Of a stretch of DNA of 64,000 bases, positions 1 through 64,000 are shown one piece after another (the first letter of the stretch is position 1; each line of letters opens with the position of its first letter). Below the pieces are notes generated by a model. It searched no databases. It was not told the DNA's origin and was given only the letters and a program-made list of their open reading frames with translations. The DNA comes from Streptomyces sp. NBC_01707 (GTDB taxonomy: Bacteria; Actinomycetota; Actinomycetes; Streptomycetales; Streptomycetaceae), in assembly GCF_041438805.1 (NCBI RefSeq), contig NZ_CP109190.1, positions 8,928,001 to 8,992,000 on the forward strand. Direction: 5' to 3'. Position numbers and translations under genes: made by a program.

Positions 1-288
1 GAAGCCCTGCTCAGCGACGTGGCAGACATTCAGGGCGGCACCACCGGCGAAGGTATCCACCTGGGTGCCATGGCCGGCACCCTCGATCTCGTCGAACGGG
101 TCGTCGCAGGACTCGAGGCAGGCCCGGACGGACTCCGCATCGACCCCGTCCCGCTCCGGGAGGTGCCGCGCTGCTCGTTCACGTTCTGTTACCGCGGGCA
201 CCGGGATATTCGCGTCCAGTTTCTGCCTGGCCGGTTGGGGATTCGCGTGCCTCACTCGCGACTCAATCCCCTCTGCCCGTGTGTCTAG
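1..288 (+). CDS. GH65-family glycoside phosphorylase/hydrolase, C-terminal end (partial)
   Basis: The reading frame is open from base 1, so the gene starts upstream of the window; about 95 codons remain. They contain the SDVADIQGGTTGEGIHLGAMAG stretch and, further on, an FCYRGH element. Both are typical of the C-terminal part of the catalytic barrel and the beta cap of family GH65 enzymes (trehalose, kojibiose or maltose phosphorylases and related hydrolases). The substrate cannot be told from this end. It ends 159 bp before the start chosen for the next gene. In related loci such proteins often pair with a beta-phosphoglucomutase, which would lie outside the window. Confidence 0.82.
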   Translation, partial: EALLSDVADIQGGTTGEGIHLGAMAGTLDLVERVVAGLEAGPDGLRIDPVPLREVPRCSFTFCYRGHRDIRVQFLPGRLGIRVPHSRLNPLCPCV

Positions 289-447
289 CCGGCGAGCGGC
301 TGGTGACCGTGGCCGCGGGGGAACAACGTTGGTTTCGTCTGCCCGTGCGCTCTCTTCGTCGTGACAACGATGGTCGGTACAGCGCGCGCTCGACGGCCGC
401 GAGCCCGAGAATGGAGTAGCTCTCAGCTGGTTCCGGAGGTGCATGGT

Positions 448-1959
448 GTGAATGCCGTACACGGACAGCAGCAGACCTCGATCGTGGAGCCTGAACGCTC
501 AGCCAGGCCCGATCGCCTCTTCGACAAGGAAGACGAATGGGCAGCCTTGATGGCCTTCTCGAGCGATCCGCATCCGGGAAAGGGCCTCGGCGTCGTCATG
601 GGTCGGCCCAGGCAGGGCAAAACGCTCCTGCTGGAATCGGTGGCACGCGCCACGGGCGGGTTCTATTTCTGTGGGCAGGAAGCCACCCAAGCCGAGTCCT
701 TGCGCAGGTTGGGCGAGGAGTACGCGCGATACCGGCAGGTCGCACAGCCCAGCCACTGGCGTGATTGGAAGGAAGGCATCGATGCCTTGCTGGCGCTGGG
801 CGACACCCGGCCGCTGCCCGTCATCATCGACTCGTTCCCCGATCTTGTCGCGGCGAGCCCGGCATTGCCCTCTGTCATCCACGGAGCCCTCCGGCACCTC
901 GACAGACCGCCACTGGAAAGTCGTGCGCGATTGCTGCTCGGTGGTGAGACCGCACCGGTCATGATCCGGCTGTTCGCGCACTCCTCGCCGCTGCACGCAC
1001 TCGCCGCTCTGAAGCTCCACATCCAGCCCCTGGACTTCCGCAAGACGGCGCAACTGTGGGGCATCGACGACCCGAGGCTCGCCTTTCTCGTCTACACGGT
1101 CGTCGGCGGGACGCCCGCCTATCGGCACGACTACGTCGACGACGATGTTCCTGTCGATCGTGACGACTTCGATGCCTGGGTCTGCCGCACCGTCCTGAAT
1201 CCGCGCATGCCGCTTTTCCACGAGGCTCGCCATCTCCTCGACGAGGAGACCGGGCCCTGGAGCCACGGGGTTTGTCACTCCGTACTTGCCGCCCTGGCCA
1301 GAGGCTGCACGACCCACGGCGAAATCGCCACCTTCCTGGGACAGCAGCTCACAGATGCCTCCCGGACCCTCGCCCTCCTCCGCGACCACGGTCTGCTCCA
1401 ATCGCAGACGGACGGGCTGCAGTCGGGGGTCAAGCGCCATCGCATCGCGGACCCGCTCCTCGCGTTCGAGCACGCCTTGGCGCGCCCACGCAGGGCGGCT
1501 CTTGAGCAAAGCGACGCCGAGACGGTGTGGGCAGGCGCGCGAGCCGATTTCAACTCTCTTGTCGCCGGACCGCAGTTTGCTCAAGTCTGCCGGGAGTGGG
1601 CGGTCCGCTTCGCCGACTCGGCGGTCTTCGGTGCCGACCATGTCACGGCGTCGTACGGCTCCCTCGGCGACCCGTCGGCGACGGCCGGGCTGGATGCCGA
1701 GGTCGTGGTCCGCCGACAGGACGGCCCGATGGCCGGTTCCCTTCTGTCGGTGGGGCTCGCACGATGGCATACCGGCATGGGCATCCACCATCTGCAACGT
1801 CTGCGGTGCATCCTGGATGGACTCAATTCCCTTGAGGATGTAAGCCACGTCCGACTGGCCCTATACGGTGCTTCGGGGTTCAGCCCCGAGCTCCATGCGG
1901 CGCATGCTCGTGGCGAAGTCATGCTCGTCGACCTTGACCGTCTGTACCGGGACGCGTAG
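448..1959 (+). CDS. AAA-type ATPase of the archaeal-ATPase/DUF234 kind
   Basis: The protein is 503 aa from the GTG at 448, which has a GGAGG ribosome site at 435-439 with 8 nt spacing; a longer frame from 361 lacks such a site. Visible motifs are a P-loop MGRPRQGKT (residues 51-59) and a Walker B-like strand PVIIDSF (D128). A winged-helix-like stretch follows at about residues 270-340 (THGEIATFL, LRDHGLL). The C-terminal third corresponds to the DUF234 region that in relatives is a PD-(D/E)XK-like fold, but I see no clear catalytic set (only LDAEVVV...SVGLARW). Such STAND-like ATPases are of unknown function in bacteria. It is monocistronic and ends 330 bp before ppsA. Confidence 0.7.
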   Translation: MNAVHGQQQTSIVEPERSARPDRLFDKEDEWAALMAFSSDPHPGKGLGVVMGRPRQGKTLLLESVARATGGFYFCGQEATQAESLRRLGEEYARYRQVAQPSHWRDWKEGIDALLALGDTRPLPVIIDSFPDLVAASPALPSVIHGALRHLDRPPLESRARLLLGGETAPVMIRLFAHSSPLHALAALKLHIQPLDFRKTAQLWGIDDPRLAFLVYTVVGGTPAYRHDYVDDDVPVDRDDFDAWVCRTVLNPRMPLFHEARHLLDEETGPWSHGVCHSVLAALARGCTTHGEIATFLGQQLTDASRTLALLRDHGLLQSQTDGLQSGVKRHRIADPLLAFEHALARPRRAALEQSDAETVWAGARADFNSLVAGPQFAQVCREWAVRFADSAVFGADHVTASYGSLGDPSATAGLDAEVVVRRQDGPMAGSLLSVGLARWHTGMGIHHLQRLRCILDGLNSLEDVSHVRLALYGASGFSPELHAAHARGEVMLVDLDRLYRDA

Positions 1960-2289
1960 CAGACGCCGTTGTGAGATGTGCGTGCCCTTCGGTGGTCACC
2001 GGCTCCGGGCTGCTCTTTCCGATGGGCCGGTCGGCCCCTCCGTACAGCCCACCCGGCCCCGTGCTTCTGGTCCCCTCGGCACTGCGGCGATGGCGCCTCC
2101 GGAGCGATCGTGGAAGTCGAACGCCGTCTCGGGTTCCGCCTTCCGGAGAGGTGACAACGATGCAGCGCACTCGGATGCAGATGCGGCCGAGGCAGCCGCG
2201 CAAGCGCCCGCAGCTGGATCTGCGTACCCCCTTCGGTCGGTCGATGCCCTACTGAACCCCCGGCTACCGCACATATGGCGGAGGACATC
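1960..2289. promoter_or_regulatory. ppsA upstream region with a DosR-like palindrome (box A)
   Basis: This is a 330-bp gap without a convincing gene. It contains GGGCC-GGTC-GGCCC at 2024-2037, an exact copy of the palindrome that recurs before stress genes in this window. The box centre is about 260 bp upstream of the ppsA ATG, further than the other boxes, so either the promoter is distal or the site is not functional. A weaker GGTCCCC half-site lies near 2080. The ribosome site for ppsA is GGAGG at 2280-2284. Confidence 0.45.
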
Positions 2290-4716
2290 ATGGCAACCGC
2301 TCGACGGGTCGTACCGTTCGCAGAGCTCGGTCGGCAGGATGTCGGCTGTGTCGGTGGCAAGAACGCCTCCCTGGGAGAGATGACCGCACATCTGGCATCT
2401 GCAGGCGTGCGGGTGCCTCCTGGTTTCGCGACGACGGCGGACGCGTACAGAGATTTGCTCGACGGCCACGGACTGCGTGCGCGGATCGCAGCGCAGATCG
2501 GGCGTCTGCACGAAGGGGCCGGGTTGGATGAGGTGGGGGTGGCGATCCGGTCGATGATCATGGCTGAGGAGCTGCCGACCGGACTGGGGAGCGAGATCGT
2601 CACCGCGTACGAGAGGCTCGCGCGCGACCAGGGCCGCGAGGATCCCGAAGTCGCCGTGCGCAGTAGTGCTACCGCCGAGGACCTGCCAGAGGCAAGTTTC
2701 GCCGGCCAGCAGGAGACCTACCTGAACGTCCGCGGGCCTGCCCAGCTGTTGCAGGCCTGCCACCGCTGCTATGCCTCATTGTTCACCGACCGCGCGATCG
2801 ACTACCGGGAGCGGACGGGCTTCGACCACCTTTCGGTCGCTCTCTCCGTCGGCGTTCAGATCATGGTCCGCTCGGACCTCGCGGGCGCCGGAGTGATCTT
2901 CACCCTCGACCCCGAAAGCGGCTTCCCCGAGGTCATCGTGGTCAGCGCGGCGTGGGGCCTGGGCGAGACCGTCGTCAGTGGCCAGGTCGACCCCGACGAG
3001 CACACGGTCTTCAAGCCGAGCCTGAAGGACTCGGCACTGGATGCCGTGATCGATGTACGGGTCGGAGCGAAGCGGAAGAAGGCGGTCTATGGCGAGCACG
3101 GCCTGACCCGGACCGTCGACACGACCGGCGAGGAGCGCTCGCGACCTGTCCTGACAGCTGCGGAAGTCCGGCAACTGGCCGAATGGGCGATGACCGTCGA
3201 GGAGCACTACGGATGCCCCATGGACCTGGAATGGGCCAAGGACGGCCTGACCGGCGAGCTGGCGATCGTCCAGGCCCGCCCCGAAACCGTACAGTCCCGG
3301 CGCCGTACGACGACGCTGCGTCGCTGTCGCCTGACCGTCAGACCGGGGGAGAGCCTCATCGAGGGCATAGCGGTCGGCGAAGCCATCGGGTCCGGCCCGG
3401 TCGTCGTCCTCGACTCGCCTGTGGATCTCGACCGCTTCCCGACCGGCGGGGTGCTCGTCACCGGCATCACCGACCCGGACTGGGAACCGGTCATGAAGCG
3501 TGCCTCCGCCATCGTCACCGACCATGGCGGCCGGACCTCGCATGCCGCCATCGTCAGCCGTGAACTCGGCGTCCCAGCCGTCGTCGGCACCGGCCGGGCC
3601 ACCGAGTTGCTGTGCACAGGCCATGAGGCGACCGTCTCCTGTGCCGAGGGTGCCCGCGGTCAGGTCTACGCGGGACTCCTGGCCTACGAGGAGCACGAAA
3701 CCGATCTCGCCGAACTCCCTGCCACCCGGACCCGCGTGATGCTCAATCTCGCTGATCCGTCCGCAGCCTTCCGCTGGTGGCGCCTGCCCGCCGACGGCGT
3801 CGGGCTCGCGCGCCTGGAGTTCATCGTCGCCCACCAGGTCAAGGCCCACCCCATGGCTCTGCTGCACCCCGACCGAGTGGACCAGCACGACCGCTGCGCC
3901 ATAGAGCAACTCACCGAGGGTTGCCTCGACCGCGGCCAGTACTTCGTCGACCGACTGGCGCACGGTGTGGCCCGCATCGCCGCATCTCGATGGCCCGACC
4001 CGGTCGTCGTACGGACCAGCGACTTCAAGACCAACGAGTATGCGCGGCTGCTCGGCGGCCGGGCCTTCGAACCGGTCGAAGCGAATCCGATGATCGGCTG
4101 GCGCGGCGCGAGCCGCTACTACAGTGACGCTTATCGCGAAGGATTCGCCCTGGAATGCCGGGCACTGCGACGGGTTCGCGACGACTTCGGCCTGACGAAC
4201 GTCATCATCATGATTCCCTTCTGCCGCACCCTCGAAGAGGCCGACCGGGTTCTGGCCGTCATGGCGGAACAGGGGCTACGCAGGGGCGAGAACAGCCTCA
4301 AGGTGTACGTCATGGCGGAGATCCCGTCCAACATCATTCTGGCCGAGGACTTCGCCGCGCGTTTTGACGGCTTCTCCATCGGGAGCAACGACCTGACCCA
4401 GCTCACCCTGGGCGTCGACCGCGACTCCGAAGCCCTCGCCCATGTCTTCGATGAGACCAACCCCGCGGTCACGCGCAGCATCCAAACGCTGGTTCCGCGC
4501 GCCCAGTCCGTCGGCCGCACGGTCGGCCTCTGCGGCCAACGCCCCAGCGACGACCCCGCCTTCACGGAATTCCTGGTGAAGACCGGCATCGACTCGATCT
4601 CAGTGGCACCGGACAGCTTCGCCGCGGTGAAGCAGCACGTGGCTGCTGCCGAAATGAACCTGCACGGGGAGGACCGAACGGCCCTTTCGGGACCCGACCG
4701 CCCCGAGCGGGCCTGA
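2290..4716 (+). CDS. ppsA: Phosphoenolpyruvate synthase (pyruvate, water dikinase)
   Basis: 808 aa; catalyses pyruvate + ATP + H2O to PEP + AMP + Pi in the cytoplasm. The ATG at 2290 has GGAGG 5 nt upstream and is preferred to the ATG at 2275. The order is an N-terminal ATP-grasp nucleotide domain, a swivelling phospho-His domain with DHGGRTSHAAIVSRELG (His418, matching E. coli His421), and a C-terminal PEP/pyruvate barrel with GLCGQRPSDDPAF (Cys748, matching E. coli Cys751). Length matches the family (E. coli 792). It lies 69 bp before the Hsp20 gene, possibly cotranscribed. PPDK/PEP-synthase genes also occur in the S. coelicolor dormancy region, which supports a role in anaerobic or starvation energy balance. 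Confidence 0.9.
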   Translation: MATARRVVPFAELGRQDVGCVGGKNASLGEMTAHLASAGVRVPPGFATTADAYRDLLDGHGLRARIAAQIGRLHEGAGLDEVGVAIRSMIMAEELPTGLGSEIVTAYERLARDQGREDPEVAVRSSATAEDLPEASFAGQQETYLNVRGPAQLLQACHRCYASLFTDRAIDYRERTGFDHLSVALSVGVQIMVRSDLAGAGVIFTLDPESGFPEVIVVSAAWGLGETVVSGQVDPDEHTVFKPSLKDSALDAVIDVRVGAKRKKAVYGEHGLTRTVDTTGEERSRPVLTAAEVRQLAEWAMTVEEHYGCPMDLEWAKDGLTGELAIVQARPETVQSRRRTTTLRRCRLTVRPGESLIEGIAVGEAIGSGPVVVLDSPVDLDRFPTGGVLVTGITDPDWEPVMKRASAIVTDHGGRTSHAAIVSRELGVPAVVGTGRATELLCTGHEATVSCAEGARGQVYAGLLAYEEHETDLAELPATRTRVMLNLADPSAAFRWWRLPADGVGLARLEFIVAHQVKAHPMALLHPDRVDQHDRCAIEQLTEGCLDRGQYFVDRLAHGVARIAASRWPDPVVVRTSDFKTNEYARLLGGRAFEPVEANPMIGWRGASRYYSDAYREGFALECRALRRVRDDFGLTNVIIMIPFCRTLEEADRVLAVMAEQGLRRGENSLKVYVMAEIPSNIILAEDFAARFDGFSIGSNDLTQLTLGVDRDSEALAHVFDETNPAVTRSIQTLVPRAQSVGRTVGLCGQRPSDDPAFTEFLVKTGIDSISVAPDSFAAVKQHVAAAEMNLHGEDRTALSGPDRPERA

Positions 4717-4785
4717 CGTCCAGCGACTGAAACTGAACCCGACACCGCGGAAAGCGCCGCCAAGGCACTGGAGACGGAGGACACC

Positions 4786-5241
4786 ATGTCCGGAACCCAG
4801 ATGGAGCGCAGGCGTCACCTCTTCCCCGACCTCATGGACTGGTTCGGAACCGACTTTCCCCGCATCCCGATGTGGCGGCCGATGTCCGGAGTCCACCTGA
4901 TCCCGATCGAGGTGACCAGCCAGGAGGGACAGTACGTGCTGCGCGCCGAGCTCCCCGGGATGGACCCCACGAAGGACATCCACATCACGGTCGAGGGCGA
5001 CACCCTCACCGTCAGCGCCGAACACACTGAGAGCAAGGAGGAGAAGGATCACTCGGAGTTCCGTTACGGCTCCTTCCACCGCACCGTTCGCCTGCCGGCT
5101 CAGATTCCGTCCGAGGGGGTCGAGGCAGAGTACGAGGACGGCATCCTCACGGTGCGCGTAGAGATGGGGCCTGACGTACCAGACACGGCACGCAGCATCC
5201 CCGTCAAGAGGGCCACAACCAACGGTGACGCCGAGTCGTGA
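4786..5241 (+). CDS. Hsp20/alpha-crystallin small heat-shock protein
   Basis: 151 aa, an ATP-independent holdase chaperone. The ATG follows a GGAGG ribosome site about 7 nt upstream. The alpha-crystallin domain covers roughly residues 41-132: it begins IPIEVTSQEGQYVLRAELPGM and contains the conserved EDGILTVRV strand close to its end (the usual A-x-x-x-n-G-v-L motif region). A short hydrophobic N-terminal arm precedes it. It is the counterpart by family of M. tuberculosis HspX (Rv2031c), the best-known DosR-regulon product. No separate promoter box is visible in the 69-bp gap after ppsA, so read-through from ppsA is likely. Confidence 0.93.
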   Translation: MSGTQMERRRHLFPDLMDWFGTDFPRIPMWRPMSGVHLIPIEVTSQEGQYVLRAELPGMDPTKDIHITVEGDTLTVSAEHTESKEEKDHSEFRYGSFHRTVRLPAQIPSEGVEAEYEDGILTVRVEMGPDVPDTARSIPVKRATTNGDAES

Positions 5242-5340
5242 CGGATCGGCAGGTGCGGCGGTTGTTCGGCTGTCGTGCGAACGAGTTGCGACGCGCCGCT
5301 GACCGACAGCACGGCCACTGGCACGTCGGACCCCCGCTGG

Positions 5341-5406
5341 GCCGACCGGCCGCGGCGGGGGCCGGGAGCGGAAGCCGACCGGCCGCGGCGGAGGCCGGGA
5401 GCGGAA
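5341..5406 (+). repeat. Two tandem 33-bp repeats just before the P-type ATPase start
   Basis: Two adjacent 33-bp units (5341-5373 and 5374-5406) differ at one base only. Each runs from GCCGACCGGCC to GGGAGCGGAA. The second copy ends one base before the ATPase ATG at 5408, so the purine-rich GGGAGCGGAA serves as the ribosome site and exists twice, 33 bp apart. This looks like a recent tandem duplication of a translation-initiation region. Confidence 0.85.
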
Positions 5407-5407
5407 G

Positions 5408-8092
5408 ATGACTGAAGCCGACACCACCCCACACACCACCGGCCAGGGGCCGCTGCTGAGCCCCGACCCACTGGAGCCCCTGCCGTTGTTGCGGCGCGAA
5501 CTCGGCACAGGGGCGAGCGGCCTTTCCGCACGGGAGGCGGCCCGCCGCCTCGCCGTCTACGGTCCCAACGAGGTCCGCCGCAAGGCGAGGTCACCCTTGG
5601 GGCGCGAACTCGTCCGGCAGCTGGTCCACCCGCTCGCCCTGCTGCTCTGGGCGGCCGCAGCGCTGGCGTTCGTCGCCGACATCCCGGTGCTCGGCTGGGC
5701 CATTGTCACCGTCGTCATCGTCAACGCGGGGTTTGCGCTCCTTCAGGAGCGGCAGGCCGAACGGGCGGTGGAGACGCTGGCGAAATACTTGCCCGAGCAG
5801 GCCATGGTGATCCGGGACGGCCACCCATCGACCGTAGCAGCGAGGGGACTGGTGCCGGGAGACCTGGTCGTTCTCGAAGAGGGTGCCAAGGTCCCCGCCG
5901 ACGCACGTCTGGCCGACGGCGGCATTGAAGTCGACCTGTCGATGTTGACCGGTGAGTCCGCGCCTGCCGAACGCATCGCCGGTCCCGGACTCGTCGGGGC
6001 ACCGCTGTTGCAGGAGCCCAACCTCATTTTCAGTGGCACCACGTGCACGGGGGGCCAGGCCCGGGCGATCGTGTTCGCCACCGGCGACCACACGGAGCTC
6101 GGACGTATCGCCGCGCTGAGCCAGCGCACTCGACGTGACCCCAGCCCCCTGGAGAAGCAGGTAAAGAAGGTCGCCTGGCTCATTGCCGCCGTAGCGGTTG
6201 CCATGGGCGTGGTGTTCCTGATGGCCGGTGTGGCCGTGGGGCTGCCGCTGACTGACTCCCTCATGTTCGCGATCGGCCTGCTCGTCGCCAACGTGCCCGA
6301 GGGCTTGCTGCCGACCATCACCCTCGCACTTGCTGTCGGCGTGCGCGTACTCGCCCGCGAAGGAGCGGTGATAAAACGCCTGAGCGCCGTGGAGACGCTC
6401 GGATCCACAAACGTCATCTGCACGGACAAGACCGGCACTCTCACCCAGAACCGCATGAAGCTCCAAGCCGTGTGGACGCCGGAGCACGGTAGGGAAAACG
6501 GCCCCTGGGCGGGAGCGCTGGCGCGAACCAGCGCACTGTGTACCACAGTCTCCCGCGACGCCCAGGGCGAACTGCACGGAGATCCCACAGAGATCGCCCT
6601 GATCGAGGGTGCCGCGGCCCACGCCGCTCCCGTCGACCTCGACCAGCGGGACACCGGGCGTCACGCCCTCTTCCACTTCGACCCACGGCTGCGCCTGATG
6701 TCGGTCGTCCAGGGTGACGATGCGCAGCATATGCACGTCATCGTCAAGGGCGCACCGGAATCGGTGTCCCGCTCCCTGTCCGACGGCCACGATGCGGCGG
6801 CGTTGGCCGCGGCGGACGATCTCGCGCATGACGGCATGCGCGTGTTGGCCGTCGCCGGCCGTGAGCTGTCCTCAGGATCCGAGCTGCCGGCCCGGCGCCA
6901 GGACGCGGAGACAGAATTGCGGCTCCTGGGCCTTGTCGGCCTGTACGACCCGCCACGGCCGGAAGTCGCGGACGCCGTTCGCCGCTGTCACGAGGCCGGA
7001 CTCCGCGTCCACATCGTCACTGGCGACAACGGTGCCACCGCCGCGGCAGTAGCCCGTGAAGTGGGCATCGGAGAACCGAGCCTGCACGTGGTGGCGCAGT
7101 CCGAGTCGATCGGCGACCACGACCTCGACCAGGTCCTGGCACACGGGAACGCAGAGGTCGTCTTCGCGCGCTCCTCACCCGAGACCAAGCTGAAAGTGGC
7201 CGACACCCTGCGCGCCCACGGGCAGATCGTCGCCATGACAGGCGACGGCGTCAACGACGCCCCCGCCCTCCACCGGGCACACATCGGTGTCGCCATGGGC
7301 CGCTCCGGCACGGATGTCGCCCGTGAGGCTGCGACCATGGTGCTGACCGACGACAACTTCGCCACCATCGTCGATGCCATCGAGTCGGGGCGTCGGGTCT
7401 ACGACAACGTGCGCAAGTTCATCGTCTACATATTTGCCCACCTCACCCCCGAAGTCGTCCCCTTCCTGGTCTTTGCACTCTCTGCCGGTGCCGTACCACT
7501 GCCGCTGACCGTGCTGCAGATCCTGGCCATCGACCTCGGTACCGAGACTCTCCCGGCGCTCGCACTCGGCCGCGAACGAGCCGAGCCGGGTGTCATGAGC
7601 CGCCCACCACGCCCGAGTTCGCAGGGAGTGATTTCCCGCGACATGCTTCTCCGCAGCTGGGGCCGACTGGGCGCGGTCTCCGCCGCTCTGATCATGACCG
7701 CCTTCTTCTATGTGCTGTGGCGGGCGGGCTGGCACCCCGGCAGTGCGACAGGCCCCGGCACGGCGCTGCACCACGCGTACATGACCGCGACCACCGCCAC
7801 GTTCGCCGGCATCGTCACCTGCCAGGTCGGCACTGCGATGGCCGCCCGCACCGACCACGCCGCGCTGCGAGACATCGGTCTGTTCACCAACCCCCTGCTC
7901 TTGGCCGGTATCGCCTTCGAGCTGGCCTTCACCGCAGTACTCGTCTATGTGCCGCTCCTCCAAGGGCTGTTCGGTACGGCCGCCCTGCCCCCCGACGTCG
8001 TCGCCTTGATTGCTACCTTCCCCGTGCTTGTCTGGGGTACGGACGAACTGCGGCGTTGGGTCCGACGCGCACACCGAAAAACACAGCCCTGA
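5408..8092 (+). CDS. P-type cation ATPase resembling the Na,K-ATPase (IIC) branch
   Basis: 894 aa integral membrane ATPase. Motifs in order: N-terminal cation_ATPase_N region; actuator LTGES (about residue 179); M4 PEGLLPT (P297-E298-G299-L300); phosphorylation motif [11 protein letters not shown] (D340); hinge GDGVNDAP (D613, D617); and M6 [14 protein letters not shown] (D709). The PEGL motif in M4 and IDLGT[ED] in M6 match Na,K-/H,K-ATPases better than the NLVTDGLPA of calcium pumps. The transported ion is not proven. Ten membrane segments are expected, four in the last 300 residues. The gene follows hsp20 after 166 bp and converges with a Usp gene. A weak purine-rich ribosome site lies in a tandem duplication. 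Confidence 0.88.
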
Positions 8093-8260
8093 CGCATGTT
8101 CCGGAGGCTCACCTGCGCGCGGTGCGCCCGTTGACGGAGAACGTGAGGGGCTGGTCACGCGTGCCCGTTTCGGCTGAGCGGTCTGAGGATCTCGCCGGAA
8201 GTCAAGGCCCAGCTTCACCTGAGTGGTGGCTACAGCAACGATGCGCGTCGCGGCCGTGGC

Positions 8261-9136
8261 CTATTCGTGCGCGATGACGGCGACAGGTGAGGTGGCGTGA
8301 TGGAGGACCGCGTGAGTGATCGGTCCGATGTGTGCGCCGATCGAGGACCGGCGGATGCGACGGCCGACGACTACGAGGCCTGTTTCGGAACCTGCCTCCA
8401 AGAGCTGCTCGGAGGCACTTCCGATCGTCGCCTGCGCGTCGATGGGGACCGTCGGGTACTTGTCCCGCCACGGCTTCAGCATGTCGTCCAGGCCGGTGTT
8501 CATGCTTTGAGTGATCTGCGCATTGACTTCCGGGCTGTACGCGAATCCGGACCCCGCCAGCGGGGGAAGCATCCAGCTGTGCAGAGCACGGAGTGTGCAG
8601 GCCCGCCGTGACGCCTCGTCGAATGCGAAGGCGAGGAGAGCGTCGCACGGTCGGCTGATGTCGATGCCCACGACCATGTCGCGGTCCGTGTGCCGCCCAT
8701 GGGCGTGCGGCATTGCGTCCTCTGCCGCGCGCACCAGGACAATGGGCCGCTCCACGGCCTGGATGACCGCCATGCCGACGGAACCGAGGACGAATCCCGT
8801 GAGCGTGCCCAGTCCTCGGGAGCCGAGGACGAGCATGCCCGCGCTCGCTGCCACACCGACCAGCGAGTCGGCCGGCCGACCATCGAACGACTCGGTGGTG
8901 ATGTCCAGTTGCGGGTGTCCTTCTCGAAGACCGTCATGAGCCTCGCGCAGGAGGGCCTCCGTCCACGGGCGACGCACATCGGAACTGGCGGCAGGGATAC
9001 CGGGAGGCGACGACCATTCCTCGGCATGGACAAGGTGCAGCGGCGCATTGCGAAGGAGCGCCTCGCGCGCGGCCCAACGGGCCGCCGCGATGCTTTCTTT
9101 GGATCCGTCGAGGCCGACGACAATACGTTGGTTCAT
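8261..9136 (-). CDS. Universal stress protein, tandem Usp domains
   Basis: 291 aa with two UspA folds (about residues 3-145 and 157-290). The first has the ATP-binding signature GSRGLGTLTGFVLGSVG; the second has the variant VVGRRIRRSSIGAHIGPITHAVLHH, missing the usual G-S after the ninth residue, so its nucleotide binding may be weakened. The ATG has GGAAGG 5 nt upstream. Tandem Usp proteins form a large part of the DosR regulon in mycobacteria, where ATP-bound Usp slows growth. It lies 139 bp downstream of two CBS-BON genes on the same strand, so it may be the last gene of that unit or have its own promoter. Confidence 0.9.
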   Translation of the reverse strand: MNQRIVVGLDGSKESIAAARWAAREALLRNAPLHLVHAEEWSSPPGIPAASSDVRRPWTEALLREAHDGLREGHPQLDITTESFDGRPADSLVGVAASAGMLVLGSRGLGTLTGFVLGSVGMAVIQAVERPIVLVRAAEDAMPHAHGRHTDRDMVVGIDISRPCDALLAFAFDEASRRACTLRALHSWMLPPLAGSGFAYSPEVNAQITQSMNTGLDDMLKPWRDKYPTVPIDAQATIGSASEQLLEAGSETGLVVVGRRIRRSSIGAHIGPITHAVLHHATSPVAVIAHE

Positions 9137-9275
9137 GATGGCCTTCCTCGGACAGGGACAGGCTTGCGGCCACGGGATTCGTTCTTGCGGACATCTGAAT
9201 GAGGCGTTTCCAAGGCGGTGACAACCGCGCGGTCATCACCTCGCACCGGCGGTCTTGGCGATTCACGCCCCTCTC

Positions 9276-9902
9276 CTACCCCAGGGTGCCCGTCCGTGCA
9301 TCGACCGGCATGTCGTCCTGCTCGTAATTGAGCCGATTGATCACGTCCACGACGCCATCGACGCTCCGGCACAGGCGCGGGATGACGGGGACGAGACTGC
9401 GCCGTCTCACGGTGCCGCTGAGGGTCACGAGACCGTCGGCGACCTCGACGGTCAGCGACGAGGGGCTGAGCCGGAGTGTGTGCGTCAGGACGTCTTCGAG
9501 GATCTCTTCCTGGATTGCGTGATCCCGGCGCAGGAAGAGTTGTAGGAGGTCGCCGCGGCTCAGGACGCCGATCAGTCGGCCTTCGCCGTCGACAACGGGC
9601 AATCTCTTGATCTTGTGCTTCTCCATGACACGGGCCGCGCGGACGACGTTCCACTCAGGCGCCGCAGTGATCGCCGGGCGATTCATGAGATCGACGGCGG
9701 CATTCGCGCGGCCCCTGGAGCTGCGACTGCGGAGCAGGTCGGCTTCGGAGACGACGCCTACGGGACGATCGTGCTCGTCCACGACAGGCACGGCAGTTAT
9801 GCCGAACTCGTCGAGGAGCCGGGTGATTTCCTTGAGCGTGGTGCCGCGCTGGACGCTTACGACCGTCGGCGTCATCATGTCGAAGACTCTGCGATGCCTC
9901 AT
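9276..9902 (-). CDS. CBS-CBS-BON protein 1
   Basis: 208 aa. A CBS pair (Bateman module) spans about residues 1-130, with the repeated cores AVPVVDEHDRPVGVVSEADLL and RLPVVDGEGRLIGVLSRGDLL. A C-terminal BON domain (about 140-200) has LTVEVADGLVTLSGTVRRRS. CBS pairs sense adenylates or NAD-type ligands; BON domains bind membranes or large ligands and are usually exported, but no signal peptide is present here. Start ATG has GGAGAGGG 3 nt upstream. It follows the next CBS-BON gene by 12 bp, an operon pair. The CBS part resembles M. tuberculosis HRP1 (Rv2626c), a DosR-regulon protein, which lacks BON. Confidence 0.88.
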   Translation of the reverse strand: MRHRRVFDMMTPTVVSVQRGTTLKEITRLLDEFGITAVPVVDEHDRPVGVVSEADLLRSRSSRGRANAAVDLMNRPAITAAPEWNVVRAARVMEKHKIKRLPVVDGEGRLIGVLSRGDLLQLFLRRDHAIQEEILEDVLTHTLRLSPSSLTVEVADGLVTLSGTVRRRSLVPVIPRLCRSVDGVVDVINRLNYEQDDMPVDARTGTLG

Positions 9903-9914
9903 CGTCCCTCTCCT

Positions 9915-10517
9915 TCAGGCGGGGACTTCGACGTCGAGCCGGGCCGTGACGTCCACGACTCCCGGCACCGTGCGCGCGACATGGACCAGCACGTCGTTGA
10001 GCAATGGGTCGGGGATGCAGCCGTCCAGGCGGACGGCACCGTCGGACACCTGGACGTGCACGGTTGCCGAGCCGGACGGGATGAGTTCAGCCATGATCAA
10101 TTCACGCAGTTCTTCGGCGATGTCCTCGTCCGGGCGGAGATAGATCTTCAGAAGGTCACCCTGGCTGACCAGCCCGATCAGGCGGCCGTCGTCGTCGACG
10201 ACGGGCAGCCGCTTGAGGTGGCCGCGGGCCATCAGCCGAGCGGCACCCGCGATGCTTGCATTTCGGGTAACCGTCACGGCGGGCACGGTCATGAGTTGAC
10301 CGGCGGAGACAGCGCGGGACTCGTCCCCACCTTGCGCTTTGAGCAGAAGGTCTGCTTCGGAGACCACGCCGACGACTTGTCCCTCGTCCGTCAGGACGGG
10401 CAGGGCGCTCATCCGCCATTGCCGCATGGTCTTCACGATGTCCTTGAACGGCGCTGTGCGGTTGACCGGGATAACGGCATGCGTCATCACGTCATCGACG
10501 GTACGCATTTGTTTCAT
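9915..10517 (-). CDS. CBS-CBS-BON protein 2
   Basis: 200 aa from the ATG at 10517, which has GGAGG 4 nt upstream; the frame stays open further upstream but without a ribosome site. Layout is CBS1 (about 1-60, SALPVLTDEGQVVGVVSEADLL), CBS2 (about 80-135, RLPVVDDDGRLIGLVSQGDLL) and BON (about 140-198, VHVQVSDGAVRLDGC). The DDGRLIG loop is near-identical among the six paralogues in this window, so they arose by duplication. It is the first gene of a pair with the paralogue 12 bp downstream. Ligand and partner are unknown. Confidence 0.87.
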   Translation of the reverse strand: MKQMRTVDDVMTHAVIPVNRTAPFKDIVKTMRQWRMSALPVLTDEGQVVGVVSEADLLLKAQGGDESRAVSAGQLMTVPAVTVTRNASIAGAARLMARGHLKRLPVVDDDGRLIGLVSQGDLLKIYLRPDEDIAEELRELIMAELIPSGSATVHVQVSDGAVRLDGCIPDPLLNDVLVHVARTVPGVVDVTARLDVEVPA

Positions 10518-10758
10518 GATTCCTCCGAGAACGAACGGCCCTATATGTCCCGGCGTCGGCAGCGTTGTCTGCCGGCGGTAGGACCACCCGGGGTCCACAG
10601 GGGACTGTTCGGCTCTGTTGTCCTGACGTGAACGGTGCTTTCATGAAATTGACGGAAAGAGTCATTGCGAGGATGCGGAGAAGCGGCTGGCGGCCGTGCA
10701 CCGCACGATCGGGAACCGCGAGAAGCGGTCGGCTCTTTCCGTCCCATGGTGTGAGTGC

Positions 10759-11445
10759 TCAGCGGTCGTCTGTATCACGCGCTGAATCCGGGGGCAGGTC
10801 CTCCACGGCGTATTCGAGGTACTGGTCGACGCTGACGACACCATCGACGGAAAGGCACAGGTGTTCAACAATCGGAATTGTTGAGTGTTCCTCGACCGTG
10901 CCGCTCAGGGTGACGACCCCTTCTTGCACGGTTGCTGTGACGCCCCCTGGCGTCATCCGGAGAGTTCGGCCCAGCACCTCGTCGACGATCTCATCGTGTA
11001 TGGCGTCGTCGCGGCGGAGCATCGGCCGCAGCAAGTCGGACCGGCTGACGATGCCCATGAGTGTTCCTGTGTCGTCGACCACCGGAAGGCGTTTGACCCC
11101 GCGCGCGTTCAGGAAGCGGGCTGTTTCGACGATGCCCCAGTCAGGCCGGGCCGTCAGCACGGGCGTGGACATCAGTTCGCCAGCTGTGCGGGCGTCCATT
11201 ATGCGGCGGTCCACAGCGGCCGTCTCGCGCATTTGGTCACGGCCCTCTGTGTCCGGCAGCCCGGCTTGCCTGCGGAGCAGATCGGCTTCGGAGATGATGC
11301 CGATGGGGTGATGGCGGGTGTCCACAACGGGCAGAGCCGAGACATCGTTGTAGTCGAGGCTCCAGGCGACCGACTTGAGTGTCGCCTCTGGGCTGGCGGT
11401 GGCCACGTCCCGGGTCATGACTTCGGAGACAGTACGGTGCAACAT
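10759..11445 (-). CDS. CBS-CBS-BON protein 3
   Basis: 228 aa. The CBS cores are SALPVVDTRHHPIGIISEADLL and RLPVVDDTGTLMGIVSRSDLL, followed by a BON region with VTATVQEGVVTLSGTVEEHS and CLSVDGVVSVDQYLEY. An acidic linker (RQAGLPDTEGRDQMRETAA) separates the two CBS motifs, longer than in protein 2. The ribosome site is AAAGGGAAA before the ATG. It lies 28 bp downstream of a Usp gene on the same strand and is most likely cotranscribed with it, a Usp/CBS pairing repeated elsewhere in the island. It would be under the two palindromic boxes at 12414-12447. Confidence 0.87.
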   Translation of the reverse strand: MLHRTVSEVMTRDVATASPEATLKSVAWSLDYNDVSALPVVDTRHHPIGIISEADLLRRQAGLPDTEGRDQMRETAAVDRRIMDARTAGELMSTPVLTARPDWGIVETARFLNARGVKRLPVVDDTGTLMGIVSRSDLLRPMLRRDDAIHDEIVDEVLGRTLRMTPGGVTATVQEGVVTLSGTVEEHSTIPIVEHLCLSVDGVVSVDQYLEYAVEDLPPDSARDTDDR

Positions 11446-11473
11446 GGTCCGATTTCCCTTTCGTTCGGGGCTG

Positions 11474-12343
11474 TCAGCCGTGGGCTACGACAGCCACGGG
11501 GGCTGCGGCATGATGCAGGACGGCATGGGCCACCGGTCCGAGATGCGCACCCAGAGGGGACCGGCGAAGGTGCCGGCCGACGACGACGAGGTCCGCGTCC
11601 AGCGAGGCCCGGACGAGGTGAGGACCCGCCGGTCCCATGAGCGCGACCTGGTCGACGTTCACCGACGGGAACTTGCGGCGCCAGGGCTCCAGCAGTTCGT
11701 CGAGCATCTTCGCGACACTCCGACCTGCTTCCCGTTCGTTGTCGGGGTCGACGTTGGGGAAGGACCTGTAGGCGCGGGGAAGCTTCCAGCTGTGAATCGC
11801 CCGCAAGGCGCAACTGCGGCGGGCGGCCTCTTCGAAGGCAAAGGCCAGAACCTTGTCGGGTGCTTCGTGGATGTCGACCCCCACGATCATCTCGCCGTAC
11901 CGGGTCGGCTCGGCGTCCTCCGGTTCATCAGCCGCCCGTACGAGGGTCACCGGCGTTTCGGTGGCTACAAGGGTCGCCGTGCCCACCGTGCCGACGAGGA
12001 AGCCCAGCAGGCTGCCCAAGGAGCGAGAACCAAGGACGAGCAGGTCGGCACCGGCTGCTTCGACGGCCAGCGCGGCGGCCGGCCTGCCGGAGAGATACCG
12101 GGTGGTCATCTCCAGATGCGGGTGACGACGCCGTACATCCTCCAGAGGCCCGGCGAGCACCTCGTCGGCCCACCGACCGGCCGTGTGGCAGTCCAACCGC
12201 GGAACGGCTGGACTGATGGGCCAGTCGATCACGTGGACGAGCCTCAGCGGCACCTCCCGCAAGGACGCCTCTTTGGCGCCCCAGACGGCGGCCGCCCGGC
12301 TCTCGGGGGATCCGTCGACGCCGACTGTCACGAGGTGCTTCAT
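11474..12343 (-). CDS. Universal stress protein, tandem Usp domains
   Basis: 289 aa with two Usp domains. The first carries LVLGSRSLGSLLGFLVGTVG, a good G-2x-G-9x-G(S/T) ATP signature. The second ends VVVGRHLRRSPLGAHLGPVAHAVLHHAAAPVAVVAHG, again a variant lacking the usual second half, just as in the Usp at 8261-9136. The shared change suggests the two are recent paralogues. The ATG at 12343 has GGGAGG 8 nt upstream. Two palindromic boxes, centred 77 and 97 bp upstream of the ATG, point to direct activation. The gene probably reads on into the CBS-BON gene ending at 10759. Confidence 0.9.
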   Translation of the reverse strand: MKHLVTVGVDGSPESRAAAVWGAKEASLREVPLRLVHVIDWPISPAVPRLDCHTAGRWADEVLAGPLEDVRRRHPHLEMTTRYLSGRPAAALAVEAAGADLLVLGSRSLGSLLGFLVGTVGTATLVATETPVTLVRAADEPEDAEPTRYGEMIVGVDIHEAPDKVLAFAFEEAARRSCALRAIHSWKLPRAYRSFPNVDPDNEREAGRSVAKMLDELLEPWRRKFPSVNVDQVALMGPAGPHLVRASLDADLVVVGRHLRRSPLGAHLGPVAHAVLHHAAAPVAVVAHG

Positions 12344-12413
12344 GCCACGAACCTCCCGTCTCGCAGCTTTGTCGTCCTCTCTCAGTGTGGCCCGCGGGCC
12401 AGGAGCGGAGGAG

Positions 12414-12447
12414 GGGCCATGTGGCCCGTTGCGGGGCCGATCAGCCC
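12414..12447. promoter_or_regulatory. Two DosR-like palindromes 20 bp apart (boxes B and C)
   Basis: Box B is GGGCC-ATGT-GGCCC (12414-12427) and box C is GGGCC-GATC-AGCCC (12434-12447, one mismatch). Their centres are exactly 20 bp apart, two helical turns, so bound dimers would sit on one face of the DNA. They are 77 and 97 bp upstream of the Usp start at 12343. Paired sites at about this distance are typical of DosR/NarL-type activators; the assignment to such a regulator is inference. Confidence 0.55.
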
Positions 12448-12483
12448 CACCGTGTCTTGGGGACGCGTCTCGCAGCTCTCCGG

Positions 12484-13173
12484 TCAGCCCATGTGCGGCA
12501 CACTGTGGGGGGCGGGTGCGGGGGCGTCGGTGTGCGCGGTCACATGGCCTACGACCGCGACCACCCCGTCGAGTTGTTCTGCAAGGCGTGTCAGGATCGC
12601 AATCTGGCTCCGGCTCTCCATTTGGCCTTCCAGAGTGACGACGCCGTCGATCACATGGACGGCGACCGCGTCGGCTCCGAGCCCCATGGTGCCCACAACT
12701 ACGTCCTCGATGATGCGTCGTCGTATCTCCGCGTCGGGGCGCAGAAACAGACGGAGCAGATCCCGGCGCGTGACGATACCGACGAGTCGGTCCTCGTCGT
12801 CCACGACCGGCAGCCTCTCCACGCCACTACGCATCATCAGCCGAGCGGCGTCCGGTGCGGTCTCGTCTGCGTGGACGGTCACCGCCGGGGTCGACATGAC
12901 CTCGGCAGCCATGAATTCAGCTCCCGACGACACTGCGGTCCCGGTCCCGGTGCCGGCGTCCGGTCTGTCGCTCGGCGCGAGGTGTCTCGCGGCCTGTCGG
13001 TTCACCAGGTCGCTCTCGGAGACGACGCCGACGACATGGTCCTCTTCGTCGAGCACCGGCAGTCCGCTGATGTTGTACTGGGCGACCAGCTTCGCGACCT
13101 CCTTGAAGGAGGTGGCCGGGACGACCGAGACGACCTCGTCGGTCATCAGGTCTCCCACTCTGATGTGCTTCAT
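12484..13173 (-). CDS. CBS-CBS-BON protein 4
   Basis: 229 aa from the ATG at 13173, which has GGAGGAG about 6 nt upstream; an upstream in-frame GTG at 13206 has no comparable site. CBS cores are SGLPVLDEEDHVVGVVSESDLV and RLPVVDDEDRLVGIVTRRDLL. The BON region has VAVHVIDGVVTLEGQMESRS and LAEQLDGVVAVVGHVTAH. The linker between the CBS motifs is rich in Asp, Pro, Gly and Thr. The gene is divergent from the Usp-Usp-ATPase operon across 270 bp holding box D. It ends 36 bp before boxes B and C of the next unit. Confidence 0.87.
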   Translation of the reverse strand: MKHIRVGDLMTDEVVSVVPATSFKEVAKLVAQYNISGLPVLDEEDHVVGVVSESDLVNRQAARHLAPSDRPDAGTGTGTAVSSGAEFMAAEVMSTPAVTVHADETAPDAARLMMRSGVERLPVVDDEDRLVGIVTRRDLLRLFLRPDAEIRRRIIEDVVVGTMGLGADAVAVHVIDGVVTLEGQMESRSQIAILTRLAEQLDGVVAVVGHVTAHTDAPAPAPHSVPHMG

Positions 13174-13286
13174 GGAGGCTCCTCCTGCCGTCTCGCCGAC
13201 CCGCACGGACGCAATGCCGGAGGTCGTTCAGAGACCACGATCCGCCGGCCGTACCGGAGTGAGGAGGGCCGAATGGGTCTCAGCCG

Positions 13287-13353
13287 GGACCGGTCGGACC
13301 CGGCTCGAGTGCTCGGACAGGGCAGGATTCCCTCGACAGGGACCATTGGGCCC
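13287..13353. promoter_or_regulatory. DosR-like palindromes between divergent CBS-BON and Usp genes (box D and a partial site)
   Basis: Box D is GGACC-ATTG-GGCCC at 13340-13353, centred 97 bp upstream of the Usp ATG at 13444, the same distance as box C from its Usp gene. A second, weaker site GGACC-GGTC-GGACC lies at 13287-13300; its right half has one mismatch. Both fit the 5-4-5 pattern. The region between 13174 and 13443 is otherwise non-coding and must hold both divergent promoters. Confidence 0.5.
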
Positions 13354-13443
13354 CGGGCGGTCCTGAGCGGCCCTCCACATGCGGGGCCCCGCGGTGGCAG
13401 CGTGAGAGCTGCCCATTTTGCCGGCTCTCGGTGAGGAGGAACC

Positions 13444-14346
13444 ATGGAAGGCACCACTGGCAGGCTGGAACTGGGTGCCGTCATCGTCGGCGTCGATGGC
13501 TCCAAGCCGGCCCGCCAGGCAGCTTTGTGGGCGGCGGCCGAGGCTGTACGCCGTGACAGTCCACTGCACATCGTCCACGCCGCCGAAACGGACCGCCGGG
13601 CTCTCTACCTTTCAGTGGAGAGCATCGAGCGTGTACGCAACGCGGGCCAAGAACTGCTGCGGGACACTGCCGCCGCCATCAGGGACCAGTATCCCGGTGT
13701 GCACATCACCACGGAGCTCAGCCGCAGCTCCGCCGTCCCCAGCCTGCACCGGACCGCGGGGCTCCGAGGCACTGTCGTGGTGGGGAACCGGGGTCTCGGC
13801 GGTTTCGAATCTCTCATGCTCGGATCCGTAGGTCTGAAGGTTGCTGCCGGTGCCACGACGCCCGTGATCGTGGTCAGGGGCGTTGAGAAGGGAGGTGAGG
13901 CCGGAGTGGTGCTCGCCGCGGTCCGTGACGAGCACGACGGCGAATGCGCCCGCTACGCGGCGCGCGAAGCCGAGCTCCGCCAGGCATCGCTGCGGCTGTT
14001 GCACGTGTGGAACGTACTCGAGTCCGCCGGACTGGCCGTGACCATGCTCGACAACGTCGAAGGAATGGCCGGCGAACAGGTTCACCAACTGACGGCGGTG
14101 GCGGACGGGATCCGCGATGAATTCCCGGCCCTGACCGTGCAGGCGGATGCTGAGGGAAGCCTCACTGTGGCCGGAGTTCTGGTCGAGGCATCCCACCACG
14201 CGGATCTGCTGGTGATGGGCGGACGGCGGTCACCCGGTTACATCGGACGCACCCTCGGGCGGACGACACACACTCTCCTGCACCACGCGCACTGTCCAGT
14301 GCAGCTTATTCCGCGGCACGGTCCCGGCCACGGGAGTGAGTCGTGA
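13444..14346 (+). CDS. Universal stress protein, tandem Usp domains
   Basis: 300 aa; the ATG follows GAGGAGG by 4 nt. Domain 1 begins GAVIVGVDGSKPARQAALWAAAEA and has the signature VVGNRGLGGFESLMLGSVG. Domain 2 (about residue 155 on) ends VMGGRRSPGYIGRTLGRTTHTLLHHAHCPVQLIP; it has a usable glycine pattern but no S/T at the end. It is first in a three-gene operon: its TGA overlaps the ATG of the next Usp gene (TGATG), and that gene overlaps the P-type ATPase. Box D lies 97 bp upstream. Confidence 0.9.
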   Translation: MEGTTGRLELGAVIVGVDGSKPARQAALWAAAEAVRRDSPLHIVHAAETDRRALYLSVESIERVRNAGQELLRDTAAAIRDQYPGVHITTELSRSSAVPSLHRTAGLRGTVVVGNRGLGGFESLMLGSVGLKVAAGATTPVIVVRGVEKGGEAGVVLAAVRDEHDGECARYAAREAELRQASLRLLHVWNVLESAGLAVTMLDNVEGMAGEQVHQLTAVADGIRDEFPALTVQADAEGSLTVAGVLVEASHHADLLVMGGRRSPGYIGRTLGRTTHTLLHHAHCPVQLIPRHGPGHGSES

Positions 14347-15203
14347 TGGCCGCCGCTGAACGCCGCGAGCTCGTCGTCGGCATCGATCCGGCCAAGGATT
14401 GGCACCTGCCGCTGGCCTGGGCGGCGGACGAGGCCCATCGACGCGGGCTGGAGCTTCGGCTCGTCGTGGCCGTATCTCCACTGCACGACACGCAGCACTG
14501 CGATGACAGCGCGCGCAGGATGTCCATGATCCAAGCCGGGTCACACGCTCTCGAAGCAGCTGCCGACTGGGCCCGGGAGCGCCATCCGCAACTGCAGCCG
14601 GTCACCGATCTGCTCGATGGCTTCCCGGCTTCGGTGATCGCCCGACTGTCCGAGGACGCCCGGATGGTCGTCCTCGGATCCCGACACCTGAACCGTACGG
14701 CGGAGCACTTCAGCGCCGGCTCCCTCGTCGTCCCCGTCACGGCAAGGGCACGTTGTCCCGTGGTGGTCGTGGGCGACGCGGAGCACGTCACCCAACAGCC
14801 GACCTACCTGGTCGTGGGAATTGACGGCAGCGAGTCCTCGAAGGCGGCGCTGGGGCTGGCGTTCGAGGAGGCAGACTTCCGCGGAGCCGCGCTCCGCGCC
14901 GTCTCGGTGTGGCAGCCGCCCGTGATCATGCTTCACGACGCGAAGGCCGCCGTGCAGGCTCAGCGTCGGATGCTCTCCGAGACCACAGCAGGTTGGTCGC
15001 TGAAGTACCCGGACGTGCACCTGGCCCACGAAGTGCCGACCGGACATCCGGTGGAGGAGCTAGCCAAGGCGTCCGAGCACGCCCTGGCTGTCGTCGTGGG
15101 CCGCCGCGGCCGGGGCGGTTACACGGGCATGCGGCTCGGTTCGGTCGTCCACGGACTGCTGCACCGCGCGCACTGCCCGGTGATCACGGTTCCCCTCGTG
15201 TGA
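14346..15203 (+). CDS. Universal stress protein, tandem Usp domains, coupled to a P-type ATPase
   Basis: 285 aa. The start is the ATG at 14346, sharing its A with the previous stop (a GTG at 14343 is also possible). Domain 1 begins RRELVVGIDPAKDWHLPLAWAADEA and contains VVLGSRHLNRTAEHFSAGSLV. Domain 2 has the full signature VVGRRGRGGYTGMRLGSVVHGLLHRAHCPVITVP. The last 4 bases (GTGA) overlap the GTG start of the ATPase gene, implying translational coupling. In M. tuberculosis the Usp gene Rv1996 is next to ctpF (Rv1997), both in the DosR regulon; the same pairing is seen here. Confidence 0.9.
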   Translation: MAAAERRELVVGIDPAKDWHLPLAWAADEAHRRGLELRLVVAVSPLHDTQHCDDSARRMSMIQAGSHALEAAADWARERHPQLQPVTDLLDGFPASVIARLSEDARMVVLGSRHLNRTAEHFSAGSLVVPVTARARCPVVVVGDAEHVTQQPTYLVVGIDGSESSKAALGLAFEEADFRGAALRAVSVWQPPVIMLHDAKAAVQAQRRMLSETTAGWSLKYPDVHLAHEVPTGHPVEELAKASEHALAVVVGRRGRGGYTGMRLGSVVHGLLHRAHCPVITVPLV

Positions 15204-17815
15204 AGCCTCATCGTGACTACCACCTCGGACGTGGACGAGTGCCGGTAGAGGAGCCCGGCGGGTTGACCTCGACGGAGGCCGAGCGCCGTCTGGCCGAGCA
15301 CGGCCGCAACGAGGTGGCGGAGGTGCGTAGCGCACCTCTGTACAGCCGAGTCGTTGCGCAGCTCGGTGATCCGCTGATCATGGTGTTGCTCGGTGCGGCA
15401 CTGCTGACGATTGTGATCGGCGATCACGCGGACGCGGTGGTCATCGGTCTGGTGATCGTCTTCAACACGACGGTGGGGGTCGCACAGGAGATCCGCGCCG
15501 ACCACGCCGTGGCAGCTCTGTCGGCGATGTCGGCACCGAGCGCTCGTGTCCTGCGGGACGGCTCAGCACGGGAGATCGCCGCAGCGGTTGTGGTGCCCGG
15601 CGACGTACTGCTGCTCGGCGAGGGCGACATCGTCGCTGCCGACGCCGAGCTCATCGAGGCATCTGCCCTACTCATCGACGAATCCATGCTTACCGGGGAG
15701 TCCGTCCCTGTGGACAAGGATTCCGGCGCGCTGCTGGGCGCAGGGACTGTCGTGGTGCGCGGACGGGGCGTCGCAACGGTCACCGTCACCGGCGCCGAAA
15801 GTGCGCTCGGCCGTATCGCCGCACTCCTCGACGGTGCACGCGAGCCGACACCACTGCAGCGCCGTCTCGCCTCCCTGGGGCGCATCCTGGCCGTCGTCAC
15901 CCTGGGACTCTGCCTTGTGGTCTTCGTCTTCGGGCTCGCACGCGGCCTGCCGGCCGGGACCATGGCCGTGACGGCGATCAGCCTGGCCGTCGCGGCGGTC
16001 CCCGAGTCCCTGCCTGCCGTCGTGACCCTCGCACTGGCGCTGGGCGCCCGGCGTATGGCGGCCCGGCACGCCCTCGTACGCAGGCTCCCGGCCGTGGAGA
16101 CGCTCGGCTCCGTGGCAGTGCTGGCTACCGACAAGACCGGAACCCTCACCGAAGGCCGCATGGTGGTTCAGCACGTTTGGACGCCGCGGGCGGCAGCGGA
16201 TCTCTTCGGGGTGGGTTACGAACCTTATGGGGACATCCAGGTCGACGGCAGGAAGCCGACGCCCGCTGAACTTGGCCCCGTACGGGACCTGCTGACGGCG
16301 GCATCGTTGTGCAATGACGCCGCCCTGCGGCCACCGCAGGATCATGCCGCCCATGAGAACCGGTGGACTGCCGTCGGTGACCCCATGGAAGCCGCACTCT
16401 TGGCGGCAGCGGCCAAAGCAGGTTGTGCGGATCAAACGGAAATCAGGCGGCTGTACCCGAGGACATGGGAAGCACCGTTCGACAGTCTCCGCAAGCGCAT
16501 GACCACAGTGCACCGAATGGCTTCAGGTGCTCTGCTCGTGTGCTTGAAGGGCGCGCCTGAAGTGGTGCTCGACGTCTCCGTGCTCGCCGACCGCAAGGAC
16601 GTCCTGATGGGCGCGCGACAGCAGGCGGCGATCCTTGCTTCCCGCGGCTTCCGAGTGCTCGCCGTTGCATCCACCGAGCGGCGGAACGAACCGAGCAACG
16701 CTGCCACAGCTGAGACAGGCCTGCGGCTGCTGGGCCTCGCTGCCATCAGCGATCCCCCGAAACCAGCGGCGGCCGCTACGCTCGCCGCCTGCCGTGCAGC
16801 GGGGATCACACCAGTCCTTATTACGGGAGATCACCCCGCCACAGCACGCGCGGTGGCCGCTCGTGTGGGACTCATTGACGGAGTCTGCGGTGACGACTCG
16901 GTACTCACTGGCCCTGATCTGGCATCAGGGCGCACAGACGACCTCACCACAGCACGGGTATTCGCCCGGACGAACCCGCAGCAGAAACTGGACATCGTCG
17001 ATGCCTGGCGTTCCCGAGGGGCGGTCACGGCCATGACCGGCGACGGTGTCAACGACGGCCCGGCCCTGCGCCGGGCCGACATCGGTGTGGCCATGGGCAA
17101 GCGGGGAACGGAGGTCGCACGACAGGCGGCTGACCTCGTCCTCACCGACGATGACCTGTCGACCGTAGTCGCGGCCGTCGAGGAGGGCCGGCGCGTGTAC
17201 GACAACATCCGGCGCTTCTTGATTTATGGCCTGGCTGGCGGTACCGCGGAGATCCTCGTCATGCTGGTCGGTCCCCTTGTCGGACTCCCGCTGCCCCTCC
17301 GGGCCGGCCAGATCCTGTGGATCAATTTGCTGACCCATGGTCTGACCGGTGTGGCCATGGGCGCAGAGCCGGCGTCCCCGGATGCCATGCACAGGCCACC
17401 GCGGCCACCCGGTCAGCACATCCTCGGCGCCGGTGCTTGGCAGCGTCTCCTCGTGCTGGCCACGGTCGTTACCGCGGTCTGTCTGGCGGCAGGGGTTCTT
17501 GCACGTGCCTGGGACCTTCCATGGCAGAGCGTCCTGTTCCTGTCGCTGCTCGGCGCGCAACTCGGCGTCGTCATGGGGCTGCGGACGCGTCTATTGACCC
17601 GGCAGAACCCCTTCCTCCCCCTGGCCGTGCTCGCATCTGCCCTGCTGGCGCTGGCGGCCCTGTACGCTCCGCCGCTGCGGTCGGTTCTGGAGACCGAGCC
17701 GCTCGGTTGGTCCGGGGCCGCTCTTGCGACGGCCGCCCTTATGAGTGGCTACCTGGCTGCTCGGTTCACACGACATGCATTCCGGGAAAGGAAGGCCGCG
17801 GAGGCGAAGTCATGA
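15200..17815 (+). CDS. Type II P-type cation ATPase, CtpF-like
   Basis: 871 aa from the GTG at 15200, which overlaps the preceding Usp stop; the frame stays open further upstream but only as a shadow of that gene. Motifs: N-terminal cation_ATPase_N ([18 protein letters not shown]), LTGES, M4 PESLPAV (P268-P272), [11 protein letters not shown] (D311), [10 protein letters not shown], and M6 [14 protein letters not shown]. In calcium pumps the M6 motif is N-x-x-T-D; here the Asp is His713, so ion ligation must differ or be lost. Position beside Usp recalls M. tuberculosis ctpF. It ends 156 bp from the convergent multicopper oxidase. The ion is unknown. Confidence 0.88.
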
Positions 17816-17971
17816 GACTGGTGCGAGTCTTCGCCCACCGTGAACCGCCGCACGATCTTCAACCGGCTGGTCACCGCAGACCGGAGCACGGTGGCGGTAG
17901 GTGCCGACTCGGTACGAGGGGTTACGTCATAGAGCGATGGCAGCGTAAAAGCAGGGGTTCTGGCGTTCCGT

Positions 17972-19924
17972 TCAGGGAGGGCCGACACGGTAGGGCCGCA
18001 TCATCTCGTTGTCCTCGTGTTCCAGCATGTGGCAGTGCCACACATACTGTCCTGCCCGGTCGAAGGTGGCTTTGACCCGGGTGATGGCGTGCGGATAGGC
18101 GATCACCGTGTCCTTGAAACCGCTCTCCCCGGGCTCTGGAGGTCTTGCACTGTGCCCGGCGGTCTGCCGGTCGACGACCTGGAACTGAACCTCGTGGATG
18201 TGGATCGGGTGGGCGTCTTTGGTGGAGTTGTGTATTTCCCAGATCTCGGTCGCCCCGAGTGCCGGGTTCTCCGTGATGGGATCACTCCATCCCATGGGGA
18301 TCCGGTTTCCGTTCCGGTCCACGGTGCCGAGCATCACCATGCGGGGGCCCACCCCCCGCAGGACTGCGGAGTTCTGCTCCTGCAAGGAGACCTGCCGTGT
18401 GTGGCTCGCTGGACCCAGTGGTTCGAACGGCGGAAGGGTGAGCTGGGCGGGGGGTATGGTCCTGTCCGGTGTAGCGAGCGGTCGTGCCACGGTGATTCTC
18501 ATGACCTGTCCGGTGGTCCCGGGAGCCGCCGGCTGGAAGTCTGTGCCCGCTTTCCCGCCCTTGAACGGCTCGTCGGGGCCCTCGTTGACGAGGTACAGAT
18601 TGGTGCCGACCGGGATCGAGGTGAAGTCGACGATGACGTCGGCGCGTTCGGCGGGGGCGGTGAGCAGTTGGTCGCGCTGCACAGGTGCGGGCAGGAAACC
18701 TCCCTCCGAACCGATCTGCCAGAAGGGGAGCACCGGAGCTGAGGGACGAGGGGCCATCGGGTCGGTGACGATCTTCAGGATCAGGAAGCGTGCGTTGCAG
18801 CCGTTGAGAATCCGCAGGCGGTAGCGGCGCGGCTCGACGGAGAGAGTGGGCCAGGTACGGCCGTTGGTCACCATCGTGTTGCCGAAGAACTCCGGGTTCC
18901 AGATGGGAGAGATGTCACTGCCGGGGGTGTAGGGACCGGTGAAGTGGTCGAAGGATGCACGACTCGACGGGTAGAACAGGCTGCCGTCGGTGGAGAACGA
19001 CCGGTCCTGGATGACGACCGGGATCTCGTAGTAGTGCCTCCCCGGGGGGTCACCGAGCTTCGGTGCCGGCCCCGGAAGCACACCGCTCGGAAGGTCGGCA
19101 GGCCCGCCACGCAGGAGGTAGAAGCCCGCCAGCCCCGCGTAGACGTTCAGCCGAGTGACCCCCAGGGCATGGTCATGGAACCAGGAGGTGGCGGCACGCT
19201 CCTGGTTGGCGTACTGGAATACGGCGGTTCCTGGCTCCCAGGCTGCATGGAACTGGTCCTCGAACATCATCTTGAACTGTTCATAGAAGGAGCCCACCCG
19301 TGCATATCCGTCGGGGATGTCGGATGCACGGGGTAGATACCACGCCTCGGGGTAGCCGTCGCTCTCCTGCGTGTTGTGCCCCCCGTGCAGGTGGGTCACG
19401 ATCGGCACGGGCCCGGTGTAGGGGCCGGGTGTCGAGGTGAAGGTCGGTCGGGCATCACGCCATGAAATACCACCTTCAGGGTTGGCCCAGTGCAGTGTGG
19501 GGTCTACCGGCAGCAGGTGCGGCAGATGGTTGCCGTGGCGGTCGAGCAGCTGGTTCACCCACGTGACCTGTATGGCCCGGCCGAAGGTCGCCTCGACGGT
19601 GCATGACGGGTAGGCGAAGCTTCCCGGATGGCGGGTCGACCCGTACCCCCACACCGTCGTGGCAGGCATACCGGCCGGCAGAATTTGCTGCCGAAACTGC
19701 CGAACACCGATCGTGTAGTGATCGACGTGTCCTGCCTCGTCCCTCTCGGCCCAGGGCATGACTGACGGGACGGCGAGCTCGGTGACGTACTTGTCGATCG
19801 TCGTCGGGTCCAGGACGCGACTGGCGAACCCCGGCCAGGCGGGCGTGGAGGCAGGACCGGCCGGGAGGAAGAGGCAGGTTCCGCCGCCTAGGCCGGCCTT
19901 GATGAATTGACGCCTTGTGGCCAT
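17972..19924 (-). CDS. Tat-exported multicopper oxidase (CotA/bilirubin-oxidase-like laccase)
   Basis: 650 aa from the ATG at 19924 with AGGAGG 6 nt upstream. The N-terminus MATRRQFIKAGLGGGTCLFL is a Tat signal (RRxFIK). Copper ligands are visible in order: HLHGGH (T2/T3), WFHDHALG (T3), HPIHIHEVQF (T1/T2/T3) and HCHMLEHEDNEMM near the C-terminus (T3-T1-T3 with an axial Met). The three-cupredoxin length and HLHGG...DGYPEAW pattern fit CotA-type enzymes rather than the small two-domain laccases common in Streptomyces. It oxidises phenols or metals outside the membrane while reducing O2 to water. It lies 223 bp downstream of a CBS-BON gene, and a partial GGGCC-ACTC-GGAAC site is present in that gap. 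Confidence 0.9.
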   Translation of the reverse strand: MATRRQFIKAGLGGGTCLFLPAGPASTPAWPGFASRVLDPTTIDKYVTELAVPSVMPWAERDEAGHVDHYTIGVRQFRQQILPAGMPATTVWGYGSTRHPGSFAYPSCTVEATFGRAIQVTWVNQLLDRHGNHLPHLLPVDPTLHWANPEGGISWRDARPTFTSTPGPYTGPVPIVTHLHGGHNTQESDGYPEAWYLPRASDIPDGYARVGSFYEQFKMMFEDQFHAAWEPGTAVFQYANQERAATSWFHDHALGVTRLNVYAGLAGFYLLRGGPADLPSGVLPGPAPKLGDPPGRHYYEIPVVIQDRSFSTDGSLFYPSSRASFDHFTGPYTPGSDISPIWNPEFFGNTMVTNGRTWPTLSVEPRRYRLRILNGCNARFLILKIVTDPMAPRPSAPVLPFWQIGSEGGFLPAPVQRDQLLTAPAERADVIVDFTSIPVGTNLYLVNEGPDEPFKGGKAGTDFQPAAPGTTGQVMRITVARPLATPDRTIPPAQLTLPPFEPLGPASHTRQVSLQEQNSAVLRGVGPRMVMLGTVDRNGNRIPMGWSDPITENPALGATEIWEIHNSTKDAHPIHIHEVQFQVVDRQTAGHSARPPEPGESGFKDTVIAYPHAITRVKATFDRAGQYVWHCHMLEHEDNEMMRPYRVGPP

Positions 19925-20147
19925 CTGAGTCCTCCTGGACACGGCCCCCCATCGGCTGTGGTCCCAGAAACCGTTCCAGTGTTTCGGACACAACGAAGAA
20001 GGGCCACTCGGAACGTCGCGGGCCGAGGTCTTCGTGCAAGTGCAGCGTTTCAGGTCGCCCGGATCAGTCGATACCCCTGCTGAGTCGCGACCACCCGCAC
20101 GGCGGAGCCGGACCGGCTGCTGCGGGACGCAGTGCCTGGAGGGAGCT

Positions 20148-20771
20148 TCAGACAAGTTCCATGCGCACGTCCACGACGCCTTCGACCGCGCGAATGGCCC
20201 GAGCGAGAAGCGGCACCAGGGAACGGTTCTGGAGCGGCCCTCGCAGGGTGACGACACCATCCAGCACCGAGAAGTCCAGCTCGACCGGGGGAACGAGCTC
20301 CGCGACAACGGCGGAGCGGATCTCCTCGTCGATCTCCTCGTCCGGGCGCAGGAAGACCTTCAGCAGGTCGCTGCGGCTCACGACACCCTCCAGCATGCCG
20401 AGGCTGTTCACGACGGGCAGCCGCTTCACCCGCTTGCGCGCCATGATGCGGGCGGCTTCGGCGAGCGTGGCATCGGGGTGGACGGTGACGGCCGGACTCG
20501 ACATCAGCTCCTCGGCCAGCACCGCGTCGGCTTTGGATGCCTCCTCGAGCTGGTCGGGCAGCTTCGGCTCATCCTGCCGGAATTCCTCCTTCGGCAGCAG
20601 GTCCGCCTCGGAGACGACCCCGACGACACGGCCCTCGCCTTCGAGCACCGGCACTGCGCTGACCTTCCACTGGTGCATCAGCTCCACGATCTCCTTGTAC
20701 GAGGCTTCGCGGCCGATGGCCACGGCCGTGTGGGTCATGACGTCGCTGACGGTGTACCGGGATGCAGTCAT
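20148..20771 (-). CDS. CBS-CBS-BON protein 5
   Basis: 207 aa; ATG with GAGGAG about 7 nt upstream. CBS1 has SAVPVLEGEGRVVGVVSEADLL, CBS2 has RLPVVNSLGMLEGVVSRSDLL (less charged loop than in its paralogues), and BON has VELDFSVLDGVVTLRGPLQNRS with AIRAVEGVVDVRMEL at the very end. A basic patch RIMARKRVKRL precedes CBS2. It lies between the nicotinate phosphoribosyltransferase and multicopper oxidase genes, all on the minus strand, with gaps of 155 and 223 bp, so operon membership is uncertain. No good palindromic box was found upstream. Confidence 0.87.
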   Translation of the reverse strand: MTASRYTVSDVMTHTAVAIGREASYKEIVELMHQWKVSAVPVLEGEGRVVGVVSEADLLPKEEFRQDEPKLPDQLEEASKADAVLAEELMSSPAVTVHPDATLAEAARIMARKRVKRLPVVNSLGMLEGVVSRSDLLKVFLRPDEEIDEEIRSAVVAELVPPVELDFSVLDGVVTLRGPLQNRSLVPLLARAIRAVEGVVDVRMELV

Positions 20772-20926
20772 GGGGTGCTCCTCGGGCGGGGATATTCGGG
20801 GGCGCGACGGCGCTCATCACGGACAGCTGCCGCGGCCGTGAGGGGCGTAAAGGTCATGGAGACGGATCCGAGAGGCCTGCAATCAGTTGGCGAGAACCAT
20901 GGCTTGTGCGTGGTGGCGAGATCGGA

Positions 20927-22273
20927 TCAAATGACTTCGCCCGCGTCCCTCATCAGATTCTTCTCGATATATCCGCGGACATGTGCGGCGAGTGAGCTGA
21001 GGAGACCCGAGAGTTCCGCCTTCGGTGCGACGGGCGCCCCTATTGTGCGGGCCCCGGGTGGCAGTGCCGCGAGGTCGGCCGCGAACCTTTTCCGGGCTGT
21101 GTCCAGCTCTGTGCGATCCGAAACACGTCGGCCCTCCCGCATGACCGACTCCAGCAGCGGGACACCATCCGGAGGCGGCGGTTCGTCGATGAGAGCTATG
21201 AGATCCGCGTATCCCGGCCTTCGGAACACCTGCTTGCGCCCTGGCGCTGTCACCTTGGCCGAAGAAAGTTTCATTACCGGCCGGCCGTCGTACTCCACCA
21301 GCTTGTACGCGGAATCCAGGTAAGGGGCATCCGCGGAGACGCCAATCCGGGTCCCGACGGCGTACGTATCAATCGGCGCTCCGGAGCGGACCAGTTTGTC
21401 CACGGCGAACTCGTCGAGACCACCGCTTGCCACGATGCGTGTTTCCTGTAGACCGGCGGCATCAAGGATCGTCCGAGCCTTTACGGCCAGGGCTCCGAGG
21501 TCACCGCTGTCCAGCCGGATGGCACACCCCGGACCGAGCCCCAGATCGCGCAGCACGCGCGCCGCCGTCGCCACGCCCGTCACGGTGTCGTAGGTGTCGA
21601 CCAGGAGTGTCACAGGGCCTGGATGGGACCGGGTGAAGGCCCGGAACGCGTCCTCCTCAAGACCGAATGCCTCGATGTACGAATGGGCCATTGTGCCGAC
21701 TGCGGGCAGGCCCTCGGCGTGAGCCGCCGCAACATTGCTGGTTCCGGCGAAGCCGACCATTGCACCCAGCCTGGCGGCCCGGTGTCCGGCTTCAATGCCA
21801 TGAGTGCGCCGCAGGGAGAAGTCCACCACCTGGTGTCCGTCGGCGGCCAGGACGCACCGGGCGCATTTGGAGGCGATGGAGGTCTGGTGGTTGAGCTGGT
21901 TAAGTACGTAGGTTTCAACCAGCTGGGCTTGCGGAAGGGGCGCAGTGATTTCCAGCAGGGGTTCGCCGGCCAGCACGATGCGCCCTTCGGGCACTGCCCG
22001 GACCTCACCAGTGAATTCCAGGCCGAGCAGCGGTGCCAGATCCTCGGGCCGTCGTCCCATCACAGAGGCGAAGACATTTACGTCGTCCGCATCCACACGA
22101 TAGGCGGAGAGGAAGTCGAGGACTGATTCCAGCCCGGCGCAGACAAGAAATCCGCGGTCCGGAGGCAGGTTGCGCACGAACAGACTGAACGTCGCCGAAC
22201 CGGTCATGCCCTCGCTCAGATACGACTGGGCCATCGTGACCTCGTAAAGGTCGGTGCTCGTAGCATTCGACAT
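20927..22273 (-). CDS. pncB: Nicotinate phosphoribosyltransferase (PncB2-like)
   Basis: 448 aa; converts nicotinate + PRPP (with ATP) to nicotinate mononucleotide, the entry step of NAD salvage. The ATG at 22273 has GGAAGG 8 nt upstream and is preferred to the GTG at 22282. Family signatures include STDLYEVTMAQSYL at the N-terminus, FSLRRTHGIEAG with the His that is phosphorylated in homologues, GTMAHSYIEAF, VDTYDT and RLDSGDLGALA. M. tuberculosis has a second NAPRT, PncB2 (Rv0573c), in the DosR regulon; this gene occupies a comparable setting. In a dormant cell it would sustain NAD when de novo synthesis is low. Confidence 0.9.
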   Translation of the reverse strand: MSNATSTDLYEVTMAQSYLSEGMTGSATFSLFVRNLPPDRGFLVCAGLESVLDFLSAYRVDADDVNVFASVMGRRPEDLAPLLGLEFTGEVRAVPEGRIVLAGEPLLEITAPLPQAQLVETYVLNQLNHQTSIASKCARCVLAADGHQVVDFSLRRTHGIEAGHRAARLGAMVGFAGTSNVAAAHAEGLPAVGTMAHSYIEAFGLEEDAFRAFTRSHPGPVTLLVDTYDTVTGVATAARVLRDLGLGPGCAIRLDSGDLGALAVKARTILDAAGLQETRIVASGGLDEFAVDKLVRSGAPIDTYAVGTRIGVSADAPYLDSAYKLVEYDGRPVMKLSSAKVTAPGRKQVFRRPGYADLIALIDEPPPPDGVPLLESVMREGRRVSDRTELDTARKRFAADLAALPPGARTIGAPVAPKAELSGLLSSLAAHVRGYIEKNLMRDAGEVI

Positions 22274-22530
22274 CGACGGCACCTTCCCGCCCTTTACGGT
22301 TCACGTGCCTGGCTGCCTGCGTCCTCCCTCTCCACTATCGGCCTCCGACGCCCCGTGGACCAGCCCAGTGCCAGGCGGCGCCCAGCGAACCTCCTGCCGC
22401 TGCTGTAGTGAAGGGGCACGTCATGGGTGTGGCCCAGGCGGATCACGTCCGTCCACCTCGGTCTCCAGCTCGGCCGAGTCCTACATGTCCTGGTCGACCA
22501 TCGTCCTGACCGTGCGGGGCACCTTCCCGC

Positions 22531-23346
22531 TCACTGTGCTAGTTCTGAGGCGTGGTCGGGGACGTAGGTCTGAAGGTCCCTCGGCGGCCGTTGGTATCCG
22601 GTGGCCGGCGGCCGCCGAGGGATTTCGATCACCGGTGGAGTGACTGTCTCGTACGGCACGGATGACAGAAGATGGGCGATCATGTTCAGCCTGGCCCGAC
22701 GCTTGTCATCGCTCTCGACCACATACCAGGGAGCCTCCGAGATGTCCGTATGGACGAACATCTCGTCCTTTGCGCGGGAGTAGGCCTCCCAGCGGGTGAT
22801 CGATTCCAGGTCCATCTGTGAGAGCTTCCATCGACGGGTGGGATCCTCCAGCCGGCGTCGAAACCGTTCCTCCTGCACGGCGTCACTCACCGAGAACCAG
22901 TACTTGCGCAACAGAATGCCGTCCTCCACCAGCATCCGCTCGAAGATCGGGCACTGGCGAAGGAACCGCTGGTGTTCCTCCATGGTGCAGAAGCCCATGA
23001 CGCGCTCGACGCCCGCCCGGTTGTACCAGCTCCGGTCGAGGAGGACCACTTCCCCTGCAGCTGGAAGATGCTCGGTGTACCGCTGGAAGTACCACTGGCT
23101 GCGCTCGCGCTCAGTGGGTCGCGGCAGCGCGACGATGCGTGCTACCCGAGGATTGAGGTGTTCAGTGACGCGCTTGATCGTGCTGCCCTTGCCGGCCGCG
23201 TCTCGTCCCTCGAACACCACGACGAGCCGTGCGCCTTCGGCCCGTACCCACTCCTGGAGCTTCACGAGCTCGGTCTGGAGTCGGTACAGCTCCGGCTCGT
23301 ACAGCGAGCGCCGCAGCTTTCCGGGCTTGCCTTTCTCGTCTGCCAT
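22531..23346 (-). CDS. ppk2: Polyphosphate kinase 2 (PPK2), single domain
   Basis: 271 aa, the usual size of one-domain PPK2. Walker A is GRDAAGKGS (residues 47-55) and Walker B is LLDRSWYNR (D104); an Arg-rich lid follows (EERFRRRLEDPTRRWKLS). PPK2 enzymes phosphorylate ADP, GDP or AMP using polyphosphate, regenerating nucleoside triphosphates without respiration. The gene lies between pncB and the hydrogenase protease gene, on the same strand, with 257 and 280 bp gaps that probably carry separate promoters. A role in energy supply during anaerobic stasis is inferred from context. Substrate class (ADP or AMP) cannot be decided by eye. Confidence 0.92.
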   Translation of the reverse strand: MADEKGKPGKLRRSLYEPELYRLQTELVKLQEWVRAEGARLVVVFEGRDAAGKGSTIKRVTEHLNPRVARIVALPRPTERERSQWYFQRYTEHLPAAGEVVLLDRSWYNRAGVERVMGFCTMEEHQRFLRQCPIFERMLVEDGILLRKYWFSVSDAVQEERFRRRLEDPTRRWKLSQMDLESITRWEAYSRAKDEMFVHTDISEAPWYVVESDDKRRARLNMIAHLLSSVPYETVTPPVIEIPRRPPATGYQRPPRDLQTYVPDHASELAQ

Positions 23347-23626
23347 GGGATGACGTTACGGAGTGGACCACGCTCGAAGTCAAGCGTCAGCGCCGCACGG
23401 ACCTCGCCGCGCGGACCCGTTACGGCGTCCGCGGATGACTGGGGCGGCAGACAGGTGACGCGGGTGTCTCCGTGGCCGTGCCATGGGTGGGTGTGGTGCA
23501 GCCGCCCGCTGAGGGTGGGGGCGAGCGGCCGGGGGGTGCGTCGGGGAACCGGGTGCGGAAGTGCTCCGGCACAGGAGATGGCGGCAGGAAAAGGGAACGT
23601 ACACGTCGCAAGCAGCCAATTCGTGC

Positions 23627-24130
23627 CTACCGACTGCCGACAGAACCCACGTGCAGCGCGATCTCTTCCGCGATCCGTTCGGCGAGCGGCTCCACGATGG
23701 CTGCGACGGGTGCTGACAGGCCGGTGCCCACGCTGCTGTCGGCCCCCTCGATGGCGTAGACGACCAGTTGTCCGGGCAGGCGGTCCAGTTCGCGGGCGAG
23801 TTCGACGGCGTCGCCGAGCCCGAGCCCGTGGGAACTCGTCGCACTGCCTGTCTGCGACAGCTGCCCACCATCCAGTTTCAGGCGATGTAGCCGACCGGGA
23901 TGCCCGGGGTGTGCGTGTGCGGCGTCCACCACGATGGCGAGGTCGACGTCTTCCCACAGGGTGATCAGGCGGGCGGGATCACCGTCGCACACCAGAAGGG
24001 CGGTCCCACTCGGCAGTGGCCGTTCCTCGGTTCGTTCTGCCAGCCGGGCCACGACAGCCCAGCCCACACCGTCGTCGTGGCGGAAATCGTTCCCGACGCC
24101 GATGACGGCGATCCGCGTAGTGAGGTTCAC
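23627..24130 (-). CDS. [NiFe] hydrogenase maturation endopeptidase (M52)
   Basis: 167 aa. Begins with the diagnostic IAVIGVGNDFRHDDGVGWAVV. The three nickel-ligand positions known from E. coli HybD (E16, D62, H93) correspond to D20, D69 (VVDAAHA) and H101 (SSHGLGLGDAVELA). It removes the C-terminal tail of the large subunit after nickel insertion. The gene is divergent from the hydrogenase operon, sharing a 176-bp intergenic region with palindromic box H. Its probable substrate is the large subunit ending at 28906, whose tail after the final His is nine residues. No other hyp genes are in the window; they must be elsewhere. Confidence 0.9.
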   Translation of the reverse strand: MNLTTRIAVIGVGNDFRHDDGVGWAVVARLAERTEERPLPSGTALLVCDGDPARLITLWEDVDLAIVVDAAHAHPGHPGRLHRLKLDGGQLSQTGSATSSHGLGLGDAVELARELDRLPGQLVVYAIEGADSSVGTGLSAPVAAIVEPLAERIAEEIALHVGSVGSR

Positions 24131-24225
24131 GCGCTTGCCTCTTCCCGCCGGACAGGCCCGCCAGTTGTACCGGGTCCGCGCGGGGGCCGTACGGGGTGAC
24201 GGACACCGCCACCTGGACCACGCAG

Positions 24226-24239
24226 GGGCCGGTCGGCCA
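24226..24239. promoter_or_regulatory. DosR-like palindrome in the divergent hydrogenase promoter (box H)
   Basis: GGGCC-GGTC-GGCCA has one mismatch to the consensus and shares a 13-base core with box A upstream of ppsA. Its centre is 74 bp upstream of the hydrogenase beta-subunit ATG and 102 bp from the protease ATG, so it could serve both. In M. smegmatis the group 3b hydrogenase Hyd3 is under DosR control, which makes this site meaningful if a DosR/OsdR homologue exists in this genome. Confidence 0.5.
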
Positions 24240-24306
24240 TGGCGGGCAGCAGGTCCGTGCGCATACTGGCCGGGAAGGCATCATCGGCGACGTCGGAAGG
24301 CTGGCG

Positions 24307-25467
24307 ATGGCGGACGGCGGCGGCACGGCCGCGGTGATCGGCAAGGACGGCCTGGACGCGCTGATCACGGTCCTGGCCGGGCGCGGCCGTACGGTCGTGG
24401 GACCGACCGTCCGCGACGGGGCGATCGTCCTGTCCGAGATCTCCGGCGGTGCCGAACTCCCCTACGGCTGGGGAGTCGAGTTGGAGGCAGGCGTCTACCG
24501 GCTGCGTGCCCGTGAGGACGGCGCCGTGTTCGCGCACAGCGCGGGCCCTCAGTCCTGGAAAACGTTTCTGCATCCGCCGCGGGAGCGGCAGTGGACTGCC
24601 GATCGCGGTGCCGACGGCGAGCTGATGGTGACCGAGGACCGGACATCACCGTCGTCGTACGCGTTCCTCGGCGTGCGCCCCTGCGACCTGCGGGCCATCG
24701 CAATTCAGGACCGGGTGCTGACCGGCGGGAAGTACAACGACCCGGCGTACCGTGGGCGTCGTGAGCGGGCCTTCTTGGTGGCGGCGGAGTGTACCGAGCC
24801 GGGTGCCACCTGCTTCTGCGTGTCCATGGGAAGCGGGCCGGCCGTGGGGCCCGGCTACGACCTGGCGCTGACCGAGGTGCTCGATTCCGACGGCCACCGC
24901 TTCCTGGTGCGGATCGGGAGCGAGGAGGGAGAGTCGGTCCTGGCCGAGCTGCCCCACGGTCCCGCCGACGCCGCGACTCGGACCGCGGCGAGTGAGCGTG
25001 TCGCCGACGCGGCGGATCGCATGGGCCGCAGCATGCCGTTGGTGGACCTGCAGATGCTGATGCGCGAGACGCTCACGGCCGAGCGCTGGGACGACGTCGC
25101 GGACCGCTGCCTGACCTGCGGAAACTGCACCATGGTCTGCCCGACCTGCTTCTGCACCACCACCGAGGACATCACGGACCTCACCGGTGACCACGCCGAG
25201 CGATGGCGGCGCTGGGAGTCCTGCTTCGACCTGGATTTCTCCCATCTGCAGGCGGGTCCGGTCCGCAACTCCTCGCGTAGCCGCTACCGGCAGTGGGCCA
25301 CCCACAAACTCGGCACCTGGCACGACCAGTTCGACAGCTCCGGGTGCGTCGGCTGCGGGCGCTGCATCGTGTGGTGTCCGGTCGGTATCGACATCACCGA
25401 GGAGGCCCAGGCGCTGAACCTGGAACGGGAGGCCGCCCGGCAGGAGCCGGGGGAGAGCCCGCAATGA
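24307..25467 (+). CDS. hydB: Group 3b-type hydrogenase/sulfhydrogenase beta subunit (4Fe-4S)
   Basis: 386 aa from the ATG at 24307 with GGAAGG 6 nt upstream; an upstream in-frame start at 24196 is less likely. The protein carries two four-cysteine clusters: CLTCGNCTMVCPTCFC from C268 (with extra C281 and C283) and GCVGCGRCIVWCPVG from C347. N-terminal two thirds contain SSYAFLGVRPCDLRAIAIQD, typical of HydB-like subunits. It would pass electrons between the small subunit and the flavoprotein. First gene of a five-gene operon; its stop overlaps the next start (ATGA). Cytoplasmic. Confidence 0.88.
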   Translation: MADGGGTAAVIGKDGLDALITVLAGRGRTVVGPTVRDGAIVLSEISGGAELPYGWGVELEAGVYRLRAREDGAVFAHSAGPQSWKTFLHPPRERQWTADRGADGELMVTEDRTSPSSYAFLGVRPCDLRAIAIQDRVLTGGKYNDPAYRGRRERAFLVAAECTEPGATCFCVSMGSGPAVGPGYDLALTEVLDSDGHRFLVRIGSEEGESVLAELPHGPADAATRTAASERVADAADRMGRSMPLVDLQMLMRETLTAERWDDVADRCLTCGNCTMVCPTCFCTTTEDITDLTGDHAERWRRWESCFDLDFSHLQAGPVRNSSRSRYRQWATHKLGTWHDQFDSSGCVGCGRCIVWCPVGIDITEEAQALNLEREAARQEPGESPQ

Positions 25468-25922
25468 CCGTTGTGCGCCACGGGTTTCTCGGGGCCCTGT
25501 CGCCCGGCCACCGCGAGCGGCTGATCACGTTCGCCCACGATGTCTCCTTCCCCGGTGGCACCCGCATCTTCGACGAGGGCGGTGTCGCCGACCGGTTCTG
25601 GATCATCCGTTCCGGGCTCGTTGCGCTCGACGTTCATGTTCCGGCCCGCCGCGAGGCAGTCCTGGAGACCCTTGGTGAAGGCGATCTGCTGGGCTGGTAC
25701 TGGCTGTTCGAGCCGTACCTCTGGCACCTCGGCGCGCAGGCCCGCAGCGCCGTGTCGGCGTCAGAGTTCGACGCGCAGCAGGTCCGAGCCGCGTGCGAGA
25801 AGGACCCGTCGTTCGGCTTGGCGTTGACCAACTGCGTTGCGCAGGTGATCGCACGACGGCTGAAGTCCACCCGAATCCGCCTGCTCGACCTGTACGGGCC
25901 CCCCGACGCCGGTGAGTCGTGA
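25464..25922 (+). CDS. Cyclic-nucleotide-binding-domain protein inside the hydrogenase operon
   Basis: 152 aa from the ATG at 25464, overlapping the previous stop by 4 bp. The fold is a CRP-like cupin: FPGGTRIFDEGGVADRFWIIRSGLVAL and LGEGDLLGWYWLF (phosphate-binding-cassette region), followed by the long C helix ending ARRLKSTRIRLLDLYG. There is no helix-turn-helix, so it is not a DNA-binding CRP/FNR regulator. The cassette lacks the canonical R-A-A of cAMP receptors (LWHLGAQARSAVSA is seen), so ligand identity is open. Overlaps on both sides imply stoichiometric synthesis with the enzyme; a regulatory subunit or chaperone of the hydrogenase is my inference. Confidence 0.8.
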   Translation: MTVVRHGFLGALSPGHRERLITFAHDVSFPGGTRIFDEGGVADRFWIIRSGLVALDVHVPARREAVLETLGEGDLLGWYWLFEPYLWHLGAQARSAVSASEFDAQQVRAACEKDPSFGLALTNCVAQVIARRLKSTRIRLLDLYGPPDAGES

Positions 25923-26758
25923 TCATGGCTTCCGCAACATTGACTGCTCGGCCGGGAACCGTCCCCATTGCGTACCGGGTGGTGAATCGCGAGGCCGAGA
26001 CGCCCGACACCGCCACGATCGTCCTGGAACCGGTCCGCTCGGCGCTGCAGCCCTTCGCGCCCGGGCAGTTCGCGATGGTGTACGCCTTCGGCATCGGTGA
26101 CATCCCGTTGTCGGTCTCCGGGATCGACGGGAACCGGCTGACGCACACCGTCCGGACGGTCGGAGCGGTCTCCGGCGCGCTGCACGGGCTGCGGCGTGGT
26201 GACACGGTCGGAGTGCGTGGCCCGTTCGGCCACGGCTGGGAACTACCTGCCGCAGTTGGTACCGACCTGCTCGTCGTCGCTGGAGGTATCGGTCTGGCGC
26301 CGCTGCGCCCACTTGTACGTGACGCGCTCGCCGCCCCCGAGCGCTACGGACGGCTGAACGTCCTCATCGGAGCGCGCACGCCCCACGAGCTGCTCTACAC
26401 CGAGGACGTTCGCGGTTGGCAGTCGGCTGCCCGGGTCTTGACCACCGTGGACCGCGCTGACCCGCTGTGGCAGGGCGAGGTCGGCGTCGTCACGACCCTG
26501 CTCGATCGGGCCACCTTCGGGCCCGCAGCGTCTGCGGCGTTCATCTGCGGCCCCGAGCCGATGATGCGCGCCACCGCCGGCGAACTGGTACACCGAGGCA
26601 TCGATCCGCACCTGATTCAGGTCTCGCTGGAACGAAATGTGCACTGTGCCACTGGCCACTGCGGGCACTGTCAGCTCGGCCCCCTCCTGCTCTGCCGCGA
26701 CGGCCCCGTCGTCAGCTGGAGCAAGGCCCAAACCCTCCTCATGGTCAGGGAGTTGTGA
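25919..26758 (+). CDS. hydG: Hydrogenase gamma subunit, FAD/NAD(P)-binding with [2Fe-2S] (PyrK-like)
   Basis: 279 aa; GTG at 25919 overlaps the previous stop (GTGA), with an ATG at 25925 as alternative. The FAD-binding barrel (about 1-95) has [23 protein letters not shown]. The nucleotide-binding half has [15 protein letters not shown] and [14 protein letters not shown]-terminal [2Fe-2S] site is built from C243, C248, C251 and C259 ([17 protein letters not shown]). This is the layout of dihydroorotate dehydrogenase electron-transfer subunits and of the HydG subunit of NADP-reducing hydrogenases. It is the site where NAD(P)+ is reduced or NAD(P)H oxidised. Confidence 0.9.
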
Positions 26759-26759
26759 C

Positions 26760-27542
26760 ATGACCGCGAGCGATCGTCCGAAACTCGCCGTCTGGAAGTT
26801 CGCCTCCTGCGACGGATGCCAACTCACTTTGCTGGACTGCGAGGACGAACTCCTCGGCATCGCCGAGAGGGTGGAGATCTCACACTTCCTGGAGGCTTCC
26901 AGCACCGACGCGCCGGGGCCGTACGACCTGTCGCTGGTCGAGGGATCGGTGACCACCCAGCAGGACGTCGACCGGGCCCGGCACATCCGGGCGGTTTCCA
27001 AGCGGTTGGTGACCATCGGGGCGTGCGCGACCGCAGGTGGCGTCCAGGCGCTGCGCAACTACGCGGATGTCGCTGACTTTCAGGCTGTCGTCTATGCCAG
27101 ACCGGACTACATCGAGACGCTCGCTACCTCCACACCTATCAGCGCCCATGTCCCGGTGGACTTCGAACTGCGCGGCTGCCCCATCGACCGAGGCCAACTG
27201 GTGGAAGTCATCACGGCCTACCTGGCCGAACGCAAACCCGACGTACCCGCGCACAGCGTCTGCTTCGAGTGCAAGCAGCGCGGCACGGTCTGCGTGACGG
27301 TGGCCCACGGCACACCCTGCCTGGGTCCGGTCACCCACGCCGGATGCGGTGCGATCTGTCCCGCGTACGGGCGCGGCTGTTACGGCTGCTTCGGCCCGTC
27401 CAACTCGACCAACTTCCCCTCGTTCATTCCCCTCCTGCGCCGCGATGGCATGGACACTCTCGACGTGGTGCGGGTGCTGCGCACCTTCAATGCCGCCGCC
27501 CCTGAGTTCGACGCGGCCTCCCGGAAGGAACTGGAAGAGTGA
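26760..27542 (+). CDS. hydD: [NiFe] hydrogenase small (delta) subunit
   Basis: 260 aa from the ATG at 26760, one base after the previous stop. It belongs to the NADH:quinone oxidoreductase 20-kDa/hydrogenase small-subunit family: [19 protein letters not shown] supplies the first two proximal-cluster cysteines (C17, C20), GACATAGG the third, and [24 protein letters not shown] the last ligand and further cysteines for additional clusters. No Tat signal is present, in keeping with a cytoplasmic group 3 enzyme rather than a membrane-bound uptake type. The stop overlaps the GTG of the large subunit by 4 bp. Confidence 0.92.
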
Positions 27543-28906
27543 CCCACCGCGGCTCAAGGGTGTTGAAAGTCGGATCGCTCGCCCGCGTCGAGGGTGAGGG
27601 CGCACTGCATCTGCGCATGGACGGCGGCGAGGTCGCAGAGGCCCGGCTGGCGATCTACGAACCGCCACGCTTCTTCGAGGCGTTCCTACGCGGACGCTCC
27701 TACGCCGAGCCGCCCGACATCACCTCACGGGTGTGCGGGATCTGCCCGGTCGCGTACCAGATGAGCGCTTGCCGAGCGATCGAGGACGCCTGCGGCGTCG
27801 TCGTGGACGGGCAGTTGGCGGCGCTGCGCCGACTGCTCTACTGCGGCGAATGGATCGAGAGCCAGACGCTGCACATCTACCTTCTCCACGCGCCCGACTT
27901 CTTCGGCTGCGACAGCGCCATCGACCTCGCACGCACCCGGCGCGCCGACATCGAACGCGGCCTTCGGCTCAAGCAGGCCGGCAACGCGATCCTCGAACTG
28001 CTGGGCGGCCGGGCGATCCATCCGGTCAATGTCCGCCTCGGTGGCTTCCACCGCATCCCGATCACGACCGAACTGCGCCCGCTGGCCGATCGGCTGCGCC
28101 AGGCCCGGGACGACGCGGCCCAAACCGTCCGTTGGGTGGCCGGCTTCGAGTTCCCTGACGCCGGTTGTGACAACGACCTGTTCGCTCTGTCCGAGCCCGG
28201 CACCTACGCCATCGAGTCCGGCACCCCGACCGTCATGCCCGCGCCGCACATCGCTGGCCTTCCCCCCGAATCCGACCGCGCGCTGCCCACCCGTACCTTT
28301 GGGGTCCACGATTTCGGCGCCCGCGTCACCGAGAGCCAGGTACCCCACTCCACCGCCCTCCACTCCGCGCTGGACAACCGCCGCCATCTCACCGGCTCAC
28401 TCGCCCGGTACGCCATCAGCGGCCGCTGGCTGTCCCCGATCGCCCTCCAGGCCGCCCACGACGCCGGACTCGGCGACCCCCGGCAGGGCACCGTCTGTCG
28501 AAACCCCTTCCGCAGCATCATCGTGCGAGCGGTTGAGGTGCTCTACGCGGTCGACGAGGCACTGCGGATCATCGACGCCTACGAACCCCCGCCGCACCCC
28601 TACGTCGACGTGCCCTCCCGAGCCGGTACCGGGCATGGGGCGACCGAGGCGCCGCGCGGTCTCTTGTACCACCGCTACACCCTCGACTCCGAAGGGATCG
28701 TCACCGACGCCAGCCTTGTCCCGCCGACCGCGCAGAACCTGGGTGCGATCGAGGAGGACCTCCGCCGAATCGTGCAGGAACGCCTGGGAGACGGCGATCC
28801 CACCGACGCGGAGCTGACCGCCCTGTGCGAACGGGCGGTCCGCAATCACGACCCGTGCATCTCATGCTCGGCCCACTTCCTCAATCTCACCGTCGAGCGG
28901 ACCTGA
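27539..28906 (+). CDS. hydA: [NiFe] hydrogenase large (alpha) subunit
   Basis: 455 aa from a GTG overlapping the previous stop. The nickel ligands are C66 and C69 ([11 protein letters not shown]1 motif) and C440 and C443 ([10 protein letters not shown]2 motif). In most hydrogenases L1 ends in His; here that position is Tyr73. After H446, the expected cleavage site, only FLNLTVERT remains, to be removed by the protease encoded divergently. Gene order (Fe-S subunit, flavoprotein, small, large) and lack of signals fit cytoplasmic NAD(P)-linked group 3b enzymes, which oxidise H2 or discharge reductant as H2 and may reduce sulfur. It is the last gene of the operon. Confidence 0.93.
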
Positions 28907-29199
28907 AAGCCGAACGAGGGCGGTGCGTGAATCGGCGTGGCAGCTTACTGGGCCGGCGTAGGCCGCGGCGTCGACGCAGCTCGTTCGGCCGTACTGCAAC
29001 AGTCGCCCCGGCACCTCGACGGAGGTCGGCCGCGCCCGTGAACTGGGCCGACAACAGGGGAATGCCGCACGGCACGCATTGGTGCCGCGTACAGGTGCAT
29101 CCCGAGGGTCGGACATCGGGCGGCAGCGCGACGGCCGACGCTGTGCAGTGGCGGACCTCTTCTGTCCACCGGTCGGGGGCGGCTGCCCTCGACGCCCGT
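28907..29199. other. Intergenic region without a recognisable gene
   Basis: This 293-bp stretch lies between the convergent ends of the hydrogenase operon and the DUF1876 gene. Frames are open on both strands, as expected at this GC content, but none has a ribosome site or a recognisable domain. No strong hairpin was noticed. Confidence 0.4.
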
Positions 29200-29481
29200 T
29201 CAACCGGGCGCGGCAAGGCCACCCGACGCGGAGTCGGCTCTTCCGGCGCGGAGCAGCTGGTTACCGAGGTCGATCAGGGCTCGGCCGACGGCGAACTCGT
29301 CGCCGATCTCGGGAACGGGTGTGTCGTTAGGGTTGCGCTGGGCGGAGGTGCGACTCCGAAGGGTGGTGTCACCGGTGTCGAGGACGGCGTGAACCTTGGT
29401 GAGGTCACCTTCCTCGAAGAGGTCCAGACCCACGTTCCAGTGCTTGCTGTGTGGTTTCTCGGTGCCGGTGTGCAGGGTCAT
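29200..29481 (-). CDS. DUF1876 protein (Rv1738-like, possible ribosome-associated stasis factor)
   Basis: 93 aa; ATG at 29481 with GGAAGG about 10 nt upstream (AAGG repeated). The core KHWNVGLDLFEEGDLTKVHAVLD...RNPNDTPVPEIGDEFAVGRALIDL is the DUF1876 pattern. M. tuberculosis Rv1738, a strongly DosR-induced protein, belongs to this family, and its structure was reported to resemble ribosome hibernation factors. A similar role here is inference. The C-terminal tail after QLLRAG is poorly conserved. It is divergent from the SHOCT gene across 385 bp holding two palindromic boxes and a large inverted repeat. Confidence 0.85.
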   Translation of the reverse strand: MTLHTGTEKPHSKHWNVGLDLFEEGDLTKVHAVLDTGDTTLRSRTSAQRNPNDTPVPEIGDEFAVGRALIDLGNQLLRAGRADSASGGLAAPG

Positions 29482-29643
29482 GGCCAAGCCTTCCTTCCGT
29501 TGAATGGTCCAGCCTGCCGGGGGCGCGACCGCCGTCGGCACGCCGGTTTCCCACGACGGCGAAGTACGAGGATTCGGCGCAGAAACGATCCTTCTCGAAT
29601 TGTTCCGGCCTCCATTCTGCGCCGTGTGAGCTGTTCCGGGCTT

Positions 29644-29657
29644 GGGCCTACTGGCCC
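29644..29657. promoter_or_regulatory. DosR-like palindrome (box F) between DUF1876 and SHOCT genes
   Basis: GGGCC-TACT-GGCCC is an exact 5-4-5 palindrome. Its centre is about 169 bp upstream of the DUF1876 start. Its right half overlaps the left arm of the 20-bp inverted repeat at 29653-29700, so protein binding and cruciform or RNA hairpin formation could interfere with each other. Confidence 0.5.
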
Positions 29658-29700
29658 ACAGGGCGTGCCGGAGAGGTCCGTCCGGCACGCCCTGTGGGCC
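29653..29700. repeat. Perfect 20-bp inverted repeat with 8-nt loop
   Basis: Left arm 29653-29672 (GGCCCACAGGGC...) and right arm 29681-29700 are exact reverse complements, separated by GAGGTCCG. The RNA would fold into a very stable GC-rich hairpin with no U tract. It lies upstream of two divergent genes, where a terminator for neighbours is not needed, so a regulatory or leader role, or a mobile-element scar, are the alternatives. Confidence 0.8.
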
Positions 29701-29736
29701 GTCCTGCGAGCACGCGGCTGACCGTCCGGCAACCGG

Positions 29737-29750
29737 GGACCATCCGGCCC
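29737..29750. promoter_or_regulatory. DosR-like palindrome (box I) upstream of the SHOCT gene
   Basis: GGACC-ATCC-GGCCC matches box D in type. The centre is 123 bp upstream of the SHOCT-protein ATG. Together with box F it brackets the inverted repeat in the divergent region. Confidence 0.45.
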
Positions 29751-29866
29751 TACACCGGCGGTCAGGGCCGAGGGACCGTGGTAGTGACAGTGACAGTGAC
29801 AGAGAACGTGGCAGGACAGCGGGCTCCGCGCCCGGGGCCCCGGCAACAACCGGGAAGTGAAACGCG

Positions 29867-30130
29867 ATGTTTTGGTACGGCCACGGTGGTGGCTGGGGCT
29901 GGTTCGCGATGTCGGTGAGCATGGTCTTGTTCTGGGTGGTGATCGTCGGTATCGGCGTGCTCATCTTCCGCGCCCTGGGCCGCACCCCTGAGCGCCCCCA
30001 CGTCCAGGCTGGGCCCTCGCCCGAACAACTGCTCGCCGAGCGGTTCGCCCGCGGCGAGATCGACGAGGAGGAGTACCAGCGGCGCCTGACGACCCTGCGC
30101 GCTTCCCCGCCTTCCACGAAACACGGGTGA
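29867..30130 (+). CDS. Small membrane protein with SHOCT domain
   Basis: 87 aa. One hydrophobic segment (about residues 14-37, SVSMVLFWVVIVGIGVLIFRAL) follows a Gly/Trp-rich N-terminus. The C-terminal SHOCT motif is SPEQLLAERFARGEIDEEEYQRRLTTL. SHOCT helices usually act as oligomerisation or tethering elements. Start ATG has GGGAAG about 8 nt upstream. Such short proteins are common in Streptomyces and of unknown function; box I upstream suggests membership in the stress regulon. Confidence 0.8.
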   Translation: MFWYGHGGGWGWFAMSVSMVLFWVVIVGIGVLIFRALGRTPERPHVQAGPSPEQLLAERFARGEIDEEEYQRRLTTLRASPPSTKHG

Positions 30131-30480
30131 CCCCTGAGGATGCCCTTGCCGACCGTTCGCATCAAGGACGCCGTGACCGGCATCAGACGGGGAGGAGCCG
30201 TCACGACCCTGCGCCCAAGCGCAGCGCCCTCTCCCGCCGGTGCAGCATCAACGTCACCCCCGCGGAGCGCTCCCCTGTCTCGTGATGATCTGCTCAGGGA
30301 GATCGCACTGAGCCGGACCGCCCCGACTGGTTCTCCTCAAAGCGAGTGTGAACACTTCGCATCCCGTACGCATGCCAGGGAAGAAGCCGTGCGGTTCTGC
30401 CGCATTCCTGGAATCGCTTTGCGGTGACGGTCAGATCGCGGTCGTGGAACGCGCGCCGGGCAAGCCGCAGTCCGTGGCCC
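30131..30480. other. Intergenic region, no supported gene
   Basis: 350 bp between the SHOCT gene and the convergent DUF1918-XRE-PNPOx gene. A plus-strand frame at 30140-30427 (95 codons) exists but has no domain and an Ala/Pro/Ser-rich shadow-like composition. No clear terminator hairpin or palindromic box was found. Confidence 0.35.
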
Positions 30481-31380
30481 TCATTGATCGGCAGGACTGA
30501 TGCGACGCCCCGTTAGGCGCGTGGGCCGGATCGACACCCACATCTCGCGTTGGCCCCCTGCCCAAGGCTTGGTATGGGCGCGAACGGCTAGCCGATGTAC
30601 CGCGTCGGGCTCCGTAACAACCCGTGCAGGGCCGACTGCGAGCACGCTCCAGCCCTGGCTCATGGCCTCATCCACATGGTCGACCTCGAATGCGACATCC
30701 GTTCCCACAGCTGCTGCGGGCACCGAGGCAGGCGCGGTCCGGAAAACGATCGCGTCATCGATGACCTCGTAGTTCACCGGGATGACGGCTGGCCCGTCGG
30801 GTGTCGACACCGCGACTCGCCCCACGCCATGCGTGGAAAGCCGGGCTCGGCATTCGTCTGGGCCTATGTCCTGCAGACGGGGGTGCACGAGCGCGCGACC
30901 TTGGCCTGGCGGCCGGTCGATGCCGGCTCCGCGCAGGACCGCAACGTTGGTGCCCAGCGCGCCGGCCAGTCTGATGAGACTCGCCACAGTCGGGTCGGCC
31001 GGCCGTTCTTCGAGATACGCCAGGTAGGCCGGCGCCATTCCGGCGAGGCGGGCTGCTTCTGCCCGGGTGAGTCCCTGGCGCTTGCGTTCGAACGCCACGC
31101 GCCGACCGATGTCGCCAGGGTTGGGTGCCCTGCCAAGCGAGGTCCTGGCGGACTCGGCACCCGCCTCATCCGTGGCTTCTCTCTCGGGCCGGTGTTCGAT
31201 GTGTTGGACATGCGCGTCGGGGCCCGGGAAAACGAGAGTCACCGCGTCCGTATCCGACCAGCGCACGTCGTAGGGAGGGGTTCCGTCCTCGTGGTGGAGT
31301 CCGACAATCTCGCCGTCGCGCCTGGTAGCGCCGGTGGCTGGGCTTTCGACCACAAGTTGATCGCCGAGGTGAGCTCGCAT
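30481..31380 (-). CDS. DUF1918 - XRE helix-turn-helix - PNPOx-like fusion protein
   Basis: 299 aa from the ATG at 31380. Three modules: DUF1918 (about 1-65: MRAHLGDQLVVESPATG, DGEIVGLHHEDGTPPYDVRW), an XRE-type HTH (about 85-140: RQGLTRAEAARLAGMAPAYLAYLEE), and a pyridoxamine-phosphate-oxidase-like split-barrel flavin/cofactor domain (about 160-290: ARLSTHGVGRVAVSTPDGPAVIPVNYEVID). DUF1918 also makes up the DosR-regulon protein Rv0569. The fusion suggests a flavin- or F420-responsive DNA-binding protein, but ligand and targets are unknown. Longer in-frame starts exist upstream; the chosen start fits the DUF1918 N-terminus. Divergent from a CBS-BON gene. Confidence 0.83.
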   Translation of the reverse strand: MRAHLGDQLVVESPATGATRRDGEIVGLHHEDGTPPYDVRWSDTDAVTLVFPGPDAHVQHIEHRPEREATDEAGAESARTSLGRAPNPGDIGRRVAFERKRQGLTRAEAARLAGMAPAYLAYLEERPADPTVASLIRLAGALGTNVAVLRGAGIDRPPGQGRALVHPRLQDIGPDECRARLSTHGVGRVAVSTPDGPAVIPVNYEVIDDAIVFRTAPASVPAAAVGTDVAFEVDHVDEAMSQGWSVLAVGPARVVTEPDAVHRLAVRAHTKPWAGGQREMWVSIRPTRLTGRRISPADQ

Positions 31381-31583
31381 GATCGCCGCCGTTTCCTCAA
31401 TATGTTGCTGTATCCAACGTGCCACGCGCGGCGTGCTGCCGCACGGGGTGAAACCCTGACCTCCTTGGCTCAACGGGCCAGGCTGGGGCTCCCCCCCAAA
31501 CGGACCCGGGCGGCTCACCTGTGGGCGATTGGTTCCTGATTCGCCTCACATGTGCGTGTCACACCCCCGAAGGGAGAAGCATC

Positions 31584-32258
31584 ATGCACCACCGAACGGT
31601 CGCAGAGCTCATGACCCGAGACGTCGTCCGGGCACGGCGTGACATGCCCTTCAAGGAGATCGTCAAGCTGTTGGCGGAGAACGATGTCACCGCCGTACCC
31701 GTGGTGGATGCACGGGACCGCCCCATGGGGGTGGTGTCCGAGGCCGACCTCCTGCGCAAATCCGCGGACCAGGCCGATCCCTCCGGCCGGACCCCGATCC
31801 CACATCTGGAGGCGTGGGAGCGCGCCAAGGCCGAGGGGGCCAGGGCAGAGGAGCTGATGTCGGCTCCCGCGGTGTGCGCCCGTCCGGAGTGGACCGTAGT
31901 TGAGGCCGCCCGCCTCATGGCAGTCCAGAACGTCAAGCGCCTGCCCGTCGTCGACGAGACGGACAGGCTCCAGGGCATCGTCAGCCGCAGTGACCTGCTG
32001 CGGATCTTCCTGCGCCGTGACGACGCCATTCGCGAGGAGATCAACCGGGATGTACTGCAGGGGACGTTGGGCCTCGCTCCCTCGGAGGTGACGGTCGAGG
32101 TACGTGAGGGGCAGGTCACCCTCAATGGATCTGTCGAGTTCAAGAGCCTGGTCCCCATCATCGAGCGGCTGTGCCGGAGCGTTGACGGCGTGGTCTCGGT
32201 CTCTGAGCACATCGCGCACCGCACCGACGACGACCGGAATTCCCCCACCGGCACGTGA
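31584..32258 (+). CDS. CBS-CBS-BON protein 6
   Basis: 224 aa from the ATG at 31584 with AGGGAGAAG about 5 nt upstream. CBS cores are TAVPVVDARDRPMGVVSEADLL and RLPVVDETDRLQGIVSRSDLL; BON has VTVEVREGQVTLNGSVEFKS and LCRSVDGVVSVSEHIAHR. It is the only paralogue on the plus strand and lies about 11 kb from the nearest one. The closest relatives by eye are protein 1 (CRSVDGVV) and protein 3 (HRTVxELMTRDV start). Divergent from the DUF1918 fusion gene. Confidence 0.87.
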   Translation: MHHRTVAELMTRDVVRARRDMPFKEIVKLLAENDVTAVPVVDARDRPMGVVSEADLLRKSADQADPSGRTPIPHLEAWERAKAEGARAEELMSAPAVCARPEWTVVEAARLMAVQNVKRLPVVDETDRLQGIVSRSDLLRIFLRRDDAIREEINRDVLQGTLGLAPSEVTVEVREGQVTLNGSVEFKSLVPIIERLCRSVDGVVSVSEHIAHRTDDDRNSPTGT

Positions 32259-32282
32259 GCCATTCAGGACCGGGGCGGCGAC

Positions 32283-32296
32283 GGGACCGTCGGCCC
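32283..32296. promoter_or_regulatory. DosR-like palindrome (box G) in a convergent gap
   Basis: GGGAC-CGTC-GGCCC is the copy closest to the mycobacterial DosR half-site (GGGAC). However, it lies between the ends of two convergent genes (32258 and 32483), 25 bp after the CBS-BON stop, where no promoter is expected. It may be a chance match or drive an antisense transcript. Confidence 0.25.
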
Positions 32297-32482
32297 TTCG
32301 CGCAACGGGTGAACGCCGGTCCGTGTTGTCTGCACAGACCTTGACGGCCGGGTTCGCGCCACTTCAGCCGATGATCTTGATGAGGAATGGCCGGGCCCTT
32401 TCGTGGCTTGCGGGACGCGCACGCGCGGTGTGGACTCCGTCGGCCAGCTCGCACTGATTGATGGGGGAGCGGTGACTGTCCG

Positions 32483-33889
32483 TCAGATCGGCAATGGCGG
32501 GTCCCCTGGGCCGCGTTCCTGACGAGCGTTCGACGGACGGTGTTCGTCCGGAGTCTCCCCGGGGCTCGGCGGGGTTCGCAGGGCGAGGATGGCCATGTCG
32601 TCGTTGCCGTCGCTGGGGTGGTTGTCGGCCAGTGCTTGCACGAAGTCGTGCAGGGGCATGGCGGCGTGGGCGACAGCGCTGGCTGCGAGGCGTTCCAGCC
32701 TCTCTTCAATCGGGTGCTCACGGTGTTCGACGAGCCCATCGGTGAAGAACATCACCACCGCTCCAGGGGGCAGAGGGTAGGTGTGGTCGTGGCGTGACTG
32801 GGCGATGTCGACGCCGAGGGGCAAGTCAGGGTCGGCATGAAGATAGCGAGCCCGGTGGTCCGGGGTGATCAGCAGTGGTGGGGGGTGGCCTGCGGTGCTC
32901 CAGCGCAGTGTCCAACCAACCGGTTGTCTGGGTTCGATGCGTGCAAGGCATGCGGTGGTGACGGGGCTGTCTGTGATGGCTTGAAGGGTGCGGTCGAGTC
33001 GACTGAGGACGGCGCTGGGCGGGGTGTGTCGGTCGTAGAGGAGGGCGCGCAGCATGTTGCGGGTCTGGGCCATCGCGGCGGCGGCCTGGAGGTCGTGGCC
33101 GACGACATCGCCGATGACTGCGGCGCAGGCTTGGTCAGGGACCAATAGAGTGTCGTACCAGTCTCCGCCGACTTGTCCGGGTGTGCTGGCAGGAATATAG
33201 GCAGCGGCAGCCTCGAACGGCTCCAGGTGCTCGGGAAGCCTGGGTAGCAGGAGCCGCTGGAACCGCTCGGCGTCGAGGCTGGCCTGCTCGTACAGGCGGG
33301 CGTCGTCGATGGCCAGGGCCGCGGCGCCGGCCAGCGCGACGATCAAGACTTCGTCGTGGGCATCAAAGGGCCGGTCGTCGAGCCGCTCGGAGACATACAG
33401 ATCCCCGTAGATCTTCCCGCGGATGCTGATCGGCGCTCCCAACAGGGTCCGCAAGGCCGGATGGCCGGGCGGGAAGCCTGCTGAGTCAGGGTGGTCGGCG
33501 ATGTCATCGACGCGCAACGATTGAGGGTGGGCGATCAGATGCCCGAGCAGACCGCGCCCGCGAGGGAGCTCCACGCCGACCAGGTCTGCCCGTTCCTGCT
33601 CGGACAGGCCGACGGGGACGAACAGTTCAAGGTTTTCGCCCTCCTCGTCAAGCACGCCCAGCGCGCCGTAGCGGGCGCCGACCAGTTCCATCGCTGTGGA
33701 CACGATCAGACCCAGCACGACGGGCAGCTCTACGTCGCGGCTCAGGACGGCTTCGTACAGGTCATGCAACTGGTCCTGGGCCCGGGCCAACGATCTGAGC
33801 TGCTCGGCGATCCGCTCCAACTCAGTGCCCAGACGCAGGCGCAGCGTGGGGTCAGGGTGCTGTTGGGGGGCTTCGGCATTCCCGGTCAT
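32483..33889 (-). CDS. GAF-domain PP2C/SpoIIE phosphatase with a DosS-like GAF
   Basis: 468 aa. A helical N-terminus (about 15-55) leads to a GAF domain (about 56-195) with ARYGALGVLDEEG, LPRGRGLLGHLI, RVDDIADHPDSAGFPPGHP and LGAPISIRGKIYGDLYVSE. That order closely follows the heme GAF-A of mycobacterial DosS/DosT, and the His of GHPAL (about residue 143) aligns by eye with the DosS heme ligand. The SpoIIE/PP2C part (about 205-440) has GGDWYD, VIGDVVGHD, STAGHPPPLL, FFTDGLVEHR and DDMAILALR, all metal-binding motifs intact. It likely dephosphorylates an anti-sigma-factor antagonist in response to the GAF ligand. ATG 33889 (GTG 33892 alternative). Confidence 0.87.
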   Translation of the reverse strand: MTGNAEAPQQHPDPTLRLRLGTELERIAEQLRSLARAQDQLHDLYEAVLSRDVELPVVLGLIVSTAMELVGARYGALGVLDEEGENLELFVPVGLSEQERADLVGVELPRGRGLLGHLIAHPQSLRVDDIADHPDSAGFPPGHPALRTLLGAPISIRGKIYGDLYVSERLDDRPFDAHDEVLIVALAGAAALAIDDARLYEQASLDAERFQRLLLPRLPEHLEPFEAAAAYIPASTPGQVGGDWYDTLLVPDQACAAVIGDVVGHDLQAAAAMAQTRNMLRALLYDRHTPPSAVLSRLDRTLQAITDSPVTTACLARIEPRQPVGWTLRWSTAGHPPPLLITPDHRARYLHADPDLPLGVDIAQSRHDHTYPLPPGAVVMFFTDGLVEHREHPIEERLERLAASAVAHAAMPLHDFVQALADNHPSDGNDDMAILALRTPPSPGETPDEHRPSNARQERGPGDPPLPI

Positions 33890-34914
33890 CACGGCCGCCT
33901 GGTGATTCGATTTCGGTTCGGTGGCCCTCAGCCCATCAGGAGTCGGTACCAGTGTGGATCAGACTGCCGTGAAGGTGAGTCGGGAGGGGCTGCCGCACGA
34001 AACCTCGCGTTGGTCGAAGGCCTTACGTCACTGCTTGACGAGGTGTTGACGGCTTCTTGTCCAGGTTCAGGTACCCCAGCTCCGGCGACACCGGCGTCTG
34101 TGCTGTTCCTGCACCCCTGGGCCAACGCCGGGCTGTGACAGTGGGATCCGCGTGGCAGGCACGACGGATCGGCTCATCACCCACTCACGCGAGCGGTGCA
34201 TCTCGGGCTCCTGACACGACCGTGATCAAGCAAGATCACAGCGTGACACGATCAAATAGCTTAACCCGCTCATTACTCCGAAAGCGGCACGCCACGCATG
34301 GCGCAGCTCGGGCAGACCGGTCCGCGTTCGCGGGAACGTCGCTGCGTATTCCGGTTGGCACCATCGCTGGGAAGGTTTTGTGACGGCAGCGGTGCGCCGG
34401 CCGACGGCGGGCCTTTGTGCCGGTTTGCAGCAGGGCGATCAGCCCTGTCGGCGGGGGTCGGCCTCCGAGCCGATGCTTACCGGGATCGGTGCCATCGACG
34501 TGCTCACCGCTCCAACGCGGGCCGAACGCGCGGCACGGCGCCAACCTCGACCCCACGGACGGCGAGAACATCTCCCCGGAAGGGGTCGACTTGCTTTTGC
34601 GCGCGAGCGAGCTCTGAGAAACGATCCGAGCGACGCCCCGGTGACCCGATTCTGATCTTGCTCCGGGAATGGATCGTTGTGACAAGCAGCCGTTGTGCCA
34701 CCGGCGCTTCGCGGTTACGGTGGTCAGTTCCCCGTGTGGTTCGCGGTGTGATCACAGGGACCGACCGCGTGAGCCGAGTAGTGGTGCTCGGGCATGTCCT
34801 GGACCTCCTGCTTTTGGTTTTGGTGCTCAATGCGCATCAAGCAGAAGGGCTGGATGCTGTGTCGTTGTCAACGAGCGCGGTCCCCGGGCTGGGGTGCCCC
34901 CCGACGGATGCCGG
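33890..34914. other. About 1 kb without a confident gene
   Basis: Between the divergently placed phosphatase gene and a DUF2231 gene nothing convincing is encoded. Short frames on both strands lack ribosome sites and domains. Around 34200-34280 the sequence is clearly more AT-rich than its surroundings and contains GTGATC-N6-GATCAC (34222-34239), a possible operator. The segment at about 34440-34620 has a plus-strand frame ending DGENISPEGVDLLLRASEL that may be the tail of a decayed gene. The region may be an old insertion or deletion scar. Confidence 0.4.
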
Positions 34915-35430
34915 TCAGTCACGGTTGGAGTGCGCGGTTGAGGAGTAGGCGTCGTGCCAGGCGGCTTTGGCACCGGACTCGCCGATTCGGTACACCTGTA
35001 CGCCCGCGCCGACTCCGACGACGAGGGACAGAACCGCTGCCGTGATGCGCAGCGGGATGGCCACCGTGCTGGTGGATCCCCCCGCGTCGGGGGTGCGGTG
35101 GGCGGTGTGGTGGTAGGACCACCACACCGCCGTGGCCGCCAGGAAGAGTGCGACGACCCAGGGAAGGAGTTCCTCGCCGAGTTCGGTGTGCTTGCGGACC
35201 AGGGCGTCGCTGTCCACGTGCCGCTCCAGCCACTCGCCGGCGTTTGTCGTCAACGGCACGCTAATCAGGGACACCAGGGCGAGGGCCGGGAGTGCAAGTC
35301 CGAACCGGCGCATGACCGAGGGGAGGGCGGCGCACAGGATCAGAGCGAGAGCAGTGAGGGGTACCAGGATCACGACGAAGTGCACGAACAAGACGTGCGC
35401 GGGAATGCCGTTGATCAGGTCGGGTCCCAC
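34915..35430 (-). CDS. DUF2231-family membrane protein
   Basis: 171 aa; GTG with GGAG 7 nt upstream. Four membrane segments are visible (about residues 11-34, 44-62, 89-105, 127-146). The N-terminus DLINGIPAHVLFVHFVVILVPL has the His residues and Pro typical of DUF2231, a family suspected of binding heme or metal in the membrane. A second His pair, YHHTAHR, follows the third segment. It lies 138 bp downstream of apbE on the same strand; whether it is part of the flavin-relay unit is unclear. Confidence 0.75.
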   Translation of the reverse strand: MGPDLINGIPAHVLFVHFVVILVPLTALALILCAALPSVMRRFGLALPALALVSLISVPLTTNAGEWLERHVDSDALVRKHTELGEELLPWVVALFLAATAVWWSYHHTAHRTPDAGGSTSTVAIPLRITAAVLSLVVGVGAGVQVYRIGESGAKAAWHDAYSSTAHSNRD

Positions 35431-35568
35431 AGCGGGGCTCCTTCGGGGTTGGTGTTCAACGCTGGACAGGGAACAAGTAGAGCTTCTACGGCGCCTTCGG
35501 TGGCGAAGCCGCGGCCGTGACCGGGAGGCGGCCGTTCCCTGCGAGCGGGAATGAGTCCGCGCCCTGTC

Positions 35569-36336
35569 TCATGATCCATATCGCCGGAATCCTGGGGTAC
35601 GCCATTCCTGGCCGTCGGGCAGCACCGCGAGTGCTTCGTATCCGTCCAGTGTTTCCACCCAGCCCTGTGCCCCGTCGCCTCTGGCGAATGCGGCGGTGGC
35701 GTAGGTGTCGGTGAGCGTCAGGCGGGGCCCGACGAGGGTGAGGGAGGCGAACGCCGCGGCGGGTGTACCACTGTGCGGGTCGACGATGTGAACGCCGCGT
35801 TCGGCAGTGCCCGAGGTGGCGACGGCCAGGTCGTGGCCGGCGGTGATGACGGTGGCCAGTTCGCCGGGGCGCAGTGGGTGGGCGATGCCGATGCGCCACG
35901 GAGTGCCGGGGCCGGCCTGACCGCGGAGCTGCAGGTCACCGCCGCCGTTGACGCACGTGTGGTGCGCGCCCGCGTCGTAAAGAAGCTGGGACGCCGTTTC
36001 GGTGGCCCAGCCTTTGACGAGACCTGAGGGGTCGAGGGTGCCGGAGGGGGTGATGCTGAACCAGCCGTCGCTGTCGTGGGTGGCCTGTGCGCACAGGGAC
36101 AGGACTTCGTGGACTTCGGCCGGACAGTCCTGAAGGCGGATTTCGCCGCGGTCGAGGCGGCTGATGTAGCTGTCGGGCCGGTAGGTGGAGAACACGGCGT
36201 CGACCCGGTGGAGGTGGTGCACAGCCTCGGCGAGGGCGCGGTGGATGGCGGTGGTGGGCTTGTCACGGATGTCGAAGGAGAAGACGGTGCCCATGACGTG
36301 CTCGACGTGGCGCAGCCCGAGCGCGGGGTCAGGCAT
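35569..36336 (-). CDS. apbE: FAD:protein FMN transferase (ApbE)
   Basis: 255 aa; attaches FMN from FAD through a phosphoester to Ser/Thr of target proteins. Family features are EHVMGTVFSFDI at the N-terminus, SGTLDPSGLVKGWATETASQLL, CVNGGGDLQLRG (nucleotide site) and a C-terminal LTDTYATAAFARG metal-binding region. The start at 36336 overlaps the FMN-binding gene by 8 bp. No lipobox is visible, so it may act inside the cell. The target is almost certainly the FMN-binding protein encoded just upstream. Confidence 0.9.
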   Translation of the reverse strand: MPDPALGLRHVEHVMGTVFSFDIRDKPTTAIHRALAEAVHHLHRVDAVFSTYRPDSYISRLDRGEIRLQDCPAEVHEVLSLCAQATHDSDGWFSITPSGTLDPSGLVKGWATETASQLLYDAGAHHTCVNGGGDLQLRGQAGPGTPWRIGIAHPLRPGELATVITAGHDLAVATSGTAERGVHIVDPHSGTPAAAFASLTLVGPRLTLTDTYATAAFARGDGAQGWVETLDGYEALAVLPDGQEWRTPGFRRYGS

Positions 36337-36760
36337 GGGCCTGGTCCAGGGCGCTTTGGAGGGACTGGATGTAGCCCTGGCTGGTGTAGCTCGCACCGGA
36401 GACGGCATCGATGTGTGCGCTCTGAGCCCCGATGGCCTCCTGGGTGAGGCGGGGCAGGGCGTAGGCGGCGATCTGCTGGTCGCGGCCGTTCTGGTCCGGT
36501 GCCTGAAGAACCTTGACGGAGATGATCTTTCCCTTGGAGAGGACGGCGGCGACCTGCACGGCTCCGTACTGGGTATCGATCGGATCTCCGGTGAATGTGC
36601 CCGTCCCCGTGGACGCACCGGCGGGGGTGTGTGGCGATGCGGAGGCTGTTGGGGACCTGGGGGCCACTCCTGCGAGGGCGGGGAGCTGGTGAGGTTTGAG
36701 GGCGAGCAGGGTTACGACGAGGGCGCTGATCCCGGTGGTGGCGAGGACGGCTGGGCGCAT
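36329..36760 (-). CDS. Membrane-anchored FMN-binding domain protein (ApbE substrate)
   Basis: 143 aa. An N-terminal signal anchor (about 3-22, PAVLATTGISALVVTLLALK) is followed by a Ser/Pro/Thr-rich linker and an FMN_bind domain (about 55-143). The flavinylation motif is DAVSGASYTS, with Ser124 in the position usually held by Thr of SGAT. The domain lies outside the membrane and would carry covalently bound FMN, receiving electrons from the ferric-reductase-like protein encoded 11 bp upstream. It overlaps apbE by 8 bp. Confidence 0.87.
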   Translation of the reverse strand: MRPAVLATTGISALVVTLLALKPHQLPALAGVAPRSPTASASPHTPAGASTGTGTFTGDPIDTQYGAVQVAAVLSKGKIISVKVLQAPDQNGRDQQIAAYALPRLTQEAIGAQSAHIDAVSGASYTSQGYIQSLQSALDQAHA

Positions 36761-36771
36761 GGCGGTTCTCC

Positions 36772-38133
36772 TCAGAACGCGAAGGACTCGTGGTGGATGC
36801 GCCGTGCCGGCACACCGGCGTCGAGCAGGGCTGTGATCGCGGCCTGGGTCATGCCGGGAGGGCCGCAGAGGTAGACGTCGTGTGCCGCCAGGTCCGGCAC
36901 CAGATCGGTCAGGCCCCGGGCGGTGAGGGGTGAGGAGTAGGCGGCCGGTTCGTCGACGACGTAGTGCACGCCGGCGCGCCGGCGGGCGGCTATCGCGTCG
37001 AGTTCACTGCGCAGGGCGAGGTCGGCCGGGCGGCGGGCCCGGTAGACGAGGGTGACCTGGCCAGGCAGTGTCTCGAAGAGCGCGCGCAAGGGGGTGATGC
37101 CGACACCGCCGGCCAGAAGGAGGACCTTGGGGGCGGTGCGGCGCCTCGCGGTGAAGGCGCCGTAAGGTCCCTCGGCCCAGACCCGGGTGCCGGGTGCCAG
37201 GCGGGCGAGCGCGGCGCTGTGCCCGCCTGCCGTCTTCACGGTGATGCGCAGGCGGCCGGATTGCGCGGGGGCGGAGAGGGAGTAGGGGTTGGCGGTCCAC
37301 CACAGCCCGCGGGTCAGGAAGCGCCAGCGCAGGAACTGCCCCGGCTCACCCCCCAGCTCGTCCAGGTGGTCGCCGGTGAGGTGGACGGAGACCACACCCG
37401 GTGCCTCGGGATGGACCGCGGCCACGCGCAGTCGGTGGCGCAGTCCGCGCCGGACGGGTACGGCGAACCGGTACCAGGCGACCAGCGCCGCGACGCCGAG
37501 GAACAGCGTGTACCAGGCCGCCTGGGCGGAGCGGTTGCCGACGAAGTCGGCTCCGTTGGAGAGCTGGTGTCCGAAGGTGAGGAAGACGGCCAGGTAGGTG
37601 GCGAAGTGCAGGTAATGCCAGGTCTCGTAACTCATTCGGCGGCGGGCCGCGCGGGCTGAGAGGATTCCGGTGGTCAGGAACAGCAGGAAGCCGGCGGTGC
37701 CCTTGAGCAGGTCGGGGTAACGCAGGACGAGCGTGGAGGTCTGGCTGACCACGTTCGTGTGCGAGGTCAGTGAGTAGCCCCAGATGATCAGCAGGGTGTG
37801 GGTGAGGGCCAGGGAGATGGTGCAGCGGCCGCCGAACGCGTGCCAGCGGGCGAGCCGGTCCGTGCCGATGGTGTGGTCCAGAAGCGGCATGCGGGCCATC
37901 AGCGCGAGGAGGACCGCGCAGCCGTAGCCGGCCAGGAGCCCGGTGATACGTCCCGCACCGGTGAGCCAGCCCGCCGGACCGACGACCGAGGTCGTGTCGC
38001 TCCACCACAGGGCGAGCACCCCGGCGGCGCCGGCCCAGATCACGAGCGACGCCAGAATCGGCACGACGCTGCGGCGCGGGCGCCGGTGGCGCATCCCACG
38101 ACTCGCGTACGTGGTGGTGGATGTGGCGGTCAT
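36772..38133 (-). CDS. Ferric-reductase-like membrane oxidoreductase (heme + FAD/NAD)
   Basis: 453 aa. Six membrane segments in the first 225 residues include the His residues of a heme-binding core (FGGRCTISLALTHTLLII, ETWHYLHFATYLAVFLTFGHQL). The cytosolic C-terminal half is a ferredoxin-NADP-reductase module: FAD motif WTANPYSLSAPA, GPYGAFT, NAD(P) motif LLLAGGVGITPLRAL and the C-terminal VYLCGPPGM and HHESFAF. It moves electrons from NAD(P)H across the membrane, probably to the adjacent FMN protein. First gene of the operon with FMN_bind and apbE, and divergent from the two-component system that likely controls it. Confidence 0.9.
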   Translation of the reverse strand: MTATSTTTYASRGMRHRRPRRSVVPILASLVIWAGAAGVLALWWSDTTSVVGPAGWLTGAGRITGLLAGYGCAVLLALMARMPLLDHTIGTDRLARWHAFGGRCTISLALTHTLLIIWGYSLTSHTNVVSQTSTLVLRYPDLLKGTAGFLLFLTTGILSARAARRRMSYETWHYLHFATYLAVFLTFGHQLSNGADFVGNRSAQAAWYTLFLGVAALVAWYRFAVPVRRGLRHRLRVAAVHPEAPGVVSVHLTGDHLDELGGEPGQFLRWRFLTRGLWWTANPYSLSAPAQSGRLRITVKTAGGHSAALARLAPGTRVWAEGPYGAFTARRRTAPKVLLLAGGVGITPLRALFETLPGQVTLVYRARRPADLALRSELDAIAARRRAGVHYVVDEPAAYSSPLTARGLTDLVPDLAAHDVYLCGPPGMTQAAITALLDAGVPARRIHHESFAF

Positions 38134-38227
38134 GGCGCTCCTCCGGATGAGACATGCTCCGGTGATGGGCGGCCAGCCTCACAGTCCAACTTCTGTGTAC
38201 CTTCTGAAACGGCCCCGTCGGCCGCCT

Positions 38228-38256
38228 TCAGGGCCGATTCAGAGGAAACTCAGAGG
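38228..38256 (+). promoter_or_regulatory. Three direct repeats in the promoter between ferric-reductase and two-component genes
   Basis: TTCAGGG (38228-38234), TTCAGAG (38238-38244) and CTCAGAG (38249-38255) recur every 10-11 bp. In-phase direct repeats of this kind are the usual operator type for OmpR/PhoB response regulators. They lie 48-76 bp before the response-regulator ATG and about 100 bp before the divergent reductase start, so the encoded regulator probably acts here on both transcripts. Confidence 0.55.
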
Positions 38257-38303
38257 CAGGGCCAGCCCTGCTGTGGTCCGTGCTGGGGGATGCTGAAGGA
38301 ACC

Positions 38304-39038
38304 ATGGACGAGCCACGTAAGACCTCGCTGCTGCACCGCCCCGACGGAGCGCCCGTACGGGTGCTCGTCGTCGACGACGAGCCCGACGTCACGGACGTGC
38401 TGGCCGGGGTCATGACAGGGGAGGGCTGGCAGGTCCGTACCGCCGCAGACGGAGCGACCGCGCTCACCACGGCCCGTGATTTCCGGCCCGATGCGGTGGT
38501 CCTGGACTGGATGCTGCCCGACCTCGACGGCCTGCACATCCTGCGAGCCCTTCGGCGCGAGGCGCCCAGCGTGTGCGTGCTGTTTCTGACCGCCCGTGAC
38601 GCCGTCGAGGACCGTATCGCCGGCATCACCGCCGGCGGCGACGACTACGTCACCAAGCCCTACAGCCTGGAAGAAGTCCTGGCCCGGCTGCGCGGGCTGC
38701 TCCGGCGGGCCGGGATGACTGCCGAGCCGGGCACGAACCAGCTCACCGTCGGCGACCTCATCATGGACGAGGAAGCCAGGGAGGTCAGACGCGGCGGGAC
38801 CACGGTCGACCTGTCCCGCACCGAGTTCGAACTCCTACGCTTCCTCATGCGCAACCCGCGCCGAGTGCTGTCCAAGGACCAGATCCTCGACCGCGTCTGG
38901 GCCTACGACTTCGGCGGACGAGCCCATGTCGTCGAGCTCTACATCAGCTACCTGCGCAAGAAGATCGATGCCGGACGCACCCCGATGATCCACACCGTGC
39001 GCGGCGTCGGATACGTCCTGAAGCCGGACTCCCCATGA
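38304..39038 (+). CDS. OmpR/PhoB-family response regulator
   Basis: 244 aa from the ATG at 38304 (GAAGGA 3 nt upstream). The receiver domain has VLVVDDEPD (D24, D25), phospho-acceptor D68 (VVLDWMLPDLDG), T at FLTARD and K118 (VTKPYS). The C-terminal winged helix (about 145-240) has LSRTEFELLRFLMRNPRRVLSKDQILDRVWAYDF and RGVGYVLKP. It overlaps the kinase start by ATGA. Candidate binding repeats lie directly upstream. Target genes are probably the divergent flavin-relay operon and itself. Confidence 0.92.
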   Translation: MDEPRKTSLLHRPDGAPVRVLVVDDEPDVTDVLAGVMTGEGWQVRTAADGATALTTARDFRPDAVVLDWMLPDLDGLHILRALRREAPSVCVLFLTARDAVEDRIAGITAGGDDYVTKPYSLEEVLARLRGLLRRAGMTAEPGTNQLTVGDLIMDEEAREVRRGGTTVDLSRTEFELLRFLMRNPRRVLSKDQILDRVWAYDFGGRAHVVELYISYLRKKIDAGRTPMIHTVRGVGYVLKPDSP

Positions 39039-40459
39039 GGCGCCTGCCGCCCCGTACCCTGCGCGGTCAGCTCACCGCCGGACTCGTCACTCTGCTCGCC
39101 CTCGCCTGCCTCGTCGTCGGCATCACCACCGCCCTCGCTCTGAGAGGCTTCCTGATGGGGCGGCTGGACGAACAGCTCTCCGCCTCAGGAGGCCGGTTCG
39201 CCGCCAGCCTGGAACACGAGGCCGAACCCGACGCGGACAACCGTCCCGACACGCGCGGTCAGGCCGAGGCGACCTTCGGCGCCCGCCTCCTGAACGGCAC
39301 CGTCACCCAGGCAGCCGTCGTCGATGAAGCCACCGACCAACCCCTCCACCTCACCCCCAGTGATCGCCGCGCCCTTGCGGGAATTCCCGTCGACGGAAGC
39401 GGGCACAGCATCCGCCTCTCCACACTGGGGGGCTATCGCGTCACGGCCGTCCAGGGCGACGACCAGGACATTCTGATCACCGGCCTGCCCCTGCACCCGG
39501 TGGAAGAGACCGTTCACCGGCTCGAAGCGGTCGAAACCGTACTGTTCGGCGCCGCCCTCGTAGCTACCGGCATCGCCGGTGCGCTGTGGGTGCAGATCTC
39601 CCTTCGCCCCCTCCAGAGGGTCACCGCCCGGGCGGCGGAGGTCGCCGGGCTGCCGCTCGCCAGCGGCGAAGTCGCCATGCCGGAACCACTTCCCGACACC
39701 GACCCGCGCACCGAAGTCGGCCAGGTCGGCACCGCCCTCAACCACATGCTCGGCCGCGTCGAGGACGCCCTCACCCGGCGTCAGGCCAGCGAGGAGAGGC
39801 TCCGGCACTTCGCCGCCGACGCCAGCCACGAGCTACGTACCCCCGTCGCCAACATCCGCGGCCACGCCGAGCTCGCCCTGCGCCGGCACGGCCCCGTCCC
39901 CGCCGAAGTCCGTCACGCCCTGGAACGCATCGATGCCGAGTCGCAGCGTATGACCCGCCTTGTCGACGACCTGCTGCTCCTCGCCCGCCTGGACGCCGGA
40001 CGCCCTCTCGAACATGAACCGGTCGATCTGACCCTGCTGATCCTGAACGCTACGGAGGACGCACGCGCCGCCGGCCCCGGCCACCGCTGGCTCCTCGACC
40101 TCCCCCAAGATCCTGTCACCGTCGCCGGAGACGCCCACCGGCTCCAGCAGGCCATCGGCAATCTCCTCGCCAATGCCCGTACCCACACCCCGCCAGGCAC
40201 CGACGTGACCATCGCCCTCACCACCGAGCCGGCCGGCGTCTCCCTCAGCGTGAGCGACAACGGGCCAGGCATCCCCGAAGAGCTTCGGCCCGAGGTCTTC
40301 GGCCGCTTCGTACGTGCCGACCATGCCCGCTCCCGCAGTACAGGAAGCACCGGTCTGGGCCTCGCCATCGTCCATGCCGTCATCACCGCTCACGGCGGAA
40401 CCGCCACCGTCACCAGCCGTCCCGGACACACCACCTTCCGCCTCACACTCCCCAACTGA
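39035..40459 (+). CDS. Sensor histidine kinase
   Basis: 474 aa. Two membrane segments (about 14-38 and 166-190) enclose an extracytoplasmic domain of about 125 residues with no family I recognise. A HAMP domain follows (about 190-245), then HisKA with ASHELRTPVANIRGH (H265) and the ATPase domain with NLLANARTHTP (N box), VSDNGPGIPEE (G1) and STGLGLAIVHAV (G2). Start overlaps the regulator stop. An external redox, metal or envelope signal is suggested by the divergent electron-transfer operon. Confidence 0.92.
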   Translation: MRRLPPRTLRGQLTAGLVTLLALACLVVGITTALALRGFLMGRLDEQLSASGGRFAASLEHEAEPDADNRPDTRGQAEATFGARLLNGTVTQAAVVDEATDQPLHLTPSDRRALAGIPVDGSGHSIRLSTLGGYRVTAVQGDDQDILITGLPLHPVEETVHRLEAVETVLFGAALVATGIAGALWVQISLRPLQRVTARAAEVAGLPLASGEVAMPEPLPDTDPRTEVGQVGTALNHMLGRVEDALTRRQASEERLRHFAADASHELRTPVANIRGHAELALRRHGPVPAEVRHALERIDAESQRMTRLVDDLLLLARLDAGRPLEHEPVDLTLLILNATEDARAAGPGHRWLLDLPQDPVTVAGDAHRLQQAIGNLLANARTHTPPGTDVTIALTTEPAGVSLSVSDNGPGIPEELRPEVFGRFVRADHARSRSTGSTGLGLAIVHAVITAHGGTATVTSRPGHTTFRLTLPN

Positions 40460-40558
40460 CACCGCTCGCCTGGCCCGAACCCCGATGGAGCAGGCCCGTT
40501 CGCTCGCTACGGTGCGCATGACGGCGCCGATCTTCTCCTTCAATCTGTGGGGACCGTG

Positions 40559-43246
40559 TCAGCGCAGCCGACGCAGATACGGGTCGTGGGCATGGCGCGG
40601 GACGAGCCGGACGCGGGCGTCGAGCGTCGTGATCCCGTGCGCCCCGGCGAGGACCGGGTTGAGGTCGACGTCGGCCAGCTGGGGCAGGTCCGAGGCCATT
40701 CGCGACAGCCGATGCAGCAGCTGCTCCAGAGCACCGAGGTCGGCGGTGGGACGGCCGGCGTAGCCGAACAGCAGCGGCGAGCAGCGTGGCGAGGTCAGCA
40801 GGTCGTGCGCGTCGAGCTCCGTCAGCGGGGCCAGCCGGGCCGCATGGTCGGCGAGCAGTTCGGTCGCCGTACCGCCCAGCCCGAACACCACGAGGGGTCC
40901 GAAGACCTCGTCCTGGACGACCCCGGCGAACAGTTCGGTGCCGCGTTCGGCGAGTGGCTGGATGACCACCCCAGTCATCCGGTCACCGAACCGGGTGACC
41001 AGATCACGGTGAGCGGCTCTGATCTGGGAGGCGTTGTGCAGGTCCAGGTGGAGGGCGTGCTGCTCGCTCTTGTGCAGCAACCCTGGCCAGTAGGCCTTCA
41101 TCACGACGCGCCCGTCAGGCCCTGCGAGTCGCTCGGCCGCGTCGACGGCCTCGTCCTCGTCCCGGGCCCACGCCCAGGGGATCTGAGGGATGCCGTAGCA
41201 GGCGAGGAGCGCCGCGGTCGCCTGCGGATCCAGCCAGCCACCTTTCGGGTTGCCGTCCAGATATGCGGCGGCGAGATCCCGTGCGCGGCCGGTCTCCACG
41301 CTCGGCAAATCGGGTACTGAACTCGGTAGCCGGGAGAGCCAGTCGGCGCGGGCGGCGGTGTGGGCGAGGGCACGGGCGGCGTCCTCGGCGTCCGAGTACG
41401 CGGGGACGGCGGTCTCGTCGGTGGCCGGTAGAAGTTCGACACGGGCTGCCTGGGCGGGTAGGACCGCAATGACCGGACGAGGGAGCGGCTCTGGGGCCGA
41501 TGTCAGGGCGCGTACCAAGTCCTCGCCGGTGGCGGTGGCGACAGCAGTGGGGACCAGTGCCACAAGTACGGCGTCCACGGCGCCGTGCCGGGCCAGGAGG
41601 CTGACGCACGCCTGTAGTTGCTTTTCGCCGACCGCCGCAGTGACGTCCACGGGATTGGTGGCAGTGGCACCATCCGGCAGTAGGCCAAGAAGCTCGTCCA
41701 CCAGGTCGGCGCTGAGCGCCGGGACGACGAGCCCGGCGTCCGTGCACGCGTCCGCGGCCAGGACTCCCGCTCCCCCCGCATTGCTCACAACAACGACCTT
41801 GGTACCTGCGGCCAGGGGCTGTGCATGCAGCAGGGCAGCGGTGTCCAGGAGCTCGCCGATGGTGCGGGTGGCAGTAATACCGGCCTGGGTGAACAGAGCC
41901 TGCCGGGTCATGGTCGGGGTGGCCGCCGCCGCGGTGTGGGAGGCTGCGGCGCGCCGGCCGGCCTCGGATCGGCCGGCGTCCACGGTGAGTATCGGCATCG
42001 CCCGGGCCACTCGGCGGGCGGTGCGCGAGAAGGCACGGGGGTTGCCGAAGGATTCCAGATGCAGCAGCGCCAGGTCCGTGTGCCCGTCGCTCTCCCACCA
42101 CTGGAGCATGTCGTTACCGCTGACGTCGTACTTGTCGCCGAGCGAGACGAAGCTGGACGCGCCGATGCCGAGGCGGGCGAGGCCATCCAGCAGCGCGATG
42201 CCGACACCGCCTGATTGCACGGCGACTCCAGCGGTTCCCGGTCCGGGATGGCGGGCAGCGAAGGTCGCGTCGAGACGTACGCGGTCCTCCGTGTTGGCGA
42301 GCCCTAGGCAGTTGGGACCAACCAGTCGCATACCGTGGCGCCGGCACGAGCCCATCAGGCCCGCGGCCTGGTGCGTGTTCAGTCCCGCAGAGACCACGAG
42401 CAAGGCTCGCACGCCAGCCTTCCCGCACTCCTCTGCCACTCCGTCGACGTACGCGGCCGGTATGGCGATCACGGCCAGGTCAGGCACCTGCGGCAGATCG
42501 GCGACGGAGCTGTAGGCGTGTACTCCGGCGACGGCTGCCGCTTCGGGGTGTACGGCGTAGACCAGCCCGGTGTAGGAGCCGGTGCGGATGTTCCTCAGGA
42601 TCGCCCGCCCTACGGAGCCTGGCTTGCGTCCGGCACCGATCACCACAACGGCCCTCGGCCGCAGCAGCGGCTGCAGGCTGACGACGTCGGCGACCCGGCC
42701 CCGGATCTCGACGGCATTCAGGTAGGTGTTGTCCTCCGTGAGTTCGACCGTGCAGTGCACCTCAGGACCGTCGAAGTGACTGGTGACGCGCAGCCCCAGG
42801 TCGTGGAAGACCTTCAGCACATCGTGATTCTCGGCCAGGGCGTCCGCGCTGAACGCCGTCACCCCTGCCGTACGGGCCGCGTCCGCCAGGTGTTCCAGCA
42901 ACAGCGTCGCCACACCCCGGCGGTGCCACCCTTCGGCGACGGCCACCGAGATCTCGGCGGTGCTTCCTGGTGGCAGGACCTCGTATTCCGCCAGGCCCAC
43001 CAGATGTCCCGCGTATTCAGCTGCTAGCGCGCGGTAGCCAGGCCGCTCGCCCGCTGCCACGCGGTCGGCGGCCTTCCCTGCGGAGGCGGGGTTGGCGGAG
43101 AAGAACCGCAGCCGCAGATTCTCCGGCGACATCTCCTGGTACAGCCGTAGCACTTCTTCGCGGTCCGCCGATCCCGCCTGGCGAATCCGTACGGTGGTGC
43201 CGTCGCCCAGCAGTGCGTGCACCGGGGCTTCCTTGGTGCCGGTCAT
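40559..43246 (-). CDS. patA: GNAT acetyltransferase fused to ADP-forming acyl-CoA synthetase (PatA-like)
   Basis: 895 aa from the ATG at 43246 (GAAGGAG 8 nt upstream). The frame continues upstream into IS remnants, but that is fortuitous. Order: GNAT domain (about 15-165, VAEGWHRRGVATLLLEHLADAA), CoA-binding Rossmann domain (AVVVIGAGRKPGSVGRAIL), ligase domain with AAASHTAA (H437, position of the phospho-His of acetyl-CoA synthetases) and ATP-grasp (VVMKAYWPGLLHKSEQHALHLDL). N-terminal GNAT is the reverse of Salmonella Pat and matches S. lividans PatA, which acetylates and inactivates acyl-CoA synthetases. Palindromic box E lies 89 bp upstream. Confidence 0.87.
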   Translation of the reverse strand: MTGTKEAPVHALLGDGTTVRIRQAGSADREEVLRLYQEMSPENLRLRFFSANPASAGKAADRVAAGERPGYRALAAEYAGHLVGLAEYEVLPPGSTAEISVAVAEGWHRRGVATLLLEHLADAARTAGVTAFSADALAENHDVLKVFHDLGLRVTSHFDGPEVHCTVELTEDNTYLNAVEIRGRVADVVSLQPLLRPRAVVVIGAGRKPGSVGRAILRNIRTGSYTGLVYAVHPEAAAVAGVHAYSSVADLPQVPDLAVIAIPAAYVDGVAEECGKAGVRALLVVSAGLNTHQAAGLMGSCRRHGMRLVGPNCLGLANTEDRVRLDATFAARHPGPGTAGVAVQSGGVGIALLDGLARLGIGASSFVSLGDKYDVSGNDMLQWWESDGHTDLALLHLESFGNPRAFSRTARRVARAMPILTVDAGRSEAGRRAAASHTAAAATPTMTRQALFTQAGITATRTIGELLDTAALLHAQPLAAGTKVVVVSNAGGAGVLAADACTDAGLVVPALSADLVDELLGLLPDGATATNPVDVTAAVGEKQLQACVSLLARHGAVDAVLVALVPTAVATATGEDLVRALTSAPEPLPRPVIAVLPAQAARVELLPATDETAVPAYSDAEDAARALAHTAARADWLSRLPSSVPDLPSVETGRARDLAAAYLDGNPKGGWLDPQATAALLACYGIPQIPWAWARDEDEAVDAAERLAGPDGRVVMKAYWPGLLHKSEQHALHLDLHNASQIRAAHRDLVTRFGDRMTGVVIQPLAERGTELFAGVVQDEVFGPLVVFGLGGTATELLADHAARLAPLTELDAHDLLTSPRCSPLLFGYAGRPTADLGALEQLLHRLSRMASDLPQLADVDLNPVLAGAHGITTLDARVRLVPRHAHDPYLRRLR

Positions 43247-43328
43247 CGCAAGATCTCCTTCCGGACGCTTCCTCTCCAGTGTTCGGCGCGTGCTCCGTGG
43301 GCCACAGGGGCTGAGCGGGTAAGCGGCG

Positions 43329-43342
43329 GGGCCGATTGGCCC
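43329..43342. promoter_or_regulatory. DosR-like palindrome upstream of patA (box E)
   Basis: GGGCC-GATT-GGCCC is exact, and with one further base each side forms GGGGCC-N4-GGCCCC. It is centred 89 bp upstream of the patA ATG, the same distance range as at the Usp and hydrogenase genes. A degraded second site, GGGCC-ACAG-GGGCT, lies 30 bp nearer the gene (43299-43312). Confidence 0.55.
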
Positions 43343-43454
43343 CAGTACCCCCCGTGCGGTCCGCCCCGAGGCGCATCGGCCGGGCTGAGGACTTGGTGGA
43401 ATGGGCGGCGGGCCTGAGCTTGTTCCACTTTGACTGACACCTTTGGTGTGGTGG

Positions 43455-43733
43455 TCAGGCTGCGAGTGCGGTCTCGTAGTCGGCGGGACTGAGGTAGCCG
43501 AGGCTGCTGTGCAGTCGGTGCAAGTTGTACCAGCCTTCAATGAAATCGAAGATCGCAGTGTGGGCGGCTGCCCGGCTGGGCCAGACGGCGGTATCGAGCA
43601 ATTCGCGCTTGATGGTCGAGAGAACGACTCAGCGAGCGCGTTGTCCCAGCACCGACCGGTGCGGCCGACCGGCAGTCGAACGCCGAACTGGTCGGCCAGT
43701 ATTGCGAATTGGTGGCTGGTGTATTGGGCGGAT
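43455..43733 (-). pseudogene. IS3-family transposase fragment with a 1-nt deletion
   Basis: The minus strand reads SAQYTSHQFAILADQFGVRLP...CWDNALAESF in one frame, then STIKRELLDTAVW...FDFIEGWYNLHRLH and LSPADYETALAA-stop in the next. The switch is at about 43620, where TTCTTCTC of functional copies is TTCTCTC, a single-base loss. This is the C-terminal part of the integrase (OrfB); the N-terminal part is missing. The left edge meets an IS30 fragment at about 43733. Confidence 0.85.
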
Positions 43734-43941
43734 TCAACCAGTCGTCGCAACACCGGTTTTCTGGGCCGAGTGTAGGTGTTCGTTGAGTGCCTCGGCCGGG
43801 GTCTTCCATCCGGGTGTTTTGCGGGGCCGGCTGTTGAGGGCGTGAGCCACTGCCTGGAGTTCGTCGGGCGACCACCTGGACAGGTCGGTGCCTTTGGGAA
43901 AGTACTGGCGCAGAAGCCCGTTCGTGTTCTCGTTCGTCCCG
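43734..43941 (-). pseudogene. IS30-family transposase C-terminal fragment
   Basis: About 69 codons: [23 protein letters not shown], then [22 protein letters not shown] and stop. This is the conserved C-terminal end of IS30 transposases. Upstream of the GTNENTN motif the similarity stops abruptly at about 43941, so the element is truncated. It directly abuts the IS3 fragment on the other side, indicating successive insertion and deletion events at this edge of the island. Confidence 0.85.
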
Positions 43942-44059
43942 CAGGTCACGAACGCCCCCCGGTGCCAACTAGCGCTCCTGGTAACACCGCGGTCCGCAAG
44001 CTGCGGGTCGAGTGCCTCACGGCATGGTCCCGGCTGATGGCGGCGCTGATGGCCGAGCG

Positions 44060-44095
44060 CCGCCCCGACCGGCCGGTACCGGCCGGTCGGGGCGG
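44060..44095. repeat. Perfect 36-bp palindrome
   Basis: Every base pairs around the centre between 44077 and 44078 (GGTACC core; outer arms CCGCCCCGACCGG and complement). In RNA it would make a hairpin of about 16 bp with a tetraloop. It lies 108 bp beyond the alpha/beta-hydrolase stop (minus strand) and beside IS remnants, so terminator and transposition scar are both possible. Confidence 0.8.
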
Positions 44096-44113
44096 TTGTG
44101 CATCTGCCGGTCA

Positions 44114-44152
44114 CCGCCATCGAGGAGGGCCGGGACCTGTCCTCGATGGCGG
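44114..44152 (-). terminator. Stem-loop downstream of the alpha/beta hydrolase gene
   Basis: Thirteen perfectly paired bases (44114-44126 with 44140-44152; CCGCCATCGAGGA) around a 13-nt loop. It begins 51 bp after the hydrolase stop in the direction of transcription. There is no U tract, as is common for Streptomyces terminators. With the palindrome at 44060-44095 it would form a double barrier between this gene and the island. Confidence 0.55.
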
Positions 44153-44202
44153 CATCCCGGCCGACACCTCCTACTGTCCGCCGCCCGCCAGGCGGCCCGG
44201 CC

Positions 44203-44925
44203 TCACTTCAGGTGGCGGTCCAAGAACCGGCACCCGTCCTCCAGCTCGAACCACGGGGTGCCGGTGTGCCCTCCCGGATTGGCGTGCAGCGTCTTGTCCT
44301 TGCTGCCGAACGCGTCGAACAGGTCCAGGGCCCGTTGCCGTGGATTCCCCTGGTCGTCCCACTGCAGCAGGAACAGCAGCGGAATGGTGACCTGCCGGGC
44401 CTCCTCGCGCTGGGCACGGGGCACGTACCCACCGGCGAAGAAGCCTGCGGCCGCGATGCGCGGCTCGGCCACCGCCAGCCGAATACCGAGGGCGGTCCAC
44501 CCCCCGGAGTACCCGACGGGGCCGTCGATCTCGGGCAGCTCAAGGAGTGCGTCCAGAGTGGTCTGCCATTCCGGGACCGCGTTTTCGACGAGCGGGCCGA
44601 TGAAGGACTCGAAGATCTCGTCGACCTGCTCGCCGGCCTGCATCGCCCGCCGGAGCTCGGTACGGGCCTGCTCATCGGCTGCGGAACGGGGACGGTCACC
44701 GCACCCGGCGGCGTCGATGGTGGCCACCGCGTAGCCGCGCGCCGCGGTGTACCGGGCCCGGGCCACCAGCCGGGGTTCCGCCTTGGGAAGGCCGTTGTTG
44801 TGGGCCATCAGGACCAGCGGGGCCGGTGCGGATCCAGACGTCCACAGGGTGCCGGGGATCTCGCCGAGGTTGAATTCGCGCTCGAGGACGCCGTCGTCGA
44901 GGCGTTGTTCAGAAGTGAATTGCAC
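44203..44925 (-). CDS. Alpha/beta hydrolase, dienelactone-hydrolase-like
   Basis: 240 aa from a GTG with AAAGG about 8 nt upstream. Catalytic elements: nucleophile GYSGG ([11 protein letters not shown]), acid in [13 protein letters not shown] and His in [26 protein letters not shown] supplies the oxyanion strand. Size and the WDD...GGHTG spacing suit small esterases of the DLH type, though the nucleophile is Ser rather than Cys. Substrate unknown. A 17-codon reading frame with an excellent ribosome site lies 45 bp upstream on the same strand. Confidence 0.82.
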
Positions 44926-44970
44926 GGTCGTGCCTTTCGGGAGGGCTCTTGAACGGCGCTCCCGGACGAC

Positions 44971-45024
44971 CTATCGCCCGACCGTGACCCCGGAGGGAAG
45001 CACCCATGTAGTTACTGCGTTCAC
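44971..45024 (-). CDS. Possible 17-aa leader peptide
   Basis: GTG at 45022-45024 preceded by GAGGAGG (45033-45039, 8 nt spacing), better than the site of the following hydrolase gene. The peptide is VNAVTTWVLPSGVTVGR, ending at TAG 44971-44973, 45 bp before the hydrolase start. TTGGCA and TAGTCT elements spaced 19 bp lie further upstream. It may be a translated leader, or a short real protein. No matching family is known to me. Confidence 0.4.
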   Translation of the reverse strand: MNAVTTWVLPSGVTVGR

Positions 45025-45207
45025 GGGTACCACCTCCTCGTTCTCTCGCACGGCCTCCGGGAGACTAGCAGCGGCCGCCGTGGGTCTGCCAACGGGTTTT
45101 TGCCGAGGCTCCGTGGCCGGATGCCGCCTCACCACATGGGCAGCCGATGCGTACCCCGGGGAAGGCGTGCACCCTGGTCGCTCCCTCGTGACGGCCATGA
45201 GAGCCGA

Positions 45208-45939
45208 TCAGGCTTTCGTGCGTGACAGGTGGTCGGGGAGGTCGGTGAGCCGTTCGATGCGGAGCACCGTCTCGTCTGCCGTCGGCGATGGTCCACCGGT
45301 GACGAAGTCGATGCCTCGGTCCAGCCAGATGCCGGTGAGTCCGGCGACGGCGGCCGCGTGTACATCGCCTTCCAGCATGTCGCCCACGTTGACCGCCTGC
45401 GCGGGGTCCGTCCGCATCCGCCGGCAGGCGGCGGCGTAGGCCACGGGCTTGGCCGCTCCGAGCTCGGTCGAGGTCAGGACGGCCTCGAAGTATTCGAGGA
45501 GGCCGAAGCGGGCGAGCTTGGCGCGCTGCTGCTCGGGGTCCCCGTTGGTGAGAACAGCCAGACGCGGTCCTCGGGGAAGCCGTTTCAGGGTCTCCAGGCA
45601 TGGCTGGACATCGGGATAGCACCGCCAGGACTCCGCGAACACGGTGAGGTAGCGCTCAGCGATCCAGGCGTCCAGAAGGCCGGGACTTTCAGGAACCGGC
45701 TCGCCGAGCATCGGCAGGAAGGAGCGGAGCCTGCGCCGGTGGTGCTCGGCGAAGGAGCACTGACCGGCCAAGTACTCCCGCATGTGGCGCGCCTCCAGCG
45801 TCCACCACAGCGCCACCAGCTCCGCCGGCGGAGCCGTCGCGTTCGGCGCGGCCCGGACGATCTGGCCGATCGTTTCCAGGACAGCGCTTCGATGATCGAC
45901 CAGGGTGCCGTCCAGATCGAAGAAAATCACATCTGCCAT
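45208..45939 (-). CDS. HAD-superfamily phosphatase
   Basis: 243 aa. Motif I is FFDLDGTLVDH (nucleophile D8, acid/base D10), motif II LAVLTNGDPEQQ, motif III the Lys in GAAKPVAYAAAC, motif IV VNVGDMLEGDVHAAAVAG. An alpha-helical C1 cap lies between motifs I and II (about 15-95). This is the YjjG/phosphoglycolate-phosphatase-like subfamily; the natural substrate is unknown. Divergent from the alcohol dehydrogenase gene across 244 bp with no palindromic box. Confidence 0.9.
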   Translation of the reverse strand: MADVIFFDLDGTLVDHRSAVLETIGQIVRAAPNATAPPAELVALWWTLEARHMREYLAGQCSFAEHHRRRLRSFLPMLGEPVPESPGLLDAWIAERYLTVFAESWRCYPDVQPCLETLKRLPRGPRLAVLTNGDPEQQRAKLARFGLLEYFEAVLTSTELGAAKPVAYAAACRRMRTDPAQAVNVGDMLEGDVHAAAVAGLTGIWLDRGIDFVTGGPSPTADETVLRIERLTDLPDHLSRTKA

Positions 45940-46183
45940 CGGATGATCGTCTCGTGGTGCCTGTCCCGGGCGCCAGAAGGCCGGTGTCGCGATCTTCCTC
46001 TTGGGACGGTTCTCCAGGTCGCATGACGCGGGACATGGAACGTGTGAGCGCGATTCGCATCCCTGCTGGCTCAGAACGGGGTCCGCGGTCGATCTCGGGA
46101 GCGAGGAGTCGGCGCGCGCCTTCGGGCCGGGGCTGCTCTACTGGCTTCCGGGGGTGCCGTACCCGTAGCCCGGAGAGATCGAG

Positions 46184-47209
46184 ATGAGCACCTACCGAGT
46201 CGCCCAGGTCTCCGCCCCCGGCGGTCCGCTCGCGATTGTCGAGCGTGAGATGCCGCAGCCGGGTCCAGGCCACGTACGGATTGCCGTGGATGCCTGCGGG
46301 GTCTGCCACAGCGACGTATTTTTCGTGAACGCCGGGGTCCCGGGCGTGCGGTTTCCGCTGGTCCCGGGGCATGAGATCGCCGGGCGTATCGAGGAACTCG
46401 GCGAGGGAACGCAGGACAAGGGCTGGCGTGTGGGCGACCGGGTGGCGGTGGGCTGGTTCGGCGGCAGCTGCGGACACTGCAAGCCCTGCAGGCAGGGCGA
46501 CTTCATCGTGTGCGAGAACCTGAAGGTTCCCGGATGGGCCTACGACGGAGGGTACGCCGAAGCGGTGATCGCTCCGGCAGACGCGCTGGCCCGGATCCCC
46601 GACGCGCTGGCCGCGCCCGATGCGGCGCCCCTGGGCTGTGCGGGGGTGACCACGTACAACGGGCTGCGGCGCAGCTCCGCCCGGCCGGGCGACCTGGTCG
46701 CCGTGCTCGGCATCGGCGGCCTCGGCCACCTGGGGGTGAAGTACGCAGCCGCCATGGGCTTCGAGACCGTGGCCATCGCCCGCGGAGCCGGCAAGGCCGA
46801 CTTCGCCGAGCAGCTCGGTGCGCACCACTACATCGACAGCACGGCGGACACCCCCGTCGCGGACGCGCTGCAGTCCCTGGGCGGCGCCAGAGTCGTCCTG
46901 GCCACCGCTGCCAACTCCGACGCCACCACAGCGACCGTGGAGGGGCTGTCGCCCCGCGGCGAGCTGGTGGTCATCGGGGCGGACACCGAGCCACTGGGCA
47001 TCAGCCCGAACCAGCTGCTCATGAGTGGCAAGATCGTCCGGGGCCATCCGTCCGGCACCGCGCAGGACGTGGAGGACACCCTGGCCTTCAGCGCCCTGCA
47101 CGGAATTCGCCCGATGACCGAGATCGTGCCGCTGGACCAGGCCGATGAGGCTTACCAGAAGATGCTCTCCGGCGCGGCCCGCTTCCGGATGGTGCTGACC
47201 ACCCGCTGA
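46184..47209 (+). CDS. Zinc-dependent alcohol dehydrogenase
   Basis: 341 aa, medium-chain dehydrogenase/reductase. Catalytic zinc ligands: CGVCHSD, GHE (PGHEIAGR) and a later Cys (PLGCAGVTTYNGL). Structural zinc: CGHCKPCRQGDFIVC. Rossmann motif VLGIGGLGHLGVKYAAAMG. NAD(H)-dependent oxidation or reduction of alcohols/aldehydes is expected. Ribosome site GGAGAG precedes the ATG. An ADH gene also lies in the S. coelicolor dormancy region, but here it is outside the part marked by palindromic boxes. Confidence 0.9.
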   Translation: MSTYRVAQVSAPGGPLAIVEREMPQPGPGHVRIAVDACGVCHSDVFFVNAGVPGVRFPLVPGHEIAGRIEELGEGTQDKGWRVGDRVAVGWFGGSCGHCKPCRQGDFIVCENLKVPGWAYDGGYAEAVIAPADALARIPDALAAPDAAPLGCAGVTTYNGLRRSSARPGDLVAVLGIGGLGHLGVKYAAAMGFETVAIARGAGKADFAEQLGAHHYIDSTADTPVADALQSLGGARVVLATAANSDATTATVEGLSPRGELVVIGADTEPLGISPNQLLMSGKIVRGHPSGTAQDVEDTLAFSALHGIRPMTEIVPLDQADEAYQKMLSGAARFRMVLTTR

Positions 47210-47361
47210 CGTACCCGGCCCTCGGCCTTCCATCGGCGGGTCGCCCGGGCGGCATCCTCGTGAGCGGTGTGCGGGGCTGAGAGGAAGACGTCGGAGTGGT
47301 GCTGCTCATTCCAGGGGCCCGCGATGCCGTGGTAGACGCGTGAGTGGGTCGATGGCCGGTC

Positions 47362-48297
47362 TCAGGCCGGGGCGGTCAGAGAGGCGGCGACTGTCTCCGT
47401 GAGGATGTCGAGCAGGTGCCGCAGGCCCGGCCGGCGGGCGGTGCCGGTGCGGTTGGCGGTGTAGACCGTCCGGGTGACGGGCCGCATCAGTGGATGCAGG
47501 CTCAGCGGCGCGTTGGCCTCGGGCAGGGCGAGGCGAGGCACGAGCGCGACCCCGGCTCCGGCGGCCGCGAGCGAGGTCAGTACGGAGAAGTCGCTGCTGC
47601 GGACCCTGATGCCGGGGACGAATCCGGCGGCCCCGGTGGTGCGTTGGATCATCTCGTAGCAGGAGGTCTCCGGACCGGGGGTCAGCCAGGGGTCGTCCGC
47701 GAGGCGGGTCAGATCGGCAGCCTCACCCTCGGCCAGGCCCAGCGCCGTCGCCCGGGCGGGCGCGAGAGCGAGCAGGACCGGGTCCTCCATGAGCAGTGAG
47801 GGCTCGCAACCGGCGGGGAAGTCGCGCGGCAGCACGGTGTAACCGTGCACCACGGCCAGGTCCACCTCCCGCTTGCGCAGGGCTTCCAGTGCGAGGTCGG
47901 GTTCCTGCTCGACGAGGTGCAGCGAGAGCGAGTGGCTCCTGCTCTCCTCGGTTCCCAGGCGCGCGAAGACGGCCGGCATGAGCCGGCGGGCGGCGGAGGC
48001 GAAGGAGGCCACGCGCAGGACGCCGTGCTCTCCGCCCCGCAGGGCCGCGAGGTCGGCCTCGGCGGCGGCCAGGTCGCCCAGGACGACCTCGGCATGTGCG
48101 ACCAGGAGCTCCCCGGCGGCGGTGAGGCGCAGCGTACGCCCGTGCTTCTCGACGACCGGTACGCCGGCTTCGCGTTCCAGGACCGCCAACTGCTGCGAGA
48201 TGGCCGGCGCGGTCAGGTGCAGTACGTCGGCGGTTGCGGCGACCGTGCCGTAGGTGGCCAGGTGTTGCAGGATCCGCAGGCGCCGCACATCAAGCAT
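47362..48297 (-). CDS. LysR-family transcriptional regulator
   Basis: 311 aa. N-terminal winged HTH: RRLRILQHLATYGTVAATADVLHLTAPAISQQLAVLEREAGVPVVEKHGRTLRLT. The C-terminal effector-binding domain (about 90-300) has the usual two lobes; DLAVVHGYTV and GAGVALVPRLAL are typical. The HTH has AP in place of the common SQ (LTAPAISQQL), as in several Streptomyces LysR proteins. The nearest candidate target is unclear: the ADH gene converges on it and a TetR gene lies behind it on the same strand. Confidence 0.9.
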   Translation of the reverse strand: MLDVRRLRILQHLATYGTVAATADVLHLTAPAISQQLAVLEREAGVPVVEKHGRTLRLTAAGELLVAHAEVVLGDLAAAEADLAALRGGEHGVLRVASFASAARRLMPAVFARLGTEESRSHSLSLHLVEQEPDLALEALRKREVDLAVVHGYTVLPRDFPAGCEPSLLMEDPVLLALAPARATALGLAEGEAADLTRLADDPWLTPGPETSCYEMIQRTTGAAGFVPGIRVRSSDFSVLTSLAAAGAGVALVPRLALPEANAPLSLHPLMRPVTRTVYTANRTGTARRPGLRHLLDILTETVAASLTAPA

Positions 48298-48396
48298 GAA
48301 GACATCCTTACCGGCGGCAAGCTCGTCCGGGCGTCTCGGAGCGAGGTTCTGGCCGGGCCTGCCGACTACGGCATCCGTCCGGGCTCCTTCTGATGG

Positions 48397-49008
48397 TCAG
48401 CCGCTGACCCGTGCCACAGGTGTCGCGTCCCGGCGCAGGGCGCTGAGCGCCTGGTCGAGGGAGGTCTCGAGGTAGGTCAGGGAGTCGGTGGCCTGGAGCA
48501 GGGTGGCGCCGCCGGTGACGGCGGTCAGAATGGCCGTTGCCGCCGCGCCGGCATCCAGGTCCGCTTCGGCCTCGCCCGAGTCCTTCAAGGCCTGTACGCC
48601 TTCGGACAGATGGGCGTGCCAGCGGTCGTAAAGCCGCGTGATGATGCCCTGAGTGGTCGGCCGGGCGACGTCGAGTTGGGCGGTGAGTGCGGACAGTGGG
48701 CAGCCGGCACGCTGGGCGTCGTACTTCTCGATCACGCGCTCGCGCCAGTCCTGCCACTTCTGCCAGCTGGTCAGGTCGCCGAGCATGGGCTGCTGGTCGG
48801 TGAGGACCTGTTCGGCCTCGTGCTCGGCCACCGCGAGGAGCAGGTCGGACTTGCCCTGCGGGAAGTAGTGGAACAGCTGGCTCTTGCTGGTGGAGGTGGC
48901 CGCGCGGATGTCGTCGAGGCTGACTCCGGCGACGCCGTGGTCGCGGATCAGGGCTGCGGCGCCGGTGATGATGCGCTGCCGGGTGGCGGCTCCACGGGTG
49001 GTGAGCAC
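48397..49008 (-). CDS. TetR-family transcriptional repressor
   Basis: 203 aa from the GTG at 49008, which has AAGGAGG about 11 nt upstream; the frame remains open to an ATG at 49074 that would lie inside an operator and has no ribosome site. HTH: TRQRIITGAAALIRDHGVAGVSLDDIRAATSTSKSQLFHYFPQGKSDLL. The C-terminal domain has CPLSALTAQLDVARP, typical of the LmrA/YxaF-like group (Cys-Pro-Leu). Divergent from an SDR gene, with three matching palindromes between them, so autoregulation and SDR repression are likely. Confidence 0.9.
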   Translation of the reverse strand: MLTTRGAATRQRIITGAAALIRDHGVAGVSLDDIRAATSTSKSQLFHYFPQGKSDLLLAVAEHEAEQVLTDQQPMLGDLTSWQKWQDWRERVIEKYDAQRAGCPLSALTAQLDVARPTTQGIITRLYDRWHAHLSEGVQALKDSGEAEADLDAGAAATAILTAVTGGATLLQATDSLTYLETSLDQALSALRRDATPVARVSG

Positions 49009-49074
49009 GGTGTCGGTGACCTCCTTGTCGGCCAACCTTCCGGGAGGCGTCGAGGGTGACCAGGCTAACTCCAT

Positions 49075-49142
49075 TGGACTTGACAGTCCAGTTCCGCGGG
49101 TTCACATTGGACCCCACGGTCCACACTGGACCTAGTGGTCCA
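49075..49142. promoter_or_regulatory. Three 16-bp operators between tetR and SDR genes
   Basis: Perfect inverted repeats TGGACT-TGAC-AGTCCA (49075-49090), TGGACC-CCAC-GGTCCA (49108-49123) and TGGACC-TAGT-GGTCCA (49127-49142). Centres are 33 and 19 bp apart. Consensus TGGAC[CT]-N4-[GA]GTCCA. Their place between a TetR gene and its divergent neighbour makes them strong candidate TetR operators covering both promoters. Confidence 0.8.
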
Positions 49143-49237
49143 CTCTGCCGCCCTGCGGCGGCCCGGATCGACCGGATCCACAGAGTTCATTCCGCGCGCC
49201 GTCACGACGCCGCGCCGACGAGAAGAGACACCGCATC

Positions 49238-50011
49238 ATGGGCACTCGCCTGCACCACAAGACCGCTCTGGTCACCGGAGCCACCAGCAACATCGGACGC
49301 GCGATCGCCGAGGCATTCGCCGCCGAGGGGGCGCACGTCGCCGTCTCCGGCCGGAACCACGAGCGCGGACAAGAGGTCGTCGACGGCATCAGGGCAGCCG
49401 GTGGGCGTGCCGACTTCGTCCCCGCCGACCTCGACGGCAGTGCGGCGGCCTCCCGGGCCCTCGCCGACGAGGCGACCCGGGTGCTCGGCGGTCGGGTCGA
49501 CATCCTGGTCAACAACGCCGGCATCTATCCGGGCTCGACCACCCCGGACACGGACGAGGAGACGTTCGACCAGGTCTATGGCGTCAACGTCAAGGCGCCC
49601 TTCTTCCTGACCGCCGCCCTCGCCCCTGCCATGGCCGAGGCGGGCGGTGGCGCGATCGTCAACCTCGGATCGTGGATCGCCCGCCTCGGTATTCCCGTCG
49701 GAGCGCTCTACAGCTCCAGCAAGGGAGCGGTGGAGACCCTGACCCGGGCCTGGGCCGCCGAGTTCGGCCCGTCCGGCGTGCGGGTCAACGCGATCTCGCC
49801 CGGTGTGGTCCGCACGCCCACCCCCGACGAGACCGAGGCGCGCCCCGGCGACATCATGATGAAGGGCACTCCGGCCGGTGGGGTCGGCAGCCCCGAGTCC
49901 ATCGCACAGGCGGCGGTGTACCTGGCCGGCGACGAGTCGGCGTTCGTCCACGGAACCGTGCTCGACGTCGACGGCGGCCGGGTCGGCGTGGCGGTCGTCG
50001 CGGGGGTGTGA
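49238..50011 (+). CDS. Short-chain dehydrogenase/reductase (SDR)
   Basis: 257 aa classical SDR: TGATSNIGRAIA (cofactor loop), NNAGIYPG, and the catalytic Ser-Tyr-Lys in GSWIARLGIPVGALYSSSKGA. ISPGVVRTPTP and DGGR near the end are usual. The residues after the first strand (SGRNHERG) suggest NADP(H). Likely reduces a ketone or quinone. Expression is probably controlled by the divergent TetR repressor through three operators. Confidence 0.92.
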   Translation: MGTRLHHKTALVTGATSNIGRAIAEAFAAEGAHVAVSGRNHERGQEVVDGIRAAGGRADFVPADLDGSAAASRALADEATRVLGGRVDILVNNAGIYPGSTTPDTDEETFDQVYGVNVKAPFFLTAALAPAMAEAGGGAIVNLGSWIARLGIPVGALYSSSKGAVETLTRAWAAEFGPSGVRVNAISPGVVRTPTPDETEARPGDIMMKGTPAGGVGSPESIAQAAVYLAGDESAFVHGTVLDVDGGRVGVAVVAGV

Positions 50012-50116
50012 CCGGGCCGGAACGCGGGGGTCTGGAGTGTCGGCCGGGTACCGGCGCATCCTGTGGGTGCACACGTCGTTCGCAGGGACGCGGCCGAGCG
50101 GGAGGCAGGAGCAGGC

Positions 50117-51004
50117 ATGGCGCACGCCGATCCGGGGCTCTTCGGGCCCGATACCGTCACCTGGCAGCTCCATGGCGACCCGATGATGTGGATCGCCGGC
50201 GTGCGTGCCCTGTACCTCCAGGCGCTGCACCCCCGCGCCGTCCGCGGCGTCATGCAGAACTCCGATTTCCGCAAGGACGCGTGGGGACGGCTGATGCGCA
50301 CGGCCGGCTTCGTCGGCACCATCACCTACGGCACCACGGAAGCCGCCGAGAAGGCGGGCGCCCGGGTCCGCAGGATCCACCGGCTCCTCAAGGCCACCGA
50401 CCCGGCGACCGGTGAGACGTACGGTGTCGACGAACCGGAGCTGCTGCTGTGGGTGCACTGCGCCGAGGTCGACTCCTACCTTCAGGTGCAGCTCCGCTCC
50501 GGCCGGTCCCTCACCGCCGCGCAGGCCGACCGTTACATCGACGAACACCGCACCAGCGCCCGCCTGGTGGGCCTCGACCCCGACGACGTACCCGCGACCA
50601 CCGCCCAGCTCGCCGCCTACTTCGACCGGGTGCGGCCCGAACTCGTCGCGGGCGCCGAGGCGCTCGTCGTCGACGACTTTCTCCGCCGTCCGCCCGTCCA
50701 TGCCCTGCTGATCCCGGCGCGCGAACTGCTGTGGCGTCGCGTCGCGGCACTGGCCTACCAGTCACTGCCCCCGTACGCCCATGACCTCTACGGAAGGCCC
50801 GCGCCACCCCTGCGCACCGTCGACCGGCGCCTGCGCGCCACCGGAACCGCCCTGCGCTGCATCCCGTCGCGGCTGCGCTGGCAACTCCCGCCCGGCCACA
50901 TCGTGCAGGCGATGGAACGGCTCGGCCCCGGTAGCCGCCCCGCCCCCTCCAAACTCCGTGACGAGGCAGCCATACTGGACGGGCCGGGGAGGGCGCAGCA
51001 GTAG
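50117..51004 (+). CDS. DUF2236 (MpaB/latex-clearing-type) oxygenase family protein
   Basis: 295 aa from the ATG at 50117 (purine-rich GGAGGCAGGAGCAGG upstream). Family landmarks: LFGPDTVTWQLHGDPMMWIAGVRALYLQALHPRAVRGVMQNSDFRKDAWGR, with the His of LQALHP expected to bind heme; LLLWVHCAEVDSY; and LPPYAHDLYG. DUF2236 covers a heme b fold shared by MpaB and the rubber oxygenase Lcp. Substrate unknown. The gene lies 105 bp after the SDR and 27 bp before the kinase gene on the same strand. Confidence 0.85.
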   Translation: MAHADPGLFGPDTVTWQLHGDPMMWIAGVRALYLQALHPRAVRGVMQNSDFRKDAWGRLMRTAGFVGTITYGTTEAAEKAGARVRRIHRLLKATDPATGETYGVDEPELLLWVHCAEVDSYLQVQLRSGRSLTAAQADRYIDEHRTSARLVGLDPDDVPATTAQLAAYFDRVRPELVAGAEALVVDDFLRRPPVHALLIPARELLWRRVAALAYQSLPPYAHDLYGRPAPPLRTVDRRLRATGTALRCIPSRLRWQLPPGHIVQAMERLGPGSRPAPSKLRDEAAILDGPGRAQQ

Positions 51005-51031
51005 GCGAAGCAACGGGGGCGACAGCACGCG

Positions 51032-53320
51032 ATGGCGGACACCAGGCTGATCCAGAGCCGGTACCGGCTGCTCGATGTGATCGGGCGCGGGGGCATGGGC
51101 GAGGTGTGGCGCGCCCGCGACGAGTCGCTCGGCCGCCACGTGGCCGTCAAATGTCTCAAGCCGATGGGGCCCCAGCACGATCAGTCGTTCACCCGGATCC
51201 TGCGCGAACGGTTCCGCCGCGAGGCCCGGGTGGCCGCCGCCCTCCAGCACCGAGGTGTCACCGTCGTCCATGACTTCGGCGAATACGACGGTGTGCTCTA
51301 CCTGGTGATGGAACTCCTCGACGGCCGCAACCTCAGCCAGCTCCTGGAGGACAACGAACAGCACCCACTGCCGGTGCCCGAGATCGTCGACATCGCCGAG
51401 CAGGTCGCCGACGCGCTCGGCTACACCCATCAACAGGGCATCGTGCACCGCGACCTGAAGCCCGCCAACATCATGCGGCTGACCGACGGCACGGTGAAGA
51501 TCTGCGACTTCGGCATCGCCAGACTCGGCCGCGACATCGGCTTCACCTCACGCCTGACCGGTACGGGCATCGCCATGGGTACCCCGCACTACATGTCGCC
51601 CGAGCAGATCAGCGGTGGGCATGTCGACCACCGCAGCGACCTCTACTCACTGGGCTGTGTGCTGTACGAGATCGCCACCGGGGTCCCGCCGTTCGACCTC
51701 GACGACGCCTGGGCCGTCCTCGTCGGGCACCGCGACACCCAGCCCGAACCGCTGCGCACCCACCGCGCCGAACTCCCCGGCTTCTTCGACCGGGTCGTCC
51801 TGGAGCTGCTCGCCAAGACGCCGGAGGAGCGGCCCGTCGACGCGGGCGACCTGCGGCAGCGGATCGCCGTCGGACGCACCGGTGAGCAACAGCACCTCCC
51901 GCCGGCGGGGCATCCCCAGCCGTCGGGACGGGTCCGGCTCGCCCCGCCGGTTCCCGTCCTGCGCCCTGGCCGGCAACCCCTCGGCCCCGGGCCGCGACTG
52001 CCGTCCTGGACCCGTGGCATGACCGTCGGACACAGGGCGTCCGGGGCCACGCACCTCGGTCTCGCCACGCCCGACCACTCCGCGGGTCTGACCGGCGAAT
52101 GGACCACCGGCACCGACCTGCGGGCCCTGACCGGAGGCGTCCCGCTCGCCAGGCCCGAGCGGCCCACACCCTCGCCGGAACTGCTCTCCACCCTCGCCAA
52201 CCGGCACAGCGCGGGCCTCAACCTGGGGCGGCTCGGCCACTGGGAGGAGGCCGGCGAGGTGCACCGTGCGGTCGCCGCCGAACGCGAGCACGCCCTCGGC
52301 CCCGACCACCCCGACACCCTCGCCAGCCGGTTCGAGGTCGCGTTCACCCTGAGCCGCACCGGCCGCGCCGCGGACGCTCTCCGCGAGTTCGACCGGGTTG
52401 CCCAGGGCCGGGAACGGACCATGGGCCCCGACCACCCCGAAACACTCGCCGCCCGACAGGAGGCGGCGTACGTACTGGGCCAGCTCGGCCGCCACTTCGA
52501 GGCCCATCAGGTGTACGCCGCGGTCCTCGCCTCCAGGGAGCGGTCGATGGGCCCCGACCACCCCGACACCCTGCGCTGCCGCCACAACCTCGCGTTCAAC
52601 CTCAGCAGGCTCGGGCGTCTGGAGGACTCGTTCCGGATGGCCCGCGACGTGGCGCACGCCCGCAGCCGGCTGCTCGGCGCCAGTCACCCGGACACCCTGG
52701 TCACCCTCTACGAAGTCGCTTACACCTTGGGTCAGTTGGGGCGTTGGTCGGACGCGCTGCAGACCTACCAGCAGGTCGCCCGGGCCCGCGCGACGACGCT
52801 CGGCGCGGACCATCCCGACACGCTCTCCGCGCGCTACGAGGTCGGCATCAGCCTCGGCAGGCTGGGCCGCAGCGCGGAGGCTCTGGAGCTGTACCGCGCC
52901 CTCGTCGACGACCGGACCAGGGTGGTCGGCCCCGCCGACCCCGAGACGCTCCGCGCCCGCCACGGCCTCGGCGTCAATCTGGGGCGACTGGCCCGATGGG
53001 ATGAAGCGCTCGCCGAGTCGCGCGATGTGTGCGCGATCCGGGAGCGCATCCTCGGCCCCGACCACCCCGACACCCTCGTGAGCCGTCGCGAGGTCGCTGT
53101 CGGCCTGGGCTGGCTGGGCCGCTGGGCCGATGCCCTCACCGTGTACCGGACGGTCGCCGAGGCGCGCGAACGCGTCCTCGGCGCCGACCACCCCGACGCG
53201 CTCGCCAGCCGGAACGACGAGGCGCACTGTCTCGAACAGCTCGGGCGCGGCACGGAGGCGGTCGAGCTGTACCGCAAGGTTGCGGCGCTGCGCCAGCAGC
53301 GGGGCGTCGAACCGCACTGA
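51032..53320 (+). CDS. Ser/Thr protein kinase with nine TPR repeats
   Basis: 762 aa. N-terminal Hanks kinase: GRGGMGEV (18-25), K40, HRDLKPAN (catalytic D141), DFG (159-161), GTPHYMSPEQ. A Pro-rich linker (about 280-380) follows, then nine 42-residue TPR units of the kinesin-light-chain type, eight ending in G-x-D-H-P-D/E-T-L or a close variant. No membrane segment, unlike PknB-type kinases, so it is cytoplasmic and senses partners through the TPR array. Close to DUF2236 (27 bp) and likely cotranscribed. Confidence 0.92.
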   Translation: MADTRLIQSRYRLLDVIGRGGMGEVWRARDESLGRHVAVKCLKPMGPQHDQSFTRILRERFRREARVAAALQHRGVTVVHDFGEYDGVLYLVMELLDGRNLSQLLEDNEQHPLPVPEIVDIAEQVADALGYTHQQGIVHRDLKPANIMRLTDGTVKICDFGIARLGRDIGFTSRLTGTGIAMGTPHYMSPEQISGGHVDHRSDLYSLGCVLYEIATGVPPFDLDDAWAVLVGHRDTQPEPLRTHRAELPGFFDRVVLELLAKTPEERPVDAGDLRQRIAVGRTGEQQHLPPAGHPQPSGRVRLAPPVPVLRPGRQPLGPGPRLPSWTRGMTVGHRASGATHLGLATPDHSAGLTGEWTTGTDLRALTGGVPLARPERPTPSPELLSTLANRHSAGLNLGRLGHWEEAGEVHRAVAAEREHALGPDHPDTLASRFEVAFTLSRTGRAADALREFDRVAQGRERTMGPDHPETLAARQEAAYVLGQLGRHFEAHQVYAAVLASRERSMGPDHPDTLRCRHNLAFNLSRLGRLEDSFRMARDVAHARSRLLGASHPDTLVTLYEVAYTLGQLGRWSDALQTYQQVARARATTLGADHPDTLSARYEVGISLGRLGRSAEALELYRALVDDRTRVVGPADPETLRARHGLGVNLGRLARWDEALAESRDVCAIRERILGPDHPDTLVSRREVAVGLGWLGRWADALTVYRTVAEARERVLGADHPDALASRNDEAHCLEQLGRGTEAVELYRKVAALRQQRGVEPH

Positions 53321-53340
53321 CCAGCAACTTCCGCCCCGCC

Positions 53341-53356
53341 GCCTCTGGCCAGAGGC
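53341..53356. repeat. 16-bp perfect palindrome between kinase and oxidoreductase genes
   Basis: GCCTCTGGCCAGAGGC lies 20 bp after the kinase stop and 25 bp before the oxidoreductase ATG. It could be an operator, or an 8-bp stem that attenuates read-through. No U tract follows. Confidence 0.5.
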
Positions 53357-53380
53357 GATCGTCCCGTGTTACCAAGGGCC

Positions 53381-54925
53381 ATGCCCGCACCTGACACGTA
53401 TGACGCAGTGATCGTGGGCGGCGGCCACAACGGTCTGGTCGCCGCCGCCTATCTCGCCCGCGCCGGACAGTCCGTCCTTGTTCTCGAACGCCTCGGCAAC
53501 ACCGGGGGAGCGGCCGTCTCGACCCGTCCCTTCGACGGAATCGACGCCCGGCTGTCACGCTACTCGTATCTGGTGTCCTTGCTGCCGCAGAAGATCGTCC
53601 GTGATCTCGGGCTGGACTTCGCCGTACGCAAGCGGACCGTCTCCTCGTACACACCGACCGTGCGGGGCGGTCGCGCCACCGGACTGCTCGTCGGCGGGGA
53701 CTCCACCCGGGAGTCCTTCGCCGCGCTCACCGGCGGCGAGCGCGAGTACGCGGCCTGGCAGCGCTTCTACGGCATGACGCAGCAGGTCGCCGAGCGGGTC
53801 TTCCCGACCCTCACCGAGCCGTTGCCCAGCCGGGACGCGCTCCGCGACCGGATCGGTGACCCGGACGCCTGGCGGATGCTCTTCGAGGAACCGATCGGTG
53901 TGGCCGTCGAGGAGAACTTCGCCGACGATCTCGTACGCGGAGTCGTGCTGACCGACGCCCTGATCGGCACCTTCGCGGACGCGCACGACCCGTCCCTGCT
54001 CCAGAACCGCTGCTTCCTCTACCACGTGATCGGCGGGGGCACCGGCGACTGGGACGTTCCCGTCGGCGGCATGGGCGCGCTCACCGACGCCCTCGCGCAG
54101 GCCGCCCGGGCGGCGGGTGCCGAGATCCGGGTCCGGCACGAGGCGACCCGCGTCGAGACCGATGGCACCCGGGCCGAGGTCACCTTCCGCTCACCCGACG
54201 GTGAACACCGGGTCGCCGCCCGACGGGTCCTCGTCAACGCGTCGCCGCAGGCCCTCGCCGCACTCCTCGGCGACGAGCCGCCGGCCCCCGCCGAAGGCGC
54301 CCAGCTGAAGGTCAACATGCTGCTGCGCCGGCTGCCCCGGCTGCGCGACCGCTCCGTCGACCCACGCGAGGCGTTCGCCGGAACCTTCCATATCGCGGAG
54401 GGGTACGGGCAGCTGGCCGACGCCTACCGGGACGCGGCATCGGGGCGGCTGCCCGCGGCGCCCCCGTCCGAGATCTACTGCCACTCGCTGACCGACCCGT
54501 CGATCCTCGGTCCCGGACTCGCCGCCCGCGGCTACCAGACCCTCACCCTCTTCGGCCTGCACACTCCCGCCCGGCTCTTCGCAGCGGACAACGAGGCTGC
54601 ACGCGCCGCCCTCCTCACGGCCACGCTCGCCGAGCTCGACGCGCATCTCGACGAGCCGATCGCCGACTGTCTGGCCGTCGACGGGAACGGCGAGCCGTGC
54701 ATCGAGGCGAAGACCCCGCTCGACCTCGAACGGGATCTTCGGCTGCCCGGCGGCCATATCTTCCACCGGGATCTCGCCTTCCCATACGCCACGGAATCCA
54801 CCGGCCGGTGGGGCGTCGAGACGGCGCACGCCAATGTGCTGCTGTGCGGGGCGGGCGCCGTACGCGGAGGCGGGGTCAGCGGGGTTCCCGGCCACAACGC
54901 CGCGATGGCGGCGCTGGGCCGGTGA
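53381..54925 (+). CDS. FAD-dependent oxidoreductase of the phytoene-desaturase-like family
   Basis: 514 aa from the ATG at 53381 (a GTG at 53366 is also in frame). FAD dinucleotide-binding motif DAVIVGGGHNGLVAAAYLARAGQSVLVLERLGNTGGAA at residues 7-45; C-terminal FAD region LLCGAGAVRGGGVSGVPGHNAAMA. The middle has HVIGGGTGDWDVPVGGMGALTDAL. The overall pattern is that of NAD(P)/FAD-dependent oxidoreductases related to carotenoid desaturases (COG1233; RetSat/PYROXD2-like). No carotenoid genes are nearby, so the substrate is not assigned. Converges with the polysaccharide operon. Confidence 0.87.
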   Translation: MPAPDTYDAVIVGGGHNGLVAAAYLARAGQSVLVLERLGNTGGAAVSTRPFDGIDARLSRYSYLVSLLPQKIVRDLGLDFAVRKRTVSSYTPTVRGGRATGLLVGGDSTRESFAALTGGEREYAAWQRFYGMTQQVAERVFPTLTEPLPSRDALRDRIGDPDAWRMLFEEPIGVAVEENFADDLVRGVVLTDALIGTFADAHDPSLLQNRCFLYHVIGGGTGDWDVPVGGMGALTDALAQAARAAGAEIRVRHEATRVETDGTRAEVTFRSPDGEHRVAARRVLVNASPQALAALLGDEPPAPAEGAQLKVNMLLRRLPRLRDRSVDPREAFAGTFHIAEGYGQLADAYRDAASGRLPAAPPSEIYCHSLTDPSILGPGLAARGYQTLTLFGLHTPARLFAADNEAARAALLTATLAELDAHLDEPIADCLAVDGNGEPCIEAKTPLDLERDLRLPGGHIFHRDLAFPYATESTGRWGVETAHANVLLCGAGAVRGGGVSGVPGHNAAMAALGR

Positions 54926-54946
54926 CCCGTACCCGCGGCTCCGTAC

Positions 54947-55921
54947 CTACTGACCGAACACGCCGCGCAGCGCACCCAGTTTGCGCGGCAGGTCGTACTC
55001 CGCGCCACCCTCGTGCCCGTTGTACGTGAACACCTCGATCGCGGCCGGTCCGGCGTAGCGGTGGTAGGCGGCGAACACCGTCGACGACGGGCACACCTTG
55101 TCCATCAGACCCACCGAGAACCACGCCGGCGCGGTCGCCCGCGCCGCGAAGTTGACCGCGTCGAAGTAGGACAGCGTCTCCATCGCCTCGTCGATCCGGA
55201 AGCGGTGCCCGGACAGCCAGCGGGCGATCTCGGCGTACGGGCCCGCGTCCGTGATCTGCGAGGCGCGCCGGTAGTGGCAGAGGAACGGCACATCGGCGAC
55301 CGCCGCCACCACGTCGTCGCGCAGCCCGGCAGCGGCCAGGGCGAGCCCGCCGCCCTGGCTGCCGCCGAGGACCGCGACCCGCGACGCGTCCACGGCCTCG
55401 TGCGCCTTCGCCGCATCGACGGCCCGCACCGCGTCCGTGATGAGCCGCCGGTAGTAGTGCCGGTACGGATCCTCGATGCCGCGCGTGAGGAAGCCGGGGG
55501 ACGAGGAGCCGTGGCCGTCGGGGCCGATGTCCGGGGTGTCCGCGGTGTTCTTGCCCCCACCGCCCTGTCCCCGGTTGTCCATGACCAGATGCGCGTAGCC
55601 GAGGGCGCTCCAGGTCAGCCAGGAGTACGGAATGCCCCGGCCGCCGTTGTAGCCGATGTACTGAACCACGGCGGGCAGCGGCGCCGAGCGCGCCCGCGGC
55701 AGCATGAGCCACGCCTTCACCGGTTGTCCGCCCCAGCCTCGGAACGTCACATCGAAGGCATCGACCGTCGCGAACCCGGCGTCGTACGGGACGAACTCGG
55801 CTTCCAGCTCGTGACGGGCCGCCTCGGTGAGCGTCTTCGCCCAGAAGGCGTCGAAGTCCGCGGGCTCCTCCGGCTCCGGCCGGTACGCCCGCAGCCGCTC
55901 CAGGTCCATGTCGAACAGCAA
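54947..55921 (-). CDS. CE7 acetyl esterase (acetylxylan esterase/cephalosporin-C deacetylase type)
   Basis: 324 aa. TTG at 55921 has GAGGAG 8 nt upstream, located in the end of the PL8 gene; the ATG at 55909 is an alternative that matches the family start (MDLERLRAYRPE). CE7 marks: RGQG (DNRGQGGG), nucleophile GGSQGGG, DKVCP (acid region) and the catalytic NGHEGG. No signal peptide, so it would deacetylate imported oligosaccharides in the cytoplasm. Last gene of the polysaccharide operon, 4 bp after the lyase. Confidence 0.88.
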   Translation of the reverse strand: MLFDMDLERLRAYRPEPEEPADFDAFWAKTLTEAARHELEAEFVPYDAGFATVDAFDVTFRGWGGQPVKAWLMLPRARSAPLPAVVQYIGYNGGRGIPYSWLTWSALGYAHLVMDNRGQGGGGKNTADTPDIGPDGHGSSSPGFLTRGIEDPYRHYYRRLITDAVRAVDAAKAHEAVDASRVAVLGGSQGGGLALAAAGLRDDVVAAVADVPFLCHYRRASQITDAGPYAEIARWLSGHRFRIDEAMETLSYFDAVNFAARATAPAWFSVGLMDKVCPSSTVFAAYHRYAGPAAIEVFTYNGHEGGAEYDLPRKLGALRGVFGQ

Positions 55922-55925
55922 GGGT

Positions 55926-58334
55926 CTAGCTCCTCTTCAGGGTGAGGGTGACGGTTGAGCCGTGGCGTTCGGCGGTGTCGGCAGTGATCCGGATACCCGT
56001 GGTCGTGGTCGAGACGCTGACGCCCGGATCGGCGGAGACGACGGTCAGACCGCGCTGCGCGAGGTCCAGTACGACGGAGGACCGCAGCTGGGTCGGATCG
56101 GACAGGGACACCGTCACCGTCCTGCCCTCGGGACGCAACAGCACCGACGCGGGCCCGTCGGAGGTGAGGTCCTGAGCGGTGCCCGCGGTCCAGAAGTTCG
56201 CCGCGAACAGCCCGTCCGCGCAGCGGCGTACCGCGTGCACGGCCGTGGAGTCGGCGACGAGCCTCACCGGCGGCGCGTCCGACCACTGTCCGGTTCGTGC
56301 GGCGGACGCGGCGGGCGCCTGCAGCCAGAAGTAGCCGGCGCCGTCCGGTGCCGTTCCGTGGTCCTGCCACAGCGTCAGATAGGGGCGGGTGACAGGGGTG
56401 TCGGTGCCGTACTTCAGATTGATCTCGCGCCAGGTCGCGGTGCGCTCCTCGCGCACGCCGTAGACCGTGCCGGCCCGGGGGAAGATGTAGCCGCCGGTCC
56501 CGGCGAGGTGCAGCCAGCGGACCCGGTCGAGCCGATCCGACCAGCCTGCGCCGGCCGGAACGGCTGTGCCGTTGACGAGGAGAGCCGCCTGCGGGTCGCG
56601 CAGTTTGCGGTTCTCCACGACCGTCTCTGCGGTGCCCGCGTCGGCGGTGATGCCCGAGCCGACACAGGCGATCACGTCGTCCAGGCAGAACCAGCTCTTC
56701 AGACCACGCAGCGAACTCCCGAACGCGCGCAGCTCCATGCCGTACGCTCCGAGCGTCGTTCCGGGCAGTGCCGCACCACCCGCCCAGTCCGCAGTGCTGG
56801 TGGTGCGTTGCCCGGCCGCATCCGCAGGGCGACCGGCGATGACGGTGGTGCCGGGCAGCCGGGCGGGGTCGACGGTCGGCCAGTAGTCCTCGCTGTAGTG
56901 CCCGAGATCGTCGGTGTGGAGCAGGATCATGCCGTCGGAGAGATGCCAGGCGTGCAGGTTCTCGTTCTGGATCGACTCGTAGTTGTAGATCCTCGACGAG
57001 TACGCGGAGATGCCGAGCGCGAACGACGGCCGGTGGTGGGCCGCCTTGTCCATCCGCGGGTGCTGCTTGTGGGCGACCAGCGGGCCGCGCGCCGGGACGG
57101 GCGAGGCGATGATCTGCCGCGCGGCGACGAGCGTGGCAAGGTCGGTGACCGCGAGGAAGTCCCGGTAGGTGTCCTCGGCGATCCACTGCTTGACCAGCGC
57201 CGTGAACCGGTCGGCGGTGTCCCCGGGGAAGCTCGGGATGAGCCGCACCACAGCCTCGATGACCGTCTGGGCAGAGACATGCCCCTGTTTGCTGGGGCGG
57301 GCGATCTCGCGCCCGCAGACCGACGCCATCATGTCGCCCCGGGCGATCAGCGGGTCGAAGCCGTCGTCGACCCAGTGCCGGACGTTGTCGAGATCGGGAT
57401 CGGTGACCGTCCACGGCGTCCCGGCGAGCAGGTTCAGCAGCCGCGAGAGATTTCCGAGCAGTTCCTTGCCGTAGCCGCCGTTGTACGGGTGCTTGTAGTG
57501 CTGGAGGAACGAGCCGTCGGAGTAGAACCCCTCGCCGGTGCCCTCCACGGCCGCACCGGTGTCGTTGAACGCCAGCACACTGTTGGCCCCCGAACCCTCG
57601 ACGTCCGAAAGAGCGTCACGGACCCGGACGAGATCGTCGCCGTCGTCGCGCAGTACCGCGTTGACCGCGACTACGGTCGAGATCCACACCCGGTTGGCAC
57701 CGGTCGCGATCTGCCGGTCGGCCCGCCACAGGTTCGGGTCGGGCGTGTAGTGCCGGACGGCCGTGGTGATCCGGTCGAGCCGCTCGGTACCGAGGGCGTC
57801 GTACAGCAGAACGGTCGAGTCGTCGAGGGCGAGCGCGGAGCCGATCTCCCAGTCCCAGTCGTTGTCGAACCTGGTGTGCTCGGGTCCGTAACGGTTCGTC
57901 AGCATCCAGTCGATCCCATCCCGCAGCAGATCGCGCAGTGCGGTGTCGCCGTACTGCGGGGTGCCGGGGACTGCCCACGCGGTCGCGACCGTGGCGAGGC
58001 GCTTGAAAGACGTGGTGACGTGGTTGGAGAGCGTGGTACTGGTCAGATCGGGGAACAGCCCGTCGGTCCGGGTCGGGTCGAGGCCCTTGGCGGCGGTGGT
58101 CGCGGCCTTGCCGATCCTGGCCACCGTCGCCGCGATCTGCGGGTCCGTGAGATCGAGCCCCGGGCCGCCGGTGAGCAGTGTGTGCCAGCGGCTGCGCAGC
58201 GCGGCGGCGTCACCCGCTGCGGCGAACGCGGTCCCTCCGGCGGACGTGAGGGGCATCGCGGCGGCTGCGCCGAGCACCGCCGCTCCGGCGAGAACAGCGC
58301 GTCGGGTCGTGCCCCGGGTAGTGCCTCGGTTCAT
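55926..58334 (-). CDS. Tat-exported polysaccharide lyase family 8
   Basis: 802 aa. Tat signal at the N-terminus (TTRRAVLAGAAVLGAAAAMP). The alpha/alpha-toroid half has DNDWDWEIGSAL and the TGANRVWIS segment with the catalytic Asn; PL8 signature HPRMDKAAHHRPSFALGIS, SSRIYNYESIQNENL and HLSDGM supplies His and Tyr. Beta-sheet domains follow. PL8 includes hyaluronate, chondroitin AC, xanthan and alginate lyases; the subfamily is not decidable by eye. It is 12 bp after the SGNH gene and 4 bp before the CE7 esterase. Confidence 0.9.
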   Translation of the reverse strand: MNRGTTRGTTRRAVLAGAAVLGAAAAMPLTSAGGTAFAAAGDAAALRSRWHTLLTGGPGLDLTDPQIAATVARIGKAATTAAKGLDPTRTDGLFPDLTSTTLSNHVTTSFKRLATVATAWAVPGTPQYGDTALRDLLRDGIDWMLTNRYGPEHTRFDNDWDWEIGSALALDDSTVLLYDALGTERLDRITTAVRHYTPDPNLWRADRQIATGANRVWISTVVAVNAVLRDDGDDLVRVRDALSDVEGSGANSVLAFNDTGAAVEGTGEGFYSDGSFLQHYKHPYNGGYGKELLGNLSRLLNLLAGTPWTVTDPDLDNVRHWVDDGFDPLIARGDMMASVCGREIARPSKQGHVSAQTVIEAVVRLIPSFPGDTADRFTALVKQWIAEDTYRDFLAVTDLATLVAARQIIASPVPARGPLVAHKQHPRMDKAAHHRPSFALGISAYSSRIYNYESIQNENLHAWHLSDGMILLHTDDLGHYSEDYWPTVDPARLPGTTVIAGRPADAAGQRTTSTADWAGGAALPGTTLGAYGMELRAFGSSLRGLKSWFCLDDVIACVGSGITADAGTAETVVENRKLRDPQAALLVNGTAVPAGAGWSDRLDRVRWLHLAGTGGYIFPRAGTVYGVREERTATWREINLKYGTDTPVTRPYLTLWQDHGTAPDGAGYFWLQAPAASAARTGQWSDAPPVRLVADSTAVHAVRRCADGLFAANFWTAGTAQDLTSDGPASVLLRPEGRTVTVSLSDPTQLRSSVVLDLAQRGLTVVSADPGVSVSTTTTGIRITADTAERHGSTVTLTLKRS

Positions 58335-58346
58335 GATGCGGGCCCC

Positions 58347-59498
58347 TCACAGGAGGTGTCGGCGGTCGACGGCCGCGGCGAGCGCCGCATGGCCGGAAGG
58401 GTTGGGGTGCAGTCCGTCCGCGCTGTCGTACGCGGGCAGCATCCGCGAGGGGCGGTCCGGGTCGCGGACCGCGGCGTCGAAGTCGGCGACGGCGTCGAAG
58501 ACCCGTCCGGTGCGCACCGCCGCGTTGATCCGCTGCCGGACCGCTTCGAGCCCGGGCGTCCAGCGGGCCCAGCCCTCGAACGGCGTGACGGTCGCGCCGA
58601 CGACCCGCAGCCCGGCTCCTCTGCCGCGCAGGACGAGCTGGCGGTAGCCGGCCAGGACGAGCGCGGGATCGGTCTGTCCGGGCGGCTGCTGAAGATCGTT
58701 GATCCCGAGGTGTACGAACACGGTCCGCAGCCCGGGCAGCGACAGCACATCGCGGTCGAAGCGGGCCTGTCCGCTCGGTCCGAACCTGGCGTCGTCCAGC
58801 AGCACCCGGTTGCCACTGATGCCGAGATTGGCGACGGCCGAGCCGGGAAGGCGTCGCGCCAGCTGGTCCGGCCAGCGCAGATCGGCGTCGTCCGGGGTAC
58901 CGACACCCTCGGCTATGGAGTCGCCGAGCACGGCGATCACCGGCCCGTGCGCGCCGGTCACCTCGACGCCCGTCAGCAGGAACACGGAGGTCGTGCGGAC
59001 GCCGTCGACACTGTGCGAGGCGTGGGTGTTGCGGTGGAAGGAGAGCGGTCCGGTGGGGCCCGGCAGCCGGGTCTCCACGGTCAACCGGGCCGCTTCGGTG
59101 GTACGCAGACCGGCGACCGGATCACTCGTCAGCGAGGCGCCCGCAGCGATCCATGCCTGCGGCTTCCCGCCGAAGGTCACGGCCTGCCCGCCCGCAGTCA
59201 CCGGCCCGACCAGGACCGGCGCGGTGCCGAAGGCATGCCCGTACCGCAGCCGGACCTGTCCGCCGGCGGACAGCCGCACGGCGGCGGTGAACGTCCCGTC
59301 GGTCAGTCCGGAGTTCGCCACGGTGTCGGTGGCGGTCGGCGCGGTCTGCGCGGCCGCCCAGGAGGTCGTCCAGCGTGAACGGCCCGCATCGCGGCTCGGC
59401 GCCGCCACGGCCTGCGGACCTGGCGCCGTCGCGGCCACCGCGGCCAGTCCGGCCGCCGCCGTCAGTAACCCGCGTCTCGCGGGTCCCCGGCCACTCAC
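58347..59498 (-). CDS. Secreted SGNH/GDSL hydrolase
   Basis: 383 aa from the GTG at 59498, which overlaps the preceding stop (GTGA). The N-terminus (ARRGLLTAAAGLAAVAATAPGPQAVAA) is a Tat-like or Sec signal. The SGNH blocks are GDSIAEGVG (I), NLGISGNRV (II), VHLGINDLQ (III) and DGLHPNPSGH (V). An N-terminal beta-sandwich of about 170 residues precedes the catalytic domain, as in secreted carbohydrate esterases. Removal of acetyl or other ester groups from the operon's polysaccharide is the natural inference. Confidence 0.88.
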   Translation of the reverse strand: MSGRGPARRGLLTAAAGLAAVAATAPGPQAVAAPSRDAGRSRWTTSWAAAQTAPTATDTVANSGLTDGTFTAAVRLSAGGQVRLRYGHAFGTAPVLVGPVTAGGQAVTFGGKPQAWIAAGASLTSDPVAGLRTTEAARLTVETRLPGPTGPLSFHRNTHASHSVDGVRTTSVFLLTGVEVTGAHGPVIAVLGDSIAEGVGTPDDADLRWPDQLARRLPGSAVANLGISGNRVLLDDARFGPSGQARFDRDVLSLPGLRTVFVHLGINDLQQPPGQTDPALVLAGYRQLVLRGRGAGLRVVGATVTPFEGWARWTPGLEAVRQRINAAVRTGRVFDAVADFDAAVRDPDRPSRMLPAYDSADGLHPNPSGHAALAAAVDRRHLL

Positions 59499-60574
59499 TG
59501 CGGGCACGCACCCGTCGGCGTGTACTCGCTGCCGTAGGTGCCGACGGCGTCGCCGCCGGTGTTGCCGCTCATCGTGTTGGTGCACACCGGTCCCTGCGGA
59601 GTGCGCATGAACTTGATGCCGCCGCCCGCGTTGTCGGTGATGGTGTTGCCGTAGACGCTGGTGCCGACACCGTCCGTCTCGGTGTCACCACCGAGCCTGA
59701 TGCCGGCGCCGACGTTGTCGTGAACGGTGTTGTAACGGAAGATGTTGCCGCTGCCGCGCGCGTCGAGACCGCCGGAGCTCGAGTCCTTCTGGCCGCTGCA
59801 GTCGTTGTACTCGACGTAGTTGTTCGTCGAGTTCTCCTTCACGTCGACGCACTCATTGCCCTGGGTGGCGATGATGTTGTGATGGATGCGGTTGTTCTTG
59901 CTGATGTCGGGCGCCGCGTCCGGGGCTCCGTTCGCGCCCTGCTGCTCGGGGGCGGTGCCGAGGTAGATGCCCTCACCGTTCTTGCCACCGCCGCCGAACT
60001 TGAAGTCTGCGACGCCGCAGTCGGTGATGGTGTTGCCGGAGATGTCGGCGCCGGTGACGAGATAGCGCACCCGCAGGCACTCGTCCGCGGCGTTCTTCAG
60101 CGTCATGTCGGTGATGTGGAGCGCGCCCACACCATTTCCAGGGGTCGTGCTCATGACGTAGATGAGCTTCAGGCGGTAGCCCGACACATCGGTGGACGCC
60201 CCGTGCAGCCCGTCCACGGTGAAGCCGCTCAGCGTGGTCGAGTCGTGCTGCACCTGAATGATCCGGGCGTCGCCCGCCCCGTTCACCACCGCCGTCGAGG
60301 GGCCGGTGATCGTGACGCCGGGGCGCCTCGTCACCACGTCCTGCTCGTACCTACCGGAGGCGAGATGCACCACCGCGCCCGTCGGCGCCAGGTCCACGGC
60401 CTTCTGGATGGTGGCGAGCGGAGCACTCGCCGACGTACCGGCATCGGAGTCACTGCCCGACGGCGACACGTAGTAGGCGGTCGCCGACTCCGTCGCGACG
60501 GACGGCGGCGGGAAGGCGAGCGGAGCGCCCGCGGCGAGTGCGGCGACGAGAGCTGTGCGCAGTAAACGGCTCAT
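59495..60574 (-). CDS. Secreted right-handed parallel beta-helix protein (polysaccharide lyase-like)
   Basis: 359 aa from the ATG at 60574 (AGGAGG 8 nt upstream; ATGA overlap with DUF624). Sec signal about 1-28 ending SVATES. The mature part begins TAYYVSPSGSDSDAGTSASAPLATIQKAVDLA, the usual entry of DUF1565/pectate-lyase-like helices. Repeated coils with N-x-I-x-x-N patterns follow (ISKNNRIHHNIIATQGNECVDVKENS, RYNTVHDNVGAGIRLGG). No catalytic set is recognised. It may be a lyase or epimerase, or a binding protein. Confidence 0.85.
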   Translation of the reverse strand: MSRLLRTALVAALAAGAPLAFPPPSVATESATAYYVSPSGSDSDAGTSASAPLATIQKAVDLAPTGAVVHLASGRYEQDVVTRRPGVTITGPSTAVVNGAGDARIIQVQHDSTTLSGFTVDGLHGASTDVSGYRLKLIYVMSTTPGNGVGALHITDMTLKNAADECLRVRYLVTGADISGNTITDCGVADFKFGGGGKNGEGIYLGTAPEQQGANGAPDAAPDISKNNRIHHNIIATQGNECVDVKENSTNNYVEYNDCSGQKDSSSGGLDARGSGNIFRYNTVHDNVGAGIRLGGDTETDGVGTSVYGNTITDNAGGGIKFMRTPQGPVCTNTMSGNTGGDAVGTYGSEYTPTGACPQ

Positions 60575-61197
60575 GAGGTGTGCCTCCTGGGATCGGCGAA
60601 GGACAGGGCGAGCAGTACGGGAATGCTCGGGCCGAGAAGCAGTGGGCCCAGCGGTACGACGAGGGAGAGGAGGGCTGCCGAGATCACCGCGCCGAGCAGT
60701 GCGGTGCCACGGGCCGCGGACCCGAAGCCGAGCACCAGCGCGGCGCGGGACCAGGAGCGGACCGTCCCCCGCGGCGAACGGCCTGCCTCGGCCGCCAGCG
60801 CCACATGGTGGATGACCGCGGCCGCCGCGATGCCCACCTGAGCGGCGACCACCACGAACGTCCAGGGCTCCGAACGGCCCAGCAGGTGGGTGATGTTGGC
60901 GGTGAGGACGAACGCCGCGACGGTGGACACCAACGAGTGCGGCCACAGCGCGCGCCAGTACTGCGGGAACGCGGTGAACGCGCCGGTGAAGCAGCGGGTG
61001 TCCCCATCGGTGCGCCACCGCTGCAGGGCGTACGCCATCGCGGCGAGCGCGGGCAGCCACGTCACGACGCCGAGGGACAGTACGGCGAACGCGGCCCCGG
61101 CCGCCGCGGGGTAGGCCACGAACTCCAGCCGGCGCAGCAGGGTCGGCCATCCGGACGGGGCGTGGGCCTGTTCCCGGGGCGGGAATGCTACCTGCAC
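60571..61197 (-). CDS. DUF624 (YesL-like) membrane protein
   Basis: 208 aa from a GTG. Five or six hydrophobic segments; landmarks are GVVTWLPALAAMAYALQRW and TGAFTAFPQYWRALWPHSL, characteristic of DUF624. YesL-type proteins are regularly encoded with oligosaccharide ABC transporters and lyases in Gram-positive bacteria and may assist export or sensing. The stop overlaps the beta-helix ATG by 4 bp, so the two are translationally coupled. Three bases separate it from the heparinase-like gene upstream. Confidence 0.82.
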   Translation of the reverse strand: MQVAFPPREQAHAPSGWPTLLRRLEFVAYPAAAGAAFAVLSLGVVTWLPALAAMAYALQRWRTDGDTRCFTGAFTAFPQYWRALWPHSLVSTVAAFVLTANITHLLGRSEPWTFVVVAAQVGIAAAAVIHHVALAAEAGRSPRGTVRSWSRAALVLGFGSAARGTALLGAVISAALLSLVVPLGPLLLGPSIPVLLALSFADPRRHTS

Positions 61198-61200
61198 GGG

Positions 61201-63189
61201 TCAGCCGACCTTTCCTGTGTACGGTTCCGGGACATCGAGGAGCACGCGTCCGTTCAGCTCCAGCCGCGTGGCCGCGACGACGTAGGGTGCGTGGGCGTCG
61301 TCGCGAAATAGCACGGCCGCGGCATCGGCGGACACAGCAGCGGTACGGATCCGGCGCGCGACGGGGGAGAGCAGCACCGTTTCGCCGTGGAAGGTGACGC
61401 CGTGCCCGTCCGTGCACTCGGCCCGCTCGCCGGGGTCCGCCGCACCGGGCGTGATCGCCGTGAGGAACAGCCCGGAGACCGACCGCGGGGACGTCGACCG
61501 GAGCGTGTGCAGGGTGCGGGTGAGACGCAGCTCCGGTGTGCTGGACGTCGGATTGGCCTCGACCTCGGTGACTTCCGACGTGACCGATGCGTCGAGCGGG
61601 GCGAACTGCCGTACCCGCGCCACGGCCGGACCGGACCGGATCAGCCGCGTACCGTCCGGCTGCCGTTCGGTGGGCCGGTCGGTCTGGAGGAGGAACGTCC
61701 ACTCCCGCCCCTCGCCCGGCTCCGATTCCGCCAGGTCGAGCAGCACCAGCCGTCCCGACGGGGTGAACACCAGCGTCCGGTCGAGCCGCCGCACCCCGAG
61801 CCCCGGGTCGTACATCGCGGCGATCTCCGCTGTCGCGTGCACCCAGTCGCACTCGTCGCCGACGAGCACATCGCGCTGCCGCGCCTGCCGCTCGAACGGA
61901 AGGTCCTTGTAGACGTGGTAGCGGTCCTCGTCCGCGTAGCCCTGCCCGTCCACCAGCAGCAGATTGTGGTGCGCGGCCCGCTTGCGGTTGCTGTACCCCT
62001 CGTCGACCGCGAGGAACTCACCCTGCGAGACCATCACGAAGGAACCGGAGTCCGGGTGGTGGTGCCCCTGGTCGAGGGTCTCCCAGCCACGCTCGGCCCG
62101 GTGCTTCGCAGACGTCTCCCACGCCTTGTGCCCGCCGCCCGGACTCGCCTTGAACGAGACGAGCGTGGCGTCGTCGTCCCATCCCGTGCGTGCCGCGAGC
62201 AGTCCCAGATCCGGGAAGAACGCCCGGGTCCCCGTGGGCCGCGTGGCCGGCACGGACGGGTCGTACCAGAGGTATTCGAGGTAGGCCTCCGGCAGGATCC
62301 CCGGTCGCACCCCGCTCCCCGACGCCTCCTGCCAGAGCAGCTCGCCCGACGCCAGATCGCCCATCCACTGAGCCTCCGGGATGCCGTACTGGGCGGCCAG
62401 GCGGTAGTACAGGGCGGCGCTGTGCCCGCTGCGCCGGTCGTGGCAGTCGCCGTGGTCGACATTGCGGGCGAAGCCGGGGGCGGTCTGGTGAAGCCGGTAG
62501 CGGAACGTACGGGAGAGGAAACCGCCCCGGTCCCACCAGTCGATGCCCTCCGCCTCCCGGAGAAGATCCAGGTGGATCGCCAGGAACGGCACGCCGTAGC
62601 GCCAGTAGACGACCCCCTCGGCGTGCGAGCCGTCCTCCGGCATCAGATCGAGGACCGTTCCGAGGTTCTCCTTGGCGCGCTCGGTCCACTCCTCCTTGCC
62701 CAGCACGTACCCGGCCGTCGCCAGCCCCGCGTAACAGATCCAGTTGTGGTTCTGCCAGTACGACGACGACCACCAGCCGCCCTCACTCGCCACCGCGAAG
62801 TCGTACATCCGCCGCCCTTGGAGCAGCAGTTTGTACCGCAGCAGTGCCCGCAGCCCGTCCGGTAGTTCGTCACCGATCCACCGATGGGCGAGCGACAGAT
62901 GGTGCAGCAACCAGCCGGCGTCCAGATCGTGGTCCGGCATATGGGCCTTGCCCCAGTGCGGCAGCCGGACCGCCGCTTCGATCCAGCGACGGCTCTCCGC
63001 CAGATGGACCGGATCGCCACCGACCCGGTGGGCCAGCGCCGGGTTGGACGCGGCGGGTCCCAGCCAGGTGATGCTGGCCGGCGGGTGGGTGCGGGGCGGG
63101 TCCAGCCCGCGCAGGCGGGTGGCCTCCTCGTACAACCGTGCCTCCTGGGTGGGGCGCGGGCCGGGCGGCGGGGTCGCCGAGAGCAACAC
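61201..63189 (-). CDS. Heparinase II/III-family protein (polysaccharide lyase) 1
   Basis: 662 aa from the GTG at 63189, whose GGAGG site lies in the end of the preceding gene. The N-terminal toroid (about 60-300) has NHNWICYAGLATAGYVLGKEEW and MPEDGSHAEGVVYWRYG; the C-terminal beta-sandwich has DQGHHHPDSGSFVMVSQGEFLAVDEGY and HHNLLLVDGQG, the conserved metal/His region. No signal peptide is seen, so it likely acts on imported oligosaccharides. Substrates in this family include heparin, alginate and ulvan-type oligouronides. Confidence 0.87.
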   Translation of the reverse strand: MLLSATPPPGPRPTQEARLYEEATRLRGLDPPRTHPPASITWLGPAASNPALAHRVGGDPVHLAESRRWIEAAVRLPHWGKAHMPDHDLDAGWLLHHLSLAHRWIGDELPDGLRALLRYKLLLQGRRMYDFAVASEGGWWSSSYWQNHNWICYAGLATAGYVLGKEEWTERAKENLGTVLDLMPEDGSHAEGVVYWRYGVPFLAIHLDLLREAEGIDWWDRGGFLSRTFRYRLHQTAPGFARNVDHGDCHDRRSGHSAALYYRLAAQYGIPEAQWMGDLASGELLWQEASGSGVRPGILPEAYLEYLWYDPSVPATRPTGTRAFFPDLGLLAARTGWDDDATLVSFKASPGGGHKAWETSAKHRAERGWETLDQGHHHPDSGSFVMVSQGEFLAVDEGYSNRKRAAHHNLLLVDGQGYADEDRYHVYKDLPFERQARQRDVLVGDECDWVHATAEIAAMYDPGLGVRRLDRTLVFTPSGRLVLLDLAESEPGEGREWTFLLQTDRPTERQPDGTRLIRSGPAVARVRQFAPLDASVTSEVTEVEANPTSSTPELRLTRTLHTLRSTSPRSVSGLFLTAITPGAADPGERAECTDGHGVTFHGETVLLSPVARRIRTAAVSADAAAVLFRDDAHAPYVVAATRLELNGRVLLDVPEPYTGKVG

Positions 63190-63192
63190 GAT

Positions 63193-64000
63193 TCAGTCCT
63201 CCGTCCGGAACCATGTCGTGCTGCCGTCGGCCAGACCGACCGTCAGCCCGTCATCGTCCAGTCGCACGTCGGTGACGGCGGGCCCCGCCGACGACGCCTG
63301 GTACACCGAGGCGAACGTGACCCGCTGCGCATGCGCAGTGAAGTCGACCCGGGTGCACATCCGCTGCGGATCGTCGGCCGGGCCGGGGCCCGGCCGGGTG
63401 ACCGGACGGACCGGTACGCCGACGGTGTGCGTGTGCCAGCCGTGCAGCGTCTCGTCGCCGTACCAGGTGGTGCGCACGGGACCGTCGGCCTGCAGCTGGA
63501 CGTCCAGCGCGACGCCGGGGCGCAGCTGCGCGGTGAACTGCCGGGAGTCCTCCGCCGTGACCGTCAGCAGATCGACGAGATAGCCGTCGCCGACCGTGAT
63601 CCGCCGTACCGCCCGCACACCTTCGTACGCTTCGGTCACCTCGGCGCGGACGGACGAGCTGTCCGGATCGAGCAGCCTCCCGGTGCACTCCGCCTGCTCG
63701 GCGCGGTCCACCCGGAAGGCGGGATGCGCCTCGGTGGACGCGTACAGGTCACGGAACTCGGCGTGGGCATAGGGGACCTGACCGAAGTCGGGTTGCCACG
63801 AGGTGGTGTTCCCGTACAGATACAGCGACAGCTTGTCGCGGTGTCCGTGCGAGCCCCCGTGCGGACCGAAGTCCAGCAGCGCATGGATCCCCGCAACGCG
63901 CAGCACCGCATATCCGGTCGTGCGGAACACCGTGACCCGACCCGGTGCCGGACGCTCCGGCAGCGGCGGGCCCGCGAACCAGCCGCCCAGTGACCGGTCC
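63193..64000 (-). CDS. Heparinase II/III-family protein 2 (partial)
   Basis: The minus-strand frame is open to the window edge, so the N-terminus is missing; about 268 codons remain. FGPHGGSHGHRDKLSLYLYG is the hallmark of the heparinase II/III C-terminal sandwich, followed by beta-rich sequence ending DGSTTWFRTED. It differs from its neighbour by the HGHRD (rather than HHHPD) motif, so the two lyases probably cut different bonds of the same polymer. It is the first visible gene of a seven-gene minus-strand operon. Confidence 0.85.
   Translation of the reverse strand, partial: DRSLGGWFAGPPLPERPAPGRVTVFRTTGYAVLRVAGIHALLDFGPHGGSHGHRDKLSLYLYGNTTSWQPDFGQVPYAHAEFRDLYASTEAHPAFRVDRAEQAECTGRLLDPDSSSVRAEVTEAYEGVRAVRRITVGDGYLVDLLTVTAEDSRQFTAQLRPGVALDVQLQADGPVRTTWYGDETLHGWHTHTVGVPVRPVTRPGPGPADDPQRMCTRVDFTAHAQRVTFASVYQASSAGPAVTDVRLDDDGLTVGLADGSTTWFRTED

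Follow-up and report, generated by a model that had tools for sequence, protein, structure and literature searches.

The mycobacterial regulator DosR (DevR), which governs dormancy in tuberculosis, recognizes a 5-4-5 palindrome, GGGAC-N4-GTCCC, and its regulon contains universal stress protein (Usp) and heat-shock (hspX) genes and, presumably, an Rv2632c-like gene of the DUF1876 family; genes of these kinds are also found in the Streptomyces DNA studied here. The geometry of the palindrome is the same in this DNA, but the form GGGCC-N4-GGCCC dominates. Mycobacterial DosR/DevR boxes adjoin as high- and low-affinity sites that are bound cooperatively (PMC3029386). In Mycobacterium smegmatis, the hypoxia cluster msmeg_3926-3955, which includes Hyd3, is upregulated at 2.5% oxygen saturation (PMC2799521). 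In Streptomyces coelicolor, the OsdKR system (SCO0203/0204; Urem et al. 2016, PMC5069765), whose regulator OsdR is the counterpart of DosR, acts through a box with the published consensus AGGGCCGATCGGCCCT, and OsdR binding to the SCO0207/SCO0208 region was observed by gel shift. In a protein-producing strain of S. lividans the OsdR regulon, including the pyruvate phosphate dikinase (PPDK), was upregulated together (PMC6302529).

We analysed a window of 64,000 nucleotides from Streptomyces sp. NBC_01707 together with DNA around it. The palindrome is the same as in S. coelicolor (PMC5069765), the sites are likewise clustered around osdKR, and osdR, Usp and PPDK (SCO0208) are target kinds of that regulon that reappear here as predicted targets; a nitroreductase-like gene, seen by eye just upstream of the window, corresponds to another target kind of that regulon. 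The box lies at −81 from osdR in S. coelicolor and at −83.5 from the nearer osdR-like gene here, if the second ATG is the start. Unlike S. coelicolor, this region contains two osdR-like copies and adds a hydrogenase operon and Hsp20, PatA-like and CBS-BON genes; in PMC5069765, no word begins with “hydrogenase” and “CBS” does not occur. In gene content our region resembles the M. smegmatis cluster of PMC2799521, which belongs to another genus and likewise combines five [NiFe] hydrogenase genes with a PEP synthase and a cation P-type ATPase close to a copy of devR. With DosR/DevR it further shares paired sites of putatively high and low affinity (PMC3029386).

Methods

The OsdR matrix was built on both strands from 25 distinct S. 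coelicolor sites in Table 1 of PMC5069765, which are mostly predictions and not footprints; one sequence printed twice there was entered once. The scan covered a sample of the 9.9-Mb genome, namely 384 kb of contiguous DNA including the window and 400 kb of spaced control DNA. Genes were called with a home-made finder based on codon usage; the Pfam searches covered 30 proteins of the window and a 31-aa frame. Rfam gave no match in the window, and no tRNA was found in it. The 30 relatives' hydrogenase loci came from 29 genomes, one of which supplied two, and some species are common to this set and a second set of 77 named loci.

Results

Regulator and kinase genes

No OsdR-type regulator was seen among the called genes of the window. 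Two OsdR-like regulators, 77% identical to each other, are encoded upstream: one at a distance of 4-5 kb from the window, beside a DevS/DosT-like kinase, and the other at 57 kb. The nearer one has DevR (3c3w, E = 4.6e-75) as its best PDB match and keeps the Asp54 position of DevR together with K179, K182 and N183, which we take to be the phosphorylation site and the DNA-contact residues, respectively. The kinase gene is located 5-7 kb upstream of the window; its product resembles DosT (2vzw, E = 2.8e-48) and DevS in their GAF domains. A box at 8923771 (score 16.5) precedes the nearer regulator itself, while no box of 10 or more was found within 300 bp of the start of the farther one, the closest being about 2.4 kb off. 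An OsdR-like regulator of at least 56% identity was present in 30/30 hydrogenase-bearing genomes searched, our own included. Within the window, 34298-34948 (+) was considered as a missing response regulator and dropped on its translation, and the GAF protein 32483-33889 was ruled out as the sensor kinase because of its SpoIIE phosphatase domain. By eye, the genes at 38280/39035 resemble an OmpR-type two-component pair.

Matches of the palindromes to the OsdR box

The boxes and principal genes of the window are listed with their matrix scores; distances are to start codons.
2023..2038, OsdR box TGGGCCGGTCGGCCCC, score 15.6, 129.5 bp upstream of the 31-aa frame and some 259 bp upstream of ppdK
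2160..2255 (+), small conserved reading frame of 31 aa that separates the box from ppdK
2290..4716 (+), pyruvate phosphate dikinase (PEP synthase-like), ppdK (PF01326, PF02896, PF00391), likely target
4670..4685, OsdR box AGGACCGAACGGCCCT inside ppdK at its 3' end, score 17.9 (best of the window), 108.5 bp before hsp20
4786..5241 (+), Hsp20/alpha-crystallin small heat-shock protein (PF00011), likely target
5338..5353, weaker OsdR box, score 11.4, 62.5 bp upstream of the gene of a P-type cation ATPase (5408-8092)
10527..10542, weaker match, score 11.7, unusually placed 17.5 bp before a CBS-BON gene (9915-10517, −)
12413..12428, exact palindrome GGGCCATGTGGCCC, score only 3.0
12433..12448, OsdR box GGGGCCGATCAGCCCC, score 15.0, 97.5 bp before a Usp gene (11474-12343, −)
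13265..13301, weak box pair (13265 and 13286, 21 bp apart; scores 8.2 and 9.4) in the gap that separates a CBS-BON gene (12484-13173, −) from a divergent Usp gene (13444-14346, +)
13339..13354, originally predicted site GGACCATTGGGCCC, weak, score 6.9, or 8.1 if shifted one base earlier
24225..24240, OsdR box GGGGCCGGTCGGCCAT, score 13.0, 74.5 bp upstream of the hydrogenase operon
24307..28906 (+), [NiFe] hydrogenase operon of five genes (Pfam)
29643..29658, exact palindrome GGGCCTACTGGCCC lying between the DUF1876 gene and the SHOCT gene, score 6.0, a poor OsdR match
29736..29751, OsdR box, score 10.6, 123.5 bp before the SHOCT gene at 29867 and 262.5 bp before the DUF1876 gene (29200-29481, −)
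32282..32297, match between convergent genes, score 12.6, no start within 320 bp
40559..43246 (−), PatA-like gene, a GNAT acetyltransferase fused to an acyl-CoA synthetase (PF00583, PF13607, PF13549), likely target
43328..43343, OsdR box GGGGCCGATTGGCCCC, score 15.0, 89.5 bp before the PatA-like gene

The original prediction, made by eye, named four exact GGGCC-N4-GGCCC palindromes (2024, 12414, 29644, 43329) and five variants (12434, 13340, 24226, 29737, 32283), all in non-coding DNA. Searching the 64-kb window returned the same four exact sites with no fifth, and all five variants with one mismatch apiece. By our gene calls all nine are non-coding; the gene finder first chose a longer hydrogenase frame (24196-25467) whose added upstream part contains 24226, but the internal ATG at 24307, which leaves the site non-coding, is the likelier start. 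Distances of 74-97 bp to a start had been given for five sites and were recovered as 77.5 (12414), 97.5 (12434), 97.5 (13340), 74.5 (24226) and 89.5 bp (43329). While the nine sites are real, the list left out 10 of the 19 members of the one-mismatch class (nine coding and one intergenic, at 5339), and it overlooked the top-scoring box at 4670.

Shuffling the whole window gave a mean of 0.48 exact matches, and four were reached in 0/100 shuffles; at the genome density of 110 exact matches per 9.9 Mb, a 64-kb stretch would hold 0.71, and four have a Poisson p of 0.006, so that the chance figure of about two per 64 kb assumed originally was an overestimate. In simulated intergenic DNA the mean was 0.13, and four were reached in 0/300 runs. 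The one-mismatch class is not enriched in the window (19 versus a shuffle mean of 16; 22/100 shuffles reach 19), and 10/19 of it is intergenic against 2.8 expected (p = 1.4e-4).

At a score of 10 or more, the OsdR matrix had 11 matches in the window, eight of which lie at most 320 bp before a start (exceptions: 32060, 32282 and 57749). Of the originally predicted sites, 12414, 13340 and 29644 score below 10 and 32283 precedes no gene. At 12 or more, the island (8868001-8972500) contains 11 matches in 19945 intergenic bp versus one in 84554 coding bp (p = 1.2e-7), that is 47 times higher odds, a contrast favoured by island limits that were fixed after the matches were known. The fixed window, free of that effect, has five matches in 9562 intergenic bp versus two in 54438 coding bp (p = 0.0012); at 15 or more the numbers are two versus one (p = 0.06) and the contrast is no longer clear. 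Control intergenic DNA sampled elsewhere in the genome yielded two matches in 84489 bp, and the odds in island intergenic DNA were 23 times higher. Motif density is therefore unequal in both comparisons in which the original prediction had proposed to look for equality, with coding DNA and with unrelated intergenic DNA. Judging by the 5-4-5 geometry, it had also guessed that the box is of the DosR/OsdR type, which agrees with the published consensus and with the two OsdR-like regulators upstream of the window. These findings support that the palindrome is a known motif, the Streptomyces OsdR box, and that the sites here are predicted members of it.

Boxes in related species

Boxes precede related genes in other species in part. 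The 30 relatives' loci together hold 66 matches in 83945 intergenic bp versus 13 in 459834 coding bp. The hydrogenase operon encodes an Fe-S protein, a cNMP-binding protein, an FAD/NAD(P) subunit and the small and large subunits. Sulfhydrogenase subunits are the best NCBIfam matches of 3/4 hydrogenase proteins, and AsrB is that of the FAD/NAD(P) subunit, every score being below the curated cutoff. With its four subunits of possible sulfhydrogenase type, the enzyme may be an NAD(P)-linked [NiFe] hydrogenase of the group 3b type. A box of 12 or more lies within 320 bp of the operon in 14/30 relatives' loci against 0.2 expected, in species that are related and not independent, which makes the binomial values computed from them too small, and in 25/77 named loci, drawn from the best 80 of at least 587 confirmed, with L201 (start misplaced) and L232 (start uncertain) counted as misses. 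Among the latter boxes, 18/25 are at −70 to −105 (best 80 of at least 587). No such box was found within 320 bp in 16/30 relatives' loci and 52/77 named loci, among the latter the nearest named relative, L157 (large subunit 88% identical), and 9/10 mycobacterial loci scanned had none before the hydrogenase Fe-S gene (all named loci from the best 80 of at least 587). Relatives back the operon as a predicted OsdR target. In the literature searched, we found neither OsdR control of a hydrogenase, the sole mention in PMC6302529 being NADH hydrogenase, nor a paper joining DosR, group 3b hydrogenase and hypoxia.

For ppdK, boxes scoring 11.6-13.3 stand at −258 to −263 in 4/8 relatives' loci; in a separate comparison by best-matching gene, 0/4 other relatives had a box that reached 12 within 300 bp. 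The 31-aa frame has no Pfam match; its tail LDLRTPSGRPLPY recurs in relatives in a search of genomes and is absent from the literature searched, as is the frame before ppdK as an OsdR target. Support from relatives makes the frame, too, a predicted OsdR target.

The remaining genes were compared through best matches, a choice that mixes in paralogues, most of all for Usp and CBS-BON. Boxes precede Hsp20 genes in 2/2 cases, the PatA-like gene in 2/3 (at −90 and −94), the counterparts of Usp 11474-12343 in 2/3, the single DUF1876 gene fetched but not the single SHOCT gene, and the P-type ATPase gene in 0/2. For the divergent pair, the counts are 0/5 for CBS-BON and 2/4 for Usp; the CBS-BON families give 0/3, 0/5, 2/19 and 1/7. 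Paired boxes are 19-22 bp apart in 23/41 distinct pairs, the 23 including overlapping readings at one place in one locus (L079). The exact palindrome at 12413, 20 bp from the 12433 box, is possibly its low-affinity partner.

Discussion

We are highly confident that the palindromes are binding boxes of phosphorylated OsdR, an actinomycete response regulator from the DosR/DevR family, which would govern a predicted low-oxygen survival island. The sequence itself supplies several lines of evidence: which motif it is, how enriched it is in intergenic DNA and in the island, the genes for a regulator and a kinase close by, boxes ahead of related genes in a fair share of relatives, and the spacing of the pairs. 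By analogy with published OsdR and DevR work, the DevS/DosT-type GAF kinase would sense oxygen loss or redox change and phosphorylate OsdR. OsdR dimers would then occupy the 16-bp palindrome, in most cases 60-130 bp ahead of the start codon and frequently two at a time, on boxes spaced by about two helical turns. Binding would switch on the PEP-producing dikinase, Hsp20, universal stress proteins, the hydrogenase and the PatA-like acetyltransferase.

Some sites may not belong. We consider it rather probable that some of them, mainly 29644 and 32283 and possibly also 12414 and 13340, arose by chance as GC-rich palindromes in a region of 69% GC, given their low scores (12414, 29644, 13340) or missing downstream start (32283) and a one-mismatch class without enrichment, even though intergenic exact matches far exceed simulation and 12414 keeps a preferred pair spacing to a strong box. 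The 32282 match is probably non-regulatory. Such a reading trims the site list and leaves the main OsdR explanation in place. A role of all palindromes as terminators or repeat elements without regulatory function would fit GC-rich inverted repeats and the convergent genes around 32283, but is most improbable: 15/16 island intergenic matches of 10 or more sit no farther than 300 bp ahead of a start codon, a zone that takes up 64% of island intergenic bases, and the positions before hydrogenase and ppdK genes recur among relatives. It is also unlikely, if somewhat less so, that another palindrome-binding regulator of the island, NarL-type or Crp-like, occupies the boxes. The genome has 150 response-regulator candidates at first look and a third OsdR-like protein (C1:5109925, 63% identical), and cNMP-binding domains are encoded in the island (Pfam and by eye); however, the consensus equals the OsdR box gel-shifted in S. 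coelicolor (PMC5069765), and the nearer OsdR-like gene is preceded by its own box.

The OsdR reading would place a Streptomyces-type stress island under a described low-oxygen regulator and may tie a [NiFe] hydrogenase to the OsdR regulon; named promoters are now available for direct test, the paired-box rule may sharpen OsdR target prediction, and the 31-aa frame is a candidate new small protein. We lean slightly towards the further view that, in streptomycetes with a hydrogenase, OsdR drives a branch of hydrogen metabolism, together with the 31-aa protein on the same transcript as the PEP-forming dikinase. If this is true, redox disposal through a hydrogenase would belong to the dormancy regulon, in line with the M. 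smegmatis hypoxia cluster, and so would a new small protein.

Predicted OsdR boxes in the stress island

The original prediction held that a palindrome, GGRCC-N4-GGCCC, with the 5-4-5 geometry of the DosR box, recurs in the non-coding DNA of the stress island. The four exact copies (GGGCC-N4-GGCCC) lie where they were placed and are the only ones in the window, the five variants are all present, and the distances given to start codons were correct on recount. Allowing one mismatch, the window holds 19 sites, nine of them listed originally; the ten omitted comprise nine coding sites and one intergenic site. Taken together, the 19 do not exceed the number in shuffled sequence (mean 16.0), but 10 of them are intergenic compared with 2.8 expected. 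In simulated intergenic DNA the exact palindrome had a mean of 0.13, and four or more were reached in none of 300 runs. The exact palindrome is rare rather than common in this genome (9.9 Mb), because it occurs 110 times versus 214 times for a mirror control, about half as often.

For OsdR, the Streptomyces counterpart of DosR/DevR, the published consensus is AGGGCCGATCGGCCCT, built from the sequences upstream of osdR in 12 Streptomyces species (Urem et al., PMC5069765); the same paper tabulates predicted S. coelicolor sites, some of which were verified by gel shift. A matrix built from 25 of these S. coelicolor sites was scanned over 384 kb including the window.

Matrix matches in intergenic and coding DNA
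Window, score ≥12: 5 intergenic (9562 bp), 2 coding (54438 bp), p = 0.0012
Window, score ≥15: 2 intergenic, 1 coding, p = 0.06
Island (contig 8868001-8972500, limits set after matches had been seen), score ≥12: 11 intergenic (19945 bp), 1 coding (84554 bp), p = 1.2e-7
384 kb minus island, score ≥12: 5 intergenic (61238 bp), 6 coding (218248 bp), p = 0.07
Control (20 spaced 20-kb stretches): 2 intergenic (84489 bp), 1 coding (315211 bp)
Exact palindrome, same control stretches: 0 intergenic, 5 coding

The densities in the island and the spaced controls therefore differ from the equal density in coding or unrelated intergenic DNA that would have spoken against the proposed motif. The sole coding match in the island is the 4670 box, 108.5 bp upstream of hsp20.

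Predicted boxes by window position
2023, before a small frame and ppdK: strong, well placed
4670, before hsp20: strong, well placed
12433, before a Usp gene: strong, well placed
24225, before the hydrogenase: strong, well placed
43328, before a PatA-like gene: strong, well placed
5338, before a P-type ATPase: medium
10527, 17.5 bp upstream of a CBS-BON start, an odd position: medium
29736, SHOCT/DUF1876: medium
13265/13286: weak
13339: weak
12413, central four bases not G..C: poor OsdR box though an exact palindrome
29643, central four bases not G..C: poor OsdR box though an exact palindrome
32282, between convergent genes: probably not regulatory
32060, within a gene: probably not regulatory
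57749, within a gene: probably not regulatory

The island carries six CBS-BON genes (window 9276-32258), of which only some are near an OsdR box. By eye, fragments resembling an integrase-type transposase occupy the gap that precedes the PatA-like gene (43376-44120).

Regulators and kinase

Two OsdR-like regulators, 77% identical to each other, are encoded upstream of the window, one at 4-5 kb and the other at about 57 kb; a third relative (63%) lies at C1:5109925 of the same genome. The nearer regulator matches DevR (3c3w, E = 4.6e-75) and keeps the Asp54 position and the EKTVKN motif with the DNA-contacting residues K179, K182 and N183 (DevR numbering). Among the 25 of 90 NCBIfam matches listed there is no DosR model, the best being MadR, far below its cutoff. 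An OsdR box (8923771, score 16.5) precedes the nearer regulator, and no box scoring ≥10 occurs within 300 bp of the farther one. The kinase adjoining the nearer regulator, a long frame, matches the GAF and C-terminal kinase domains of DosT and DevS. The OsdK-like kinase near the farther copy (C1:8875805-8876454, outside the window) may be broken, because the gene calls show it only as two short adjoining frames (126 and 90 aa).

Hydrogenase and other predicted targets in relatives

The hydrogenase large subunit was found in 33 of 150 genus genomes, own included (E ≤0.001), three being weak partial matches (G095, G100, G123). A box ≥12 lies within 320 bp upstream of the first gene in 14 of 30 fetched hydrogenase loci and is absent there in 16. 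Among named hydrogenase loci (best 80 of at least 587, sharing some species with the 30), 77 could be scored, 25 with such a box and 52 without; 18 of these 25 boxes sit at -70 to -105. By chance, about 0.2 loci with a box would be expected among the 30 and 0.6 among the 77, the species being related and not independent. Nine of 10 mycobacterial hydrogenase loci have no box ≥12 within 320 bp. According to PMC2799521, a cluster of like content is raised at low oxygen in M. smegmatis. Searches of mainly open-access literature turned up no report of a Streptomyces hydrogenase being controlled by OsdR. One metagenome assembly, L225, has a box (14.2) 92 bp upstream of a hydrogenase Fe-S gene; its label, Trueperaceae, places it outside Actinobacteria, and this single case may be chance or misbinning.

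Relatives' genes (best hits) with a box ≥12 within 300 bp
Hsp20: 2/2
PatA: 2/3
Usp (several queries): 13/25, 2/3, 2/4, 1/1
Hydrogenase protease (sharing one divergent region with the hydrogenase in the window): 10/26
DUF1876: 1/1
Second ATPase: 1/1
PPK2: 1/4
CBS-BON (several queries): 0/3, 0/5, 2/19, 1/7
ppdK: 0/4
First ATPase: 0/2
SHOCT: 0/1
NAPRT and DUF2231 (single matches), PPOX (two matches): none

Paired boxes

For 77 intergenic boxes ≥12 from the island and 30 relatives' loci, a second box ≥5 was sought at 12-80 bp. It was 19-22 bp away in 28 of 50 cases, or in 23 of 41 distinct pairs after removal of repeats. DevR is described in PMC3029386 as binding cooperatively to a high-affinity site and a neighbouring low-affinity site, and the 19-22 bp spacing would fit two dimers on the same helix face. 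This spacing makes 12413 a possible weak partner of 12433, but at 3.0 the score of 12413 is below the limit of the pair test itself.

A small reading frame upstream of ppdK

The stretch from the 2023 box to ppdK contains a frame of 31 codons (2160-2255, +), whose tail LDLRTPSGRPLPY occurs in many relatives. In eight relatives found via ppdK and not chosen by the peptide, a like frame stands 123-131 bp upstream of ppdK in five, and a box ≥11.6 at -258 to -263 in four. A peptide search found the frame in 40 of 295 genus genomes, own included (E ≤0.01); two tested versions had no Pfam match. The peptide motif was present in 26 of 30 loci examined, 12 of them with a box ≥12. Fifteen of the 26, own included, were hand-picked as resembling the window's type: the next gene is ppdK in 11 and hsp20 in one (both by eye) and unrecognised in three, and 13 have an upstream box ≥11.6, the exceptions being loci L249 (9.3) and L256 (2.3). 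The remaining 11 have other genomic settings and no box above 7.3. Across the 15 loci, 17%, 23% and 46% of comparisons differ at codon positions one, two and three, and 8%, 7% and 47% over the last 14 codons, the first two figures being lowered by selection through the peptide itself. At the sequence level, this pattern is the signature of a translated frame.

In conclusion, the palindrome finding is right and useful and the element itself is already known; its interest rests on the candidate hydrogenase target, the spacing of the paired boxes and the small frame.
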